DNA of 64,000 nucleotides from assembly GCA_023717525.1 (NCBI GenBank), contig JAMQPK010000231.1:1-64000 (forward strand), in the 5' to 3' direction. This document shows, in pieces, positions 1 through 64,000 of the stretch. The notes beneath the pieces were generated by a model, which had not been told where the DNA came from, did not search any database, and was given only the letters and a program-made list of their open reading frames with translations. Source of the DNA: Vicinamibacterales bacterium (lineage in GTDB: Bacteria; Acidobacteriota; Vicinamibacteria; Vicinamibacterales; JAMQPK01). The first letter of the stretch is position 1. Every line of letters starts with the position of its first letter. Made by a program: the position numbers and the translations under genes.

Positions 1-502
1 ACAGCGTCAGGACGCGATTCGAGAGCAGAACCGTGCCATAGAAGACGGCGTGTTTGCTGCGGTGAACGATCCGAGACGTCCGCTGCAACTGCCGAAGGTC
101 GAAGAGGTTCCGCCGGCAATCAACTTCGCTCCGCTGGAGAACGCATCGAACCGGCTTGCACGCGCCGCCGAGCGTTATCGCAAGGCATCTGAAGACGCAC
201 GCCCGAAGCTGGCAACTGCGGCGCCTTCGGTTCTTCAGTCCATCAATCTGCGTCTTCTTCAGGCCGAGCGGCAGCTCATCGATCCGGCCGGCTTGCCGCG
301 GCGTCCGTGGTATCGCCACCTTCTATATGCGCCGGGGTTTTATACGGGTTACGCGGTGAAGACGATGCCTGGCGTACGCGAGGGGATTGAAGAAAAGAAG
401 TACGACGAAGCTGAAGCGGAAGTGATCAAACTCGCGAAGGCACTCGATCGGGAAACAGCGCTCGTGAACGCAGCCGCCGGGGACTTGGAACGGCTGCGCT
501 GA
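1..502 (+). CDS. M28-family peptidase / glutamate carboxypeptidase II-like, C-terminal dimerisation domain (5'-truncated by window edge)
   Basis: Reading frame open from the window start; PWYRHLLYAPGFYTGYAVKTMPGVREGIE is typical of the transferrin-receptor/GCPII dimerisation domain. Confidence 0.8.
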   Translation, partial: QRQDAIREQNRAIEDGVFAAVNDPRRPLQLPKVEEVPPAINFAPLENASNRLARAAERYRKASEDARPKLATAAPSVLQSINLRLLQAERQLIDPAGLPRRPWYRHLLYAPGFYTGYAVKTMPGVREGIEEKKYDEAEAEVIKLAKALDRETALVNAAAGDLERLR

Positions 503-504
503 GC

Positions 505-569
505 AGGGGCAAAGGGTAAGGGGCGAAGGGCAATCGCCCTCACCCCTCACCCCTTACCCCTCGCCCCTC
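505..569. repeat. Locus A: degenerate heptamer inverted repeat (AGGGGYR units, then reverse-complement units)
   Basis: AGGGGCA AAGGGTA AGGGGCG AAGGGCA ATC GCCCTCA CCCCTCA CCCCTTA CCCCTCG CCCCTC; starts 2 nt after the TGA, ends at the stop of the convergent PII gene. Confidence 0.85.
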
Positions 570-902
570 TTAGAGAGCGTCCTTCTCTCCCGTCCGAATG
601 TTGTATCCCTCCTGGACCGGCAGTACGAACACGCGGCCGTCGCCAATTTCACCCGTGCGCGCAGCGGTGATGATCGCCTGAATCGCGGTCTCCATCAGAT
701 GGTCCGGTACGACAGTCTCGATCTGCATCTTCGGCAGCAGCGTCACTTCGTACTCGCGTCCTCGATACACGGCCGTGTGCCCCTTCTGGCGACCGTGGCC
801 TCGCACCTCGGTCACGGTCATCCCGGCAATTTGTACCTTGGACAGCGCTTCCTTCACCTCGTCGACTTTGTTGGGCCGGATTATCGCCTTGATGAGCTTC
901 AT
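570..902 (-). CDS. glnK: P-II family nitrogen regulatory protein
   Basis: MKLIKAIIRPNKVDEVKEAL...GRQKGHTAVYRGREYEV T-loop, ...RTGEIGDGRVFVLPV; adjacent to amtB. Confidence 0.95.
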   Translation of the reverse strand: MKLIKAIIRPNKVDEVKEALSKVQIAGMTVTEVRGHGRQKGHTAVYRGREYEVTLLPKMQIETVVPDHLMETAIQAIITAARTGEIGDGRVFVLPVQEGYNIRTGEKDAL

Positions 903-2176
903 GCCATCTCCGAGCGCAGTGCGGTGGCGGATGACTTCAGGTGCATGCCTGGTCCGCCCATCGCCGTTGATTCGCCATGCACGTACGCCTCTTCGCCGTG
1001 ATTGCTCAGATCGATCCCCGCATCCTCATCGTCGGCAGCGCCGCGCAGCGGAACGATCGCGCCGACCAGCTTCAAGAGCACGAAACTCATGATGCCGCTG
1101 TAAACAATCGTTGCCGCGACAGCCGTTGCCTGGATGCCGAGCTGCGCGGGATTGCCGAACAGCAGCCCGTCGGCGGTGCCATTGAGCGCCTTCTGTGCGA
1201 ACACGCCCGTCAACAGCGCGCCTACCGTGCCGCCGACGCCGTGTGCGGCAACCACGTCGAGCGAATCGTCAAGTGAAGTTTTCGTGCGGAACAGGATGCC
1301 GAAATAGCTGGGCACGGCCGCGATGGCGCCGAGCGCGAGAGCGCTCATCGGGCCGACGAAACCGGCCGCCGGCGTGATGGCCACCAGGCCTACGACGATG
1401 GCGGTTGCACAGCCGACGGCTGTGGGTTTGCCCGACCGCATGTAGTCGAGCAGCGTCCAGACGACGAGCGTGCCCATGGGAGCAAGAAACGTCGTTGTGA
1501 ATGCCAGCGCGGCCGATGGACTCGCGGCCAGCGCGCTACCAGCATTGAAGCCGAACCAGCCGAACCAGAGCAGGCCGGCACCGAGAAGCGTGAACGGCAC
1601 GTTGTGCGGCAGCAACGAGGAACTTGGATAGTCCTTCCGTTTGCCGATGACGATTGCCGCGACCAGCGCAGCGATGCCGGCGTTCACGTGCACGACCGTG
1701 CCGCCCGCGAAATCGAGCGCACCCATCTTCGAGAGCCACCCGCCGCCCCAGACCCAATGAGCAATGGGCGCATACACGACCACGGACCAGAGGGTGATGA
1801 AGATCACGTATGCCGAGAACCGCATCCGCTCGACGATGGCTCCGGATATGAGCGCTGCCGTGATGATGCAGAACGTGCCCTGATACGCCATGAACAGGTA
1901 GTGCGGGATGGTGCCCTGCGCCTCGAGGCCGACGCCCTTCAAGCCAAGCCTCGAGAGGTCGCCGATGTAGTTCCCACCCGCAGAGAACGAGAGGGAATAG
2001 CCGACGATGGCCCACGCCACGCCGACGAAACCCAGCGAGATGAAGCTCATCATCATCGTGTTCAGAGCATTCTTCGAACGGACCAGGCCGCCGTAGAAGA
2101 ACGCGAGAGCTGGCGTCATCAGTAACACGAGCGCCGTCGAAACCAGCATCCATGCCGTATCGGCTTGATTCATCAC
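899..2176 (-). CDS. amtB: Ammonium transporter (Amt family)
   Basis: Multi-TM protein with FFYGGLVRSKNALNTMMMSF and GGTVVHVNAGIAALVAA motifs; overlaps PII gene. Confidence 0.96.
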   Translation of the reverse strand: MMNQADTAWMLVSTALVLLMTPALAFFYGGLVRSKNALNTMMMSFISLGFVGVAWAIVGYSLSFSAGGNYIGDLSRLGLKGVGLEAQGTIPHYLFMAYQGTFCIITAALISGAIVERMRFSAYVIFITLWSVVVYAPIAHWVWGGGWLSKMGALDFAGGTVVHVNAGIAALVAAIVIGKRKDYPSSSLLPHNVPFTLLGAGLLWFGWFGFNAGSALAASPSAALAFTTTFLAPMGTLVVWTLLDYMRSGKPTAVGCATAIVVGLVAITPAAGFVGPMSALALGAIAAVPSYFGILFRTKTSLDDSLDVVAAHGVGGTVGALLTGVFAQKALNGTADGLLFGNPAQLGIQATAVAATIVYSGIMSFVLLKLVGAIVPLRGAADDEDAGIDLSNHGEEAYVHGESTAMGGPGMHLKSSATALRSEMA

Positions 2177-2416
2177 TCACCTCATCAGTGGACGAAAATG
2201 TCGATGTTTGCAGTTCTTGGGCTTGACCGCCCCTGACCGCCGCATTTGCGCCTTTGGGAGGTGACACATTACCGTGGTTTTATTTGGAAAAACAGGAAAA
2301 AAGTTGTGATGGGGCCAGTGACTGCAGTGGGCGAACGTCTACCGACAAAGCGGTGAGGTCGAGGAGCGATTACGACAATGTTGTCAGCTCAACCTGTCAT
2401 AAATGGCGATCCACGC

Positions 2417-2791
2417 CTACTTGACCGGGGCGGGTCCCACGCTGCGAAGGTAGTTGATGATGTCCCAGGTTTCGCGCTCGGTCATCTTCGACGCGAAACC
2501 CTTCATTGCCGTCTTGGGAACGCCGCTGCGGATGACGGCGAAGATCTCGCTGTCGCTTGTGCCGTGCGTCCATTCGGCGTCCACGAGGTTCGACGGCTTC
2601 GGATTCAGTTGCTTCGAGGCGGGGCCGTCGCCAGTGCCAGACTTGCCGTGGCAACTGGCGCAGCTCCTGTTGTAGGCGCTCCCGCCGTCGGCAATCGACT
2701 TGGGCGTCGACGGCACGGCGTTCTGCTGGCCTGCGGCTGCAGGGAGCACCATGGCCAGGCTTACGGCGACGAGAGTTAATGAGTATTTCAT
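2417..2791 (-). CDS. Secreted c-type cytochrome (cytochrome c class I/CccA-like)
   Basis: Signal peptide MKYSLTLVAVSLAMVLPAAAG, CASCH haem motif, distal Met; start trimmed from the 203-aa ORF. Confidence 0.85.
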   Translation of the reverse strand: MKYSLTLVAVSLAMVLPAAAGQQNAVPSTPKSIADGGSAYNRSCASCHGKSGTGDGPASKQLNPKPSNLVDAEWTHGTSDSEIFAVIRSGVPKTAMKGFASKMTERETWDIINYLRSVGPAPVK

Positions 2792-2795
2792 GTGA

Positions 2796-3368
2796 TCACC
2801 TGAACGATCGCTGAAAGAGATCGTCGATAGCTTTCTTTGAGGGCTCGAGCAGCGTACGCGTTCCAGTACCGGTGAAGTGCTGGTGCTTGATGACGGGGCC
2901 GCCCGCGCTATCCGACGGCTGCCAGTCTTCGCCGTTCCACCAGAACCATCCCAGCTTGTCCTGATCGAACACGTGCAGCGGCTTGTTGCAAAGCTTCGCG
3001 AACTCCGCTCCCCACCCGGTACCGCCACGGACGGTCTTGTCTTCGAGGATCGTACCGACGACCCAGATTTCCTGGCCGTTGTTCACCTGATACCACAAGG
3101 TTTGCAGTACCTTCCGCAAGGTCGGGCTGTCGGTGTAGCGCCGGTGCATCAGCCGGCCAACGTATGTGAGGCTGACATCCCCGTTCTGCAGCTCCTCGTG
3201 ATTCAGCACGCGGACACCGCGGTGGCGGTCTATCTTGTGACCTTCGAACGTGAAATTGACTTCCTCGATGCCGTGGCGTTCGGCGCACGCGCCAAACGCT
3301 GCCTCGGCTCCAGGGGCCCCGCCGCTGAACAGGATGCTGTCGGATGCCTGCATCATGCGATCATACAC
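2796..3368 (-). CDS. SLOG/Rossmann-like hypothetical protein
   Basis: SGGAPGAEAAFGACAERHG and GGTGWGAEFAKLCNKPLHVFDQ resemble SLOG nucleotide-binding fold motifs. Confidence 0.5.
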   Translation of the reverse strand: MYDRMMQASDSILFSGGAPGAEAAFGACAERHGIEEVNFTFEGHKIDRHRGVRVLNHEELQNGDVSLTYVGRLMHRRYTDSPTLRKVLQTLWYQVNNGQEIWVVGTILEDKTVRGGTGWGAEFAKLCNKPLHVFDQDKLGWFWWNGEDWQPSDSAGGPVIKHQHFTGTGTRTLLEPSKKAIDDLFQRSFR

Positions 3369-3382
3369 CGCAGCGAAAACGC

Positions 3383-4636
3383 ATGAGCCGTGTCGTCATC
3401 GTCGGTGGGGGATTCGCCGGGCTCAACGCGGCGAAAGCGTTGGGTGGGCGAAAGGGCGTCGACGTCCTGTTGCTCGATCGCCAGAACCACCATTTGTTTT
3501 CCCCCCTTTTGTATCAGGTGGCGATGGCGGGGCTCAGTCCAGCCGACATCGCGGCCCCCATCCGGTCGATGCTGTCCGAGTACGGGAATATTCGCGTGCT
3601 CCTCGCGGAAGTGAGCGCAGTCGATCCGTCGCGCAGCGTGCTCCATGGCGACATAGGCGAGGTGCCGTACGACTACTTGCTGCTGTGTTGCGGTTCGACG
3701 CAGTCCTATTTTGGCCACGATGAATGGAAGGCCTATGCGCCCAGTTTGAAGACGCTGGAGGACGCCACCAATATCCGCGCGAAAGTGCTGCTCGCGTTTG
3801 AAGAAGCCGAGCGGATCGTCGATAAAGACGAGCGGAGGAAGTTCCTGACGTTCGTCATCGTGGGTGGCGGCCCGACCGGCGTGGAACTGGCTGGCGCCAT
3901 CGGCGAGATGAGCCGGTTTACGCTGGCGCGAGACTTCAAATCGATCGATGCGAAGTCGGCGCGAGTCTTGTTGATCGAAGCGGGCCCGCGCATTCTGCCG
4001 TCGTTCTCTGAAGAACAGGCGGCACAGGCCGTTCGGGACCTGGAGCATCTCGGGGTTCATGTATGGACGTCGAGCTCCGTCACTTCGATCGACGCGGACG
4101 GCGTCGCTATTGGCAAAGAGCGAGTCCACGCCGGAACGGTCGTGTGGGCCGCCGGGGTGAATGCGTCACCGTTGGGGAAGACGCTCGGCGCGGACGTCGA
4201 TCGCCAGGGCCGCGTCGTGGTTGAACCGGACTTGAGCGTCAAGGCGCATCCGAACGTCTTTGTGGCGGGCGATTTGGCGCTCTACACCCATCAGACAGGT
4301 GCGCCGTTGCCAGGCACGGCCCCGGTCGCGATGCAACAAGGCCGGCATGTCGGCCGAACGATTCTTCGCGACCTGCGGGGCGAGCCGCGCCAACCGTTTC
4401 ATTTCGTCGACAAAGGGCAAATGGCCACGATCGGGCGAAGCCGGGCCATCACACAGATTGGCGGGCTCAAGTTGAGCGGTTTTCCCGCGTGGCTGATGTG
4501 GCTGGCCGTCCACATCTACTATCTGGCAGGGTTCAAGAACCGGCTGCTTGTCGTGCTGCAATGGGCATGGTCGTACGTGACGTTCAGCCGCGGAGCGCGG
4601 TTGATTGTGGGGAAGGGGACTCGATCGAGTCGATAG
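3383..4636 (+). CDS. ndh: NAD(P)/FAD-dependent oxidoreductase, type II NADH dehydrogenase-like
   Basis: VVIVGGGFAGLNAAKALGG FAD-binding, FVIVGGGPTGVELAGAIGEM NAD-binding, VFVAGDLA motif. Confidence 0.9.
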   Translation: MSRVVIVGGGFAGLNAAKALGGRKGVDVLLLDRQNHHLFSPLLYQVAMAGLSPADIAAPIRSMLSEYGNIRVLLAEVSAVDPSRSVLHGDIGEVPYDYLLLCCGSTQSYFGHDEWKAYAPSLKTLEDATNIRAKVLLAFEEAERIVDKDERRKFLTFVIVGGGPTGVELAGAIGEMSRFTLARDFKSIDAKSARVLLIEAGPRILPSFSEEQAAQAVRDLEHLGVHVWTSSSVTSIDADGVAIGKERVHAGTVVWAAGVNASPLGKTLGADVDRQGRVVVEPDLSVKAHPNVFVAGDLALYTHQTGAPLPGTAPVAMQQGRHVGRTILRDLRGEPRQPFHFVDKGQMATIGRSRAITQIGGLKLSGFPAWLMWLAVHIYYLAGFKNRLLVVLQWAWSYVTFSRGARLIVGKGTRSSR

Positions 4637-4713
4637 TCGATAGGCAATAGACGATAGTCAGAGTCGATAGGCGACAGACCATAGTCCGCCAGTCGACGAT
4701 AGACGATGGACCG
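4625..4713. repeat. Locus B: degenerate heptamer tandem (GATAGNC-like)
   Basis: GATAGTC GATAGGC AATAGAC GATAGTC AGAGTC GATAGGC GACAGAC CATAGTC ... GACGATAGAC GATGGAC; overlaps the ndh stop codon. Confidence 0.75.
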
Positions 4714-4751
4714 TAGGCCAGAACAAGCACAAGCGCGCCCGTTCTGGCCTA
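4714..4751. terminator. Perfect 11-bp inverted repeat between convergent genes, candidate bidirectional terminator
   Basis: TAGGCCAGAAC - 16 nt - GTTCTGGCCTA. Confidence 0.5.
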
Positions 4752-4776
4752 GAGCCCAGGGCCTGAAGCCCGAAGC

Positions 4777-5361
4777 CTATTTCGCCGGTGGCGCTACCGC
4801 GTAACCTGCGCCTTCACCACCGCCGCGACTCACTGGCTTGCCGTTCTCGTCTTCCTCAACTTGAACGGTCGTCACCGGTCCGTATCCCTGGATCTGCACG
4901 ATGGTTTCCTGACCGTCCTGCGATCCATCGAAGTGGATGAAATACGCCGGGTGATACATCACGCTTCCCGCGGGCATCGGGATCATTTCCTTCGCACGAA
5001 ACACTTTGCCCTTGCCGCCGTACCAAGTGCCTTTGATCACGGTCACCCAGCGATCCATCGTGTGATAGTGCGGGCGGCTCGTCTGATTCGGGCCGAACCG
5101 GTTCCGCGTCATGTAGAAGCCGGTCTGGCTTGCCGCGCCGAAGACCGGGCCGCCACCGGTGGCGACCGCATCATCCGGCTTCATGATCAGGTTCATGGCG
5201 TGGAGAACCGGAGGGCGAGGCGGCTGCGCTTGTGCTCCCGCGCCTCGGCCTCCCGCCTGCCCTGGCGCCTGGGCGGCCTGCTGCCCGTGGCTCACGGCGA
5301 GCCCGGCCAGCACGAACCCGACAAACGCGCACACCGTGATGCCGGTACGTGCAATTCTCAT
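4777..5361 (-). CDS. Secreted cupin-domain protein
   Basis: Signal peptide; RPHYHTMDRWVTVIKGTWYGG and MPAGSVMYHPAYFIHFDG cupin motifs. Confidence 0.75.
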   Translation of the reverse strand: MRIARTGITVCAFVGFVLAGLAVSHGQQAAQAPGQAGGRGAGAQAQPPRPPVLHAMNLIMKPDDAVATGGGPVFGAASQTGFYMTRNRFGPNQTSRPHYHTMDRWVTVIKGTWYGGKGKVFRAKEMIPMPAGSVMYHPAYFIHFDGSQDGQETIVQIQGYGPVTTVQVEEDENGKPVSRGGGEGAGYAVAPPAK

Positions 5362-5436
5362 AGTCTGCTCCCGTCAAAAAGAGGTTGTACCCGGTATGGT
5401 ATGCTCGGCGCCTCCCCAATCAAAGGAGTTAGTGAA

Positions 5437-6327
5437 ATGGAACGCATGAAGGCATCCGATTTCCCGCAGGAGCTTCTCGAGTTGTTTCACGAGTACGTCC
5501 ACGGCGACATCAGCCGCCGGGATTTCCTCGACGGTGCCCAGAAATTCGCCGTGGGCGGCCTGACGGCAGCCGGTCTCTTCGAGGCGCTAAGACCGAACTA
5601 CGCCTTCGCGCAGCAGGTTGCGAAGGACGACAAGAGAATCAAGGCCGAGTACGCGACCGTTCCGTCGCCGCAAGGCAACGGCTCGATCAAAGGCTATCTC
5701 GTCCACCCAGCCAGCGCCGGCAAGCACCCTGCTGTTCTGGTGATCCATGAGAACCGTGGCCTGAATCCTTATGTCGAGGACGTTGCGCGCCGGCTTGGCA
5801 CAGCGAACTTTCTCGCGTTCGCGCCAGACGGTCTGACGTCGGTGGGTGGGTATCCCGGCGACGACGAGCAGGGAGGGAAGCTGTTCGGTCAAGTTGACCG
5901 CGCCAAGATGACTGAAGACTTCGTGGCCGCAGCAAACTGGCTCCGCACGCATGCAGACAGCACGGGCCGCCTTGGCGCCGTCGGGTTCTGCTTCGGGGGC
6001 GGAATGGTGAACACGCTGGCCGTGCGCCTGGGCGCCGACCTTCGCGCTGGAGTGCCGTTCTACGGCGGTGCACCAGCTGATGCCGATGTGCCCAAGATCA
6101 AGGCCGCCATCCTTGCGAATCACGGCGAACTCGACGCGCGTCTTGCGGCGGGTTGGCCTGCCTACGACGCAGCCTTGACTGCAGCAAAGGTTCCGCACGA
6201 GGGCTATATCTACCCAAAGGCGAATCACGGTTTCCACAACGACACGACACCGCGCTACGACGAGGCGGCAGCCAAACTCGCGTGGGAAAGAACGCTCGGG
6301 TGGTTCAATAAGTATCTGCGAGCCTGA
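5437..6327 (+). CDS. Dienelactone hydrolase family protein with Tat-like N-terminus
   Basis: SRRDFLDGAQKFAVGGLTAAG; HPAVLVIHENRGLNPYVEDVARRLG; GAVGFCFGGG catalytic Cys motif. Confidence 0.9.
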   Translation: MERMKASDFPQELLELFHEYVHGDISRRDFLDGAQKFAVGGLTAAGLFEALRPNYAFAQQVAKDDKRIKAEYATVPSPQGNGSIKGYLVHPASAGKHPAVLVIHENRGLNPYVEDVARRLGTANFLAFAPDGLTSVGGYPGDDEQGGKLFGQVDRAKMTEDFVAAANWLRTHADSTGRLGAVGFCFGGGMVNTLAVRLGADLRAGVPFYGGAPADADVPKIKAAILANHGELDARLAAGWPAYDAALTAAKVPHEGYIYPKANHGFHNDTTPRYDEAAAKLAWERTLGWFNKYLRA

Positions 6328-6347
6328 GTGGCTGGGCGGCCGACGGG

Positions 6348-7322
6348 TTACAACCCCCGGAGGCCGCCCTTCGCCAGAAACCCGTTCCACGTTGGAATCA
6401 CGATCGTCACGTTGCCAGATGTCATCGCCTTGCACGCGAGGCGGATGACAGGCTTCGGTTCTGTCGACGTCAGATAGCCGCAGTCCTTCAACAGCTTCGC
6501 TTCCTGCCCTTCGACGTCGGAGAGTTTTTCCGCGCCTGCCAGCACACCGACCCAGCACGTACCACAGGACGCCGTACGGCACTCGACAGGAACCGCACCC
6601 TCGTGGCAGCGGCGCGGGCCCGACGAGTAGTCGCGCGTGTCGCGCGCGGAGCCGTTGGTCAGCGGTGTCTGCTTGATGGCGGTGAATCGTCCATCCGAAC
6701 GGGTTTCATCGAACGTGACGGAATACTGTGCATTTTCCGGTCCCCGCATCCACCCCATCAATCCCTGGCCGTCGTCTCGCTTTCGAGCGGCAAGGATAGT
6801 GTCCGGCTGCTTACGGAGTAACCCTGCAGGGCTCGGCTGCGCGCCTGGCGCGGTGCTGAATCGGAGGAGACCGACCTGCCGCAGCGTCATAACGCCGACA
6901 GCGGCGATGCCCATCGCGAGCGACTCGTCTGTGCGGCCGGCTGCTGCCGCCTCCTTCGCAATATCGCGAATAGCGCCAGTGAGATCTGCAGCGGCGGTGT
7001 TGGAGGTGGCGCGCGCGATGATCGCCGTCTTCACATGAGGCCAGAAGCGATGTCCGTAGAAAAACCAGTGGCTCGTGTCGATCTGATCAACGAGACGATA
7101 GTTGCCGTCAAGACGGAGAGTGGTCTCGAGCTTCCGGACGTCCTCGGCCTGAGCCACTGCGTCGGCCAGTGCGAGCGGGTAGAAACGAAGCCAGATGCGT
7201 GTCGCGTTTCGCTCCACTTCGTGGATGGCAGGCAAGAGTGAGTCGAAGGCACGCGCCCACGTGGCGCTGTCGTGTTGTGTCAGGAACGATTCGAGCGCTG
7301 TTGTCATTTTGATAGGAATCAT
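6348..7322 (-). CDS. [2Fe-2S] ferredoxin-domain protein with uncharacterised ~200-aa N-terminal region
   Basis: C-terminal VECRTASCGTCWVGVLAG...RLACKA Cys ligands of plant-type ferredoxin. Confidence 0.65.
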   Translation of the reverse strand: MIPIKMTTALESFLTQHDSATWARAFDSLLPAIHEVERNATRIWLRFYPLALADAVAQAEDVRKLETTLRLDGNYRLVDQIDTSHWFFYGHRFWPHVKTAIIARATSNTAAADLTGAIRDIAKEAAAAGRTDESLAMGIAAVGVMTLRQVGLLRFSTAPGAQPSPAGLLRKQPDTILAARKRDDGQGLMGWMRGPENAQYSVTFDETRSDGRFTAIKQTPLTNGSARDTRDYSSGPRRCHEGAVPVECRTASCGTCWVGVLAGAEKLSDVEGQEAKLLKDCGYLTSTEPKPVIRLACKAMTSGNVTIVIPTWNGFLAKGGLRGL

Positions 7323-7342
7323 ATTCCGATCTCGCCACGAGT

Positions 7343-10300
7343 GTGGAGTACGATCGCTCGAAGACGCCGATGGCAGCCCGATCGTCTATGTCTCGACGTG
7401 TGGCCACGGGAGCCGCTGTAGCGCTCGCTCTCCTGGCAGCGCTCGCCGTCGGCGTGCATCTTCCGGCCGTCCAGTCTCGTGTTGTTGTCTCGGGGCTGGG
7501 CTGGCTCAGATCGAATGCCGGGATCGACGTCACTGTGGAAGAGGCGTCGTACAACCTGGTCACGCAGAAGGTGCGTGCGCGGGGGGTTCGTGCGTCCGTC
7601 GTGGGTAGTGCGGCGCCTCCCTTCGCCCTCGCCGACGAAGTGCTTCTCGACTTGTCGCCGAACACGTTGTGGGGGCGCGTCCGGTTTCAATCGATTGAGG
7701 TTACCGGACTCAAAATCGCCGTCGTGCGTGACGCTGACGGGTCCCTGAACCTTCCGCAGTCTCGTCAATCTACACAAGGTGGCGGGCTGTCATCGCTTCC
7801 CATCGAGAGACTGTCTATCCGAGACGCAGATATTTCCTATCAGGACCTCAGCAGCGACTGGGGGGTGGCGATTTCAGGATTTCGACTCGACCTGGCTCCA
7901 GGAGCAGACGGGCGGAGTTCAGGGCGCGTTATGACCGCGCGCGGACCATCCATTCGCGTCGGAGAGCGGGAAGGCGGCAGCTCGACGCTCGACGGCGCCG
8001 TCAGCTACGACGGAACGTCTGTGTTTTTCGAGCCGGTTCGCTATAACGCGTCTGAGGCACGCCTTCAGATCGACGGGCGGTTGACGTCGCTCTGGTCGGC
8101 GCCAAGTTTCGACCTGCGCGTCTCAGGCGACCTAGCGCTTTCTCCAGCCTCGCCCATCTTGAAGATCGATCCTCCCGCACGCGGGACCATCGCTCTACAA
8201 GCGATGGTCGCCGGACCCCTCTCGACGCCGCTGGTGTCGGTCTCGCTCGACAGCGACGGTGTCTCGTGGCAGCACATCGGTCCAGCATCCCTTGCGATGC
8301 GCTCGACAGTGAGTTCGTCGGCAATCAGCATCGACCGCGCGTTGGTGACTCTCGATGGCGGGTCGCTTACTGGGCAAGGACGAATTGCCTTCGATCGCGA
8401 CGATTTCGATGGGCGCCTGCGATGGGAGGGGATTCCGGCTGCCTCAATTCTCGGCGAGCCCGCGAAGGTGGCGTTAGCGGGTCGAATGAGCGGAGCCGCG
8501 GTCCTTCAAGGGAACATGGCTCGCGGCTGGCCTACGCTGAGTGTTGTCGCCGACAACGTGAGCTCGGCGTCGGCCGTCACTGGAGATCAGGTGTCCCTGC
8601 GAGGTAAGGCGCATCTCTCCATCGGCGACGGCCGATGGCAACTGAATCATAGCCACGTGTTCGGGGAAGCCGTGGAGGTCGCTGGCGATTCGAGCGGTGC
8701 ATTGTCTGACTCGTCTTTCGGCCAGTCGGCGCTCGGCGGATCACTTGCCGTGTCGGCCTCAGATCTGTCGAAGGCGGGTCCGTTACTGGCCGGGTTCGGG
8801 CTCGCGCCTCCGGCGTCTGCGCGTCCGCAAGCAGGATATCTGGATGCCCGCTTCCGCGTGGGTGGGACGATCGGGTCGCCAAGTCTCGAGGGAGACGCCG
8901 CCATTCACGACTTGAAGCTGGGGGAGATAGGCCCAATCAACCTCACGTCGGATATCGGGCTGGACGTTGCCGGGATTTCTCTCGATGGACTGAGCGTCGC
9001 CGCCGGAAATAACCACGTCGTCGGATCGGGCGGGCTGGATTTTCGCGATGACGCTCTTCGAGGCAGCCTGGGTGTCGAGCTGTCCGACATGCAGGAAGTG
9101 GCGCCGGCGCTCACGAAGAAATGGCGGCCTTGGGGTGCGCTATCCGGTCAATTCGACATCGGAGGGCTTTCCAGCAAGCCGAGCGTCCACGGAGTCGTCC
9201 GCGGCGAGGGCCTTGCCATTGGGACTCAGCCGCTTGGCCGTCTTTCGGCAGCGGTCAACTTCGAGAATGGGCAGCTCGCGATCCGGCAGCTCGAACTTCA
9301 GCAGCCGGAGGGAGGACGGCTCACCCTCGACGCGGAGTATGCGCTCGCGACAAGGGCATACGCAGCCAGGGTCAACGCGCAGACGATCTTCATCGAACCG
9401 ATTGGCGACGGACCAGAGAAAATCGACGTGTCGGCCGTGCTCGATGGTGCGTTCGACGGTCGAGGGACGCTTGAACACCCCGGCGGTTCTGGCCGTTTCC
9501 AATTCACGGGATTGCGCTGGGAAGAGACGCCGATTGGATCGGCAACGTTGGCCATCGCCCTGTCGGATGCGGGTGCTCGTCTGAATGCGACGGTGCCGGA
9601 CTTTTCTACGGTGATCGATGCAACCGTGCAACTGCAGTCGCCGTACACGTTCATTGCGCGTGCCGATGCGCAAGAGATGGATGTCGCGCGACTCAGCCGC
9701 TTGCAGGGTCGCTTGAGCGCGCGCCTCTCGGCGACGGGCACGCTCAGTGACCTTTCGGACGCAAGCGCGGAGGTTGATCTCCAAAACGTCGAGTTGCGAA
9801 CGGGCGACGCCACGCTTGGCCTCACGAACCCGACTGTGCTCCGTTATGTCGATCGCACGCTGGAAGTTGGTCGCCTGCGGCTACGAACCGGCTCCAGTAC
9901 CATCGAGATATCAGGGCGTATAGGGCGCGCGGGCACCGCCGGATCACTTGAAGCCACGATTCAGGGCGAGCTCGCCGACGTGAATCCGTGGCTGCCGCTC
10001 ATCAGCAATCGGCGTGACCTCGCGCTCGGAGGAGTGATCGACGCCAAACTAACTGCGACCGGCTCGCTGGAACGACCCGTTTTCGCCGGGTCCGTGGGCG
10101 TGACCCAAGGGAACATTTCTATCGCCGAATATCCGAACGTCAGCCAGGTCACGATTCGTGCGGACGTCGGCGGCAACCTCATCAACGTGACGCGAGTCGA
10201 GGCGCAGTGGCAGGGCGCCACCCTCGAAGGTCGCTCGCGTATCCCGTTGCGATGGCTGTCCGATAGGTTTCCAGCGGATCTCTCGACGGCATCCCTCAGC

Positions 10301-13300
10301 GGTCGCATCAATGGGATTACGCCAGCCGCGATTACTCCGTTCGCGGGTGAATCAATTGCCGACACGATCGACGGACGCACCAGCCTGGCGTTCGACCTTC
10401 AGGCCGACACGGCGTCGCTCGATGATGTACGCGGCACGCTGACGCTGGACGAGCTGTCGGCAAGTGCCAGCGGAGTACCAGTGACGCAAGTGCGTCCGAC
10501 GCAGCTGGCGGTGTCGGCCGGGCGTGTCATGGTTGCGGACTGGGTCTGGGAGGTGGCGGGCAGCCGTCTGAGCGTTCTTGGCCAGGCGACGTTGACAGGT
10601 GCGCAAGATCTCGATCTGCGCGCTACTGGCCGTATCGACCTTCGCGTCATCGGAGCCTTCTTGCCTCAGATGGCCACGGCCGGCACCGGTGATCTATCCC
10701 TCAACATCACGGGGACGCTGTCGAAGCCGATCGCCAACGGCTCGATCGATCTCCGTAGTGGCGAGCTTCGACTGGCCGATCCTCAGATCGCGTTGTCCGA
10801 TCTGAACGGGCGTGTACAGTTCGTTGCGGAGCGGCTTCGCCTCGAGGACCTGACAGGCCGGCTGAACGGGGGACGGGTTACGGCAACTGGAGACGTCGGC
10901 TACGAAGGCTGGAGTCTTACCGATGGCGGTCTCACATTGCTCGGGTCTGGCGTGGCGTTGGACGTCCCCGAGGGAGTGAGGAGCCAGGTCGATCCCGATC
11001 TCACGCTTTCGTTTGCCAGGGATCGGATGCGGCTCTCGGGCCAGGTGACGGTTCAACGCGGCGCCTATCGAGAGCCCCTTAGCCTGGCCGCCAGATTTGC
11101 GAGTGCTGCACGCCAGCGATCCGTCGGGACCGCAGGTACGGAGCCTTCTTTACTGGATCGCCTTGATGTCGACGTTGCGATCGTGAGCAACGACGATCTC
11201 CTGGTCGACAACAACTACGGTCGAATGGACCTCGGACTCGATTTGCGGCTGGTCGGTACGCCGGAACGTCCGTCGGTGGTCGGGCGAGCCACGATTCGAG
11301 AGGGGGGCGTCCTCTACCTCGGCAGCCGCACGTATCAGATCGAGAGCGGTGTCATCGACTTCACCAACCCGCGCGAAGTGGTTCCCGATATCGACCTCAC
11401 GGCGCGCACCCGAATAGCCGGGTACGACGTCACGTTGACCGTTGCAGGGACGCCGGAAACCGTGCGCGCGACTCTAACCTCCGACCCCTCGTTGGCGCAG
11501 TCCGACATCGTATCGTTGCTGGCGACCGGGCGGGTCACCGATCAGGTAGGCGGTGCAGGCACGCAGGTGGCCAGCGAACAACTGCTCGGCTATCTCTCGG
11601 GCGAGACCCTTGGCTTTGCGGCGCACGCGATCGGGCTCGACACGCTGCGGCTCGAGCGTGGGGCGGGCCTCGACGATCTGCAATCTGATCCGTCCCTGAT
11701 CGCGGGCGAGGCGGACCCGTCGTCTCGGTTGACGGTCTCCAAGACTTTCTCTCGTTACGCCGAAGTGGTGTTGTCGCAGAACCTGAGAGAGGGAGGGCAG
11801 CTGACATGGATCGGCACCTACACGCCGCGCAGCAACGTCGAGCTGCGCGCCGTTTCACAGGACGATCGCAGCCGTTCTTATGAAGTGCGCCATGGCCTTT
11901 CGTTTGGCGGTCCACCGAGCACAGCTGGTGCGGGGACCACAAAAGACGTTCAGGCCAATCGCGACGAGGTAGTCGCCGAGGTACGGTTCACTGGCAGTCC
12001 CGTCTTCACCCCGCAGGAGCTCCGAGGAGCCCTCAGGCTGACGGCCGGAGACCGCTTCGACTTTTATCGCTGGCAGCAGGATCGCGAACGCCTTCGGCAG
12101 TTCTATCTGGACCGTGGCTATTTCGAAGCGCGAGTCAGTGCCCGCCATGACGACCGGGACGACGTTCCGGGATCGCCTCGCATCGTGCTCGACTACGAGA
12201 TTGAGCGCGGACCGCTTACCACCTTCGAAATCAGCGGCCATGGGTTGCGTCGCACTGTAATCGACCAACTCGAAGACGTGTGGAGCAACGCAGTCTTCGA
12301 CGAGGCCCTGTTCGCCGATCTCGAACGAACCGTCCGCCGCCAGATGTTCGAGGAAGGCTTTCTGCGGGCTCGCGTCGGCGCCTCGCGAGCGGGGTCGACA
12401 ACAGTAGACGAAAAACGCGTGCGGATCGTGATCGAGCCTGGCGAGCGCACTTCGTCGCGGCAGATCATCTTCGAAGGCAATGGCGAGATTTCCGACGAGC
12501 GCCTTCGTGCCCTTTTGGAATCTCTTTCGAAAGACGTCGACCCCTGGCTCGAGCCAGCCAGGCTCCCGCGGGATGTGACGGCGCTCTACAGAGCGGAAGG
12601 ATTTCTGGCGGCGAAGGTCACGGCCAGCCCGCCGGAATTTGAAGGCGATCGCGCGACGCTGCGCATACGAATCGACGAGGGTCCGGCCTTCACGATTTCC
12701 CATGTGGTGCTCGAGGGCGTTCACGCGCGTTCCGAGGATGAGGTGCGCCGCTCGTTTGGACTGGAGCCGGGATCACGGTACGTCCCTCGCGAAATCGATG
12801 AGCGCAGGCGAGCGGTCGATGCCGACTATGCGAGCCTCGGATTCAACAAGATGCGGTCGATAGTCGACTCGCTGGTCGATCTCGCGGGTGCCACGCTGCA
12901 ACTGACGTTGAATGTCGACGAAGGGCGGCAGCAGATTCTCGACAGCGTTTCTGTGGACGGTGCGGCAGGGCTGCGGCCCGACGTGACGGTTGACACACTC
13001 CGGCTCGAGCCCGAGTCCGTTGTCGACATGACCACGTGGTATCAGGCGCGCCGCCGCCTGCTCGACACAGGATTATTCCGGCGTGTCGATATCGAGGCCG
13101 TACCGACGGCGCAGGCCGGGGCTGCTCCAGGGACCGAACGGGTGCAGGCGAAAGTGAGTGTCGAGCGCCGTCCAGCCTGGCAGCTCCGGTATGGCGTGAT
13201 GCTTACCGATGAGGTTGCGCCAGCCTCAGAGAGCAGGGAGTTTGGCGGGGGACTGTCCGCCGACGTGCAACGGCGCGGCATCCTGGGCCGGCCTGGCACA

Positions 13301-14185
13301 GTTGGCGGTGCGTTTCGTTTGGAGAGAGATCAACGGATTGGCCGCGTCTTCTTCACCCTCCCGTCGCTCTTCGGGTTCGCAATGCCGACGAATCTGTTTG
13401 CCTCGAGGTCGAGACAGCGAATTGAGGAATCGGGCTTTCTCTCGATTGTGACCGACAAGACGACGTTTACGTTCGAGCAGCGAACCAGGCCCATTTCACG
13501 GCTGCAAGTGTCGTATGGCTATCAATTCGAGCGAAACCACACTTTCGACCCGAATCGGGATCCTGACGACCCGCTCGCACTCGATCTGAGTGTGCGTGCC
13601 GCCCGCCTTACCTCGACCGCGGTCTTCGATACGCGGAACGATCCCTTCGACGCCAGGCGAGGCCTGTTTCACTCGTCGAACATCGAGTTTGCACCGAAGA
13701 AGCTCGGCTCTGACGTCAAGTTCGTGAAGTACTTCATGCAACAGTTCCTGCACGTCCCTCTGGCGGGGTCGCTGATATCGGCATCGGCATTCCGGCTCGG
13801 CCTCGCTCAAGGATTCGGACAGGACCTGCTGCCAAGCGAGCGGTTCTTCGCCGGCGGCGTGAACACGATTCGCGGATATCCCGAAAATTCGCTGGGACCC
13901 CAGTTTCTGGACGTGGCCAACGGCGGGGAAGCCGAACTCATCCTGAACCAGGAAATTCGGTTCCCGATTTTCCGCTGGTTGCGAGGTGTCGCCTTTGTCG
14001 ATGCGGGCAATGTCTTCGGCACAATCAGCGAGGTGTCGCTGACGGGTCTGGTTGTGGGCACCGGCGTGGGCCTGCGGTTTGCGACGCCTGTCGGTCTGTT
14101 CAGGCTCGACGTCGGTGTTCCCACATCAGAGGGCGACCGTCGCGGAAATCCGCGCCTGCATTTCTCGTTCGGCCAGATGTTCTAG
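7343..14185 (+). CDS. Fused translocation/assembly module protein: TamB (DUF490) + POTRA repeats + TamA/BamA (Omp85/D15) beta-barrel, 2280 aa
   Basis: N-terminal TM helix; AsmA/TamB-like beta repeats; TamB C-domain (DPSLAQSDIVSLLATGR); POTRA-like VRFTGSPVFTPQELRGALRL...FYLDRGYFEARV; Omp85 barrel ending RLHFSFGQMF. Confidence 0.9.
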   Translation: MEYDRSKTPMAARSSMSRRVATGAAVALALLAALAVGVHLPAVQSRVVVSGLGWLRSNAGIDVTVEEASYNLVTQKVRARGVRASVVGSAAPPFALADEVLLDLSPNTLWGRVRFQSIEVTGLKIAVVRDADGSLNLPQSRQSTQGGGLSSLPIERLSIRDADISYQDLSSDWGVAISGFRLDLAPGADGRSSGRVMTARGPSIRVGEREGGSSTLDGAVSYDGTSVFFEPVRYNASEARLQIDGRLTSLWSAPSFDLRVSGDLALSPASPILKIDPPARGTIALQAMVAGPLSTPLVSVSLDSDGVSWQHIGPASLAMRSTVSSSAISIDRALVTLDGGSLTGQGRIAFDRDDFDGRLRWEGIPAASILGEPAKVALAGRMSGAAVLQGNMARGWPTLSVVADNVSSASAVTGDQVSLRGKAHLSIGDGRWQLNHSHVFGEAVEVAGDSSGALSDSSFGQSALGGSLAVSASDLSKAGPLLAGFGLAPPASARPQAGYLDARFRVGGTIGSPSLEGDAAIHDLKLGEIGPINLTSDIGLDVAGISLDGLSVAAGNNHVVGSGGLDFRDDALRGSLGVELSDMQEVAPALTKKWRPWGALSGQFDIGGLSSKPSVHGVVRGEGLAIGTQPLGRLSAAVNFENGQLAIRQLELQQPEGGRLTLDAEYALATRAYAARVNAQTIFIEPIGDGPEKIDVSAVLDGAFDGRGTLEHPGGSGRFQFTGLRWEETPIGSATLAIALSDAGARLNATVPDFSTVIDATVQLQSPYTFIARADAQEMDVARLSRLQGRLSARLSATGTLSDLSDASAEVDLQNVELRTGDATLGLTNPTVLRYVDRTLEVGRLRLRTGSSTIEISGRIGRAGTAGSLEATIQGELADVNPWLPLISNRRDLALGGVIDAKLTATGSLERPVFAGSVGVTQGNISIAEYPNVSQVTIRADVGGNLINVTRVEAQWQGATLEGRSRIPLRWLSDRFPADLSTASLSGRINGITPAAITPFAGESIADTIDGRTSLAFDLQADTASLDDVRGTLTLDELSASASGVPVTQVRPTQLAVSAGRVMVADWVWEVAGSRLSVLGQATLTGAQDLDLRATGRIDLRVIGAFLPQMATAGTGDLSLNITGTLSKPIANGSIDLRSGELRLADPQIALSDLNGRVQFVAERLRLEDLTGRLNGGRVTATGDVGYEGWSLTDGGLTLLGSGVALDVPEGVRSQVDPDLTLSFARDRMRLSGQVTVQRGAYREPLSLAARFASAARQRSVGTAGTEPSLLDRLDVDVAIVSNDDLLVDNNYGRMDLGLDLRLVGTPERPSVVGRATIREGGVLYLGSRTYQIESGVIDFTNPREVVPDIDLTARTRIAGYDVTLTVAGTPETVRATLTSDPSLAQSDIVSLLATGRVTDQVGGAGTQVASEQLLGYLSGETLGFAAHAIGLDTLRLERGAGLDDLQSDPSLIAGEADPSSRLTVSKTFSRYAEVVLSQNLREGGQLTWIGTYTPRSNVELRAVSQDDRSRSYEVRHGLSFGGPPSTAGAGTTKDVQANRDEVVAEVRFTGSPVFTPQELRGALRLTAGDRFDFYRWQQDRERLRQFYLDRGYFEARVSARHDDRDDVPGSPRIVLDYEIERGPLTTFEISGHGLRRTVIDQLEDVWSNAVFDEALFADLERTVRRQMFEEGFLRARVGASRAGSTTVDEKRVRIVIEPGERTSSRQIIFEGNGEISDERLRALLESLSKDVDPWLEPARLPRDVTALYRAEGFLAAKVTASPPEFEGDRATLRIRIDEGPAFTISHVVLEGVHARSEDEVRRSFGLEPGSRYVPREIDERRRAVDADYASLGFNKMRSIVDSLVDLAGATLQLTLNVDEGRQQILDSVSVDGAAGLRPDVTVDTLRLEPESVVDMTTWYQARRRLLDTGLFRRVDIEAVPTAQAGAAPGTERVQAKVSVERRPAWQLRYGVMLTDEVAPASESREFGGGLSADVQRRGILGRPGTVGGAFRLERDQRIGRVFFTLPSLFGFAMPTNLFASRSRQRIEESGFLSIVTDKTTFTFEQRTRPISRLQVSYGYQFERNHTFDPNRDPDDPLALDLSVRAARLTSTAVFDTRNDPFDARRGLFHSSNIEFAPKKLGSDVKFVKYFMQQFLHVPLAGSLISASAFRLGLAQGFGQDLLPSERFFAGGVNTIRGYPENSLGPQFLDVANGGEAELILNQEIRFPIFRWLRGVAFVDAGNVFGTISEVSLTGLVVGTGVGLRFATPVGLFRLDVGVPTSEGDRRGNPRLHFSFGQMF

Positions 14186-14187
14186 GT

Positions 14188-14820
14188 CTAGCGTCCGCGG
14201 AGCGTCCGCATGATCGACTCGACAGCAGGACGTTCGGGTGCCTTGGGCGCCAACCTCAGGAATGTCTCGAAGTGAGCCCCTGTTCGATCGACACGGCGCA
14301 CTTTTGAGTAAGCCAATCCAGCATAGTAGTGGGCGTAGGCAAACGTCGGGTCGATCTGCGACGCGCGATCGAAGGCGTCAGCGGCGCCGGCCCAGTCGTT
14401 CTGCTCGGCTTTCACCAATCCAAGCTGATACTGGACGTGAAAGCGATCCGGGTCCATCGACGCGGCTCGTTGCACAACCTCCAGCGCCACACCCGCATTG
14501 TTGTCGATGCGGGCGCGCTCGGATTCCGCGACGAGTTTCCACACGTCGTCTCCGTCGTTCATCAAGCGCGACAGCTCGGTCTTGGCGTCGTCTGGCCGGT
14601 TCAGCTTCAAGTAGATCTGCGCCGCTAGATAGGTGTCGGCACTAGAAATCTGCTCGCCGATCGCTTGAATGGCCTGGTCGTACTGCCCGGCCTCAAAAAG
14701 CTTGGCAGGTGTATCTTGGGCAAAGACGGCCGACGCACCAAGCAGGACGGCCGCGGCGGTAATGATGGCTGTTCTCATTTGATGCCTCACTGACTCCTCG
14801 ATGGTCATGGGTGCCCTCAT
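14188..14820 (-). CDS. Secreted tetratricopeptide-repeat protein
   Basis: Signal peptide; AGAADAFDRASQIDPTFAYAHYYAGLAYSKV TPR motif. Confidence 0.75.
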   Translation of the reverse strand: MRAPMTIEESVRHQMRTAIITAAAVLLGASAVFAQDTPAKLFEAGQYDQAIQAIGEQISSADTYLAAQIYLKLNRPDDAKTELSRLMNDGDDVWKLVAESERARIDNNAGVALEVVQRAASMDPDRFHVQYQLGLVKAEQNDWAGAADAFDRASQIDPTFAYAHYYAGLAYSKVRRVDRTGAHFETFLRLAPKAPERPAVESIMRTLRGR

Positions 14821-14860
14821 CTCGTGACGAGGGCCCCCTCATATTGAGCTGAATGCAAAG

Positions 14861-14885
14861 AAGGGGCCGTTCCGTGGCCCGTTCT
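14861..14885 (-). terminator. Candidate intrinsic terminator downstream of the LecA-like gene
   Basis: On the minus strand GGGCCACGGAACGGCCCC followed by TTCTTT. Confidence 0.35.
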
Positions 14886-14887
14886 GT

Positions 14888-15778
14888 TCAGCGTCGGGAG
14901 ATGCCGACATCGTAGCCGCCTGAGTTGTCGGTGTAGCCATCGTCATTCACGCCCAGGAACAGGTGGCCGGCGGCTGGCATGGTGATCGGCGTCAACGTCG
15001 AGCCAATCGCGAACGGAGCGCTGGCGTCCAAACCCACACGGCCAATCAGTCCACCGACAGGCATGTCGCGCATCGGATAGCCCGGCCGCGACCCGAAGTT
15101 CTTATCGCCGTCAGGCCCCGTCTTCATCCCCTTGCCGAACTCAACCGTGCCGGACGCAGAGAACGCGATGCGCTCGCCCGATTGCACCATGAGCCCGGTG
15201 TCGGTCCACTGCCGGTTCCCTTCGACGCGCACGGTGGTCTGGGGCGGGGTGGTGTTCGTCCGTCCCCTTCCATAGCCTCTCCCACGGCCGTTGTTGCCAG
15301 CTACCTGCGACTGGGTGCCCTCACCCGCGAACAGGCGTCGCGCTGGCGGACCGCTGAGATACAGGCGCGCCACATCGCTCGCGTTGTAGGTGCCGCGACC
15401 GGCTGTAGTGTCGAACATCACGTTGTCCGAATTCCAGTGATAGACCTTTCCGTGCAGCACCTGGCCGCTGCGAAGTACGAGCGTGTGACGCTGGAGTTCT
15501 GGCGGGTTGTCCGACGTTGGCAGTCGGTCGACCTCGCGTGCCGTTGGATCGCCGTCGTTGTAGAGAATGACGGCCACGTCGCCCACCGGGAACGTGCGCT
15601 CGTTGCCGTTCTGAATGAGGCCGATGTTCGTGCCGGTGTGATAGACGAGTTGTCCCGACTGTCGTTCGCCATTGTTCAGAACGAATGTGACATCGGTTGC
15701 GGCTGCAAGAGTGGCCACCGCCAGGCAGAACGCGCCTACGGCCGCCGCTCGTGTGATCGCGCTATTGATTGACGTCAT
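14888..15778 (-). CDS. Secreted protein with C-terminal LecA/PA-IL-like carbohydrate-binding domain
   Basis: Signal peptide; VRVEGNRQWTDTGLMVQSGERIAFSASGTV ... GHLFLGVNDDGYTDNSGGYDVGI. Confidence 0.65.
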   Translation of the reverse strand: MTSINSAITRAAAVGAFCLAVATLAAATDVTFVLNNGERQSGQLVYHTGTNIGLIQNGNERTFPVGDVAVILYNDGDPTAREVDRLPTSDNPPELQRHTLVLRSGQVLHGKVYHWNSDNVMFDTTAGRGTYNASDVARLYLSGPPARRLFAGEGTQSQVAGNNGRGRGYGRGRTNTTPPQTTVRVEGNRQWTDTGLMVQSGERIAFSASGTVEFGKGMKTGPDGDKNFGSRPGYPMRDMPVGGLIGRVGLDASAPFAIGSTLTPITMPAAGHLFLGVNDDGYTDNSGGYDVGISRR

Positions 15779-15914
15779 TGTGTCTCCTCGCTGATTGCGT
15801 TGATCCCTGCATTCATGAGGCTAGCGCGTGATGTGTGTGGTTGGCTGTGTCATTCAGCACAGACCGTTGTTTTGCGCTCGACTACGCTGAATAGTGGAAA
15901 AAGGAGGGACAGCT

Positions 15915-16310
15915 ATGAGCATCTCTAGATGGTTAATTCTGACGACTCTCGTCGGCGCCGTTGTCGCCGGCCAGGCATGCACGCAGAAAGCTGCGGACGA
16001 CACGAAAGGTGGCATCGACAAGGCTCTTGATGCAACCAAGGACGCTGGCGAGAAGACGGTCGACAAGACGAAAGAGGTTGTGGCCGCTACGGGTGAGGCC
16101 ATCACCGACGGCTGGATTACGACGAAAATCAGCACCAAGTTCGTCGACGAATCCTTGCTCAAAGGGAGCAAGATCAACGTCGACACCAACGATCATGTGG
16201 TGACGCTGAAGGGCACCGTTGGGTCGGATGCGGGGAAAGCGCGCGCGACTGTGATCGCCCACGACACCGAGGGCGTGACGCGGGTCAACAATCAGCTCGT
16301 CGTGACGTAG
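15915..16310 (+). CDS. BON-domain protein
   Basis: TDGWITTKISTKFVDESLLKGSKINVDTNDHVVTLKGTVGSDAGKARA BON domain; SD GGAGG upstream. Confidence 0.85.
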   Translation: MSISRWLILTTLVGAVVAGQACTQKAADDTKGGIDKALDATKDAGEKTVDKTKEVVAATGEAITDGWITTKISTKFVDESLLKGSKINVDTNDHVVTLKGTVGSDAGKARATVIAHDTEGVTRVNNQLVVT

Positions 16311-16316
16311 AAACGG

Positions 16317-16355
16317 ACGACGGCCCGTCGCGGGACAGGCCGTCGTTTCTGTTCT
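16317..16355 (+). terminator. Intrinsic terminator after BON gene
   Basis: ACGACGGCC - 12 nt - GGCCGTCGT followed by TTCTGTTCT. Confidence 0.65.
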
Positions 16356-16902
16356 ACTTAGCGGCTGGAGCCGCCGGCGGCTTCGGCTTGCCGTTCTCGT
16401 CCACCTGGGTCGTCTTGACCGGTCCCATGCCGACCAGTATCAAGACCGCAGGTTCTTTTTCGCCCGTCCGTGCGCCGTCCCAATGCACCGTGTTCGCCGT
16501 GTCGATGGCGACGGTGCCAGCACGCACTGGATAGGTGAGCTTCTCGTCATAGACGTTGCTGGTCGAGACCCACCAGGTCCCCGAGATCACATACGCGTAA
16601 CGTTCCTGGTCGTGAAAATGCGGCTGAGAGAAGGCGCCCGGATACCATTTGTAGACGACGCCGTAGAGCCCCGGCTTGCTGGGATCGCCGAACAGCGTGC
16701 CTGTTTGTTGCCTGCCGACCTGGCCAGACCACTTGATGTTCTCGGGGAGGACGGTCGGAATATGGGTCGGATCGGGCAGTGGTCCAACGGGGTCGTTGAT
16801 CGTCACCTTGGCCCCCTGTCCATAGGCGACTCCGGCAAGAACGGCGGCGCCGACACCTGCAGCGACTACGGCACTCAAAATCATCACTCTACTGAAACGC
16901 AT
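16354..16902 (-). CDS. Secreted cupin-domain protein
   Basis: SQPHFHDQERYAYVISGTWWVS...VHWDG; C-terminal GPVKTTQVDENGKP shared with the cupin at 4777. Confidence 0.75.
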   Translation of the reverse strand: MRFSRVMILSAVVAAGVGAAVLAGVAYGQGAKVTINDPVGPLPDPTHIPTVLPENIKWSGQVGRQQTGTLFGDPSKPGLYGVVYKWYPGAFSQPHFHDQERYAYVISGTWWVSTSNVYDEKLTYPVRAGTVAIDTANTVHWDGARTGEKEPAVLILVGMGPVKTTQVDENGKPKPPAAPAAK

Positions 16903-16961
16903 ACTTGTCTCCTCCCTCAGAATTGCCAGCGACGATTATGACTCCGGACGGAGGCGGATGG

Positions 16962-19313
16962 CTACCGCGAATCGGTCGCCTCGCCCTTGCCAACCCCAAA
17001 AACCTTGGACCAGAAGCCGCGCTTCTTTCTCTCGGGAGGTTGAGGTGGCGTTTCGACAGCGACAGTCGCGCCGCTCGTGGGTGTTACAACCGGCACGAAA
17101 ACGTCGTCGACTCCGGGCGCCCCGGGTTTCTCGGCGCCTCCAAACATGCCGGCGAACTTCGCGAGAATCCCCTGCGTCGGATGGAGTTCGCAGTAGGTAG
17201 TCGGCACGGTGCCACGCGAGAAGTATTCCGTGTAGACCATCGACCGGCGCTCGAGCTGACCGGTGTTGCTGACGACCTCGACGTCCTGGCAGCTCTCGGT
17301 GGCGAGCTTGCCCGACAGACGGCAAACGATCGCCGTCGTCACGTCAGGCGGCGGCACGAGCCATTCTGGTTTGTCGCCGCGCGTTGCGACCTTCATGAAA
17401 TTCGCCCACACGGGCACGGCGACGTCCGCGGAGAATCCGTTCGGCAGAATCATGTGTGGCTGATCGAAGCCCACCCACACGCCGGTGACGAGCTTCGTCG
17501 TGTAGCCGACGAACCACGCGTCGTTGAAGTCGTTGGTCGTGCCGGTCTTGCCGGCGGCTGGCAACGTGAAGCCGAGGCTGCGCACGCGGTTGCCGGTCCC
17601 CGCGTTAATTACATCGGCCATCATCGTCGACATCAGGAACGCCGTCGCGTCACTGATGGCGCGAGACGACGACTCGTGCGCTTCGTAGAGGACGACGCCG
17701 TCGAGGTCCTCGACACGGCGGATCAGCATCGGCTGGGGCACGAGACCGTGATTCGCGAACGCCGCATAGGCGGCCGTCATCGACTGGAGCGTCACTTCTC
17801 CAGATCCGAGCGCAAGCGACGGCACGCTCGGCACGTCGCCCACCCCCATGCGCTTCGCGTTCAGCACCGTGCGCGCGATGCCCACGATCTGCACCAGGCG
17901 CACGGCGGCTCGGTTACTCGACGTGCGCAGGCCGGTGCGCAGGCTCATCGACGGCGCGGTGGAATGCTCGTCCTCCGGGGTCCAAGCGCCTTCCGTCGTC
18001 GCAATCGGATCGTCGAGATGGTCGAGCACGCTCGCGGGCGAGTAGCCCGCTTCGAGTGCCGTGGCATAAACGAATGGCTTGAACGCCGACCCCGGCTGCC
18101 GGCGTGCCTGCACGGCACGGTTGAACGAGCTCGCCTCGAAATCGCGGCCGCCGACCATGGCTCGCACGTGCCCTGTGTTCGGGTCGAGCGCGATCAGCGC
18201 TGCCTGGAGCGGCTCGGCCGCGGCCGGCAGCCGCTCGTCCTGCTTCGGCACGGTTTTCTTGCGCGCGGCGGCGAGCCGCTTCTGCCAGATGTCGCGGCGC
18301 GCCTCGAGCGACTTCAACTGATCGGCGACAGCTGTCTCGGCCGCAGCCTGCATCGGCATGTTGATCGTCGTGAACACGCGCAGCCCGCCCTCGTAGACGC
18401 GCTGCCAGCCGAAGCGCTCAACAATCTCGCGGCGCACCTGCTCCTTGAAATACTGACCGTGGGGCTCGTTCTTGCGCAACGTGTCGTGCAGCGTGACCTT
18501 CGATCCACGCGCGGACTGCCATTCCGCGCGATCGATGGCACCAGACTCGAGCATCGCACGTAGCACGATGTTGCGGCGGGCAACCGCGCGTTCGAGACTT
18601 ACCGTCGGCGCGTAGCTCGATGGCGATTTCACCAACCCGGCGAGCAAAGCCGCCTCCGCCACGCTCAGCTCAGAGGCGTGCTTGCCGAAATACCCCAGGG
18701 ACGCCGCCTCGGCGCCGTACAGGCCATCGCCGAAATACACCTTATTGAGGTAGAGCTCGAGGATCTGCGGCTTCGTATACATCCGCTCGATGCGTACCGC
18801 AAGAATCAGCTCCTGCAACTTCCGGCGGATCGATTTGCTCGGCGTGAGGAGACTTTGTCGCGCGAGCTGTTGCGTGATTGTGCTGGCGCCCTCTGCTCTC
18901 CGGCCGACGCGGATGTTGGCCAGCGCCGCGGATCCGATCCGTACGACATCGAAGCCGCGATGGTCGTAAAACCGTTGATCTTCGATCGCGACGAGCGCGT
19001 GGATGATGTGGGGCGAGACCTCGGTCAGCGGCACGTCGATCCGCTGCTCCTTATAGATCGTAAACGACAGCTTGTCGGCATCGTCGAACACGGCGCTGGC
19101 CTGGTTCATCTCGCCGATGCGGCGGAGCGCCTCCAGATTCGGCAGTCCGCTGTTCAGGCTCGCGAGAAACCAGGCGCCGCCAGCCAGCGACAGCGCTGCC
19201 ACGGTCGCGAGCGCCACGACCATGCCGATCGCGATGCGTGGATGGCGTTGTCGGGCGCTCTGACATTCGCGCCTGACCTTGTCGATGAGGAGACCGATTG
19301 AAAGTCGTGTCAT
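16962..19313 (-). CDS. Penicillin-binding protein 1A family (transglycosylase/transpeptidase)
   Basis: EDQRFYDHRGFD...EGASTITQQLARQ glycosyltransferase; SSNRAAVRL and GKTGTTNDFNDAWFVGYT transpeptidase motifs; start trimmed from 19433. Confidence 0.93.
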   Translation of the reverse strand: MTRLSIGLLIDKVRRECQSARQRHPRIAIGMVVALATVAALSLAGGAWFLASLNSGLPNLEALRRIGEMNQASAVFDDADKLSFTIYKEQRIDVPLTEVSPHIIHALVAIEDQRFYDHRGFDVVRIGSAALANIRVGRRAEGASTITQQLARQSLLTPSKSIRRKLQELILAVRIERMYTKPQILELYLNKVYFGDGLYGAEAASLGYFGKHASELSVAEAALLAGLVKSPSSYAPTVSLERAVARRNIVLRAMLESGAIDRAEWQSARGSKVTLHDTLRKNEPHGQYFKEQVRREIVERFGWQRVYEGGLRVFTTINMPMQAAAETAVADQLKSLEARRDIWQKRLAAARKKTVPKQDERLPAAAEPLQAALIALDPNTGHVRAMVGGRDFEASSFNRAVQARRQPGSAFKPFVYATALEAGYSPASVLDHLDDPIATTEGAWTPEDEHSTAPSMSLRTGLRTSSNRAAVRLVQIVGIARTVLNAKRMGVGDVPSVPSLALGSGEVTLQSMTAAYAAFANHGLVPQPMLIRRVEDLDGVVLYEAHESSSRAISDATAFLMSTMMADVINAGTGNRVRSLGFTLPAAGKTGTTNDFNDAWFVGYTTKLVTGVWVGFDQPHMILPNGFSADVAVPVWANFMKVATRGDKPEWLVPPPDVTTAIVCRLSGKLATESCQDVEVVSNTGQLERRSMVYTEYFSRGTVPTTYCELHPTQGILAKFAGMFGGAEKPGAPGVDDVFVPVVTPTSGATVAVETPPQPPERKKRGFWSKVFGVGKGEATDSR

Positions 19314-19524
19314 CACTTCTGATTCTCCGATCGCCACTCTAGGCTCGGCGGCCTCAATCGTCTGCGCCCGATTGCACATCGAGTCGGAGCGTCTGCCAGG
19401 GCATCTCCGTCTCGTACGAGTTGACATGTGCAATTCGGGGCAGTCGGGCGGGTGAGTCAGGCGATATCCTCGCAGTTGATGATGCAGTCATGATGGCTCG
19501 CCGGAAATCCGAGAGGAGTGGATT

Positions 19525-19668
19525 ATGAACATGGTCGTTCTACTAGTTATCTTGTTGTTGCTGTTCGGCGGAGGCGGTTTCTATGTCGGTGGCCCTGCAG
19601 TGGGGGGTGGTCTTGGAGGGATCATTGTCCTGGTGCTGATTGTTTTGTTAGTCACAGGCAGGCTATAG
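19525..19668 (+). CDS. 47-aa hydrophobic Gly-rich small membrane protein (DUF3309-like)
   Basis: Hand translation MNMVVLLVILLLLFGGGGFYVGGPAVGGGLGGIIVLVLIVLLVTGRL*; SD GAGAGGAG upstream; below the ORF-track cutoff. Confidence 0.65.
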   Translation: MNMVVLLVILLLLFGGGGFYVGGPAVGGGLGGIIVLVLIVLLVTGRL

Positions 19669-19679
19669 GAGATTCCATC

Positions 19680-19970
19680 ATGACGTTTACGTTGCCAGAC
19701 CTCATCGTTCTGATTGTCATCGCCGCGGTGTGCGGAGCGGTCGGCAAAGCGCTCGGCGGCGGCGGCAGGGGTGGACTCATCACCTCGATCGCCCTGGGTT
19801 TCATTGGCGCACTCTTCGGGCCGTGGATCGCGCGTCAGTTGAACCTCGCCGAACCGTTCGTGCTTCGTTTGAGTGGACAGTCCTTTCCGATTCTGTGGTC
19901 GATCATCGGCGCAGCGATCTTCGTGGCGCTCCTTCACTTTGTCTCTAGGCGGAGATGGAGTCTGGCCTAG
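19680..19970 (+). CDS. GlsB/YeaQ/YmgE-like small membrane protein
   Basis: MTFTLPDLIVLIVIAAVCGAVGKALGGGGRGGLITSIALGFIGALFG. Confidence 0.65.
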   Translation: MTFTLPDLIVLIVIAAVCGAVGKALGGGGRGGLITSIALGFIGALFGPWIARQLNLAEPFVLRLSGQSFPILWSIIGAAIFVALLHFVSRRRWSLA

Positions 19971-19996
19971 GGTAGTTAACGTTCAGGAGGATAGAC

Positions 19997-20662
19997 ATGC
20001 GACAGCTATTAATTGTTTTTGCGGCAGTTTCAGTAATGGCGGCGGCCGGCTCGGCCTGCGCGACCAAGAAGTTCGTGCGTGGGCAGGTCGATGAAGTGAA
20101 CGGAAGAGTTGAAACGCTGGGCCAGTCGCTCGAAGCGACGCAGCAGCAGACCAAGGAGAACACAGGACGCATCACTCAGGTCGATCAGAGGGTCGACCAG
20201 GTCGCCGCGACCGCGAACGCCGCGACGAATTCCGCCGCAACTGCGCAGACCGCGGCCAACGCGGCAGGGGCTAAGGCCGACGCGGTCGACGTGGCGTCAA
20301 AGCGGCTGATTTTCCAGGTCGCCATCAACGATGCGGGTGGGAACTTCAAGTTTGGAAAAGCGGATCTTCCCGACGACGTGAAGGGACAACTCAATGAGCT
20401 CGCCGACAAGCTGAAGGCCGCTCCGGCCGGCAACTTCATCGAGATCGAAGGTCACACCGACAACCGCGGCGCGCAACTTGCGAACAACAAGCTCGGACTC
20501 GATCGGGCGGAAAACGTGAAGCGTTATCTCTACGAGACGTACCAGATCCCGCTCCACAAGATCAACGTCATCAGCTACGGCGAAGAGAAGCCGGTTTCGC
20601 CGAACACCACGAAGGCGGGCCGCGCGCAAAACCGCCGCGTCGTCATCAAGGTGCTCGCGTAG
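19997..20662 (+). CDS. OmpA-family protein
   Basis: Coiled-coil region then FIEIEGHTDNRGAQLANNKLGLDRAENVKRYL. Confidence 0.92.
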   Translation: MRQLLIVFAAVSVMAAAGSACATKKFVRGQVDEVNGRVETLGQSLEATQQQTKENTGRITQVDQRVDQVAATANAATNSAATAQTAANAAGAKADAVDVASKRLIFQVAINDAGGNFKFGKADLPDDVKGQLNELADKLKAAPAGNFIEIEGHTDNRGAQLANNKLGLDRAENVKRYLYETYQIPLHKINVISYGEEKPVSPNTTKAGRAQNRRVVIKVLA

Positions 20663-20799
20663 CGTATGTAACCTTCACGGACACTCGTTGGCTCGCGCGG
20701 GCGCGCTCAACCGCAGCACCGAGGGTGTTGGACGGGGGGGCGGCCCGCTCCGCGCCGGTGGAGACGAGGTACACTACGCGGCGGACAGGAGGACGCGCG

Positions 20800-21078
20800 T
20801 TGAAGACGACCCTCATCTTTGCGTTGCTTGGGGCCCTCGCCGGCATCGTCGTCGCCTCGTTCGTCGTGCCGCCGGCACTGTCCTGGTATTCGGAACCTGG
20901 TGGCCTTCCTCGCGGAGCACAGATCCCCGCCGTCGTCCAGATTCCCGAGGTTATTCGCTACGCGACGACGACGCTGATGCGCTGGCAGGCGATTGCCGCA
21001 GGTATCGGCGGGGTCGTGGGCGCTGTGCTGGGCATCGGCGTCGCGAGACGCGGCCGTCAGCGAGTGACGGGCGAGTGA
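20800..21078 (+). CDS. Small two-TM membrane protein, hypothetical
   Basis: TTG start preceded by AGGAGGA; two hydrophobic segments. Confidence 0.55.
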   Translation: MKTTLIFALLGALAGIVVASFVVPPALSWYSEPGGLPRGAQIPAVVQIPEVIRYATTTLMRWQAIAAGIGGVVGAVLGIGVARRGRQRVTGE

Positions 21079-21116
21079 TCGGCAGCCGTTCTTGTCGCCA
21101 GGCCAGGCGACCCGAC

Positions 21117-21415
21117 TTAGAAATCCAAACTCATCCCAAACTTGATCAACCGCCCGCGCTGGACGTCGCTCGGCCGCTGATAAGCCGGACCCAGCACGGT
21201 GACCCGCCTCTGGACAGAGGCTTCGTTCGTCAGGTTGTAGAAATCAATCCGCGGCTCCACGCGCACGTTCTGCAGCTGGATCGGCCGAGAACTGACGTCG
21301 AGCTGATACACGTTGGGAAAACGCGTCGTCCCGCGCTCGGAGACGATCACCGATTGACTCGATTGCGTCAGCGCCACCGTCCTCGAGTTCACGAGCACCG
21401 TCGTAAGCTCGGGCA
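21117..21415 (-). pseudogene. Remnant C-terminus of an Oar-like TonB-dependent receptor
   Basis: DFYNLTNEASVQRRVTVLGPAYQRPSDVQRGRLIKFGMSLDF is a terminal barrel segment; no upstream receptor sequence. Confidence 0.55.
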
Positions 21416-21596
21416 TGATCGACTCCTTCTGGGCGACGCGTTTCGCCGAACGTCCGGTGGACTGACTTGGGACCCGACGGTAGAGATGTCGCGCGACGAA
21501 TCGACGGCGGTCTTGTTGTGTGCGGGGGACTATCACCAAGTTGGTGGGAACACCAAAGAGAAATCACTGGCGGTTGTGCGCTAGGATCGGCGGCGA

Positions 21597-22583
21597 GTGG
21601 AGAGGACGTGGATTGCGGGAGCGTGGCTGAGGGCCGCCGTGGTCGTCGGTTCCATTGGCGCCGTCGCTGCCGCGCCGCAGTCGAGCCCTGTTGCTGTTGC
21701 GCCGACCGACAGTCGCCCGATCAGTATCGACGTCGTTCCCGTGCCGCTGAATCCCCAGAATCCGTCGGAGATGGCAATCGGCGATTTCCTTTACGCCGGC
21801 GGCCTGGTTCTGACATCCCGCCAGACAGACCAGTTGCACGGTTTGTCGGACCTCGAGGTCACCGGCACGGACAGAGTTACCGCCGTTGGGGATTTGGGGA
21901 TTCTCGTTGATGCACGACTCGTCCTGGATAGCGTGGGACGGCTGGTGGGTGTCGCGGATGCCCGCCTCACACAGCTGACCGGGGAAGACGGCAAGCCGCT
22001 TTCCGATAAGACAGACGCAGATGCGGAGGGACTCGCGCTGTTTGCAAACGGCGACCGTCTCGTGAGTTTCGAGCGGCGCGATCGCATTTGGTTATATCCC
22101 GCCGCCGGTGGTCCACCGCGTCCGGTGCCGATGCCCGGGGCTTCCTTTCCACCCAACGTCGGTATGGAGGCACTCTCAGCTGACCTGGAGGCTGGAGCAG
22201 ATGCGTATGTCGTCGGAGCAGAGCTCAGCGGTGACACCTGGACCTGCCGCTTGCTGTCGACACCGTGCATCAAGGGTCCAACTGTCGACAAGCCGGCGGA
22301 ATTCGGGCTGGTCGCCCTGAAGCGCCTGCCCGGGATGCGAACCGCCTACCTGCTGCGCGCGTTCGACCCAGTGCGCGGACTACGCATTTCTCTGCAGATC
22401 TTTCGCTCGTCTACTATGGTCGCTCGGATGGACTTGGCGCCGCCGGCAACTGTGGATAACTTCGAGGGACTCGCGGCGGTGCCGCAAGCGGACGGCGGGG
22501 TACGGTTCTATCTGATTTCTGATGACAATGCGTCCGCCACTCAGCGCACGTTGCTGCTCGCCTTCGACTGGCGGTCTCAGTGA
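21597..22583 (+). CDS. Esterase-like activity of phytase family protein
   Basis: HGLSDLEVTGTDRVTAVGDLGILVDARLVLDS...DAEGLALFANGDRLVSFERRDRIWLY. Confidence 0.7.
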   Translation: MERTWIAGAWLRAAVVVGSIGAVAAAPQSSPVAVAPTDSRPISIDVVPVPLNPQNPSEMAIGDFLYAGGLVLTSRQTDQLHGLSDLEVTGTDRVTAVGDLGILVDARLVLDSVGRLVGVADARLTQLTGEDGKPLSDKTDADAEGLALFANGDRLVSFERRDRIWLYPAAGGPPRPVPMPGASFPPNVGMEALSADLEAGADAYVVGAELSGDTWTCRLLSTPCIKGPTVDKPAEFGLVALKRLPGMRTAYLLRAFDPVRGLRISLQIFRSSTMVARMDLAPPATVDNFEGLAAVPQADGGVRFYLISDDNASATQRTLLLAFDWRSQ

Positions 22584-22615
22584 CCGCCGGCTGACATGTA
22601 AAATTCTTGAAAAAC

Positions 22616-22691
22616 TGGAGCCGGCGCGCGGACTTGAACCGCGGACCTGCTGATTACGAATCAGCTGCTCTACCAACTGAGCTACGCCGGC
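22616..22691 (-). tRNA. tRNA-Thr (anticodon CGT), CCA encoded
   Basis: RC: GCCGGCGTAGCTCAGTTGGTAGAGCAGCTGATTCGTAATCAGCAGGTCCGCGGTTCAAGTCCGCGCGCCGGCTCCA; cloverleaf closes. Confidence 0.95.
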
Positions 22692-22725
22692 TTCGGTGGG
22701 ACCACTTATGTTAGCACCGAATCCG

Positions 22726-23520
22726 CTACACGCGGACGCCGACGTACATCGTTCCGTCGTAGCCGCCCTCGGATGCGGCGAGAGGTAGAAGCAGCTGCGA
22801 GCCGCCCCCAGAGTAGATGCCGTCGCGGGTGGTCAGCGTGTCGCGGCGTCCCTTGGTCGCGTACGGCGATTGCGCGTGCACGATGTCGGTGAGCGCTTCG
22901 TCGAAAAACAGCTGCGACGTGAACTCGAGTCCGCTGCTGCTGCCCGGATTCGTCCGCACTTTGAAATGAATGTGCACGGCGCGGCCCTGATACCAGCCTG
23001 GATAGACTGTCGTAAACCGCACTTCGCCGTTGGCGTCGCTGATTTGATAGCCGCGAAGGAAGCGCTGCCCGCGCGAGCTCTGCGCGGCGATGTCGGAATA
23101 GACGCCGAGCGCGTCGCAGTGCCACATGTCCACCAGTGCCCCCACGAGCGGCGTGCAGCCCACAAGCGTGGAAACCTGCGAGAGCTGCATTCTCATCGTC
23201 AGCGGCACGCCGGCTTTGGCGACGCCAGTGCTCGGATCGGAACGAATGTCGGAGCGGTTCAGCCCTTCATCGACGAAATAGGGTCCTTCCGTGAGGGCGG
23301 GCGTGACCGTGCACAACGCGTTGGTCGACGAGGTCGCCACGGATGTGGTGCCGGTGGATCCCGTTGTGCCGGTCGTAGAGGGTAAAGACGAGGAAGATGA
23401 AGACGACGGAGAGGTGGGACTTTGGCTGCTACCGCATCCGACAAAACCCACCGCCACGACGGATCCGATGAAGGAAAGCACGTCGCGGCGGCTGAATGGC
23501 AATTGGTTGTTGCTGTCCAT
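22726..23520 (-). CDS. Intradiol ring-cleavage dioxygenase family protein with Tat/lipobox-like N-terminus
   Basis: SRRDVLSFIGSVVAVGFVGCG; LTEGPYFVDEGLNRSDIR; VDMWHCDALGVYSD; YQGRAVHIHFKV. Confidence 0.88.
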   Translation of the reverse strand: MDSNNQLPFSRRDVLSFIGSVVAVGFVGCGSSQSPTSPSSSSSSSLPSTTGTTGSTGTTSVATSSTNALCTVTPALTEGPYFVDEGLNRSDIRSDPSTGVAKAGVPLTMRMQLSQVSTLVGCTPLVGALVDMWHCDALGVYSDIAAQSSRGQRFLRGYQISDANGEVRFTTVYPGWYQGRAVHIHFKVRTNPGSSSGLEFTSQLFFDEALTDIVHAQSPYATKGRRDTLTTRDGIYSGGGSQLLLPLAASEGGYDGTMYVGVRV

Positions 23521-23655
23521 GACGCCGGCGGAAGTGCAAAGCGCGGGCCACCACGACACGCCTCACATCCACTCTCGCTCGACCTCTCCGACGGACGCGG
23601 GAACCCGGGCCGCTGTCCACAGCCCGGGAACTTTCGTCACGCTTTCTTCACAGTT

Positions 23656-24456
23656 CTACTTCAGGGCTTGCGCGATACCGGCGTCGACGAGCGGTGCCAT
23701 CACGGCATAGCCTTCGGCAGTGGGGTGCAGATCGTCGGCGCTGAGCTCCGTCTTAAGCATCCCGGTACCGTCAACCATCTTCGAGTAGTAGTCGACGTAC
23801 ACATGCTTATGTGCGGCGGCATAGGAACGCATCCAGTCGTTGATTTTCTGGATTCTCGCAACCGGCCTGCGCGTCGTCTGCGGGACGGTGCCGGCGGCGA
23901 CGTGATAAGCGCTTACCGGCGTGATGCTGGAGAACACCACCTTGATGCCGTTCGCGACCGCGAGCTCGGCCATCGACGCCAGGTTGCCCTGGATCTCTTC
24001 GTCGCTCATCGCGCCGGTGTTTCCGGCAATATCGTTCGTTCCTGCGAGAATGACGACGACTTTCGGCTTCAGCGCAATGACGTCCGGCCGCATTCTCAGC
24101 AGCATCTGTGGGGTCGTTTGCGCGCTGATGCCGCGATCCACGTAATTCTTTCCCGGGAAAAATCCGCCAAATCGCGGTTGCTGCCAGAAGTCCGTGATCG
24201 AATCGCCCATGAAGACGGCATCGGCTCGCGACACCGTCGTGTTGGCGTCGCGATAACGCGCGAGGTTGGCCCAGTCGCGCAGGCGCATGTCCTGGTTGGC
24301 GACCGTCAGCAGCGCCGACGAGACCTCGGCGCATTGCAGAGCGGCCGGTGGCGGGGCCGGTGCGGCGCCTCCGAGGCCTTGCGTGAATCCGGTTTGTGGG
24401 AGTAGGACAGCGGTGAGGAGGAGGCTATAACCGACGGCGGCGTGTGCGGACCTCAT
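23656..24456 (-). CDS. SGNH/GDSL hydrolase family protein
   Basis: DAVFMGDSITDFW, VILAGTNDIAG, DDLHPTAEGY. Confidence 0.85.
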   Translation of the reverse strand: MRSAHAAVGYSLLLTAVLLPQTGFTQGLGGAAPAPPPAALQCAEVSSALLTVANQDMRLRDWANLARYRDANTTVSRADAVFMGDSITDFWQQPRFGGFFPGKNYVDRGISAQTTPQMLLRMRPDVIALKPKVVVILAGTNDIAGNTGAMSDEEIQGNLASMAELAVANGIKVVFSSITPVSAYHVAAGTVPQTTRRPVARIQKINDWMRSYAAAHKHVYVDYYSKMVDGTGMLKTELSADDLHPTAEGYAVMAPLVDAGIAQALK

Positions 24457-24487
24457 GATCCCTCCTATGAGTTGACGCGAATTGTGG

Positions 24488-26284
24488 CTAACGAATCTGC
24501 CTCATCAGATGCTCGAGCACGCGATTGATCCGCTCGTCGAGGCTCACGTTCTCGACCAGCGTCAGTTCTGCATGCTCGGGTGGTTCGTAATGAGAACTCG
24601 TGTCGGCGGCCGCGCTGAGGTACGTTTCGAGGAAAGGGATACTTGGGCCATCCTCCACGTCCATGACCTTCCGTGCGCGCTCGCGCTCGGCGCGGCTTGG
24701 CGACGCGAAGGCGACGATGCAGACGGCGCCCGATTCGGCGAAGAGCTTCGCCACTTCGGCGAGCCGCCGGATGTGTTCCTCGCGATCCGATCCCGACGCG
24801 CCAAGGTCGGCGTTGAGTCCGGGACGGATATTCTCGCCGTCCAATACGAACACTTGAATGTGGCGTTCGAAGAGCTGTCGCTCGAGCGACTTGGCGAGCG
24901 TCGTCTTGCCGCTGCCAGGAACACCAGTGAGCCAGACGACCGCGCCGCGGTGCCCATGGCGGAGATGACGCTCGCCGCGAGCCACACGGGTGACGTCGGC
25001 GTTGACGCCAGCGTCTGCGACGACCGTCGCCGCCGCAAAGCGCTCGGGCACCTCTACGACGATCCCGCCGCCGGCGACATCGAACCCGTCCACCAGCACG
25101 AGGCGGCCCATGAACGGGACACGCTCGAACAGGTCCACGGCAACCGGCCGCCGTGTGTGGATGACGACTCTCGCTGCATCGTTCGTACGAACCGAATCCG
25201 CGCCCTTGATCGGCTGAACGGTTGATGCGTCCACCACCTCTTCGAGCGTCTTGATCTCGCACTCCACTTCCTGCGTGACCAGCTTCAGCTTGTAGCGTTT
25301 CCCTGCGGCTAACGGCGTGCGGCCCAGCCAGAAGATCCTCGCGGTGAACTCGGTCGCCAGGTGCGGCGGATCGGCTGCGTGCACGGCGATCGATCCGCGT
25401 TCCACGAAGAGCTGATCGGACAACGTGATGCCGGCCGGCTCGCCCGCGGACAGCGTTTCGCGCTGCGGAGTGTTCCAGCCTTCGATCGAGCGGACGACGC
25501 TTGTGCGCCCTGACGGGAGAAACAGCAGTTGATCTCCGGTCTGCAGCGTACCCGCCTCGATTCTGCCGGCGAGGATTCGGCGATGGTCGAATCGATACAC
25601 GTCCTGAATAGGGAAGCGCAGAGGCTGGTCGGTCACCTCCGCCGCATCGGGAATCGTGTCCAGCGCCTCGACGACCGTTGGGCCGGTGAACCAGCTCATT
25701 TTCTCGGTGCGGCTGGCGAGGTTGTCGCCATGGCGCGCCGATACCGGAAGAATGTGTTGAGCTTCAACGCCGATGCTCGCGAGGAACGCTCGATACTCCT
25801 TGGACACCTTGTCGAACGTCGCCTGCGAGTAACTGACCAGGTCCATCTTGTTGACGACGATGACGACATGGCGCACGCCGATGAGCCGCAAGAGGTAACC
25901 ATGCCGCCGCGTCTGTTCCTGCACGCCTTCGGACGCATCGATGATGATGAGGGCTGCGTCGGCTCGGGAAGCGCCGGTCACCATGTTCTTGACGAATTCC
26001 TTGTGCCCCGGCGCGTCGATGATGACGTATTCGCGCTTCTGCGTTCGGAACCAGATCTGCGCCGTGTCGATCGTGATGTTCTGATCGCGCTCGGCCTGCA
26101 GGCCGTCCATCAGATTGGCAAACTCGAACGGCACACCGCGCCGCTGGGCGATGGCGACCAGTTGCTCGTACTTGCCCTCAGGCAGGGAGCCCGTGTCGTA
26201 GAACAGGCGTCCGATAAGCGTCGATTTGCCGTGGTCGACATGCCCGACGACGACAAGTTTTAGTTGATTGCGCGCGTAGGCCAT
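24488..26284 (-). CDS. cysNC: Bifunctional sulfate adenylyltransferase subunit 1 / adenylylsulfate kinase
   Basis: VVVGHVDHGKSTLIGRLFYDT GTPase + C-terminal VWLTGVPGSGKTTLAKSLERQL APS kinase; start trimmed to MAYARNQLK. Confidence 0.95.
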   Translation of the reverse strand: MAYARNQLKLVVVGHVDHGKSTLIGRLFYDTGSLPEGKYEQLVAIAQRRGVPFEFANLMDGLQAERDQNITIDTAQIWFRTQKREYVIIDAPGHKEFVKNMVTGASRADAALIIIDASEGVQEQTRRHGYLLRLIGVRHVVIVVNKMDLVSYSQATFDKVSKEYRAFLASIGVEAQHILPVSARHGDNLASRTEKMSWFTGPTVVEALDTIPDAAEVTDQPLRFPIQDVYRFDHRRILAGRIEAGTLQTGDQLLFLPSGRTSVVRSIEGWNTPQRETLSAGEPAGITLSDQLFVERGSIAVHAADPPHLATEFTARIFWLGRTPLAAGKRYKLKLVTQEVECEIKTLEEVVDASTVQPIKGADSVRTNDAARVVIHTRRPVAVDLFERVPFMGRLVLVDGFDVAGGGIVVEVPERFAAATVVADAGVNADVTRVARGERHLRHGHRGAVVWLTGVPGSGKTTLAKSLERQLFERHIQVFVLDGENIRPGLNADLGASGSDREEHIRRLAEVAKLFAESGAVCIVAFASPSRAERERARKVMDVEDGPSIPFLETYLSAAADTSSHYEPPEHAELTLVENVSLDERINRVLEHLMRQIR

Positions 26285-27102
26285 CACATGTAGCCGTCGC
26301 GCCGGAGCTTCTCGAAAGCGTCTTCGCTTTCCTGATCCTGCGCCCGCCCCGCGCGCTCCGATGTCCTGGTGGCCTTCAGTTCGGTGACGATCTCCGAGAC
26401 CGTCCTGGCCGTCGACTGAATGGGGAAGGTGCAGGGGGCGCACCCGAGCGACCGGTAGCGGTGCCCCGTGCCATCGTCGAAGTAGAGAGGAATCACCGGA
26501 ATCTTCTCGCGCTCGATGTACTCCCACACGTTCAACTCGGTCCAGTGCAGAAGCGGATGAATGCGGATGTGCGTGCCCGGAGCGAAGTCCGTCTTGAACT
26601 GGTTCCAGAACTCGGGGGGCTGATCCGACGCGTTCCATTCCATGTTCGCGTTGCGCGGCGAGAAATACCGCTCCTTGGCTCGTGTCGGATCCTCGTCGCG
26701 GCGGACGCCCACGATGATGCCCGTGTAGCCGTAGTGTTCAATGACCTGCTGAAGCCCGTCCTTCTTGAGCCAGCCGCAGCACTCCACGCGTGTCGCGCGT
26801 CCATTCGGGTAGGTCCGGCCTTCCTCGAGCACGGCCTTGTTCTGCCCGACGACGAGTTGGAGGTTCCACTCCCGCACGAGGCGGTCCCGATACTCGATCA
26901 TCGACGGGATCTTGTAGCTGGTGTCGATATGGACGAGTGGAAACGGCACGTGTCCGAAGAAGGCCTTCCGTGCCAGCCACAGCATCGCGGTGGAGTCCTT
27001 CCCAATGCTCCACAGCATCGCCATGTTGCCGAACTTGGCGAAGGCTTCGCGCATGATGAAGATCGATTCGCTTTCCAGAGCGTCCAGATGATCGTGATGC
27101 AT
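26284..27102 (-). CDS. cysD: Sulfate adenylyltransferase subunit 2
   Basis: [43 protein letters not shown]...; stop/start overlap with cysNC. Confidence 0.96.
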
Positions 27103-27148
27103 GGTTCCGGCTGAAGGCCTCGTGGGTAACCCTCCTATTGTATCAGCG

Positions 27149-27231
27149 GTTCTGGGGTTCTGAGTTCTCGGTGCTGGGTTCCAGTTCAGAACCCTGGAAC
27201 CTTAGAACGCTAGAACTTTAGAACCTCGTTG
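27149..27231. repeat. Locus C: octamer/heptamer inverted repeat (GGTTCTRR units)
   Basis: GGTTCTGGGGTTCTGAGTTCTCGGTGCTGGGTTCCAGTTC / AGAACCCTGGAACCTTAGAACGCTAGAACTTTAGAACC, in the divergent cysD-uvrA gap. Confidence 0.75.
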
Positions 27232-27293
27232 AACATCCGTGTCCTCGTGCGCTAACATGCCAGGTTTACTGACCCGGTAAATTTCGCCACCGT

Positions 27294-30176
27294 ATGCCTG
27301 ACACTCCGGTCCGCGCAGCCACTGCCATCGTCGTCCGGGGCGCGCGTACGCACAATCTGAAGAACATCGATCTCGTGCTGCCGCTTGGACAGCTGATCAT
27401 CGTAACGGGGGTCAGCGGTTCGGGTAAGTCGTCGCTCGCGTTCGATACGATCTACGCCGAAGGACAGCGCCGATACGTGAGCTCGCTTTCGGCCTACGCG
27501 CGCCAGTTCCTGGAGCGCATGGAGAAACCCGACGTCGATCGCATCGAGGGGATCTGCCCGGCGATCGCGATCCGCCAGAAGAACAGTATTCGCAATCCTC
27601 GATCGACGGTCGGAACCACCACCGAGATTCACGACTACATGAGGTTGCTGTTCGCCCGCGTCGGGCGTACGTACTGCCGGAATTGCGGACAGGAAGTCGT
27701 GCGCGAAACCGCCGAGATCGTGTCAAGGCACCTCGGTGCGCTGCCAGATGGCACGCGGTTGCTCATCGGCTTCGACATGCCGGTCGTCGATCCTGGCGGC
27801 GTGATCGACGGTTCGGACGCCGACGGGGCGGAGGAGGACTCGCCAGGGTCGGCCGACGGGGTGGCCGCGGCTGCCGCCACATTGGACAGTCTGCGTCGCA
27901 AGGGATTTCACCGGCTGTATCTCGGCGGGCGGACGGTGATGCTTGACGATCTCAACCCTGCAGAGCTGCGCGACCAGCCAAGCCTGAAGGTGATCGTCGA
28001 TCGCGTGAAGCTCGAAGGCGACATGCGCGCCCGGGTCACGGATTCGATCGAGACGTCCTATCGCGAAGGTGGAGGCGCGGCGTTCGCGATCGAGGATCCC
28101 GGACCACGCACTCACGTATTCAGCGAGCGGTTCGAATGCCGGGATTGCAAGATCGCGTACGAGACGCCCCAACCGAGGCTCTTCTCGTTCAACAACCCTT
28201 TCGGCGCCTGCCCGACGTGTCATGGGTTCGGCAACATCATCGAGCTCGACCTGGATCTGGTCGTACCGGACAAGACGAAGACGATCCAACAGGGCGCCAT
28301 CGAGCCGTGGACCAAGACGCACTATCGCGCTCAGCTCGCCGGCTTGAAGCGCGCCGCGAAGGCGGCCGGTGTGTCGATGGACATCGCGTGGCAGGATCTG
28401 ACCGACGAAGAGAAGCAGTTCGTGGTCGACGGCGACGGCCGGGACTACGACGGTATCCGGGGGTTTTTCCGCTGGCTCGAGCGCAAGAAGTACAAAGTGC
28501 ACGTACGCGTTTTCCTGAGCCGGTATCGGGGATACCTGACCTGCCCGGAGTGCGGCGGCGCGCGGCTCCGGCGCGAAGCGAGAGATGTGAAGGTTGGTGG
28601 GCGAACGATTGATCAGGTGTCGTCTGACACCGTGCGTGAAGCGGAGCGTTTCTTCACGTCGCTCGAGCTTACGGAAAAGGAGCTCGCCATCGGCCATAAG
28701 GTCCTTCAGGAAATTCTGAAGCGGCTGAAATTTCTCAGCGACGTCGGCCTCGACTACCTGTCGCTCGACCGGCTGTCATCGACGTTGTCGGGGGGCGAGT
28801 CGCAGCGCATCAATCTGGCAACATCGCTCGGGTCTTCTTTGGTCGACACGCTCTATGTACTGGATGAGCCGTCGATTGGTCTGCATTCCCGCGACAACCT
28901 CCGGCTCATCAATATCCTCCGGCAGCTCAGGGATCAGGGGAACACGGTCCTGGTGGTGGAACACGACGCCGACATGATTCGCGTGGCCGACACCATCGTC
29001 GATCTGGGCCTGGGAGCTGGTGAGCAAGGCGGCCGGGTCGTGTTTGCGGGCCCCCTGTCTGGACTGATGCAGGAACAACGATCGCTGACGGCGAAGTACC
29101 TGCGCGAAGACCTGGCGATTCCGGTTCCCGCCACGCGCCGGCGTGGCAGCGGGCAGAAACTGCGGCTGCTCGGTGCCACCGAGCACAACTTGAAGAACGT
29201 GGACATCGAGATTCCGTTGAATACGCTGACATGCATTACCGGCGTCAGCGGGTCGGGCAAGTCGACGCTCGTGCACGATGTGTTGTACGCCGCGGTGAAA
29301 CGGGCGAAGGGCGGCGTGGAACGCCGCGTGGGCGCGCACCGGAAGCTCGAAGGCGCTGAACTCGTGAGCGACGTCGTGCTCGTCGATCAGACGCCGATCG
29401 GCCGCACACCGCGGTCGAACCCGGTGACGTACCTGAAGGCCTTCGATCCCATCCGCGAAATCTTTTCGGCGACCAAGGACGCCAGGTCGCGGGGACTCAC
29501 CGCCAGCCATTTCTCCTTCAACGTACCCGGCGGGCGCTGCGAGGCGTGCCAGGGTGAGGGCGAAGTGCGCGTTGAAATGCAGTTCCTGGCCGACGTCTTC
29601 GTCCCGTGCGATCAGTGCGACGGCAAGCGCTTCAAGCCTCAGATACTCGACGTGAAGTATCGAGGGAAGAACATCAATCAGGTGCTCGACCTGACCGTGC
29701 GTGAGGCGCTCGCATTCTTCAGCACGTCGCCGAAGGTACTGCGGCGTCTGCACGTGCTCGACGAGATCGGGCTTGGCTACTTGCGGCTCGGTCAGCCGGC
29801 CACCACGCTTTCCGGAGGCGAAGCACAGCGGGTCAAGATCGCCTCGCATCTGTCGTCGCGCACGGGCGATCGCCTCCTGTACGTGCTGGACGAGCCGACG
29901 ACCGGCCTGCACTTCGACGACATCGCGAAGCTGCTGACGGCGTTCAAGAAGCTGATCGAGGCCGGCCACACGCTCGTTGTGATCGAGCACAACCTGGATG
30001 TCCTGAAGACGGCGGACTACATCATCGACCTGGGCCCTGAAGGCGGTCAGGAAGGCGGGCTCGTGGTGGCGACAGGCACGCCAGAGCAGATTGCCAAGGC
30101 GCCTGGTTCCCATACAGGCGCGTTCCTCGCCCCGGTGCTCGCGAGCGGCCGGACGCATGCGTACGCGGGGGAGTAG
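27294..30176 (+). CDS. uvrA: Excinuclease ABC subunit A
   Basis: [28 protein letters not shown]-type Walker A, Zn-finger Cys clusters, [18 protein letters not shown]. Confidence 0.98.
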   Translation: [960 protein letters not shown]

Positions 30177-30810
30177 ATCGTCCATCGTCGATCGGCCATC
30201 GTCGATCGTCGATCGTCTGCCGCGGTCGTTCTATGCGAGGCCGACGTTAGCGGTGGCGCGCGATCTGCTCGGAAAAGTACTCGTGCACGACACCCGAGAG
30301 GGTCTCGCCTCCGGTCTCATCGTTGAGGTCGAGGCCTACGTCGGCGAGTCCGATCCCGCCTGCCACGCCGCTCCCGGTCCGACGAAGCGCAATGCGCCTC
30401 TCTATGGCCCCCCCGGGTTTTCCTATGTGTACTTGAACTACGGTGTGCACTATCTGGTGAACGTCGTGACCGAACCGGAAGGTTCGCCCGCCGGTGTGCT
30501 GATTAGAGCGCTCGAGCCGCTCGAGGGCATCGCCTTGATGCGCCGGCGGCGGATGCGGCCAATTCCCGACCACGCGTTATGCCAGGGCCCCGGCAACCTC
30601 ACCCGCGCACTCGGGATTTCGCTGAAGAACAACAAGTTCGATCTACGGGGCGACACGCTCTACATTGCCGATCGCGGCCGCGGTATTGAAAGCGTGTCGT
30701 GGAGCCCGCGTATCGGCATCGCCGTTGGCACCGATCGCGGGTGGCGTTGCTTCGCCAGCGGCCACGTTTCCGTGTCTCGCGAACCACTCAGCCCATTACG
30801 AAAGATCTAG
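30157..30810 (+). CDS. mpg: DNA-3-methyladenine glycosylase (AAG/MPG family)
   Basis: RDLLGKVLVHDTREGLASGLIVEVEAYVGESDPACHA...GPPGFSYVYLNYGVHYLVNVVT; probable start overlaps uvrA 3' end. Confidence 0.9.
   Translation: MRTRGSRSSIVDRPSSIVDRLPRSFYARPTLAVARDLLGKVLVHDTREGLASGLIVEVEAYVGESDPACHAAPGPTKRNAPLYGPPGFSYVYLNYGVHYLVNVVTEPEGSPAGVLIRALEPLEGIALMRRRRMRPIPDHALCQGPGNLTRALGISLKNNKFDLRGDTLYIADRGRGIESVSWSPRIGIAVGTDRGWRCFASGHVSVSREPLSPLRKI
30177..30218. repeat. Locus D: six contiguous heptamers (ATCGTCS)
   Basis: ATCGTCC ATCGTCG ATCGGCC ATCGTCG ATCGTCG ATCGTCT, starting at the base after the uvrA TAG. Confidence 0.9.
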
Positions 30811-33416
30811 TACGCGCTCAGGAACTCCGACAAGCTTCTGGACTGTTGTTCGCGCATCGCGATGCAGCGGTCGATGGTTTCGAGCGACTGCTGTGCCAGA
30901 CGCTCGCTTCCGCTGATGCGATGTGTCTCGAAAAACTGCGCGACGTCGTTTCTCGCCGCCCGATCGCAGAAGTGCGACGTCGATCGAATGACCGTCCGCA
31001 TTCCCTGGAACACCCCGGTCTTCTGCAAAGCGTCCCAGTGCGCTTTGACGTGCTCCCAGGTGTCGGGGGCGGAGACACGCTTGCTGAGCAGTTGCGCGAG
31101 AATGGCGGGCGAGTCCTGCGTCCTGACGTCTGACGATGTCGCGAAGTCCAGCGTACGCCGCCGAAGCGCGGGATCGGAAAAGTAAGCAAGGCCTGTACGG
31201 TAGCTCAGCGCGCCCCCGTCTCGTCCGCCCCGGGTGCCGCCGCTTCGCGCGCGGTCGAGATAGTGGTCGAACAACGCCTCGTCACCCTGGAGCGCGGCCA
31301 GTTGGAGAGCGGTGTTGAAGATGCTCGGGTCAAGCGTGCCGGCCGAGGCGAGATACATGTCCATCCGCCGGCGTGCTTCGCGGAGGATCCCGGTGTCGCC
31401 GCCCGCGTACCCAAGGGTATAGATCACCGTAGAGCGAACTTCCTTCCGGTCGTCCCCTTCCTGTGCCCGCGGATTCCACCCAAGGCGGTCAACCACCGGC
31501 CGCAGCAGTTGTTGCACCCATCGTTCGAAGGCCGGCCGCTGTTCGTCGTCAATCACATGATCGGAAAGATAGTTGATGTGATCGGCAACACTCTCGATGA
31601 CCGGACTGATACCTGCCTTCACCATCTCCTGCGAGAGCGGCAGGAAGCTCATGATCGGCTCGCGATTCAGGCGAACGAGCGCCCACGTGTCTTCCAGGAG
31701 CGAGGCTTGTTCCTCCACCGCGAGGCCACGGTCGCGAATTGCCGTCGCGAGAGTTTTCAGTCCCTCGTTTCCGTAAGCCGTCCTGTAGTAGCCACGCCCC
31801 TCGACGTTGACGAACAGCCACGACGAGCAGCCGGCCAGTGTCAGTGTTCGAGACGAAGTGGCGAGCACCTCGCATGCCGCCGGCTCCACTTTCCCATTGC
31901 GCGCGCGCTTGTAGCAGACCGGTATCTGCCAGGTCGCCGAAGCGGGCACCGCGTCGGACATCGGTCGTTGGGACAACTCGACCGTCGTCTTGTCGCCCGA
32001 GCACGTCGTGTTTACGGTGAGCAACGGAAGGCTCGGCTGTGTGATGAAGCTCGAAATGATTTTGTCGACAGGTGTGCGCGTGACGGCGGCAATCGTGTCC
32101 CAGTAGCCCTCGCCGGTCGCGTTCCCGTAGGCGAACTTCTTCAAATAGGCGTTGATCGCGCCGCGATAGCGTGCCGGTCCCACGAAGGCTTCGGCCATCC
32201 TGACGATCTGCGCGGTTTTCTGATAGGCAATCGAGTCGAACACCTCATTAATCTCGTCAGGAGTCGAAACCTCGGTGCGCACGGACCGCGTATTCTCCAG
32301 CGCGTCGACGTTCATCGCGCCTTGCGCGTCGCGGACCTCGTCGAAACGGGCGTTCCATTCGGGCTTCCACTCCTGCAGGGGCCGCCGTTCCAGCCACGTG
32401 GCGAACCCTTCGTTCAGCCAGATGTCGTTCCACCACTGCGGCGTGACGAGATCGCCGAACCACTGGTGCGCGATTTCATGGGTCATGTATTCGGCGACCT
32501 GCTTCATGTGCTCGACGCTCCGCGCGTCGGGGTCGACGAGGAGCGACTGCTCACGAAAGACGATCGCAGCCGTGTTCTCCATGGCACCGGCCGCGAAATC
32601 GGGGACACCGATGACATCGAGCTTCTCGAATGGATACCTGACGCCGAGATAACGGTTGTAGTACCGGACAGCGACTTCGGCGGTCTCCAATGCAAAGCCG
32701 AGCTGATCCTTCATGCCAGCCCGTGCGCAGATTCGAATGGGAACGCCGTCTGCGCCGCCACGCGCGCATTCCCAGTCGCCGATGATCAATGCGACCAGGT
32801 ACGGCGACATCTTTGGCGTCCTCGAGAACGTCACGGTGTGTTTGCCCGGGCCTGGGCCCGGAGTATCGGACTGCACGCGGCCGTTCGAGATCGCCGTATC
32901 CCGCGCGTCGATGGTTGTGCTGATGTCGAACGTGGCTTTCATTGCCGGTTCGTCGAAGCAGGGAAAGGCCCGCCGCGCGTCGGTGGCCTCGAGTTGAGTG
33001 ACGGCGTAGTCTCGGCCGCTGCCGTGGCTGAGGTAGAAGCCGCGCAGTTCGTCGTTCAGCGCAGCCGAGTATCGGATCGAGATGGTGGCCGGCCCTGGGC
33101 CAATCGGCCGTGGAATCGTCAGGGTTGCCGTCTCCCGTTCCACATCGGCACGGACAGTGGCTGTTTGCGTCGTGCCGCCGCCCGAAATTATCGCCTCAAC
33201 GAACGTCAGCTCAGCGGCATTCAAAGTGACAGTGTTGGTGAGCTCCGTGAGGCGAACGGCAATGCGGACCTGCCCCTGAAACATGCCGGTCGAAAAATCC
33301 GGCGACAGCTGAATGGCATAGTGCTCGGGGACAATCGTGGCGGGAAGCCGCTGAGCCGGAAGGAGACCGCTGCCGATACAGAGCAGCGCTGCTGCCAGGG
33401 CTGCCCGCCTCTTCAT
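30807..33416 (-). CDS. M1-family metallopeptidase (aminopeptidase N-like)
   Basis: GAMENTAAIVF and HEIAHQWFGDLVTPQWWNDIWLNEGFATW (HEXXH-18-E). Confidence 0.95.
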   Translation of the reverse strand: MKRRAALAAALLCIGSGLLPAQRLPATIVPEHYAIQLSPDFSTGMFQGQVRIAVRLTELTNTVTLNAAELTFVEAIISGGGTTQTATVRADVERETATLTIPRPIGPGPATISIRYSAALNDELRGFYLSHGSGRDYAVTQLEATDARRAFPCFDEPAMKATFDISTTIDARDTAISNGRVQSDTPGPGPGKHTVTFSRTPKMSPYLVALIIGDWECARGGADGVPIRICARAGMKDQLGFALETAEVAVRYYNRYLGVRYPFEKLDVIGVPDFAAGAMENTAAIVFREQSLLVDPDARSVEHMKQVAEYMTHEIAHQWFGDLVTPQWWNDIWLNEGFATWLERRPLQEWKPEWNARFDEVRDAQGAMNVDALENTRSVRTEVSTPDEINEVFDSIAYQKTAQIVRMAEAFVGPARYRGAINAYLKKFAYGNATGEGYWDTIAAVTRTPVDKIISSFITQPSLPLLTVNTTCSGDKTTVELSQRPMSDAVPASATWQIPVCYKRARNGKVEPAACEVLATSSRTLTLAGCSSWLFVNVEGRGYYRTAYGNEGLKTLATAIRDRGLAVEEQASLLEDTWALVRLNREPIMSFLPLSQEMVKAGISPVIESVADHINYLSDHVIDDEQRPAFERWVQQLLRPVVDRLGWNPRAQEGDDRKEVRSTVIYTLGYAGGDTGILREARRRMDMYLASAGTLDPSIFNTALQLAALQGDEALFDHYLDRARSGGTRGGRDGGALSYRTGLAYFSDPALRRRTLDFATSSDVRTQDSPAILAQLLSKRVSAPDTWEHVKAHWDALQKTGVFQGMRTVIRSTSHFCDRAARNDVAQFFETHRISGSERLAQQSLETIDRCIAMREQQSRSLSEFLSAY

Positions 33417-33419
33417 CGG

Positions 33420-34577
<1,158 letters not shown>

Positions 34578-34661
34578 GGCGATTTTTCATCGTAGCATGT
34601 TTGACGGGCCTTCGATAAGTTGGCTACGATTGCGGGGTTATAGCGATTCCAAAGGTCATTC

Positions 34662-35225
34662 ATGAGCTCAATACAGGCCACACGCCTGCGAAAAGGCAAC
34701 CTCATCAAGGTCGGCGACGACCTGATCCGGATTATGGAGCTGCACCACCTGACGCCCGGTAACAAGCGTGGTTTCGTGCAGTGCCGGGCGCGCAATATTC
34801 GGACCGGATCGCTCGTCGATCACAAGTTCCGGGCAGAAGAAGACATCGAGCGCGCGATCCTCGACGAACACGAAATGCAGTACCTCTATAGTGATGGCGA
34901 CGCGTTTCATTTCATGAACACGGCGTCGTTCGACCAGCTGCACATCGATCGCGAAGTGCTGGGCGACGCGGTTCACTACCTGATCCCCGATGCGCTCATC
35001 AGCGTGGAGTTCTACGGCGAAGAGCCGGTTGGCATCGACCTGCCGCCAACCGTCGATCTGCTCGTGAAGGACACGGCGCCCGGCATCAAGGGCGCGACCG
35101 CCAGCGCGCAGGTGAAGCCGGCAAAAACGGAGACGGGCCTGGTCGTATCGGTGCCGCCGTTTGTCAATGTCGGCGACCGCATTCGCGTCAGCACGGAAAC
35201 CGGCGAGTATCAGTCGCGCGTTTAG
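34662..35225 (+). CDS. efp: Elongation factor P
   Basis: [53 protein letters not shown]...; C-terminal [20 protein letters not shown]. Confidence 0.96.
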
Positions 35226-35229
35226 ATCA

Positions 35230-35832
35230 ATGGATGTTCCGTACCGATCCCCCGCCCACGGATGGATCGAGGTCATTACTGGAAGCATGTTCAGCGGAAA
35301 GAGCGAGGAGCTCATCCGCCGCCTGCGCCGTGCGCAGATCGCGCGCCAGCGAGTGCAGATTTTCAAGCCATCGTTCGACGACCGGTTTTCGGACGCGGAA
35401 ATCGTCTCGCACAGCGAGATGCGCATCCAGGGTGTCAAGGTCGGAGACTCTGCCGAGCTCCTCCGCCTTGTCCGCGAAGACACCGAAGTCGTCGGCATCG
35501 ACGAGGCGCAGTTCTTCGACAAGGATCTGCCGGCTGCGTGCACGAAGCTCGCCGAAAGCAGCAAACGCGTCGTCGTCGCGGGCCTTGATACCGACTATCT
35601 TGGCCAGCCGTTCGAGCCGATGCCCGTGATGATGGCTATCGCCGAATACGTGACGAAGACCCACGCCATCTGCATGGTGTGCGGCAATCCCGCGAGCCAC
35701 ACGCAGCGCCTCGTGGCAAGCGACGAGCGCCTGCTGCTGGGCGCCACTGGAACGTATGAGGCCCGCTGCCGCCGGTGTTTCGATCCCACACTCGCCACGG
35801 CACCGGCTAAGGAAGTGAACGGCAAACGGTGA
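35230..35832 (+). CDS. tdk: Thymidine kinase
   Basis: [43 protein letters not shown]-terminal Zn Cys pairs. Confidence 0.96.
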
Positions 35833-35849
35833 ACGGTAAACGGTAGACG
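35815..35849. repeat. Locus E: five contiguous heptamers (GTGAACG)
   Basis: GTGAACG GCAAACG GTGAACG GTAAACG GTAGACG; overlaps the tdk stop codon. Confidence 0.85.
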
Positions 35850-35854
35850 TGCCT

Positions 35855-36436
35855 ATGGCCGCCGACGTTGCGCCCCGGATTCTGCTGCTGCTCGGAATCG
35901 GATTCCTCATCGCGAACGTGCGCATCGCGCTCGAGGCAGTGAAGTTCTTCCGGCGGCGTGCCTCTGCCGTCCTCATCTGGAACGGGCCCAAGCCGCGCTA
36001 CTACGGGCTTCAACTTGGGCTCGGAGTGGTCCTCGGGCTGCTGCTGTTCTACGACATGTTCGTCATTCTCCGATCGGCTGCGCAGTGGCTGCACGCGGCG
36101 CCACAGCTCTTTGGCGTCGGGATGATGTTCCTGTATTACGCGTACTTGATGCCGATGAGCGTCCGCATCGGGAAGGGTTTCTACGCCGACGGGATCTGGT
36201 CGGAGTCCGGGTTTGTGCCCTACTGGAAGATTGGGGCGGTATCGTGGCGCGAAGGGGAGGAAATTGCGCTCGTCATCGTGTCGAGGTTACGCAATCTGGC
36301 CCGCCGGCTGGTCGTCCCGGGTGTGCACTACGCCGCCGCCCGCCGCCTCCTTCGCGACAAGATCGCCGCACACGATATTCAGCTGATGCGCACGGGGCTG
36401 GAACTGGGCGCGCACGACGATCGCGACGACGCCTAA
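35855..36436 (+). CDS. Hypothetical two-TM membrane protein
   Basis: MAADVAPRILLLLGIGFLIANVRIALEAVKFF...LQLGLGVVLGLLLFYDMFVIL. Confidence 0.6.
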   Translation: MAADVAPRILLLLGIGFLIANVRIALEAVKFFRRRASAVLIWNGPKPRYYGLQLGLGVVLGLLLFYDMFVILRSAAQWLHAAPQLFGVGMMFLYYAYLMPMSVRIGKGFYADGIWSESGFVPYWKIGAVSWREGEEIALVIVSRLRNLARRLVVPGVHYAAARRLLRDKIAAHDIQLMRTGLELGAHDDRDDA

Positions 36437-36451
36437 ACCCTCTTCGCTGAT

Positions 36452-36501
36452 AGGGAAGAGGGAAGAGGGGAGAGGGAAGAAAGCACGGTATACGGTGAAC
36501 G
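36452..36501. repeat. Locus F: heptamers AGGGAAG x4 followed by GTATACG GTGAACG
   Basis: AGGGAAG AGGGAAG AGGGGAG AGGGAAG AAAGCACG GTATACG GTGAACG. Confidence 0.8.
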
Positions 36502-36544
36502 TCGATGTGCCGATATGGGAACTTAGACCCGGTAGCGAAGGAAG

Positions 36545-37405
36545 GTGCTTGTGGCAGCCAGAGCGACGTGGAAGGGATATTTGAAGGTCAGCCTGGTGAA
36601 CATCCCCATCAAGGTGTTCCCGGCAACCGAATCGGCAAACACGATCTCCTTCAATCAGCTACACAACGCCTGTCAGACCCGTATCCAGCAGAAGCGCTGG
36701 TGTCCCTCGTGCAACAAGGAAGTGGCCAACACCGACATCGTCAAGGGATTCGAGTTCGAGAAGGGGCGCTATGTCGTCATGAGCGAAGACGACATCGACA
36801 AGGTGCGGCCGAGCTCGACGCGTGTGATCGATCTGGTGCAGTTCGACGACGTCGGCGCGCTGGATCCCATGTACGTGGACCGCACGTACTACCTTGCACC
36901 GGACGGACAGGTCGCAGCCGATGCATACGCGGTGATGCGCGAGGGGATGAAGGGAAAGATCGGCGTGGGCAAGCTCGCGCTCTATGGCCGCGAGTATCTC
37001 GTCGCCGTGAAACCGCACGACAAGGGGATCGTCATGTACACCCTGCATCACGCGGCGGAGATTCGCGGCATGCAGGGGATCGAGGAACTGGCGATTGTGC
37101 CGACGAAGGTGAAGCCGCAGGAAGTGCAGCTCGCCAAGCAGGTGATTGGCACCTTCGAGAAGAAGCTCGACCTTGCCGATTACCGAGATGAGTATCGCGA
37201 CGGGCTGCAGAAGATCATCGACGCGAAGATTGCCGGCGAGGAAGTGGTTGCGCCGGAAATCGAGATGCCGCCGAAGGTCGTCAACCTCATGGAGGCGCTG
37301 CGCAAGAGCCTCGACACGGTAAGCTCCGACAAGAAGAAGGCGGCCAAGGCCGTGCTCCCGAAGAAGGTCGGCGCGACGGCGGAGAAGAAGAAGAAAAGAG
37401 CGTAA
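36545..37405 (+). CDS. ku: Ku protein (bacterial NHEJ)
   Basis: ATWKGYLKVSLVNIPIKVFPATESANTISFNQLHNACQTRIQQKRWCPSCNKEV; Lys-rich C-terminal tail. Confidence 0.95.
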   Translation: MLVAARATWKGYLKVSLVNIPIKVFPATESANTISFNQLHNACQTRIQQKRWCPSCNKEVANTDIVKGFEFEKGRYVVMSEDDIDKVRPSSTRVIDLVQFDDVGALDPMYVDRTYYLAPDGQVAADAYAVMREGMKGKIGVGKLALYGREYLVAVKPHDKGIVMYTLHHAAEIRGMQGIEELAIVPTKVKPQEVQLAKQVIGTFEKKLDLADYRDEYRDGLQKIIDAKIAGEEVVAPEIEMPPKVVNLMEALRKSLDTVSSDKKKAAKAVLPKKVGATAEKKKKRA

Positions 37406-37412
37406 GGCAAAG

Positions 37413-37532
37413 GCTATTGGAGATTGGGTGATAGGTGATTGGGTGATAGGAAAGGCAATGCCAATCGCCAATCGCCAATCGCCAATCACCCAATCACCTA
37501 TCGCCAAATCACCTATCACCCAATCTCCAATG
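37413..37532. repeat. Locus G: heptamer inverted repeat (GATTGGG/TGATAGG arm, CCAATCR/CCTATCA arm), ends in the panE start codon
   Basis: CTATTGGAGATTGGGTGATAGGTGATTGGGTGATAGG ... CCAATCG x3 CCAATCA CCCAATCA CCTATCG CCAAATCA CCTATCA CCCAATCTCCAATG. Confidence 0.9.
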
Positions 37533-38501
37533 CGTTTCGTGGTTCTTGGCGCCGGCGCCATCGGCGGGGTCGTAGGAGCCCGGATCGGTCTCCTGGGCCA
37601 CGAAGTCATCCTTCTGGCCAGGGGCGCGCACTTCGAGGCCATCAGAGATCGCGGTCTTCGCGTGAATTCACCTGGCGGCACCGAGCTCGTTCCGCTCCAC
37701 GCCGTCAATCGTGTTGCCGACATTCATTGGCGGCCGCACGACATTGCCCTCCTCGCGACCAAATCTCAGGACACCCCGGACCTGCTGACGCAGCTCGAGT
37801 CTGTGGCTCCTCCGGAGCTTCCCATCGTGTGCCTGCAAAATGGGGTGGCCAACGAGCGCTTCGCTCTTCGTCGCTTCGCAAATGTGTACGGTGTGTTTGT
37901 GTGGTGTCCGGCCGAGCACCTCGAGCCGGGCGTCGTGGACTCGTGGAGTACTCCTGCCACGGGCATTCTCGATGTGGGACGGTATCCCTCCGGTATAGAC
38001 CCGCTTGCCGAGCGGCTGGCTGGAGTCTTTCGCGAGGCGACGTTCTACTCGGAGGCGCGTGCCGACATCATGCGCTCGAAGTACCGGAAGCTGCTGATGA
38101 ATCTCGGTAATGCGGTAGAGGCCCTGTGCGGCGCCGATGCGCGACACAGCTCCCTGGTGGAGCGGGCCAGGCTCGAAGGCGTCGAATGCCTGAACGCAGC
38201 CGGCATTCCGTTTGTGCAGGAGGATGAAGAACCCGTGCGGCGCGAGCATGGCTTGCGCTCCGGTGCAATCGAAGGACGTACCCGGTCGGGAGGTTCGACG
38301 TGGCAGAGCCTTCAGAAACGCTCGGGCAGCGTGGAAACGGATTTTCTGAACGGCGAGATCGTTCTGCTGGGACGGCTTTGCGGTGTGCCGACTCCGGTGA
38401 ACGCCATGCTCCAGCGCCTGTCGCAGCAAGCTGCACGGGAGATACGCCCTCCGAGCAGCCTGACCGCGGCGCAACTGGAGTCGCTCGTCGGCTCCGGGTA
38501 G
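37530..38501 (+). CDS. panE: 2-dehydropantoate 2-reductase family protein
   Basis: MRFVVLGAGAIGGVVGARIGLLGHEVILLARGAH; LMNLGNAVEAL; VETDFLNGEIVLLG. Confidence 0.88.
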   Translation: MRFVVLGAGAIGGVVGARIGLLGHEVILLARGAHFEAIRDRGLRVNSPGGTELVPLHAVNRVADIHWRPHDIALLATKSQDTPDLLTQLESVAPPELPIVCLQNGVANERFALRRFANVYGVFVWCPAEHLEPGVVDSWSTPATGILDVGRYPSGIDPLAERLAGVFREATFYSEARADIMRSKYRKLLMNLGNAVEALCGADARHSSLVERARLEGVECLNAAGIPFVQEDEEPVRREHGLRSGAIEGRTRSGGSTWQSLQKRSGSVETDFLNGEIVLLGRLCGVPTPVNAMLQRLSQQAAREIRPPSSLTAAQLESLVGSG

Positions 38502-38505
38502 TTCG

Positions 38506-39270
38506 TCAGGTCTTGGAAAGGATCCACTCGAGCAGGCCGGGCTGGCCCGCCGCAGTCGGGTCGTTCAGCCAGTCCGGTGGGGTCAACCACACAAAGGCAA
38601 GAATCGCGATCACCCACAGGTCGTAGGGGATGGTCGTCCGTTCGTCGCGCCAGAAGAACGCTCGCGCGAACGCTCCCGACGGCATCGGCTTGTTGTTCAA
38701 TGCCAGGTAGGTGTAATGGATTCTGTTGGCCACCGACAGGATCGAGAGCACGAGGATCACCCACAGGATCCCGGCCATCCTGTTCGTGAACGCGCCAATC
38801 ATGAAGAGCACGATGCGCTCGGGCCGTTCCATGAATCCGACTTTGCACTTCTCGATCAGGCACTCGGCGCGGGCGCGGGCGTAGCTCGTCATGATGGCGA
38901 AGATCAACGTCAGCGTCGTGATGAGGACGTAGTCGGTTCGCCCGATTCTGGCGTAGAGCCAGATGAGACCCGTGAACAGCGCCAGATCGGAGAAACGGTC
39001 GAGCGTCGAGTCCCAGAACGCGCCGAACTCCGATTGCTGCCCGGTGATGTAGGCCACCTTGCCGTCGATGAAATCGAAGATGTTGGCGCAGATCATGATG
39101 ACGCCAGCAAGGACGAAGCGGTTGTGCGCCAGCGCGACCCCGGCGGCGCAGTTGATCAGCACGCCGATCAATGTGAGGGTGTTCGGCGAGATGCCGAGCG
39201 CCACGCTCGCCTTGATGATGGCGCGGAGCGGGAACATGCAGATTTTCCCGATCGTGCCGGTAAAAGTCAT
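38506..39270 (-). CDS. CDP-alcohol phosphatidyltransferase family protein
   Basis: FDFIDGKVAYITGQQSEFGAFWDSTLDRFSD matches the DG(X)2AR(X)8G(X)3D(X)3D-type motif region; multiple TM. Confidence 0.88.
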   Translation of the reverse strand: MTFTGTIGKICMFPLRAIIKASVALGISPNTLTLIGVLINCAAGVALAHNRFVLAGVIMICANIFDFIDGKVAYITGQQSEFGAFWDSTLDRFSDLALFTGLIWLYARIGRTDYVLITTLTLIFAIMTSYARARAECLIEKCKVGFMERPERIVLFMIGAFTNRMAGILWVILVLSILSVANRIHYTYLALNNKPMPSGAFARAFFWRDERTTIPYDLWVIAILAFVWLTPPDWLNDPTAAGQPGLLEWILSKT

Positions 39271-39332
39271 CGAGTGTGCTGGATTATAATGACAGGTTCG
39301 ACGAGTGGCCGCAGAGCGCGCCATAGTAGCTT

Positions 39333-41141
39333 ATGCCCGTCCAGAATCTCAAGGCCCAGATCGCCAACCTGCCCGAGCAGCCAGGTGTCTATCTGTTTGC
39401 CAATGACGCGGGCGAGACGATCTACATCGGCAAGGCGCGGTCCTTGCGCGACCGGGTTCGAAGCTATCTGGGCGCGCGGGGTACGCATCCGAAGACCGAC
39501 GCGCTGCTCGATGAGGCCGCCGGGCTCGACGTCATCATCACCGATTCCGTCGTGGAGGCGCTCGCGCTCGAAAACCATCTCGTGAAGGAACGTGCGCCAC
39601 GCTACAACGTGCGGCTGCGCGACGACAAGAACTATCCCTACCTCCAACTGACCACGAACGAGCCGTTTCCGCGGGTGCTCGTCGCCCGCCGGGTCGAGCG
39701 CGACGGCACGTTCTACGCCGGGCCGTTCATGCCCGCGTCCCTCGCGCGCCGCACGATGGGCTTGACGCACCGCCTGTTCGGCATCCGATCGTGCAATGAG
39801 GTCATTACCGGCATCCGCGATCGACCGTGCCTCGAGTACGACATCAAGCGGTGCATCGCGCCGTGCGTGGCAACGGTCTGCTCCAAGGAACGATATGACG
39901 AAGCCGTCGAGCGGACACAGCTGTTTTTCGAGGGCAAGAACGAGGAGTTGATCGAGCGGTTGACCGAATCGATGAGGGCCGCCGCCGAGGCCGAGCGGTT
40001 CGAGGAGGCGGCGCACCTGCGCGATGCCTCCCGGACCGTGCAGACGCTGCGCGACCGTCAGCAGAAGATCGCGACCGCGAGGCTGGGGGATCGGGATGCG
40101 TTCGGGCTGCACATCGGCCCGGCTGGTGCGGTGATCCACGTGTTCGTGATGCGCGAAGGAAAAGTCCTGGAGCGCATCGCGCTTGCGGCCAACGAGGGTC
40201 TCTCCGGTTCGGCTGCGGAGATTCTGCAGGCGTCTGTCGAGCAGTTCTACGAGAGCCGGCCTGCTCCGGCCGAAGTCCATCTTTCGAGCCCGGCCGAGGA
40301 CGCCGATTTGCTCGAGGCGTGGCTGTCAGAGCGGGCTGACCGCACCGTTCAGGTGGTGGTCCCCAAGCGAGGCGAGAAGCGGGGCCTGGTCGATCTCGCC
40401 GTTCGAAATGCGCGGGTGGCCTATCAGGCGCGGCTCATCGACACGGGCCTGTCGAATTACGACGCCCTGGAGACGCTGCGCACCACGCTGCAGCTGACGG
40501 CGATACCGCGGCGCATCGAGTGTTTCGACATCTCGACGATCCAGGGGAGCGAGACGGTGGCGTCAATGGTCGTCTGCGAAGACGGAAAAATGCGGAAAGG
40601 CGACTATCGGAAGTACCGGATCTCGGCCGCGAATCATGCTGGATCTGACGACTTCGCCGCGATGCGCGAGGTGGTGCACCGGCGATACCGGAAGTTGCTC
40701 GAACAGGGCGGGCCGTTTCCGGACCTCGTCCTCATCGACGGCGGAAAGGGGCAGCTGACGGCCGCCTACGACGCCCTGCGCGAACTCGGGCTCGCCAATC
40801 TCGTGGCGGTCGGCATCGCCAAGAAGGAAGAGCTGATCTACCTGCGCGATCGCGACGATCCTGTCGCTTTTGGGGCTGACGATCCGGCGCTTCAGCTTGT
40901 GCAGAGGATTCGTGACGAAGCGCACCGTTTTGCCGTGACGTTTCACCGCACGGCGCGGAAGATGCGCGACCTCCGGTCCGAGCTCGACAGCGTTCCGGGG
41001 ATCGGCCCGCGTCGCCGCCGCGCGCTGCTCATCGCGTTTGGCAGCCTCGCCGGCGTGCGCCGGGCGTCGCGCGAAGATCTGATGGCGGTGGTTGGCGCGA
41101 AAACGGCCGACGCGGTGTTGGGGTACTTCACCGGTAAGTGA
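39333..41141 (+). CDS. uvrC: Excinuclease ABC subunit C
   Basis: GIY-YIG (PGVYLFANDAGETIYIGKARSLRDRVRSY), UVR motif, C-terminal HhH SVPGIGPRRRRALLIAFGS. Confidence 0.97.
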   Translation: MPVQNLKAQIANLPEQPGVYLFANDAGETIYIGKARSLRDRVRSYLGARGTHPKTDALLDEAAGLDVIITDSVVEALALENHLVKERAPRYNVRLRDDKNYPYLQLTTNEPFPRVLVARRVERDGTFYAGPFMPASLARRTMGLTHRLFGIRSCNEVITGIRDRPCLEYDIKRCIAPCVATVCSKERYDEAVERTQLFFEGKNEELIERLTESMRAAAEAERFEEAAHLRDASRTVQTLRDRQQKIATARLGDRDAFGLHIGPAGAVIHVFVMREGKVLERIALAANEGLSGSAAEILQASVEQFYESRPAPAEVHLSSPAEDADLLEAWLSERADRTVQVVVPKRGEKRGLVDLAVRNARVAYQARLIDTGLSNYDALETLRTTLQLTAIPRRIECFDISTIQGSETVASMVVCEDGKMRKGDYRKYRISAANHAGSDDFAAMREVVHRRYRKLLEQGGPFPDLVLIDGGKGQLTAAYDALRELGLANLVAVGIAKKEELIYLRDRDDPVAFGADDPALQLVQRIRDEAHRFAVTFHRTARKMRDLRSELDSVPGIGPRRRRALLIAFGSLAGVRRASREDLMAVVGAKTADAVLGYFTGK

Positions 41142-41230
41142 CGTGGGAGAACGTAGGAGAACGTGGGAGAGCGTGGGTGAAGTTCTCCCACGTTTTCCTC
41201 CGCACCCTACGTTCTCCCACGTTCTCCCAC
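41141..41230. repeat. Locus I: decamer inverted repeat (ACGTGGGAGA units)
   Basis: ACGTGGGAGA ACGTAGGAGA ACGTGGGAGA GCGTGGGTGA AG TTCTCCCACG TTTTCCTCCGCACCCTACG TTCTCCCACG TTCTCCCAC; begins at the uvrC stop. Confidence 0.9.
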
Positions 41231-41248
41231 TGATATACTCCCTCCGTC

Positions 41249-41860
41249 TTGGCAGACCTCAACGTCACGACCCTGGTCATCGGGTTTCTCGTTCTGCTGT
41301 TTTCCCTCACGGTCCACGAAGCAGCGCACGCATGGACGGCGAGTCGTCTCGGCGACGACACAGCGCGCCGGCTGGGCCGCGTCTCGCTCAATCCGATCGT
41401 GCATATCGATCCGGTCGGCACGCTGCTGCTGCCGCTGATTGCGATGGCTTCGCAGTCCCCGTTCTTCATCGGTTGGGCGAAACCGACGCCTGTGAACGTC
41501 AGGAATCTCCGGAACCCGCGGCGTGACAACGTCCTGGTGACCGTAGCGGGGCCGTTGAGCAATCTTGGGCTGGCAGTCGTCGCCGCTGTTCTCTACCATA
41601 ACGGCGTCACGGGCGCCGCTGGAGCCGTCGCCTTCGAGGCGATGAGCTTGAACGTGCTCCTCGCCGTCTTCAACATGCTCCCGATTCCGCCGCTCGACGG
41701 TGGACAGGTGTTGCTCGGGGTGCTGCCGCCGCGCCTGGCGTTGAGGTTTCGCGCCGTTCAACCCTACGGATTTCTCATCCTCATGGGGCTGATTGTGAGC
41801 GGCTTCTTGGGCTATCTCATCGCTCCGCCGTATTATTTTCTCCTCTCGTGGCTAAGCTGA
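41249..41860 (+). CDS. Site-2 protease (M50) family protein
   Basis: HEAAHAWTA (HEXXH), NMLPIPPLDGG; TTG start. Confidence 0.92.
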   Translation: MADLNVTTLVIGFLVLLFSLTVHEAAHAWTASRLGDDTARRLGRVSLNPIVHIDPVGTLLLPLIAMASQSPFFIGWAKPTPVNVRNLRNPRRDNVLVTVAGPLSNLGLAVVAAVLYHNGVTGAAGAVAFEAMSLNVLLAVFNMLPIPPLDGGQVLLGVLPPRLALRFRAVQPYGFLILMGLIVSGFLGYLIAPPYYFLLSWLS

Positions 41861-42858
41861 ACTCTCCCAAGCGCGTCGTCTCCGGCATGAGGCCGACAGG
41901 CCAGCTGCACCTGGGCCATCTGGTTGGCGCCCTCCACAACTGGGTGGCGTTGCAGGATCAGTACGACTGCTTCTATTTCGTGGCCGACTGGCACGCGCTC
42001 ACAACGGATTTTGCCGATACGAGCCAGGTGACGCAGTACGCCTACGACAATGCGGTTGACTGGATTGCGGCAGGCCTCGACCCCGAGCGCAGCACGTTCT
42101 TTGTCCAGTCGATGGTGCCCGAGCACGCCGAGCTGGCGTTACTGCTTTCGATGGTGACGCCGGTCACTTGGCTGGAGCGTGTCCCGACCTACAAGGAGCA
42201 GCAGGAGACTCTCGGCGACAAAGATCTGTCGTCGATTGGGTTCCTCGGCTACCCGCTCCTGCAGACCGCCGACGTCGCGATTTATGACGCCAACTTTGTT
42301 CCTGTTGGCGAAGATCAGGTGGCCCACCTCGAGCTGTCGCGGGAGGTGACGCGGCGGTTCAACCGGTTCTACGGCGACGTGCTGGTCGAGCCACAGCCGC
42401 TGCTGACGAAGGTCGCCCGCCTGCCTGGGCTGGACGGCGGCAAGAAGATGAGCAAGAGCCTCGGCAACACGATTCTGCTATCGGACGATGCCGACAGCGT
42501 GAAGAAGAAAGTGCGGTCGATGTACACCGACCCCAAACGTGTCCGGCCGGACATTCCCGGTACGGTCGAAGGCAATCCGGTGTTCCTCTACCACGACGTG
42601 TTCAATCCGGACGTGGATGAGATCGAAGACCTGAAATCGCGCTATCGAGCCGGCAAGGTCGGCGACGTGGAAGTGAAGGACAAGCTCGCGAAGGCCCTGA
42701 ACGCGACGCTCGACCCGATGCGAGAGCGCCGTAAGGAACTCGCTTCACGGCCGGAGCGGATTCGTGAGATCCTCGTCGAAGGTTCAAGGCGTGCCCGCAC
42801 CGTCGCCGTCGACACGATGGCGCGCGTGCGAGACGCGATGAAGATCGTTTATAGATGA
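41848..42858 (+). CDS. trpS: Tryptophanyl-tRNA synthetase
   Basis: SGMRPTGQLHLGHLVGALHNW (HIGH-like), KKMSKSLGN (KMSKS); GTG start. Confidence 0.97.
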   Translation: MAKLNSPKRVVSGMRPTGQLHLGHLVGALHNWVALQDQYDCFYFVADWHALTTDFADTSQVTQYAYDNAVDWIAAGLDPERSTFFVQSMVPEHAELALLLSMVTPVTWLERVPTYKEQQETLGDKDLSSIGFLGYPLLQTADVAIYDANFVPVGEDQVAHLELSREVTRRFNRFYGDVLVEPQPLLTKVARLPGLDGGKKMSKSLGNTILLSDDADSVKKKVRSMYTDPKRVRPDIPGTVEGNPVFLYHDVFNPDVDEIEDLKSRYRAGKVGDVEVKDKLAKALNATLDPMRERRKELASRPERIREILVEGSRRARTVAVDTMARVRDAMKIVYR

Positions 42859-43676
42859 GCGAACTGCCCCCCTCTCCAGACTTCGAGTCGTCGCCGGACG
42901 CGTATTCCGTGAAGCTGGACAGCTTCGAGGGCCCTCTCGATCTGCTGATTCACCTCATTAAGAGGAACGAGGTGAATATCTACGACATTCCCATCGCGCT
43001 CATTACCAAGCAGTATCTCGAGTACGTCGAGATGATGAAGGATCTGAATCTCGACATCGTCGGTGAGTTCCTGGTCATGGCGGCGACGTTGATCCACATC
43101 AAGTCGAAGATGCTCTTGCCCAGGCCCGACCCGGCCCAAGACGACATGCTGGAGGAGGACCCGCGCGAGGCGCTCGTCCGCCGGTTGCTCGAGCACCAGA
43201 AGTTCAAGGCGGCGGCCGAGCTGCTGCACGAACGGGCCGTGCTGCGGGGCGCACAGTGGATTCGGCCGGACGGCCGTGTCGCGGAAATCGCCGGCAAGGA
43301 CTACGCCTACGAGCCCGAGATCGAGGTCGATCTCTTCAGCCTGCTTGCGGCGTTCCGCGGGGTGCTCGAGCGCGCCAAGCAGCGGCCAAAAATGCTGCTG
43401 CCTCCCGAGGAGGTGCCGGTCGAAAGGCGGATTGAGCAGCTGCTGGCAATGTTGTCAGAGACCGACGCATGCGGGTTCGAGGATTTGTTCCAGAACGACG
43501 TTTCGCGCACGGGCATGATCGTGACATTTCTGGCCCTCTTGGAGATGATTCGTCTTAAGCTGATCCGCGTGTTCCAGACGGCGGCATTCGGTCCCATCCG
43601 GGTCTACAAGAGGACGCGCCCGGCCGACGCGCCTCAGCCGATTGGCGACCCCGCCGCCTCCAAGACCAACGACTAA
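42855..43676 (+). CDS. scpA: Segregation and condensation protein A
   Basis: YSVKLDSFEGPLDLLIHLIKRNEVNIYDIPIALITKQYLEY; FLALLEMIRLKLIRVFQ. Confidence 0.95.
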   Translation: MSELPPSPDFESSPDAYSVKLDSFEGPLDLLIHLIKRNEVNIYDIPIALITKQYLEYVEMMKDLNLDIVGEFLVMAATLIHIKSKMLLPRPDPAQDDMLEEDPREALVRRLLEHQKFKAAAELLHERAVLRGAQWIRPDGRVAEIAGKDYAYEPEIEVDLFSLLAAFRGVLERAKQRPKMLLPPEEVPVERRIEQLLAMLSETDACGFEDLFQNDVSRTGMIVTFLALLEMIRLKLIRVFQTAAFGPIRVYKRTRPADAPQPIGDPAASKTND

Positions 43677-43700
43677 CGACCAACGACCAACGACTACAAG
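43665..43700. repeat. Locus L: heptamers ACCAACG spanning the scpA stop to the scpB start
   Basis: ACCAACG ACTAACG ACCAACG ACCAACG ACTACAAG then ATG of scpB. Confidence 0.85.
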
Positions 43701-44357
43701 ATGTCTGACGACGATCTGAAACCCATCATCGAAGCGCTGATCTTCGCGTCGCCCGATCCGCTGACGCCCAAGATGCTGTTCAAGCTGCTCGAGACCGAGC
43801 CGAAGGAGGACGTCGAGTCGGCGCTCGAGTCGCTGAAGCGCGACTACGATCGCGTCGGCGGACTGCAGCTTGTCGAAGTCGCCGGTGGGTACCAGATTGT
43901 CACGCGGCCCGAGCTTCACGAGTGGGTCCGGCGGCTGTTCCACGAGCGCACGTCCCAGCGCCTGTCTGTGCAGGCACTCGAGACACTGGCGGTGATTGCC
44001 TACAAGCAGCCGATTACCGGCCCGGAAATTACCGAGATTCGCGGCGTGAACACCGCTGGCGTGCTGAGCACGCTCATCGAGCGGCAACTGATCAAGATCG
44101 TGGGCCGCAAACCCGTCGTGGGGCGCCCCTTCATGTAGTCCACGACGCGTGAGTTCCTGATCCGGTTCGGGCTTCGCGACCTGACCGATCTGCCGAAGAT
44201 CGAAGAGATGGCCGAAGCGCTTGGGTTTGAAGTGCCGGCAGGCCTGGCTCAACCGTCATCGCCTTTGCAGCCGCTGCTGGATCTCGAGGGCGGTGTGCCC
44301 CCCGGAGACGACGAACCGATGTCACCCGATGTCCCGCCGGGGGAGAAAATTCACTAG
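43701..44357 (+). pseudogene. scpB: Segregation and condensation protein B, interrupted by an in-frame TAG at 44136-44138
   Basis: ORF ends ...KIVGRKPVVGRPFM* and continues in frame STTREFLIRFGLRDLTDLPKIEEMAEALGFE to a TAG at 44355. Confidence 0.85.
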
Positions 44358-44445
44358 CTATTGGAGATTGGGTGATAGGTGATTGGGCGATAGGAACAAT
44401 CACCCAATCCCTATCACTCAATCACCTATCACCCACTCTCCAATG
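44358..44445. repeat. Locus H: heptamer inverted repeat, near-identical to locus G, ends in the rluB start codon
   Basis: CTATTGGAGATTGGGTGATAGGTGATTGGGCGATAGGAA ... CAATCACCTATCACCCACTCTCCAATG; starts directly after the scpB TAG. Confidence 0.9.
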
Positions 44446-45204
44446 AACATCCGTTTACAGAAGATCATTTCGACGGCCGGCGTTGCCTCGCGCCGCGCGG
44501 CCGAAAAGCTCATTGTGGACGGCCGCGTCTCGGTGAATGGCCAGGTCGTTCGCGAGCTCGGATCGAAGGCCGATCCCGAGATTGATGAGATCCGCGTCGA
44601 TGATCGGCGAATCAAGAAGGCGCAGCGCCTGCGCTACTTCCTCCTCAACAAGCCCCGGGGATACGTGACGACGCGATCGGATCCCGAAAAGCGGAGGACG
44701 GTGCTGGATCTCTTGAAAGGCGTGCGTGAGTATGTGTATCCCGTTGGCCGGCTCGACTACGACTCCGAAGGCCTCCTCATCCTGACCAACGATGGCGAGC
44801 TCGCCGCGACGCTGACGCACCCCAGGCATGAAGTCGAGCGCGTCTACGAAGCGCAGGTGCTGGGGATTCCCGACGGACATGACATCGAACGACTGTCCCG
44901 CGGGATCGTGATCGAGGGCCGGCGGACGAGCCCCGCCGCGATCGAGTTATTGGGAGACCGGCGGAGGCAGGGCGACACGTCGACGCTGCGGGTGACGATT
45001 CACGAAGGCCGTACGCGACAAGTGCGGAAGATGTGCGATGCCATCGGGCATCCGGTCCGTGCGCTCCGACGTGTGAGGATTGGCCCCCTGGCCGACAGGA
45101 ACCTGAGGCTCGGAGCCTACCGCGAGCTGACGGCGGAGGAAGTTCAACGACTGAAGCGATCCGCCAGGAAAACGGCCCAGAGAACTACTTCAAAAGAGGC
45201 CTGA
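44443..45204 (+). CDS. rluB: Pseudouridine synthase (RsuA/RluB family)
   Basis: MNIRLQKIISTAGVASRRAAEKLIVDGRVSVNG; GRLDYDSEGLLILTNDGE; EGRTRQVRKM. Confidence 0.94.
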   Translation: MNIRLQKIISTAGVASRRAAEKLIVDGRVSVNGQVVRELGSKADPEIDEIRVDDRRIKKAQRLRYFLLNKPRGYVTTRSDPEKRRTVLDLLKGVREYVYPVGRLDYDSEGLLILTNDGELAATLTHPRHEVERVYEAQVLGIPDGHDIERLSRGIVIEGRRTSPAAIELLGDRRRQGDTSTLRVTIHEGRTRQVRKMCDAIGHPVRALRRVRIGPLADRNLRLGAYRELTAEEVQRLKRSARKTAQRTTSKEA

Positions 45205-45868
45205 CGAGCCGCGTCCAGATCTTGTAGCCTTCCGGCGTCATGTGCTGGCCGTCGGACACGAAGAGCTCCGGCTTTGGCTTGCCGTCGGTGCCGAGCATGT
45301 CGCGGCTGACGTCGAGATAGACACAGTTGCTGTGGCTTTGGCAGTAGGTCCGAATCAGGGCGTTCGCCTCGAGGAACTTGTCGTTCAAGTGCCAGCGGAC
45401 GGGCGTCGGCTTGAGTCCGATCGCGATGATACGCGTGCCCGGCAGCGCCGAATGCACGGTCTGGTAGAACTTGATGAAACCGGCGCCCACGGTCTCGGGC
45501 GTCGTTCCCCGCGCGATGTCATTTTCCCCCGGATATAGAACGACCATCCGTGGGGCGTACGGCACGACGACGCGCCCCGCATATTTCGCGCTGTCCGCCA
45601 TCTCCGATCCGCCGAATCCCCGGTTGATGGCGTCCTTCATGTCGGGGAACGACTCGGCGAGATTCCAGCGGACGATGCTCGACGCGCCGATGAAGACGAT
45701 GCCGCGCGTCGGGGGAGGGGCGAGTTTGTCCTGCTCCTCGAATTTGTGAATCGCGGGCTCCCAGCGGTCCGGCTCTTGCGGCGCTTGCAGAGCCGGAGGC
45801 TGTTGTGCGCCGAGCGCGGCCGATGACAGGCAGATGAGTGCGAGGAGCAACGCGCGTCGAAGTTTCAT
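45185..45868 (-). CDS. SGNH/GDSL hydrolase family protein
   Basis: IVFIGASSIVRW, VVLYPGENDIARG, DGQHMTPEGYKIW. Confidence 0.85.
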   Translation of the reverse strand: MKLRRALLLALICLSSAALGAQQPPALQAPQEPDRWEPAIHKFEEQDKLAPPPTRGIVFIGASSIVRWNLAESFPDMKDAINRGFGGSEMADSAKYAGRVVVPYAPRMVVLYPGENDIARGTTPETVGAGFIKFYQTVHSALPGTRIIAIGLKPTPVRWHLNDKFLEANALIRTYCQSHSNCVYLDVSRDMLGTDGKPKPELFVSDGQHMTPEGYKIWTRLVRPLLK

Positions 45869-45933
45869 GCGCTCGTTTTACGCTGATGCCGGCGCGCGGT
45901 CAACGATTTCCTTGCATGCTACATTACCGGTTT

Positions 45934-46605
45934 ATGCGCGGCCTCATCATTGCCATCGACGGTCCGTCCGGTGCCGGAAAGGGAACGGTCGCGCGCGCGG
46001 TGGCGCAGCGATTGGGCTACCGCCATCTGGACACCGGCGCAATGTATCGTGCGGTCGCGTGGAAAGCCCTGCAGGATGGTCTGGACCTGGCTGACGAAGC
46101 CGCCGTTGCGGTGGTGGCTGAACGCGCTGCGCTCGAGATTGGGCCAGGCCGCGTACAGATTGACGGTACGGATGTGACCGCCGCGATTCGGACGCCGCAA
46201 ATCGATCGCGCGGCGGCGGCCGCCGCGCGGCTTCCACGCGTGCGCGCCGCACTCGTGAAACGCCAGCGGCAGGCGGGCGAGCAGGGAAGCATCGTCATGG
46301 AAGGGCGCGATATCGGCACCGTGGTGTTTCCCGATGCGGATGTGAAGATCTACCTCGATGCGTCGTCGGAAGAGCGCGCGCGCCGGCGCGCCGCGGATCC
46401 GTCGCACGGTGTCGGCCGTCACGCCGCGCTTGCCGACGTGGAGAGCGAGCTGAAGGCCAGAGACTACTCGGACTCCACTCGTGCAACATCACCGCTTGCC
46501 GAGGCGAAAGACGCCGTGCACCTCGACACGACCGGGCTGTCGATCGAGCAGACGGTGGGGGCGGTGATGGAGATAGTGGGGGAGAAACTTGAAGGTGGAA
46601 AGTAG
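45934..46605 (+). CDS. cmk: Cytidylate kinase
   Basis: IAIDGPSGAGKGTVARAVAQRLGYRHLDTGAMYRAVAW; VMEGRDIGTVVFPDADVKIYLDAS. Confidence 0.96.
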   Translation: MRGLIIAIDGPSGAGKGTVARAVAQRLGYRHLDTGAMYRAVAWKALQDGLDLADEAAVAVVAERAALEIGPGRVQIDGTDVTAAIRTPQIDRAAAAAARLPRVRAALVKRQRQAGEQGSIVMEGRDIGTVVFPDADVKIYLDASSEERARRRAADPSHGVGRHAALADVESELKARDYSDSTRATSPLAEAKDAVHLDTTGLSIEQTVGAVMEIVGEKLEGGK

Positions 46606-46651
46606 AAACCTTCCACTTACTTTCCACCTTCGACCTTCCACTTTCCACCTA
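46588..46651. repeat. Locus M: heptamer inverted repeat (GTGGAAR)
   Basis: GAAGGTGGAAAGTAGAAACCTTCCACTTACTTTCCACCTTCGACCTTCCACTTTCCACCTAC; overlaps the cmk stop. Confidence 0.85.
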
Positions 46652-46665
46652 CAGCGAAGTAACCG

Positions 46666-47277
46666 TCACTGTTTCTTGTTGCGGTCGCGGTAATCGTCCG
46701 CAGAAGCCGGATCGTATTCCCACCGGTGCCGATCCCGCTCTTCGATCTTTTCCGATCCCTTCAGCTCTTCGGCGTCCTCGTACTCGACACCCAGGGCGCG
46801 GCCGATCTCCTCGACGACATCCTGATCCGGCGACGGCATGTCACCGCCCGGGGCTTCCTCGCCGCCCGAGTAGGGGTCGTTCCAGTCAAGGTCGAGATCA
46901 CCGCGTGGCAGTCTCGGGTCGTCAGGTGAGTGCTGGCGGGCGCGCTGGTGGTACTTCTCGTGTCCTGACTCAGCCGACGAGGCCTTTGGCGAGTAGCCGA
47001 GCGTCGACGGCGCGGAGGGTACCACGATCTCCTCGTTGGCCAGCAGTTGGCGCCGCGGCCGCGACAGGGCTGCGGGCTTTGGCCGCGTCCTCTTGGCGGA
47101 GGCGGCGGGCTTACGCGCAGCCGAGGTTCGCCGCCGGGCGCGCCGGGCGACGGTCTTCTTTGCCGTCATCCGCGCCGTTTTCCTCGCGGTCTTCTTCGCC
47201 GGCCTCTTCTTTGCCTTCTTTGCGGCTTTGGCTCGGCGTGGTTTCGGCTTCCGCGAGCGGGCGTTGCGCTTGGCCAT
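46666..47277 (-). CDS. DUF6335-like protein with histone H1-like Lys/Arg/Ala N-terminal tail
   Basis: RKPKPRRAKAAKKAKKRPAKKTARKTARMTAKKT tail; GGDMPSPDQDVVEEIGRALGVEYEDAEELKGSEKIEERDRHRWEYDPASADDY. Confidence 0.6.
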   Translation of the reverse strand: MAKRNARSRKPKPRRAKAAKKAKKRPAKKTARKTARMTAKKTVARRARRRTSAARKPAASAKRTRPKPAALSRPRRQLLANEEIVVPSAPSTLGYSPKASSAESGHEKYHQRARQHSPDDPRLPRGDLDLDWNDPYSGGEEAPGGDMPSPDQDVVEEIGRALGVEYEDAEELKGSEKIEERDRHRWEYDPASADDYRDRNKKQ

Positions 47278-47415
47278 ATCGGGTCCTTTCTGCCTCTCCA
47301 GATACGAGCTTCAATCCCCGCGCTAACCTTGACAGTCTACCTATAAACTACCTACACTCTAATGCTTATCTCAATTTTCCCACTTGAATTTAATGTCGAG
47401 GAGGACGTGTAAGGC

Positions 47416-49200
47416 ATGGTGAACGTGGACGACGAGCGCACTCAGAAATCAGCGATCCCGGAGGGCGCCGGCGCAGCGCCACGCGCGGGCGCGAAAGCCG
47501 CGCGGGGGAGTGTCATCACCCCGTTCAAAGACGAGGATGTGGACCCCCAGGAGTTTTCGCGGATGCTCGACATCTACGATAACAGCTTCCGCAACATTGC
47601 GGAAGGCGAGGTGATGAAGGGCACCGTCCTCAAGGTCACCCCTTCTGAAGTCATCGTCGACATCGGCTACAAGTCGGAAGGCATCATCGGTGTCGACGAG
47701 TTCCTCGACGAGCGCGGTGAAGTCACCGTTCAGGCTGGCGATACGGTAGACGTGCTCCTCGAACGCACCGAAGACCGCGACGGCTATGTCGTCCTCTCGC
47801 GCGAAAAAGCCGAGAAGATGAAGATTTGGGACGAGGTCGAGAAGGCCTACGCCGAGCGCAAGGTCGTCATCGGCCGTGTCATTGAGCGCATCAAGGGCGG
47901 GCTTGCCGTGGACATCGGTGTCCGCGCGTTCCTTCCAGGATCGCAGATCGACGTGCGCCCCGTTCGAAATCTCGATGCGCTGCGCGGCCAGGAACTGCGG
48001 ATGCGCGTCATCAAAGTGAACAAGAAGCGCGGCAACATCGTGCTCTCGCGCAAGGTACTGCTGGAAGAAGAGAACGCGGAGAAGAAGAAGCACACCCTGC
48101 ACACGCTCGCCGAAGGCAAGGTGCTCAAGGGCACCGTCAAGAACATCACCGACTACGGCGCGTTCATCGACCTCGGCGGCATCGACGGGCTGCTCCACAT
48201 CACCGACATGTCGTGGGGACGCGTGGGACATCCGTCGGAGCTGTTCAAGGTGAACGACGAGATCGACGTGATTGTGCTCAAGTACGATCCGGCGACCGAG
48301 CGCGTGTCGCTCGGCCACAAGCAGCTGGTGAACGATCCCTGGTCCAACGTGTCGGATCGCTATCCGGTTGGCGCGCGGATGTCGGGCAAGGTCGTCAGCC
48401 TCACCGACTACGGCGCGTTCATCGAGCTCGAGCCGGGCGTCGAAGGGCTCATCCATGTGTCCGAAATGTCGTGGAGCAAGCGCGTCAAGCACCCGTCGAA
48501 GATTCTGAACGTCGGCGACAGCGTCGACGCGATGGTGCTCGGCGTGGATGCCACCGCCCGCCGGATTTCGCTCGGCCTGAAGCAGGTCGAGACCAACCCG
48601 TGGCACGAGCTCGCCGAAAAATACCCGGTGGGTTCCAAGATCGTCGGCAAAGTGCGCAACCTCACCGAGTTCGGTGCGTTTGTCGAGGTCGAAGACGATA
48701 TCGACGGGCTGATTCACATCTCCGACATGTCGTGGAGCAAGCGGATCAAGCATCCGTCCGAAGTGCTGAAGAAGGGCGACAGGGTCGAAGCCATGGTGCT
48801 CAACATCGACGCCGAGAATCAGCGGCTGTCGCTCGGGTTGAAGCAGCTGGCGACCGACATCTGGGATGACTTCTTCTCGCGTCATCAGGTGGGGCAGACG
48901 ATTGAAGGCAAGGTCGTCCGCGTGACCAACTTCGGCGCGTTCGTCGAACTGGACGAGGGCATCGAAGGCCTCATTCACGTCTCAGAGCTTGACGATCAGA
49001 AGCCGACCGACAAGATCGAGCTGACCGTCGGTGAAAATTATCCGATGAAGATCATCAAGCTGGTGCCGTCGGAGCGGAAGATCGGGCTCAGCATCCGCGC
49101 CCTGAAGTCGGACGAGTTCCGTTCCGACTGGGAAGAGTACTCGGAGAAATCCGGCACCGGTGAAGCGACGCTCGGCGATCACTTCAAAGCCAAGGCGTAG
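47416..49200 (+). CDS. rpsA: 30S ribosomal protein S1
   Basis: Serial S1 domains (ITDYGAFIDLGGIDGLLHITDMSWGRVGHPSELF etc.). Confidence 0.97.
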   Translation: MVNVDDERTQKSAIPEGAGAAPRAGAKAARGSVITPFKDEDVDPQEFSRMLDIYDNSFRNIAEGEVMKGTVLKVTPSEVIVDIGYKSEGIIGVDEFLDERGEVTVQAGDTVDVLLERTEDRDGYVVLSREKAEKMKIWDEVEKAYAERKVVIGRVIERIKGGLAVDIGVRAFLPGSQIDVRPVRNLDALRGQELRMRVIKVNKKRGNIVLSRKVLLEEENAEKKKHTLHTLAEGKVLKGTVKNITDYGAFIDLGGIDGLLHITDMSWGRVGHPSELFKVNDEIDVIVLKYDPATERVSLGHKQLVNDPWSNVSDRYPVGARMSGKVVSLTDYGAFIELEPGVEGLIHVSEMSWSKRVKHPSKILNVGDSVDAMVLGVDATARRISLGLKQVETNPWHELAEKYPVGSKIVGKVRNLTEFGAFVEVEDDIDGLIHISDMSWSKRIKHPSEVLKKGDRVEAMVLNIDAENQRLSLGLKQLATDIWDDFFSRHQVGQTIEGKVVRVTNFGAFVELDEGIEGLIHVSELDDQKPTDKIELTVGENYPMKIIKLVPSERKIGLSIRALKSDEFRSDWEEYSEKSGTGEATLGDHFKAKA

Positions 49201-49208
49201 GGAAAACC

Positions 49209-49544
49209 ATGGACGAACCTGAAGTTCCGGCGGCTCTCGGCGGGAGCATGACGAAAGCCGAACTCGTGGAGGAGGTGTCCCGGGTGTCGGACCTCACCAA
49301 GAAGCACTCCGAGGTGATCGTCGATACGGTGTTCCGGAGCATCATCACCGCGCTCCATCGCGGCGAGAAGATCGAGCTTCGCGGTTTCGGCAGCTTCAGG
49401 CTCCGCAGGCGCGAGCCCCGCAAGGGCCGCAATCCGAAGACGGGCGACAAGGTGGACGTGCCGCCAAAGAAGGTGCCGTACTTCAAGCCCGGCAAAGAGC
49501 TGAAGGAACTCATCAATCAGGACCCCGGTACTACTTCGCAGTAG
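49209..49544 (+). CDS. HU/IHF family DNA-binding protein
   Basis: MTKAELVEEVSRVSDLTKKHSEVIVDTVFRSIITALHRGEKIELRGFGSFRLRRREPRKGRNPKTG. Confidence 0.95.
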   Translation: MDEPEVPAALGGSMTKAELVEEVSRVSDLTKKHSEVIVDTVFRSIITALHRGEKIELRGFGSFRLRRREPRKGRNPKTGDKVDVPPKKVPYFKPGKELKELINQDPGTTSQ

Positions 49545-49645
49545 GTGGAAGGTGGAAGGTGGAAAGTCGAAGGTAAGTGCTCGCAACTTCCTACCCACCT
49601 TCCTACCCACCTTCCACCTTCCACCTTCAACTTTCCACCTTCACA
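49545..49645. repeat. Locus N: heptamer inverted repeat (GTGGAAG)
   Basis: GTGGAAG GTGGAAG GTGGAAA GTCGAAG ... CCACCTTCCACCTTCCACCTTCAACTTTCCACCTTCAC; starts one base after the HU TAG. Confidence 0.9.
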
Positions 49646-49655
49646 AGTACACCCT

Positions 49656-50153
49656 ATGGACCGCCTCTGGGCTCCCTGGCGCCTGGCCTACGTGACCGCT
49701 GCTCCCGCTCCTTCCACTGATTGCATTTTCTGCGACGCGCTCACGAGCGCAGACGCGGAGCTGACGGTGTTCCGGGCGCGTCATGCCTTCGTCATCCTGA
49801 ATCTCTACCCTTACAACAACGGTCACCTCATGGTGGTGCCCAACCGCCATCTGAATACACTTGCCCTGCTGACGCCGGACGAGCAGCAGGAGTTGATGTC
49901 GCTGACGCGCTTATCAGAAATGGCGCTCTCCGAAGCCTATCGGCCCCAGGGGTTGAACGTGGGCATCAACCTCGGCAGGGCCGCGGGAGCCGGCATCGAG
50001 AATCATCTCCATATCCATGTCGTACCGCGATGGCAGGGCGACACCAACTTCATGACGGCGGTGGGAGAGACGCGCGTGCTGCCTGAAGATCTGCGCCAGA
50101 CGGCCTCGAACCTCCGGCCGGTTTTCGAGCGCCTCGCCCGGTCGGGTGCGTAG
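49656..50153 (+). CDS. HIT-family protein
   Basis: LNLYPYNNGHLMVVPNRH; GAGIENHLHIHVVPRW HxHxH motif; start trimmed. Confidence 0.93.
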   Translation: MDRLWAPWRLAYVTAAPAPSTDCIFCDALTSADAELTVFRARHAFVILNLYPYNNGHLMVVPNRHLNTLALLTPDEQQELMSLTRLSEMALSEAYRPQGLNVGINLGRAAGAGIENHLHIHVVPRWQGDTNFMTAVGETRVLPEDLRQTASNLRPVFERLARSGA

Positions 50154-50177
50154 GCGCGTGGGTGCGTCGGTGCGCAG
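50146..50177. repeat. Locus Q: four octamers (GTGCGTNG)
   Basis: GTGCGTAG GCGCGTGG GTGCGTCG GTGCGCAG over the HIT stop codon. Confidence 0.55.
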
Positions 50178-52107
50178 AATACTGATTGCGACGGCGGCGG
50201 CGTGCGCGATGACGGTCCTGATTGCGCAGGACCGGCCGGAAAAGAAGCGGAACATCATCATCTTTGTGGCCGACGGCTTGCGCCACGGGTCGGTCAATCC
50301 CACCGATACGCCGGCGTTCTGGAGAGTGCGCAACGAGGGCGTGCACTTCACAAACAGCCACTCGATGTTTCCGACGCTCACGATGCCGAATGCGGCCGCC
50401 ATTGCGACCGGACACTACCCGGGCGATACCGGACAGTTCGGCAACCGCGTGTTTACCGGGTTCGCGATCTTCGATACCGGCAATTTCGGATTGCCGCCCG
50501 GCTCGATGGTGCCCGACGTCGAGGACGTCGAAGTGCTTGGCGACATTGACGATCACATGGGAGGCAACTACCTGCGGGAAGCGTCGCTGCTTGCCTACGC
50601 GAGGTCGTACGGATACAACACGGCCGCGCTCGGCAAGATCGGTCCTTCGGCAATGCAGGATGTGACCGAGCTTGCGCCTGTCAGAGGCGCATTTCGAGCG
50701 CCCACGACCATCATCCTCGACAGCGAATCCGGCCTCAACACGTCAGTTCCGTTGACGGACGACACCGTTGCGATATTGAAGGCCGCGGGATTGAGCCCTG
50801 CGCCCCCGCGCCGCAACCAGCCGGCCGGCACGAATACGACGCCCGGTGTGAAGGAAGCCAATGTCGTGCACTATCAATGGTTCGTCGATGCGATCACGAA
50901 GGCGATTCTGCCAAAGTTCGCGGCGAGCGACGAACCGTTCGCGCTGGTTTACTGGTCCGGCGATCCCGACCAGACGCAGCACGCGCAGGGAGACAGCCTG
51001 AACACTCTGGTGCCGGGCGTGAACGGGCCGACTTCGAAGGCCGGCGTGCGGAATGCCGATCACGGGCTGGGGCAGATTCTCGCGTACCTCGACAGCCATC
51101 CCGATCTTCGTGACAACACGAACGTGTTCGTGACGGCCGATCACGGCTTCTCGACCGTCAGCCGGCGGGACATCGACGCCGCCGGCCGGGCGACGCAGAG
51201 CTACTCCACGAGGTTCATCTACAAGGACGAGGCGGGACGCCAGGAAGTGAACACCGGGTTCCTGCCGTCGGGATTCCTTGCGATCGATCTCGGGCACGAA
51301 CTGAACCTTCCGCTCTTTGATCCCGAGTCCCAGGTCGCCGATTCAGCCGGCGCCCGGCGCTACGCTCCGGTCGATCCGGCGGCGCCTCAGCAGACGGCGC
51401 TGGTTCGGCAGCGTCCCGCGAACACGAACGGCCTCCTCGGAGGCACCGGACGCATCGGCCGCCCCACCGATGCGAAGGTCGTGGTCGCGGGCCACTTGAT
51501 CTATGTGCCGGACTACGACCGCAGCATGGTGCAGAGGATTGTGCGGATTCTTTCGGCGCAGGACTATGTCGGTGGTATTTTCGTGAACGACCGGTTCGGG
51601 CAGATTGCCGGAGCGCTGCCCATGAGCGCGATCGGGCTCGTCGGCGGCGCCACGCTCGTCAAACCGGCCATCGTCGTGAACTTCAAGAGCTTCGCGACCG
51701 ATCCCGCGGACCGGCTTATGACTGGAGTGATCGTGGGTGGCACGCAGCAGCACGGCCAGGGCAGCCACGGTCCGTTGAGCCGGGCAAACAGCTTCAACAA
51801 CATGGCGGCGATTGGCCCGGATTTCAAGAAGCGCTTTTCGGATCCTGCTCCGATGGGTAACGCCGACATTCAGCCGACACTCGCCGCAGTGCTGCGCTTC
51901 AAGATACCCAGCCTGGGCAGCCTTCAGGGGCGGGTGTTGACCGAGGTGTTGGCTGGGCGGCCAGACCACGTTGCATTCGAGAAGAAAGTGATGCGTTCGC
52001 GACCGTCGTCCACGGGCATCTCGACGGTGCTCATGTACCAGCAGGTCGGGAAGCGGCTGTATTTCGACGAGGCCTGCTTCACCACGGCGAGAACGTGCAG
52101 TCGATGA
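50146..52107 (+). CDS. Alkaline phosphatase / type I phosphodiesterase family protein
   Basis: NIIIFVADGLRHGSVNPTDTPAFWRV, FVTADHGFSTV. Confidence 0.88.
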   Translation: MRRRVGASVRRILIATAAACAMTVLIAQDRPEKKRNIIIFVADGLRHGSVNPTDTPAFWRVRNEGVHFTNSHSMFPTLTMPNAAAIATGHYPGDTGQFGNRVFTGFAIFDTGNFGLPPGSMVPDVEDVEVLGDIDDHMGGNYLREASLLAYARSYGYNTAALGKIGPSAMQDVTELAPVRGAFRAPTTIILDSESGLNTSVPLTDDTVAILKAAGLSPAPPRRNQPAGTNTTPGVKEANVVHYQWFVDAITKAILPKFAASDEPFALVYWSGDPDQTQHAQGDSLNTLVPGVNGPTSKAGVRNADHGLGQILAYLDSHPDLRDNTNVFVTADHGFSTVSRRDIDAAGRATQSYSTRFIYKDEAGRQEVNTGFLPSGFLAIDLGHELNLPLFDPESQVADSAGARRYAPVDPAAPQQTALVRQRPANTNGLLGGTGRIGRPTDAKVVVAGHLIYVPDYDRSMVQRIVRILSAQDYVGGIFVNDRFGQIAGALPMSAIGLVGGATLVKPAIVVNFKSFATDPADRLMTGVIVGGTQQHGQGSHGPLSRANSFNNMAAIGPDFKKRFSDPAPMGNADIQPTLAAVLRFKIPSLGSLQGRVLTEVLAGRPDHVAFEKKVMRSRPSSTGISTVLMYQQVGKRLYFDEACFTTARTCSR

Positions 52108-52149
52108 GCGCCACGCTGACCTTGCGAGTTACGGGAATGACGTTCAGAC

Positions 52150-53283
52150 CTAGCCCAGAATCTGTTTCGCAATCGTCTGCAGCTGCAGATTCGACGCGCC
52201 CTCGTAGATTTGGCCAATCTTCGCGTCGCGGTAAAGCTTCTCCACGGGATAGTCCTTCACGTATCCGTAGCCGCCGAAGAGCTGGACGGCCAGCGAGCTG
52301 ACGTGCTCCGCCATGTCGGCGGCGAACAGTTTGCACATTGCAGCGGGCATCAGGAACGGCTCTCGCGCATCTCTGAGCCTGGCGGCGTGATACACCATCA
52401 GGCGCGCCGCTTCGAGCTCGGTGGCCGCACGCGCAATCTGAAACTGCACGCCTTGAAAATCAGCGATAGCCTTGCCGAACTGCCTGCGGTCTTTCGTGTA
52501 CGCGATCGCATGATTCAACGCGCCCTGCGCGAGCCCGACCATTTGTGCGCCGATGCCGATACGTCCCTCATTGAGCGTCTCGATGGCGACCTTGTAGCCC
52601 TTGCCGGCCTCGCCGAGCATATTTGCGCGCGGCACAAGACAGTCGTCGAAGAGGAGCTCGCACGTGCTGCTTGCCCGGATGCCGAGCTTGTCTTCCTTCT
52701 TGCCGACCGAAAAGCCCGCGGCGCCGCGTTCGACGACAAACGCGGTGATACCCCGATAGCCAGCCGCCGGGTCGATCGTCGCAAAGACGATGAAAACGTC
52801 CGCTTCGTTGGCATTGGTGATCCACAGCTTGCGGCCGGTCAGCCGAAAGTCGTCTCCTGAGGCGACCGCTCGCGTGGTCAGCGCAAAGGCATCGCTGCCC
52901 GAGCCAGCTTCCGACAGGGCGTATGCCCCGACCGTCCCGGTCGCAAGTTTGGGCAGAAACCGCTGTTTCTGGTCGTCGGTTCCCCAGCGCAATACGGCAT
53001 TCACGACGAGGGTGTTCTGCACGTCGACCAGCACGCCGACCGACGGATCGACTGATGAGAGGGCTTCAACGGCCAGGACGGCGTGAAAGAATGTGGCGCC
53101 GGCGCCGCCGTGCGCCTCGGGAATCTCGATTGCCATGATGCCCAACTCGAACAATTTGTCGATGAGCGGCCGCGGCATCTTGGCGAGCTCGTCCATCTCG
53201 CGGACGTGGGGCCTAATCTCGCGGGCGGCGAATTCGAGGACGCTGTCCCGGAAGAGCGCCTCGTCTTCTGTCACATTTGACAC
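52150..53283 (-). CDS. Acyl-CoA dehydrogenase
   Basis: AYALSEAGSGSDAFALTTRA, KLWITNANEADVFIVFA, QLFGGYGYVKDYPVEKLYRDAKIGQIYEG. Confidence 0.96.
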   Translation of the reverse strand: MSNVTEDEALFRDSVLEFAAREIRPHVREMDELAKMPRPLIDKLFELGIMAIEIPEAHGGAGATFFHAVLAVEALSSVDPSVGVLVDVQNTLVVNAVLRWGTDDQKQRFLPKLATGTVGAYALSEAGSGSDAFALTTRAVASGDDFRLTGRKLWITNANEADVFIVFATIDPAAGYRGITAFVVERGAAGFSVGKKEDKLGIRASSTCELLFDDCLVPRANMLGEAGKGYKVAIETLNEGRIGIGAQMVGLAQGALNHAIAYTKDRRQFGKAIADFQGVQFQIARAATELEAARLMVYHAARLRDAREPFLMPAAMCKLFAADMAEHVSSLAVQLFGGYGYVKDYPVEKLYRDAKIGQIYEGASNLQLQTIAKQILG

Positions 53284-53312
53284 AGCGCGGGAATGTTATC
53301 ATTCGGATAGGT

Positions 53313-55400
53313 ATGAAGAGGTATCTTGGGTGGGTCGTGCTGGCCTCGCTTTGCGCGGCGCCGCTGGCACTCGGGCTGCACGCGCAGCAGACGCCAACGC
53401 AGACGCCCCCTCCGGACCCCGCCGAGCAGGCCCCGCCGGTCCCAGTCTTCCGCACCGACATCAACTTCGTCCGCGTCGACGTGATCGTGTCGAGCAAGCA
53501 GGGCGATGTCATTACGGATCTCCGCCAGCAGGACTTCGAGGTGACTGAAGACGGCAAGCCGCAGGCGATCCAGACCTTCAAGCTGATCAACATCAAGGAC
53601 ACGTCCCAGAACACGGTTGTCGAGCCACCGCGTCCGATTCGCGATGCCATCCAGGAGCAGGCGGAAGCCCAGCGCGAGGACACGCGGCTATTCGGCATCT
53701 TTCTCGATGATTACCACGTCCGTCTCGAGAACAGCATGCGATCGCGGGAGTCGATCGCGACGTTCATTGAAAATCAGCTGTCGCCCAGCGACATGATGGC
53801 GATCATGTATCCGCTCACGCCGTTGACCGATGTGATGTTGACGCACAACATCAAGAGCGTCGCCGGCGCCGTTCGCGAGTTTGTCGGCCGCAAGTACGAC
53901 TACACGGCGCGCAATATTTTTGAAGAGCGCTACGTGAACTACGTGTCGACGATGGAGGCGGAGCGGATTCGTAATCAGGTCACCATGTCCGCGCTGAAGG
54001 GCTTCATCATCAAGATGGGCGGCCTTCGTGATGGGCGGAAGTCGCTCATTCTCGTCAGCGAGGGCTTTACCAGCTCGATGCCGCAGCAGGCGCAGGATCC
54101 GATCGCGGCGCAGCCAGGCATGCCGGGCCCCACAGGGGGAGGCGGAATCGTCCGCGCACCGGACCCGATGCCGGGCACGAATCCCGGTCTCCAAGCGCGG
54201 CAGGAGTCGATCGAGTTTTTCGAGCAGGCGAGCTTGTGGAGCGATCTGAAGTGGGTGACCGACACGGCGAATCGCTACAACACGACCATCTACACCGTGG
54301 ATCCGCGGGGCCTTGCCGCATTCGAGTTCGACCTGAGCCGCTCCAACGTCAGCATGACGAAGGATGCGAAGATTCTCCAGAACACCCAGGACACGATGCG
54401 GATTCTCGCCGAGGAAACCGACGGCCGCGCCATCGTCAATCAGAACGATCTCGACAAAGGGCTGAAGCAGATCGTGAAGGACTCGAGCGCGTACTATCTG
54501 CTTGGCTACACCTCCACGCTCGCGAAGCCGGACGGAAGATTTCACAAGATTGACGTGAAGGTGAAACGGCCAGGACTGCAGGTGCGCTCGCGAAGGGGTT
54601 ACCTCGCGTTTACGCCGGATGAGGCGACGCGTGCGCTGTCGCCGCCGAAGCCTGGGCCACCGAAGGCCATCACCGAAGCGCTGGGCGCGCTCTCGGTGCC
54701 GGTGCGGCGCAGTGTGATCCGCACATGGGTGGGAATGTCGCCCGGCGCCAACGGGAAGACGAAGGTCACGTTTCTCTGGGAGCCGGTTCCCCAGCGTCCC
54801 GGTGTTCGAGCGGAAGTGCCGGCGGGTGTCTCGCTCGTGGCCGGCAGCGCCAATTCAGATCTGTTCTACCGCGGCCGATCTGTGGCGCCAATGGGCACAG
54901 CGGCGGGTACGCCGCCAACGCGAGTCGAATTCGAGGTGCCGCCGGGGCCGGTCGATCTGGAAATTGCCGTCGAGGACCCGGGCAAACAGCTGATCGACCG
55001 CGAGACGAGGAAGATCATCGTGCCGAGCCTGGGGGTCGGTCTTACGATGAGCACGCCTCAGGTGTTTCGCGCGCGCACCGTTCGGGAGTTTCAGGCGCTG
55101 GCTGTCGATCAAGCGGCGGTACCGTTGGCCGACCGCGAGTTCCGCCGCACCGACCGCCTGCTGTTGCGCGCCGCGGCCCAAAGCCCTGCAGTCGAAGCGC
55201 CGACGATTTCCGCCCGTCTGCTGAACCGGGATGGCGGCGAGATGATGCCACTGCCCGCTACACCGGCCGGCTTCGGCGACTTGATAAATATCGATGTGCC
55301 CCTTGCAGCGTTCTCGACGGGTGACTACCTGATCGAGATCAATGCGAGCGACGGCACGGACCGCGCGACGACCCTCGTGGCATTCAGGATTACTCCGTGA
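53313..55400 (+). CDS. VWA-domain-containing secreted protein (Acidobacteria VWFA-type)
   Basis: FRTDINFVRVDVIVSSKQGDVITDLRQQDFEVTEDGKPQAIQTF; DSSAYYLLGYTSTLAKPDGRFHKIDVKVKRPGLQVRSRRGY. Confidence 0.85.
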   Translation: MKRYLGWVVLASLCAAPLALGLHAQQTPTQTPPPDPAEQAPPVPVFRTDINFVRVDVIVSSKQGDVITDLRQQDFEVTEDGKPQAIQTFKLINIKDTSQNTVVEPPRPIRDAIQEQAEAQREDTRLFGIFLDDYHVRLENSMRSRESIATFIENQLSPSDMMAIMYPLTPLTDVMLTHNIKSVAGAVREFVGRKYDYTARNIFEERYVNYVSTMEAERIRNQVTMSALKGFIIKMGGLRDGRKSLILVSEGFTSSMPQQAQDPIAAQPGMPGPTGGGGIVRAPDPMPGTNPGLQARQESIEFFEQASLWSDLKWVTDTANRYNTTIYTVDPRGLAAFEFDLSRSNVSMTKDAKILQNTQDTMRILAEETDGRAIVNQNDLDKGLKQIVKDSSAYYLLGYTSTLAKPDGRFHKIDVKVKRPGLQVRSRRGYLAFTPDEATRALSPPKPGPPKAITEALGALSVPVRRSVIRTWVGMSPGANGKTKVTFLWEPVPQRPGVRAEVPAGVSLVAGSANSDLFYRGRSVAPMGTAAGTPPTRVEFEVPPGPVDLEIAVEDPGKQLIDRETRKIIVPSLGVGLTMSTPQVFRARTVREFQALAVDQAAVPLADREFRRTDRLLLRAAAQSPAVEAPTISARLLNRDGGEMMPLPATPAGFGDLINIDVPLAAFSTGDYLIEINASDGTDRATTLVAFRITP

Positions 55401-56242
55401 CGAAAGCGCCGGCGGCCCGCTGGAAACAGTTGGTGGTCGCGGGCATTGTGCTGACTTGCGCGGCGGTGACTCAGGCGCAATACGGCCGGTACTTCCGCGA
55501 AGGCTCGATCGCTCCCCGATTCGCTCCCGCCGATTTTCCCGATCGCGATTTCTTTGTGTGCCGCCTCATGTATACGCGCGTGCGCTACGAAGAAATGGGT
55601 CTGGGATGGATCACCGACTATCCGTACGCCGAACGCAACCTGATGACGCGGATCTCCGAGCTGACCAAAACGCGTATCAGCCACGACGGCGAAGGTCAGG
55701 ATCCGAATACGTGGGTGGTCCGGGCCACCGACCCTCAGTTGTTTCACTGTCCCTATCTCGTGTCGTCCGATGTCGGCACGCTGGGGCTGACGCCTGTCGA
55801 GGCCGCCCGCTTGCACGACTATCTTTTGAAGGGCGGATTCTGGTGGGTGGACGATTTTTGGGGCACGGAGGCGTGGGCACAGTGGCAGAGCCAGATCTCG
55901 ATGGTGTTACCGCCCGGCGAGTATCCCATTCGCGATGTGCCGCTCGACGACCCGCTGCTGCGAAGCCTCTACACGGTGAAAGAGGTGCCGCAGATTACCA
56001 ACATCACATTCTGGCGCCGTTCCGAAGGTGCGACGACGTCCGAGCGCGGTCTGGATAGTGAGGAAGCGCACCTGCGCGCAATCCGCGACAAGAAGGGGCG
56101 CATCATGGTGCTGATGACGCACAACACGGATGTCGCCGATTCGTGGGAGCGCGAAGGCGAGGATCCAGGCTTCTTCTATCAGTTCTCACCGAAAGGATAC
56201 GCGCTGGGGATCGACGTGCTGCTGCATGCAATGACACACTAG
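55397..56242 (+). CDS. DUF4159-domain protein
   Basis: DFFVCRLMYTRVRYEE...GGFWWVDDFWGTEAWAQW...GRIMVLMTHNTDVADSWEREGEDPGFFYQFSPKGYALGIDVLLHAM. Confidence 0.85.
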   Translation: MTKAPAARWKQLVVAGIVLTCAAVTQAQYGRYFREGSIAPRFAPADFPDRDFFVCRLMYTRVRYEEMGLGWITDYPYAERNLMTRISELTKTRISHDGEGQDPNTWVVRATDPQLFHCPYLVSSDVGTLGLTPVEAARLHDYLLKGGFWWVDDFWGTEAWAQWQSQISMVLPPGEYPIRDVPLDDPLLRSLYTVKEVPQITNITFWRRSEGATTSERGLDSEEAHLRAIRDKKGRIMVLMTHNTDVADSWEREGEDPGFFYQFSPKGYALGIDVLLHAMTH

Positions 56243-56287
56243 GTGTACCTCTAAGTAAAAGTTTGAAATCTATAATCTAAAAAGTAA

Positions 56288-56322
56288 GACGATGGACGAT
56301 GGACGATCGACGATCGACGGTC
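56288..56322. repeat. Locus O: five contiguous heptamers (GACGATS), reverse complement of the locus D motif
   Basis: GACGATG GACGATG GACGATC GACGATC GACGGTC. Confidence 0.85.
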
Positions 56323-56405
56323 CGTGATGTACAATGTCGCTACCGCCTCTGCATCACCACCGAGGCGCGTGAAAGGCCGCCAAGCCATTGCCCCAGGAGG
56401 CGCTG

Positions 56406-56460
56406 CACCATGTGCAACAGCCGGAAGGGCCAGCGGATTCGGCAGCGGCCGGGAGGTGCT
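56406..56460 (+). promoter_or_regulatory. Candidate structured 5' leader that would sequester the Shine-Dalgarno of the mutase gene
   Basis: GCACC ... GCCGG ... CCGG ... GGTGC nested complementarity, with SD GGGAGGTG in the 3' strand. Confidence 0.3.
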
Positions 56461-56466
56461 CAATAT

Positions 56467-58132
56467 ATGGCCAAATCTACGGTGAGTAGCCGGTAGATTC
56501 GAGGGCCCGGGTGGGGCAAGGTACCCACCCGGGCACCACGATACGCGCCCAACTCCCTCTCAGACAATCTCAGGCCGGCCGATCGAGCGCCTTTACACGC
56601 GCGATTCGATATCCGGCTTCGACTACGAACACGATCTGAACGATCCCGGCAAATATCCCTACACGCGCGGGATTCATCCCACAGGCTATCGCGGCAAGCT
56701 TTGGACGATGCGGCAGTTCGCGGGATTTGGTACGCCTGAAGATACGAATCGCCGGTATCGAGAGCTGCTGACTGCGGGCGCGACGGGGCTGAGCGTGGCG
56801 TTCGATCTGCCAACACTGATGGGGCGCGATCCCGATCACCCGCTGTCTTTGGGCGAAGTCGGCAAGTGCGGCGTCAATGTGACGTCGCTTGCCGATATGG
56901 AAATGCTGTTCGACGGCATCGCTGTTGGCGATATCACGACGTCGATGACGATCAATTCACCCGCGCCGATGATCTTTGCCATGTACCTTGTCGTGGCGGA
57001 GAAGCAGGGCGCCGATTGGCAGACGATCTCAGGAACAATTCAGAATGACATTCTGAAGGAGTTCATTGCGCAGAAGGAATATATCTATCCGCCGCGGCCG
57101 TCGATGCGTCTTGTCACCGATATCTTCGCGTTCTGCGAAGCACACGTGCCGCGATGGAACACGATTTCGGTCAGTGGATATCACATCCGTGAAGCCGGGG
57201 CGTCGGCGTTGCAGGAGCTCGCCTTCACGCTGCGAGACGGTGTCGAGTACGTGCAGGCCGGCGTCGAGGCGGGGCTCGACGTCGATCGCTTCGTGCCGAG
57301 GATGTCGTTCTTCTTCAACGCGCACAGCGATTTCTTCGAGGAACTGGCCAAATACCGGGCGGCGCGATCCCTGTGGGCCCGCGTCATGCGCGAGCGGTTC
57401 GGTGCAAAGGACGAGCGATCGTGGAAGCTCCGGTTCCATAGTCAGACCGCGGGTGTGTCTTTGACGGCACAGCAGCCGATGAACAACGTCATCCGTACGG
57501 CGCTGCAGGCCTTGTCGGCGGTGCTCGGCGGAACGAACTCTCTTCACACCAACTCGCTCGACGAGGCGCTGGCGCTGCCGACCGCGGAAGCCGCGACGCT
57601 GGCGCTTCGCACTCAGCAGATCCTGGCCTATGAAACTGGCGTGACCGGATCGATCGATCCGTTTGCGGGATCGTATTTTGTCGAGCGGCTGACGCGCGAT
57701 CTCGAACAGGGGTCGGAGGAGTACTTCGCGACGATCGACAAGATGGGGGGCATGGTGGCCGCGATCGAACGAGGCTACCCGCAGCGCGAGATCGCAGAAA
57801 GCGCCTATCGTTTCCAACAGGACGTCGAGCGCGGGCGCCAGGTGATCGTCGGCGTGAATGATTTCGTGACTGATGACGCCGCGTCGGTGCCGATTCTCCA
57901 GATCGAGGAGGAGGCAGGCAGACGGCAGCTCGACAACATCGGCCGGCTTCGCCGCACGCGTCACAACGTCGCCGTCAGCCGCGCCCTGGCGAAGCTGAAG
58001 AAGGCGGCGACGACGAATGACAATACGATGCCGGCGCTGCTGGACGCGGTGCGAGCGTATGCGACGGTGGGGGAGATGTGCGATACGCTCCGGGAGGTCT
58101 GGGGCGAGTATCAGGAACAGGCTGTTATCTGA
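56467..58132 (+). CDS. Methylmalonyl-CoA mutase large (alpha) subunit; 5' end requires a +1 frameshift or non-standard start
   Basis: [19 protein letters not shown]...[57 protein letters not shown]; homology extends upstream of the first ATG (56708). Confidence 0.85.
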
Positions 58133-58140
58133 CGCTGGAT

Positions 58141-58226
58141 CTTGAAGATTGAAGATTGGAGCATTGAAACATCAAGAAATTGTCCCATGTTTCAATCTAC
58201 AATCCTTCAATCTTCAATCTTCAATG
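58141..58226. repeat. Locus P: heptamer inverted repeat (ATTGAAG / CTTCAAT), ends in the start codon of the B12-binding subunit
   Basis: CTTGAAG ATTGAAG ATTGGAG CATTGAAACAT ... ATGTTTCAAT CTACAAT CCTTCAAT CTTCAAT CTTCAATG. Confidence 0.9.
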
Positions 58227-58646
58227 TCAAAGTCCAGGTACAGAGTCGTCATCGCCAAGCCCGGCCTCGACGGCCACGATCGAGGGGCGAAGGTGATCGC
58301 GCGCGCGCTGCGCGATGCCGGCATGGAAGTCATCTACACCGGTCTCCGGCAAACCCCTGAGCAGATTGCCGCGGCGGCCTTGCAGGAAGACGCCGACGTC
58401 ATCGGGCTCTCGATCCTCTCGGGGGCCCACAACTCCATATGCCCCAGGCTGATGGGACTGTTACGCGAAAAGGGGCTCCAGGACGTGCTCGTCATCCTCG
58501 GGGGGATCATCCCCGATGCCGATCTGCCCGGGTTGAAGGCGATGGGCGTGGCGGCCGTGTTCCGCCCTGGCACACGCATGCAGGAGATCATCGATTTCAT
58601 CACCTCCAGTCTCGAGGCTAAGGCCTCCGGGCTCTCCAGCCGATAA
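58224..58646 (+). CDS. Methylmalonyl-CoA mutase cobalamin-binding (small/C-terminal) subunit
   Basis: RVVIAKPGLDGHDRGAKVIARALRDAGMEVIYTGLRQTPEQI: DxHxxG B12 motif. Confidence 0.95.
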   Translation: MSKSRYRVVIAKPGLDGHDRGAKVIARALRDAGMEVIYTGLRQTPEQIAAAALQEDADVIGLSILSGAHNSICPRLMGLLREKGLQDVLVILGGIIPDADLPGLKAMGVAAVFRPGTRMQEIIDFITSSLEAKASGLSSR

Positions 58647-58670
58647 ATAGATCGCTTTGACCTTCGGCTC

Positions 58671-59804
58671 ATGACGCACAAGCTCCTTCTCGCGGACGAC
58701 AGTGTCACGATTCAGCGCGTTATCGAGCTCACGTTTGCCGACGAAGACGTCGAAGTGACGGCCGTAGGCGATGGGCAGCTCGCGATCGAGCGCCTGAATA
58801 CCGATCGGTTCGACATCGTGCTGGCGGACGTGGACATGCCCAAGCACGACGGATATGAAGTGGCAGCGTATGTGAAAAGCCGGCCCAAGCTTGCCCACAT
58901 TCCCGTGGTCCTGCTGACCGGCGCATTCGAGCCCATCGACCAGGCCCGCGCCCGCGCGGCGGGGTCGAGCGATGTGCTAGCAAAGCCTTTCGAGCCTCAA
59001 ATGGTGATCAATCGAGTGAAGCAATTGCTCGGCAAGAAGACGGAAGACGGGCGCTACGATGCGCTTCCGGTGACGAACGAGGCTCCGGCGATGCTGCCGA
59101 AGCCGCCGGCTCCGGCCGCATCGCTCCACCCAGAGGTGGAGCTGGGTGGTTCGGCCGCTCCCGTATCGCTGGACGATTATTTCGATCAGCTGGATGCCGC
59201 ATTCTCGAATCTCCAGACGTCGTCTTCGGCGTCGGACTCCAGCGCGACGAAGGACATCGACTGGCCTGTCATGGAACCAGCCGCTCCGGAACCGCCGCCG
59301 CCGCCGAAGGAGCTGCTGCTAACGATGCCAGCCGCGCCGGTTGTGCAGGTCGCTGCACCGCCGGTCGCGCGACCTGTCGCTGCTGCGCCGCCACCGCCGC
59401 CACCTCCACCTCCGGCGCCCGAGCCCGTTGCTCCGCCGGTGCAAGTGGATCTCGACCCCTGGGACGCCGTGACGGAAACTGTCGTGGCAAGCGCCCGGCC
59501 TGCGCCGCCACCGGCACCCGCACCCGCTCCACATCCGCCGGCGCCGCCACCGGTGATTGCAAAGCCCGCGGCGACTCCGGCCACGAATCCGTTCGCATCG
59601 CTTTCAGCGGCGAAGGCTGAGGTCGCGGCTGCGCGCGCCTCTGCGCCTGTCATCACCGAAGAAATCATTGAAGAGGTGGTTGCCCGCGTTCTTCAACGGA
59701 TGAGCGATCGCGTCGTCCGCGAGACCGTCACGGAGATCGTGTCGCAGACGGCAGAGCGCCTGGTGCAGGAGGAAATTGAACGCATTCGGGCGAGTGGGGA
59801 GTAG
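58671..59804 (+). CDS. Response regulator receiver-domain protein with long Pro/Ala-rich linker
   Basis: LLADDSVTIQRVIELTFADEDVEVTAVGDGQLAIERLNTDRFDIVLADVDMPKHDGYEVA...VVLLTGAF...AKPF; PPPPPPPAPEPVAPP. Confidence 0.88.
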   Translation: MTHKLLLADDSVTIQRVIELTFADEDVEVTAVGDGQLAIERLNTDRFDIVLADVDMPKHDGYEVAAYVKSRPKLAHIPVVLLTGAFEPIDQARARAAGSSDVLAKPFEPQMVINRVKQLLGKKTEDGRYDALPVTNEAPAMLPKPPAPAASLHPEVELGGSAAPVSLDDYFDQLDAAFSNLQTSSSASDSSATKDIDWPVMEPAAPEPPPPPKELLLTMPAAPVVQVAAPPVARPVAAAPPPPPPPPPAPEPVAPPVQVDLDPWDAVTETVVASARPAPPPAPAPAPHPPAPPPVIAKPAATPATNPFASLSAAKAEVAAARASAPVITEEIIEEVVARVLQRMSDRVVRETVTEIVSQTAERLVQEEIERIRASGE

Positions 59805-59806
59805 TG

Positions 59807-59905
59807 CGTAGGAGAACGTGGGAGAACGTGGGAGAACGCGGGATAGCGTGGGTGAGGGTTACCCACGTTTTCCTACGCGCCCAGCGCTCTCTCACGTTGT
59901 CCCAC
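59807..59905. repeat. Locus J: decamer inverted repeat (GTGGGAGAAC), homologous to locus I
   Basis: GTAGGAGAAC GTGGGAGAAC GTGGGAGAAC GCGGGATAGC GTGGGTGAGG / GTTACCCACGTTTTCCTACGCGCCCAGCGCTCTCTCACGTTGTCCCAC. Confidence 0.9.
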
Positions 59906-60268
59906 CTAGCGTCCGCGGGTTAGACGAATCAGTCCGCTTAGAGGTGAGGCGACCTGCCTTACCTCTAGTTCAAACTTCCCGTAAGCGTCGTCGCCTAAGT
60001 AGCCAAGTCTCCTGGCCGCGTGCAAGCAATACCCGACCTCTGCAAGGGAAGACCACGACGTACTCAGAAACTGCAAACGCTCGCCGCGGTACTCCCTCGC
60101 AAATCCTTCAACGATGTTCGCCGGTACCGAGTACGCCGCGCGCCTGATTTGGCTGCCCAGTTCGAATCGCTCGTAGTTCGGGAACGACTGGCGCACCAGT
60201 TGGTGAACGTGAATATACAAGTCGTCGGCACGCTGCCACGCCACAAGGTTGTGATGCCTTAGCGGCAT
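59906..60268 (-). CDS. Four-helix-bundle protein, S23 / 23S rRNA-intervening-sequence-protein family (Avd-like fold)
   Basis: HHNLVAWQRADDLYIHVHQLVRQSFPNYERFELGSQIRRAAYSVPANIVEGFAREYRGERLQFLSTSWSSLAEVGYCLHAARRLGYL. Confidence 0.9.
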   Translation of the reverse strand: MPLRHHNLVAWQRADDLYIHVHQLVRQSFPNYERFELGSQIRRAAYSVPANIVEGFAREYRGERLQFLSTSWSSLAEVGYCLHAARRLGYLGDDAYGKFELEVRQVASPLSGLIRLTRGR

Positions 60269-60308
60269 CCTTCGGCTTGTGCACATTGCGTGCCGGTACC
60301 CGCCCGAC

Positions 60309-60406
60309 GCCACCCACGTTCTCCCACGTGCCCCACGCTCTCCCACGCAACCACGCTCTCCCACGCCACCCACGTTGTCCCACGTCGCCCACGTTTTCCC
60401 ACGTAT
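60309..60406. repeat. Locus K: decamer repeats in one orientation (CCCACGTTCT), distal flank of the four-helix-bundle gene
   Basis: CCACCCACGTTCTCCCACGTGCCCCACGCTCTCCCACGCAACCACGCTCTCCCACGCCACCCACGTTGTCCCACGTCGCCCACGTTTTCCCACG. Confidence 0.85.
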
Positions 60407-60433
60407 CCCCCATTGAAGTACCATTGTCCGCCC

Positions 60434-63031
60434 ATGTCTCACGCCGACAAGTTCGTTGTACCCGATAAGCCTGCGCTCGAGGGACTCGAGACAAAATGGC
60501 AGCAGAAGTGGAGTGCCGACGGCACTTACACGTTCGACCGCTCGAAGAAACGCGACGAGGTGTACTCCATCGACACACCGCCGCCGACCGTCAGCGGCTC
60601 GCTGCACATCGGCCACGTGTTTTCCTATACGCACACCGATGTCATCGCGCGATTCCAGCGCATGCGGGGGCGGGAAGTCTTCTATCCCATGGGATGGGAC
60701 GACAATGGCCTGCCGACCGAGCGGCGCGTCCAGAACTACTACGGCGTGCGCTGCGATCCGTCGTTGCCGTACGATGCCGCGTTTCAACCGCCGCCGCAAG
60801 CACCCAAGCAACCCATCTCGGTGTCGCGCCCGAACTTCGTCGAACTCTGCCTGCGCCTGACGCGGGAAGACGAGAAAGCGTTCGAGCACCTGTGGCGGTA
60901 TCTAGGCCTTTCGGTCGATTGGGCGATGACGTACGCCACAATCGACAAACGATCGCAGCGCGTGGCGCAAGCCGGATTTCTCCGCCTGTTGAAGAAGAAT
61001 CTCGCGTATCAACTCGAGGCGCCCACGCTGTGGGATGTGGACTTTCGCACGGCGGTTGCGCAGGCGGAACTCGAAGATCGCGAACGGGAAGGGGCGTATC
61101 ACCGGCTGCGATTCGAGCGGGCCGACCCTGACTCTGGCGACGCCGTCGAGATCGAAACGACGCGTCCAGAGTTGCTGCCGGCGTGCGTGGCGCTCGTCGC
61201 CCATCCCAGTGATGAGCGGTACAAGGCGCTTTTCGGAAAGGATGTGCTGACGCCGCTCTTTCGCTCGCGCGTCCCCGTGCGCGCGCACGAGCTGGCCGAT
61301 CCGGAGAAGGGCAGCGGCATCGCGATGATCTGCACGTTCGGCGATATCACCGACGTGACGTGGTGGCGTGAGCTGTCGTTGCCGGTTCGCGCGGTGATTC
61401 AGCCGAACGGCACGTTGAAGCCGATCACCTGGGGCGGGCAGGGATGGCAGTCGCAGGACGTCGCGGCCGCGCAGGTGTCATACAACGAACTCGCCGGACA
61501 ATCGATCAACAAGGCCAGAACCCGTATCGTCGAGCTGCTGCGAGAGCAGGGATCGCTTGTCGGCGAGCCTCGCCCGATCGTGCACAACGTCAAGTTTTTC
61601 GAAAAAGGGGATCGCCCGCTCGAAATCATCACCAGCCGCCAGTGGTTCATCAAGACGATCGAATCCCGGTCCGCGCTGATTGAACGGGGCCGCCAGCTCC
61701 AGTGGCATCCGGAATACATGAAGGTGCGGTACGAGAATTGGGTGAACGGCTTGAACGGCGACTGGTGCATCAGCCGGCAGCGGTTCTTCGGTGTGCCCTT
61801 TCCGGTATGGTACCCAGTCGCGAAGGATGGGACGGTCGAGTATTCGCGCCCGATCGTGCCGGACGAGGCGCGATTGCCGATCGATCCATCGGTCGATGTG
61901 CCGGAAGGATTCACGTCGCAGCAGCGCGGTCAGCCCGGCGGATTCGCCGGCGACCCTGACATCATGGACACATGGGCGACCTCGTCAATGACGCCGCAGA
62001 TCGCCGGCGGATGGTGCGAAGACCCGGATCTCCTGCAGCGCGTGTTTCCGATGGACCTTCGGCCGCAGGCGCACGACATCATTCGCACGTGGCTGTTTGC
62101 AACGGTCTTGCGAGCCCATCTCGAGCACGGCAGCCTGCCGTGGCACCACGCGGCGATCTCCGGATTCGTCACCGACCCCGATCGCAAGAAGATGTCGAAG
62201 TCGAAAGGGAACGTTGTAACGCCGTTTGCGCTGCTCGAAGAACACGGCTCGGACGGCGTGCGCTACTGGGCGGCCAGCGGGCGTCCAGGCGGCGATACGG
62301 TCTTCGATCCGGGACAGATGCGTGTAGGGCGGCGGCTCGCGATCAAGCTGCTGAACGCGTCGAGGTTCGTGCTTGCGAAGCCGGAACCGCTGGGGCCTGT
62401 CACCGAGCTCGCCGATCGGGGCATGCTGACCCGGTTGGCGGACGTGGTGGATGCGGCAACGGTGTCGCTGGAGGCGTACGACTACACGCCGGCGATGGAA
62501 AAGTCCGAAAGCTTCTTCTGGTTTTTCTGCGACGACTATCTCGAACTGGTGAAGGCGAGGCGTTACGGCGATCACGGAGAGCCTGCCGCGGCGTCGGCGA
62601 ACAGCGCGATGCTGCTGGCGCTGTCGTCGCTGCTCCGGTTGTTCGCGCCGTTCCTGCCCTTCGTCACGGAGGAAATCTGGTCGTGGTGGAAAAGTGGTTC
62701 GGTGCACCGGGCGACATGGCCGACGGCGCAGGAACTGCTCGTGCCGATCGGCGGCGCGGACCCGCGAGCCGCCGACGCCCTGACGGAGGGATGCCGTGTG
62801 CTTGGCGAAGTGCGCAAGCGGAAGTCGGAGGAGAAGAAGCCGCTCCGCACGCCGGTTGTGTCGGCCACGATTCGCGCGCCGCAGCACAATCTCGATCTAC
62901 TCGATCAGGTATGGACTGACGTCAGCGCGTCGGGTGTGTTTCAAGCCCTTCCCAGGAAGGAAGCGTCCGACGTCTTCGAGAGTGTCTACGTGCTCGGCGA
63001 GCCCGAAGCGAAACCGGGGCCTGCTGCGTGA
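60434..63031 (+). CDS. valS: Valyl-tRNA synthetase
   Basis: PPPTVSGSLHIGHVFSYTHTD; KKMSKSKGNVVTPF; start trimmed to MSHADKFVVPDKPALEGLE. Confidence 0.96.
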   Translation: MSHADKFVVPDKPALEGLETKWQQKWSADGTYTFDRSKKRDEVYSIDTPPPTVSGSLHIGHVFSYTHTDVIARFQRMRGREVFYPMGWDDNGLPTERRVQNYYGVRCDPSLPYDAAFQPPPQAPKQPISVSRPNFVELCLRLTREDEKAFEHLWRYLGLSVDWAMTYATIDKRSQRVAQAGFLRLLKKNLAYQLEAPTLWDVDFRTAVAQAELEDREREGAYHRLRFERADPDSGDAVEIETTRPELLPACVALVAHPSDERYKALFGKDVLTPLFRSRVPVRAHELADPEKGSGIAMICTFGDITDVTWWRELSLPVRAVIQPNGTLKPITWGGQGWQSQDVAAAQVSYNELAGQSINKARTRIVELLREQGSLVGEPRPIVHNVKFFEKGDRPLEIITSRQWFIKTIESRSALIERGRQLQWHPEYMKVRYENWVNGLNGDWCISRQRFFGVPFPVWYPVAKDGTVEYSRPIVPDEARLPIDPSVDVPEGFTSQQRGQPGGFAGDPDIMDTWATSSMTPQIAGGWCEDPDLLQRVFPMDLRPQAHDIIRTWLFATVLRAHLEHGSLPWHHAAISGFVTDPDRKKMSKSKGNVVTPFALLEEHGSDGVRYWAASGRPGGDTVFDPGQMRVGRRLAIKLLNASRFVLAKPEPLGPVTELADRGMLTRLADVVDAATVSLEAYDYTPAMEKSESFFWFFCDDYLELVKARRYGDHGEPAAASANSAMLLALSSLLRLFAPFLPFVTEEIWSWWKSGSVHRATWPTAQELLVPIGGADPRAADALTEGCRVLGEVRKRKSEEKKPLRTPVVSATIRAPQHNLDLLDQVWTDVSASGVFQALPRKEASDVFESVYVLGEPEAKPGPAA

Positions 63032-63882
63032 CCGCAGCGCCGTTTGCGCCGCTGGATCCTGAATCCTACCGCGATCTGGTGAGGCGCGCGCTCGAAGAAG
63101 ATCTCGGGAGCGGCGACATCACGACCAATGCCCTGGTTTCCGAGAACGATCGGGCGGTTGGCGTCTTTCTCGCGAAGTCGAGGTGTGTGATCGCAGGCCT
63201 TGATGTGGCCTCCGAAGCGTTCAGGCAGATGGATCCCGGTGCACGGGCGGCCTGGCAGTTTCGCGATGGTGATGAGTGCCCCGAGGGCACAGTCCTTGGG
63301 CGGATTGAAGGCCAAGCGCGAGCCCTGCTCTCGGCCGAGCGTACGGCGCTGAACTTTCTGCAGCATCTCTGCGGCATCGCGACGCTCACGCGCCGTTTCG
63401 TGGTGGCCGCCGGCGGTGCGATCACCGTTCTGGACACCCGCAAGACTACGCCGACCTTCCGCCGGCTTGAGAAGTACGCCGTGCGGGCGGGAGGAGCGAC
63501 CAATCACCGCATGGCACTCGATGACGGCGTGCTGATCAAGGACAACCACATCCGCGTCGCGGGCGGCATCCGCGCGGCCGTCACGCGGCTGCGCGCTCAC
63601 GGCGCGAAGCCGGCCGTCGAGGTCGAAGTCGAAACACTCGAGCAGGCCGACGAAGCTCTCGACGCACAGGCTGAGATTCTGCTGCTCGACAACATGACTC
63701 TCGACGAGATTCGCGAGGCCGTGCGCCGGAGCCGCGGACGAGCAAGGACCGAAATCTCCGGTGGCGTTACCGAGGATCGCATTCCCGAGCTGGCCGCAAC
63801 CGGCGCAGACTACGTTTCCAGCGGCGCCCTGACGCATTCTGCGCCTGCGGCCGACATCAGCTTTGAAATCGAACCGGCCTAA
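63028..63882 (+). CDS. nadC: Nicotinate-nucleotide pyrophosphorylase (carboxylating)
   Basis: EEDLGSGDITTNALVSENDRAVG; LDTRKTTPTFRRLEKYAVRAGGATNHRMALDDGVLIKDNHI. Confidence 0.96.
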   Translation: MTAAPFAPLDPESYRDLVRRALEEDLGSGDITTNALVSENDRAVGVFLAKSRCVIAGLDVASEAFRQMDPGARAAWQFRDGDECPEGTVLGRIEGQARALLSAERTALNFLQHLCGIATLTRRFVVAAGGAITVLDTRKTTPTFRRLEKYAVRAGGATNHRMALDDGVLIKDNHIRVAGGIRAAVTRLRAHGAKPAVEVEVETLEQADEALDAQAEILLLDNMTLDEIREAVRRSRGRARTEISGGVTEDRIPELAATGADYVSSGALTHSAPAADISFEIEPA

Positions 63883-63883
63883 T

Positions 63884-64000
63884 CCCCTTCGCGATAGGGC
63901 AGATGCACCGGCTGATGTGCAGCGCGAAATCCTGCGCGCAGCCGGCGGCCTCGACGTGTTTGGCCGGCGGATTCACTGGCTCGAAACCACGACTTCGACG
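63884..64000 (+). CDS. birA: Probable biotin--[acetyl-CoA-carboxylase] ligase N-terminus (3'-truncated by window edge; start uncertain)
   Basis: Hand translation NPLRDRADAPADVQREILRAAGGLDVFGRRIHWLETTTST resembles the BirA N-terminal GxxxxxETxxSTN motif; follows nadC. Confidence 0.45.

What the first reader, a model, noticed from the sequence alone, without database searches (positions are those of the whole stretch)
505..60410. Window-wide family of intergenic short-tandem (mostly heptamer) repeats, many folded as inverted arms and anchored at stop codons
At least 17 loci (A-F, G, H, I-Q in the feature list) are runs of degenerate 7-mers (a few 8- or 10-mers). Each locus has its own motif: AGGGGYR, GATAGNC, GTGAACG, AGGGAAG, ACCAACG, GATTGGG, GTGGAAG, GACGATS, ATTGAAG, GTGGGAGAAC, GGTTCTRR. 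At A, C, G, H, I, J, M, N and P the forward units are followed by reverse-complement units, predicting a long RNA hairpin. The units start within a few nt of, or overlap, the upstream stop codon at A, B, D, E, G, H, I, J, L, M, N, P and Q. They end at or in the next start codon at G, H, L and P. This is not ordinary low complexity, because every locus keeps the same period with a different sequence. Known parallels are the STRR heptamers of heterocystous cyanobacteria and the degenerate heptamers pairing in the P6b stem of the Nostoc tRNA-Leu intron. I know of no equivalent described for this lineage.
Basis: partly seen in the sequence, partly recalled or inferred. Interest (0 to 1): 0.87.

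Follow-up and report, generated by a model that had tools for sequence, protein, structure and literature searches.

The report
Spreading seven-letter repeats after genes
Short DNA repeats of about seven letters fill roughly a quarter of the gaps between genes in this soil bacterium, usually starting right after a gene ends; related bacteria have the same kind of repeat spelled with different letters in the same gaps, so they look like rapidly replaced, self-spreading filler rather than fixed switches.

Summary
In 1.39 Mb of this Acidobacteriota (Vicinamibacterales-type) genome, 164 of 672 intergenic gaps carry degenerate tandem arrays. Period 7 dominates, and shuffled controls have almost none. 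Arrays favour convergent gaps (53%) over codirectional (24%) and divergent ones (9%), and start within 10 nt of a sense stop codon more often than random placement gives. About 43% of array-bearing gaps have inverted arms.

One first-reader claim fails. Loci do not each have their own motif: about 20 "words" recur at many loci, with shared non-periodic flanks and inverted ends. They are dispersed elements.

Relatives show how they behave. Orthologous gaps are empty or filled with different words. A 29-nt array sits exactly between stop and start of efp-tdk in one genome and is absent in a neighbour 87% identical. The same uvrC loop carries in-frame hairpins spelled in different words. Occupancy is not conserved by gap, arms do not coevolve, and U-tracts, G-quadruplexes and RAYT do not explain them.

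Best explanation: near-neutral copy-paste repeats, tolerated mostly in slack after stop codons. This is the Xanthomonas/Nostoc heptamer-repeat kind, here multi-word with fast word turnover. The spreading machinery is unknown. New variant of a known kind.

The parts
505..569 (.). Word AGGGGYR, inverted arms, between convergent genes (stops at 502 and 570)
   Evidence: TRF; fold z -5.7; word 17x in genome, reversed-pattern control 0
4628..4686 (.). Word CGATAGGCAATAGTC / GATAGNC, overlaps the stop (TAG, 4634-4636) of the upstream gene; convergent gap
27149..27226 (.). Word GGTTCTRR (8-mer), inverted arms, in a divergent gap (exception to the stop rule)
   Evidence: fold z -4.0
30176..30217 (.). 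Word GATCGTC, single arm directly after the uvrA stop TAG
   Evidence: no hairpin (z -0.9)
35815..35849 (.). Word ACGGTRA, spans the thymidine-kinase stop (TGA) and ends 5 nt before the next start
   Evidence: z +0.4
36452..36480 (.). Word AGGGAAG, single arm preceding the Ku gene
   Evidence: z -2.1
37417..37531 (.). Word GATTGGGTGATAGGT, full palindromic element (ATTGGAG...CTCCAAT) between Ku and ApbA genes, ending at the next start
   Evidence: z -10.0
41141..41230 (.). Word GTGGGAGAAC (10-mer), inverted arms directly after the uvrC stop
   Evidence: z -9.5
43660..43694 (.). Word ACCAACG, single arm that encodes the last residues and the TAA stop of ScpA and separates scpA from scpB
   Evidence: scpA/scpB overlap in many relatives
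44357..44442 (.). Word GATTGGGTGATAGGT, full palindromic element after the distal scpB-frame stop, ending at the next start
   Evidence: z -11.2
46590..46650 (.). Word GGTGGAA, arms in a convergent gap, outer end CTTCGCTGTAG
   Evidence: z -5.6
49543..49642 (.). Word GGTGGAA, inverted arms starting in the stop TAG of an HU-family gene, outer end CTTCGCAGTAG
   Evidence: z -6.8
50144..50174 (.). Weak 8-mer array GGGTGCGT at a gene junction
   Evidence: score 41
56288..56319 (.). Word GACGATS, single arm 45 nt after a stop
   Evidence: z -0.3
58142..58225 (.). Word ATTGAAG, inverted arms between methylmalonyl-CoA mutase and B12-binding genes
   Evidence: z -6.5
59807..59900 (.). Word GTGGGAGAAC, inverted arms after a stop
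   Evidence: z -5.3
60313..60404 (.). Word GTTCTCCCAC (same word, opposite strand), single long arm before the next gene
   Evidence: z -0.2

Best explanation
The arrays are copies of lineage-specific dispersed elements built from degenerate words of about 7 nt. A word that already exists in the genome is copied, in one step and several units long, into slack DNA. It often comes as an inward-reading palindrome (word...loop...reverse word) and sometimes as a single arm. Such copies survive mainly between a stop codon and the next start, sometimes supplying the stop codon, and rarely in a permissive protein loop. Unit number then stays roughly stable, letters drift, and families with new words replace old ones. 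Shown: dispersal of shared words with shared non-periodic flanks, filled/empty alleles, word turnover at the same gap, and gap occupancy that is not conserved. Inferred: direction of change (gain rather than loss), copying from other arrays, and near-neutrality. Unknown: the enzyme; template switching by a replication or repair polymerase with a register of about 7 nt is my guess.
For: Limited vocabulary: 90 arrays, 16 word clusters. GATTGGG copies share ATTGGAGATTGGGTGATAGG arms at many loci, and non-periodic flanks such as CTGTC|AGGG (5 vs 0.4 expected) and CTGGAC|ATTGAAG (3 vs 0.1) recur. Filled/empty sites: the efp-tdk junction is empty in L109, L110, L118, L119, L142, L147 and L150, and filled with different words in L121, L122, L126, L128, L129, L133 and L145. 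L109 vs L126 differ by a clean 29-nt array between TGA and CATGG. In L121 vs L128 two orthologous gaps are filled with different words, and their uvrC loops carry different inserts. The uvrC loop carries in-frame heptamer hairpins in several relatives. scpA-scpB overlap in many relatives but are separated by an array here. Filled states do not cluster by orthologous gap (p=0.28). Permissive-site pattern: convergent > codirectional > divergent. The same word GTCCTTG is amplified in only one other, distant genome of 118.
Against: Single-arm arrays next to stops keep a preferred orientation (49/63, null 42.7, p=0.012), which plain strand-neutral insertion does not predict. No donor-recipient copying event was observed, no target-site duplication was defined, and no dedicated enzyme was found (no Y1 transposase; Ku presence does not track arrays). 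The direction of the L126/L109 difference is parsimony, not proof. No genome of the same family was available.
Confidence: 0.55

Rival explanations
1. The arrays act as 3'-end RNA hairpins: transcript terminators or stabilisers for which any word will do, so the hairpin but not the letters is selected.
For: Stop-proximal, 53% of convergent gaps, strong folds at many loci, word orientation relative to transcription, few canonical terminators detected in this genome.
Against: About 57% of array-bearing gaps have no inverted arm (70 of 164 do). TTTT follows arrays at background rate (7/200 vs 26/1128). Arms within a locus are no more alike than between loci (n=11). Occupancy is not conserved by gap. 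Arrays also sit inside tightly packed gene pairs such as scpA-scpB and efp-tdk and inside uvrC.
Confidence: 0.22
2. Local replication slippage: each array grew in place from a short seed at the end of a gene, in 7-nt steps favoured by the polymerase footprint.
For: Heptamer excess in many bacteria has been attributed to polymerase footprint and slippage (Mrazek 2007 as summarised in PMC4679880 and PMC4692102). Arrays often share phase with the stop codon. L128 word GCCTGRG matches the local GCCTGA stop context.
Against: Words and non-periodic flanks are shared by many loci; slippage cannot make inverted arms; arrays at shared loci in L109/L126 (87% identity) keep nearly the same unit number.
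Confidence: 0.12
3. Binding arrays for a heptamer-reading RNA- or DNA-binding regulator.
For: Regular period, sense orientation, position near stops and starts; proposed for TAACTGA repeats (PMC4679880).
Against: About 20 different words in one genome, different words in the same orthologous gap; few arrays end at start codons.
Confidence: 0.06
4. G-quadruplex or i-motif elements as in Xanthomonas and Nostoc.
For: A few words have G-runs (AGGGGTA, GATTGGG, GGGCTTT).
Against: Only 17 of 203 arrays hold a G4 motif on either strand.
Confidence: 0.03
5. Assembly artefact.
For: The genome is a 242-contig draft.
Against: A relative held as one 7.48 Mb contig has 29 copies of its own word; independent assemblies from many projects show the same class.
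Confidence: 0.01

Closest known systems
GGGNATC heptamer repeats of Xanthomonas and GGGGAYT of Nostoc (Rehm et al. 2015, PMC4692102)
   Same: Heterogeneous heptamer arrays at ~180 loci per Xanthomonas genome, mostly intergenic, depleted between divergent genes, close to or overlapping stop codons on the sense strand, frequently (70-75 cases) as inverted pairs.
   Different: There one G-rich word per genome, discussed as G-quadruplex; here ~20 words per genome, mostly unable to form G4, with word turnover between related genomes.
Short tandemly repeated repetitive (STRR) heptamers of cyanobacteria
   Same: Degenerate heptamers, intergenic, a few families per genome (own knowledge; PMC4692102 mentions three Calothrix heptanucleotides).
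   Different: Palindromic multi-word organisation and in-frame insertion into uvrC not described to my knowledge; lineage differs.
TAACTGA direct repeats of Beggiatoaceae, Cyanobacteria and Bacteroidetes (PMC4679880)
   Same: Period 7, intergenic, patchy phylogeny, sometimes overlapping stop codons.
   Different: One exact word, mostly just upstream of start codons, one indirect repeat only.
Tandem hepta- and octanucleotide elements of Geobacter metallireducens (PMC2700814)
   Same: Multicopy elements of three to five hepta- or octamer units, several paired on opposite strands.
   Different: Interpreted as regulator sites; ~16-49 copies of each of a few classes; lineage differs.
REP / BIME / REPIN palindromes mobilised by RAYT
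   Same: Short dispersed extragenic palindromes near 3' ends of genes.
   Different: No Y1 transposase in this genome, internal structure is a tandem array, many sequence families.

Membership tests
Xanthomonas/Nostoc-type heptamer repeats | Degenerate tandem units of 7 nt at many intergenic loci | tested here: met
Xanthomonas/Nostoc-type heptamer repeats | Close to sense stop codons, depleted between divergent genes, partly as inverted pairs | tested here: met
Xanthomonas/Nostoc-type heptamer repeats | G-rich word able to form G-quadruplexes | tested here: not met
   17 of 203 arrays
Xanthomonas/Nostoc-type heptamer repeats | One predominant word per genome | tested here: not met
   16-21 word clusters
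Cyanobacterial STRR | Named STRR sequences of heterocystous cyanobacteria | not tested
   STRR consensus sequences were not retrieved; lineage is Acidobacteriota
REP/RAYT elements | RAYT (Y1_Tnp) transposase in the genome | tested here: not met
   PF01797: 0 matches, controls positive
REP/RAYT elements | Dispersed palindromic units | tested here: met
   70 of 164 array gaps with inverted arms vs 1/78 shuffled; GATTGGG family
Intrinsic terminators | G+C-rich hairpin followed by a U-tract | tested here: not met
   TTTT within 12 nt after arrays 7/200, background 26/1128
TAACTGA repeats | Exact TAACTGA unit just upstream of start codons | tested here: not met
   Words and positions differ
Rfam RNA families | Match to a described RNA family | tested here: not met
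   Only a tRNA in the window
MITE-like transposable element | Target-site duplication at precise ends | tested here: inconclusive
   One clean filled/empty pair shows no clear duplication; too few

The most novel reading that the evidence does not exclude
Heptamer repeats in distant bacteria (Acidobacteriota, Xanthomonas, cyanobacteria) come from one general copying process that works in a register of about 7 nt, does not care about the sequence it copies, and both spreads and inverts whichever word happens to be present. Each lineage therefore carries its own vocabulary at the same kind of site.
Probability: 0.25. Interest if true: 0.8.

Novelty: new variant of a known kind. Interest (0 to 1): 0.6.

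Why it matters
It moves the long-noted excess of heptamer repeats in bacteria from 'odd sequences with possible functions' to a measurable turnover process. The site class is stable, the word is not, so gene-specific regulation and G-quadruplexes are unlikely to be the general reason. Orthologous filled/empty sites across Vicinamibacterales genomes make the birth mechanism directly testable. The arrays also rewrite gene ends (ScpA C-terminus) and protein loops (UvrC), which matters for annotation and for understanding how bacterial intergenic DNA is made.

Tried and rejected
(2) REP/RAYT mobilisation: no Y1_Tnp; one RVT_1 gene in two frames, not linked to arrays.
(3) Ku/NHEJ templated insertion, suggested by Ku in the window: Ku is absent from array-bearing G001, G004, G044, G048, G087 and G147 and present in array-poor G006, G057, G101, G110 and G125 (array density from samples of at most 20-40 kb, noisy), so rejected.
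(4) U-tract terminators and G-quadruplexes: not supported.
(5) Arm coevolution: one search seemed to show it, but its arms were picked by within-locus alignment; the unbiased test shows none.
(6) Site conservation: no clustering of filled states by orthologous gap.
(7) Stop-codon supply: TAG is over-used where arrays touch the stop (56% vs 39%, p=0.02), modest only.
(8) Literature: no paper found on these repeats in Acidobacteriota; subscription papers are not held.
Full report
Where the window comes from. The window is a stretch of contig C144 of a 3.78 Mb, 242-contig draft genome. Protein hits (acidobacterial VWA domain, acidobacterial-type UvrC) and 42 related uvrC loci, among them Vicinamibacterales and Luteitalea records, place it in Acidobacteriota, most likely Vicinamibacterales. 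No other genome of its family was held. I sampled 841 kb and then 1.39 Mb of it by stretches. Some contigs were chosen because they held a repeat word; contigs not so chosen give almost the same figures (22% vs 27% of gaps with an array). Gene calls are from my own codon-usage caller, so gap statistics carry that uncertainty.

Is it there, and beyond chance? Yes. In the first sample, 111 arrays lie in 362 gaps, against 0.2 in dinucleotide-preserving shuffles and about 2 in the same length of coding DNA; period 7 gives 57, with 14, 15, 8, 20, 9 and 10 behind. In the larger sample 203 arrays occupy 164 of 672 gaps, about 146 per Mb, and the array cores cover 7.5% of gap DNA. A 50 kb stretch of E. 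coli K-12 gave none.

Vocabulary, not one motif per locus. Ninety period-7 arrays collapse into 16 word clusters: GTCCTTG/GTCGTTG, GATCGTC, ATTGAAG, AAGTAAG, GGGCTTT, ACGGTRA, AACTGAG, GGTGGAA, AGGGGTR and so on. GATTGGGNGATAGG occurs 42 times in this genome and never in 39 same-order genomes. Copies share more than the unit: GATTGGG elements share arms beginning ATTGGAGATTGGGTGATAGG and ending in its reverse complement. Non-periodic flanks such as CTGTC before AGGG and CTGGAC before ATTGAAG recur above expectation. So these are dispersed elements, many of them palindromic, others single arms.

Position and orientation. Convergent gaps 53%, codirectional about 24%, divergent 9% (first sample, convergent vs divergent p=1.5e-9). 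Arrays start within 10 nt of a sense stop in 58 of 82 cases, against 36 for random placement. Each word prefers one orientation when next to a stop (68/82 vs 54 expected; single-arm arrays alone 49/63, p=0.012). For palindromic elements this follows from their inward-reading symmetry; for single arms it is unexplained. Arrays touching the stop use TAG more often (56% vs 39%, p=0.02), and in several cases the stop lies in phase within the array, for example ScpA.

Structure. Seventy of 164 array gaps have inverted arms, against 1/78 shuffled. In the window, ten of the 16 stretches folded have z from -4.0 to -11.2, one is weak and five do not fold better than shuffles. But the two arms of a GATTGGG locus agree at 25.4 of 31 positions, and arms from different loci at 25.3 (n=11), so there is no sign that pairing is kept by compensatory change. 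There is no U-tract excess, and only 17 of 203 arrays have a G-quadruplex motif. Rfam finds only a tRNA in the window.

Relatives. Across 42 named loci, period 7 again dominates (64 arrays against 1 in local shuffles), with other words. At the efp-tdk junction of 14 genomes, seven are empty (for example TGACCATGG, TGATGG) and seven carry arrays of different words. L109 and L126, 87% identical there, differ by a clean 29-nt insert (about TTTCAGAGTTCAGATTTCAGAGTTCAGATT) between TGA and CATGG. Their shared arrays keep nearly the same length. L121 and L128, 81.5% identical, fill two orthologous gaps with different words and carry different inserts in the uvrC loop. In uvrC, a variable loop holds in-frame heptamer hairpins with different words in L109, L115, L117, L125, L126 and others, and unrelated palindromic inserts in L114 and L128; this genome has none. 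scpA and scpB overlap in many relatives (GTGGCTGA); here an ACCAACG array encodes the end of ScpA, its stop, and the spacer. Over 21 orthologous gaps and 287 instances, 48 are filled, almost always with different words, and filled states are not concentrated in particular gaps (p=0.28).

Spread across the phylum. Arrays with their own words occur in several other families and are not seen in others (samples of at most 20-40 kb, so absences are weak). GTCCTTGGTCCTTNGTCC occurs 28 times here, 28 times in one distant genome (G147), and in none of the other 117 searched: the same word was amplified twice. A genome held as a single 7.48 Mb contig has 29 copies of an 8-mer word, its congeners 15 and 3, which excludes assembly artefact and shows copy-number turnover within a genus.

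Mechanism. The facts fit one-step, multi-unit copying of words already present into slack DNA, with survival decided by what the site tolerates. That explains stop-proximal, convergent-rich and divergent-poor placement, in-frame copies in a protein loop, filled/empty alleles and word turnover. A polymerase template switch with fold-back would produce both direct and inverted copies, but nothing here shows it, and neither a RAYT nor Ku explains it. The main rival is a hairpin at transcript ends with free choice of word; the lack of arm coevolution, the many arrays without a partner arm and the lack of site conservation weigh against it but do not exclude it.

Known kinds. The anatomy matches the heptamer repeats of Xanthomonas and Nostoc (PMC4692102) except that G-quadruplex capacity and the single word are not met. 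It also resembles Geobacter heptamer elements (PMC2700814), and less closely the TAACTGA repeats (PMC4679880). I file it as a new variant of that kind.

Noticed in passing
window 44136-44138 within 43701-44357: scpB has an internal in-frame TAG; the conserved ScpB C-terminal part continues in the same frame to a second stop at 44355-44357, where the next heptamer element begins. Read error, pseudogene or real truncation not resolved.
   Followed up: partly
L109-L150, uvrC loop (own UvrC residues about 430-440): The same UvrC surface loop is a sink for many different palindromic repeats, including long non-heptamer ones (L114, L118, L128, L150).
   Followed up: partly
L109, L114, L116, L124, L129 and others, scpB N-terminus: scpB N-terminal extensions are built of in-frame 9-nt repeats coding Gly-Gln-(Glu/Asp) rich stretches; in L149 of an AACKCCC heptamer array.
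   Followed up: no
L197/L198 (G000 C48: 88-782): A reverse-transcriptase gene split over two frames, the only RVT_1 match in this genome.
   Followed up: no
G066 and G102: The reversed (not complemented) control pattern of GTCCTTGGTCCTTNGTCC rings 15 and 5 times in two phylum members, showing yet another amplified heptamer word there.
   Followed up: no
own-genome sample, all gaps: Canonical hairpin-plus-U-tract terminators are rare (19 of 672 gaps by a simple scan), so termination in this lineage may rely on other means.
   Followed up: no
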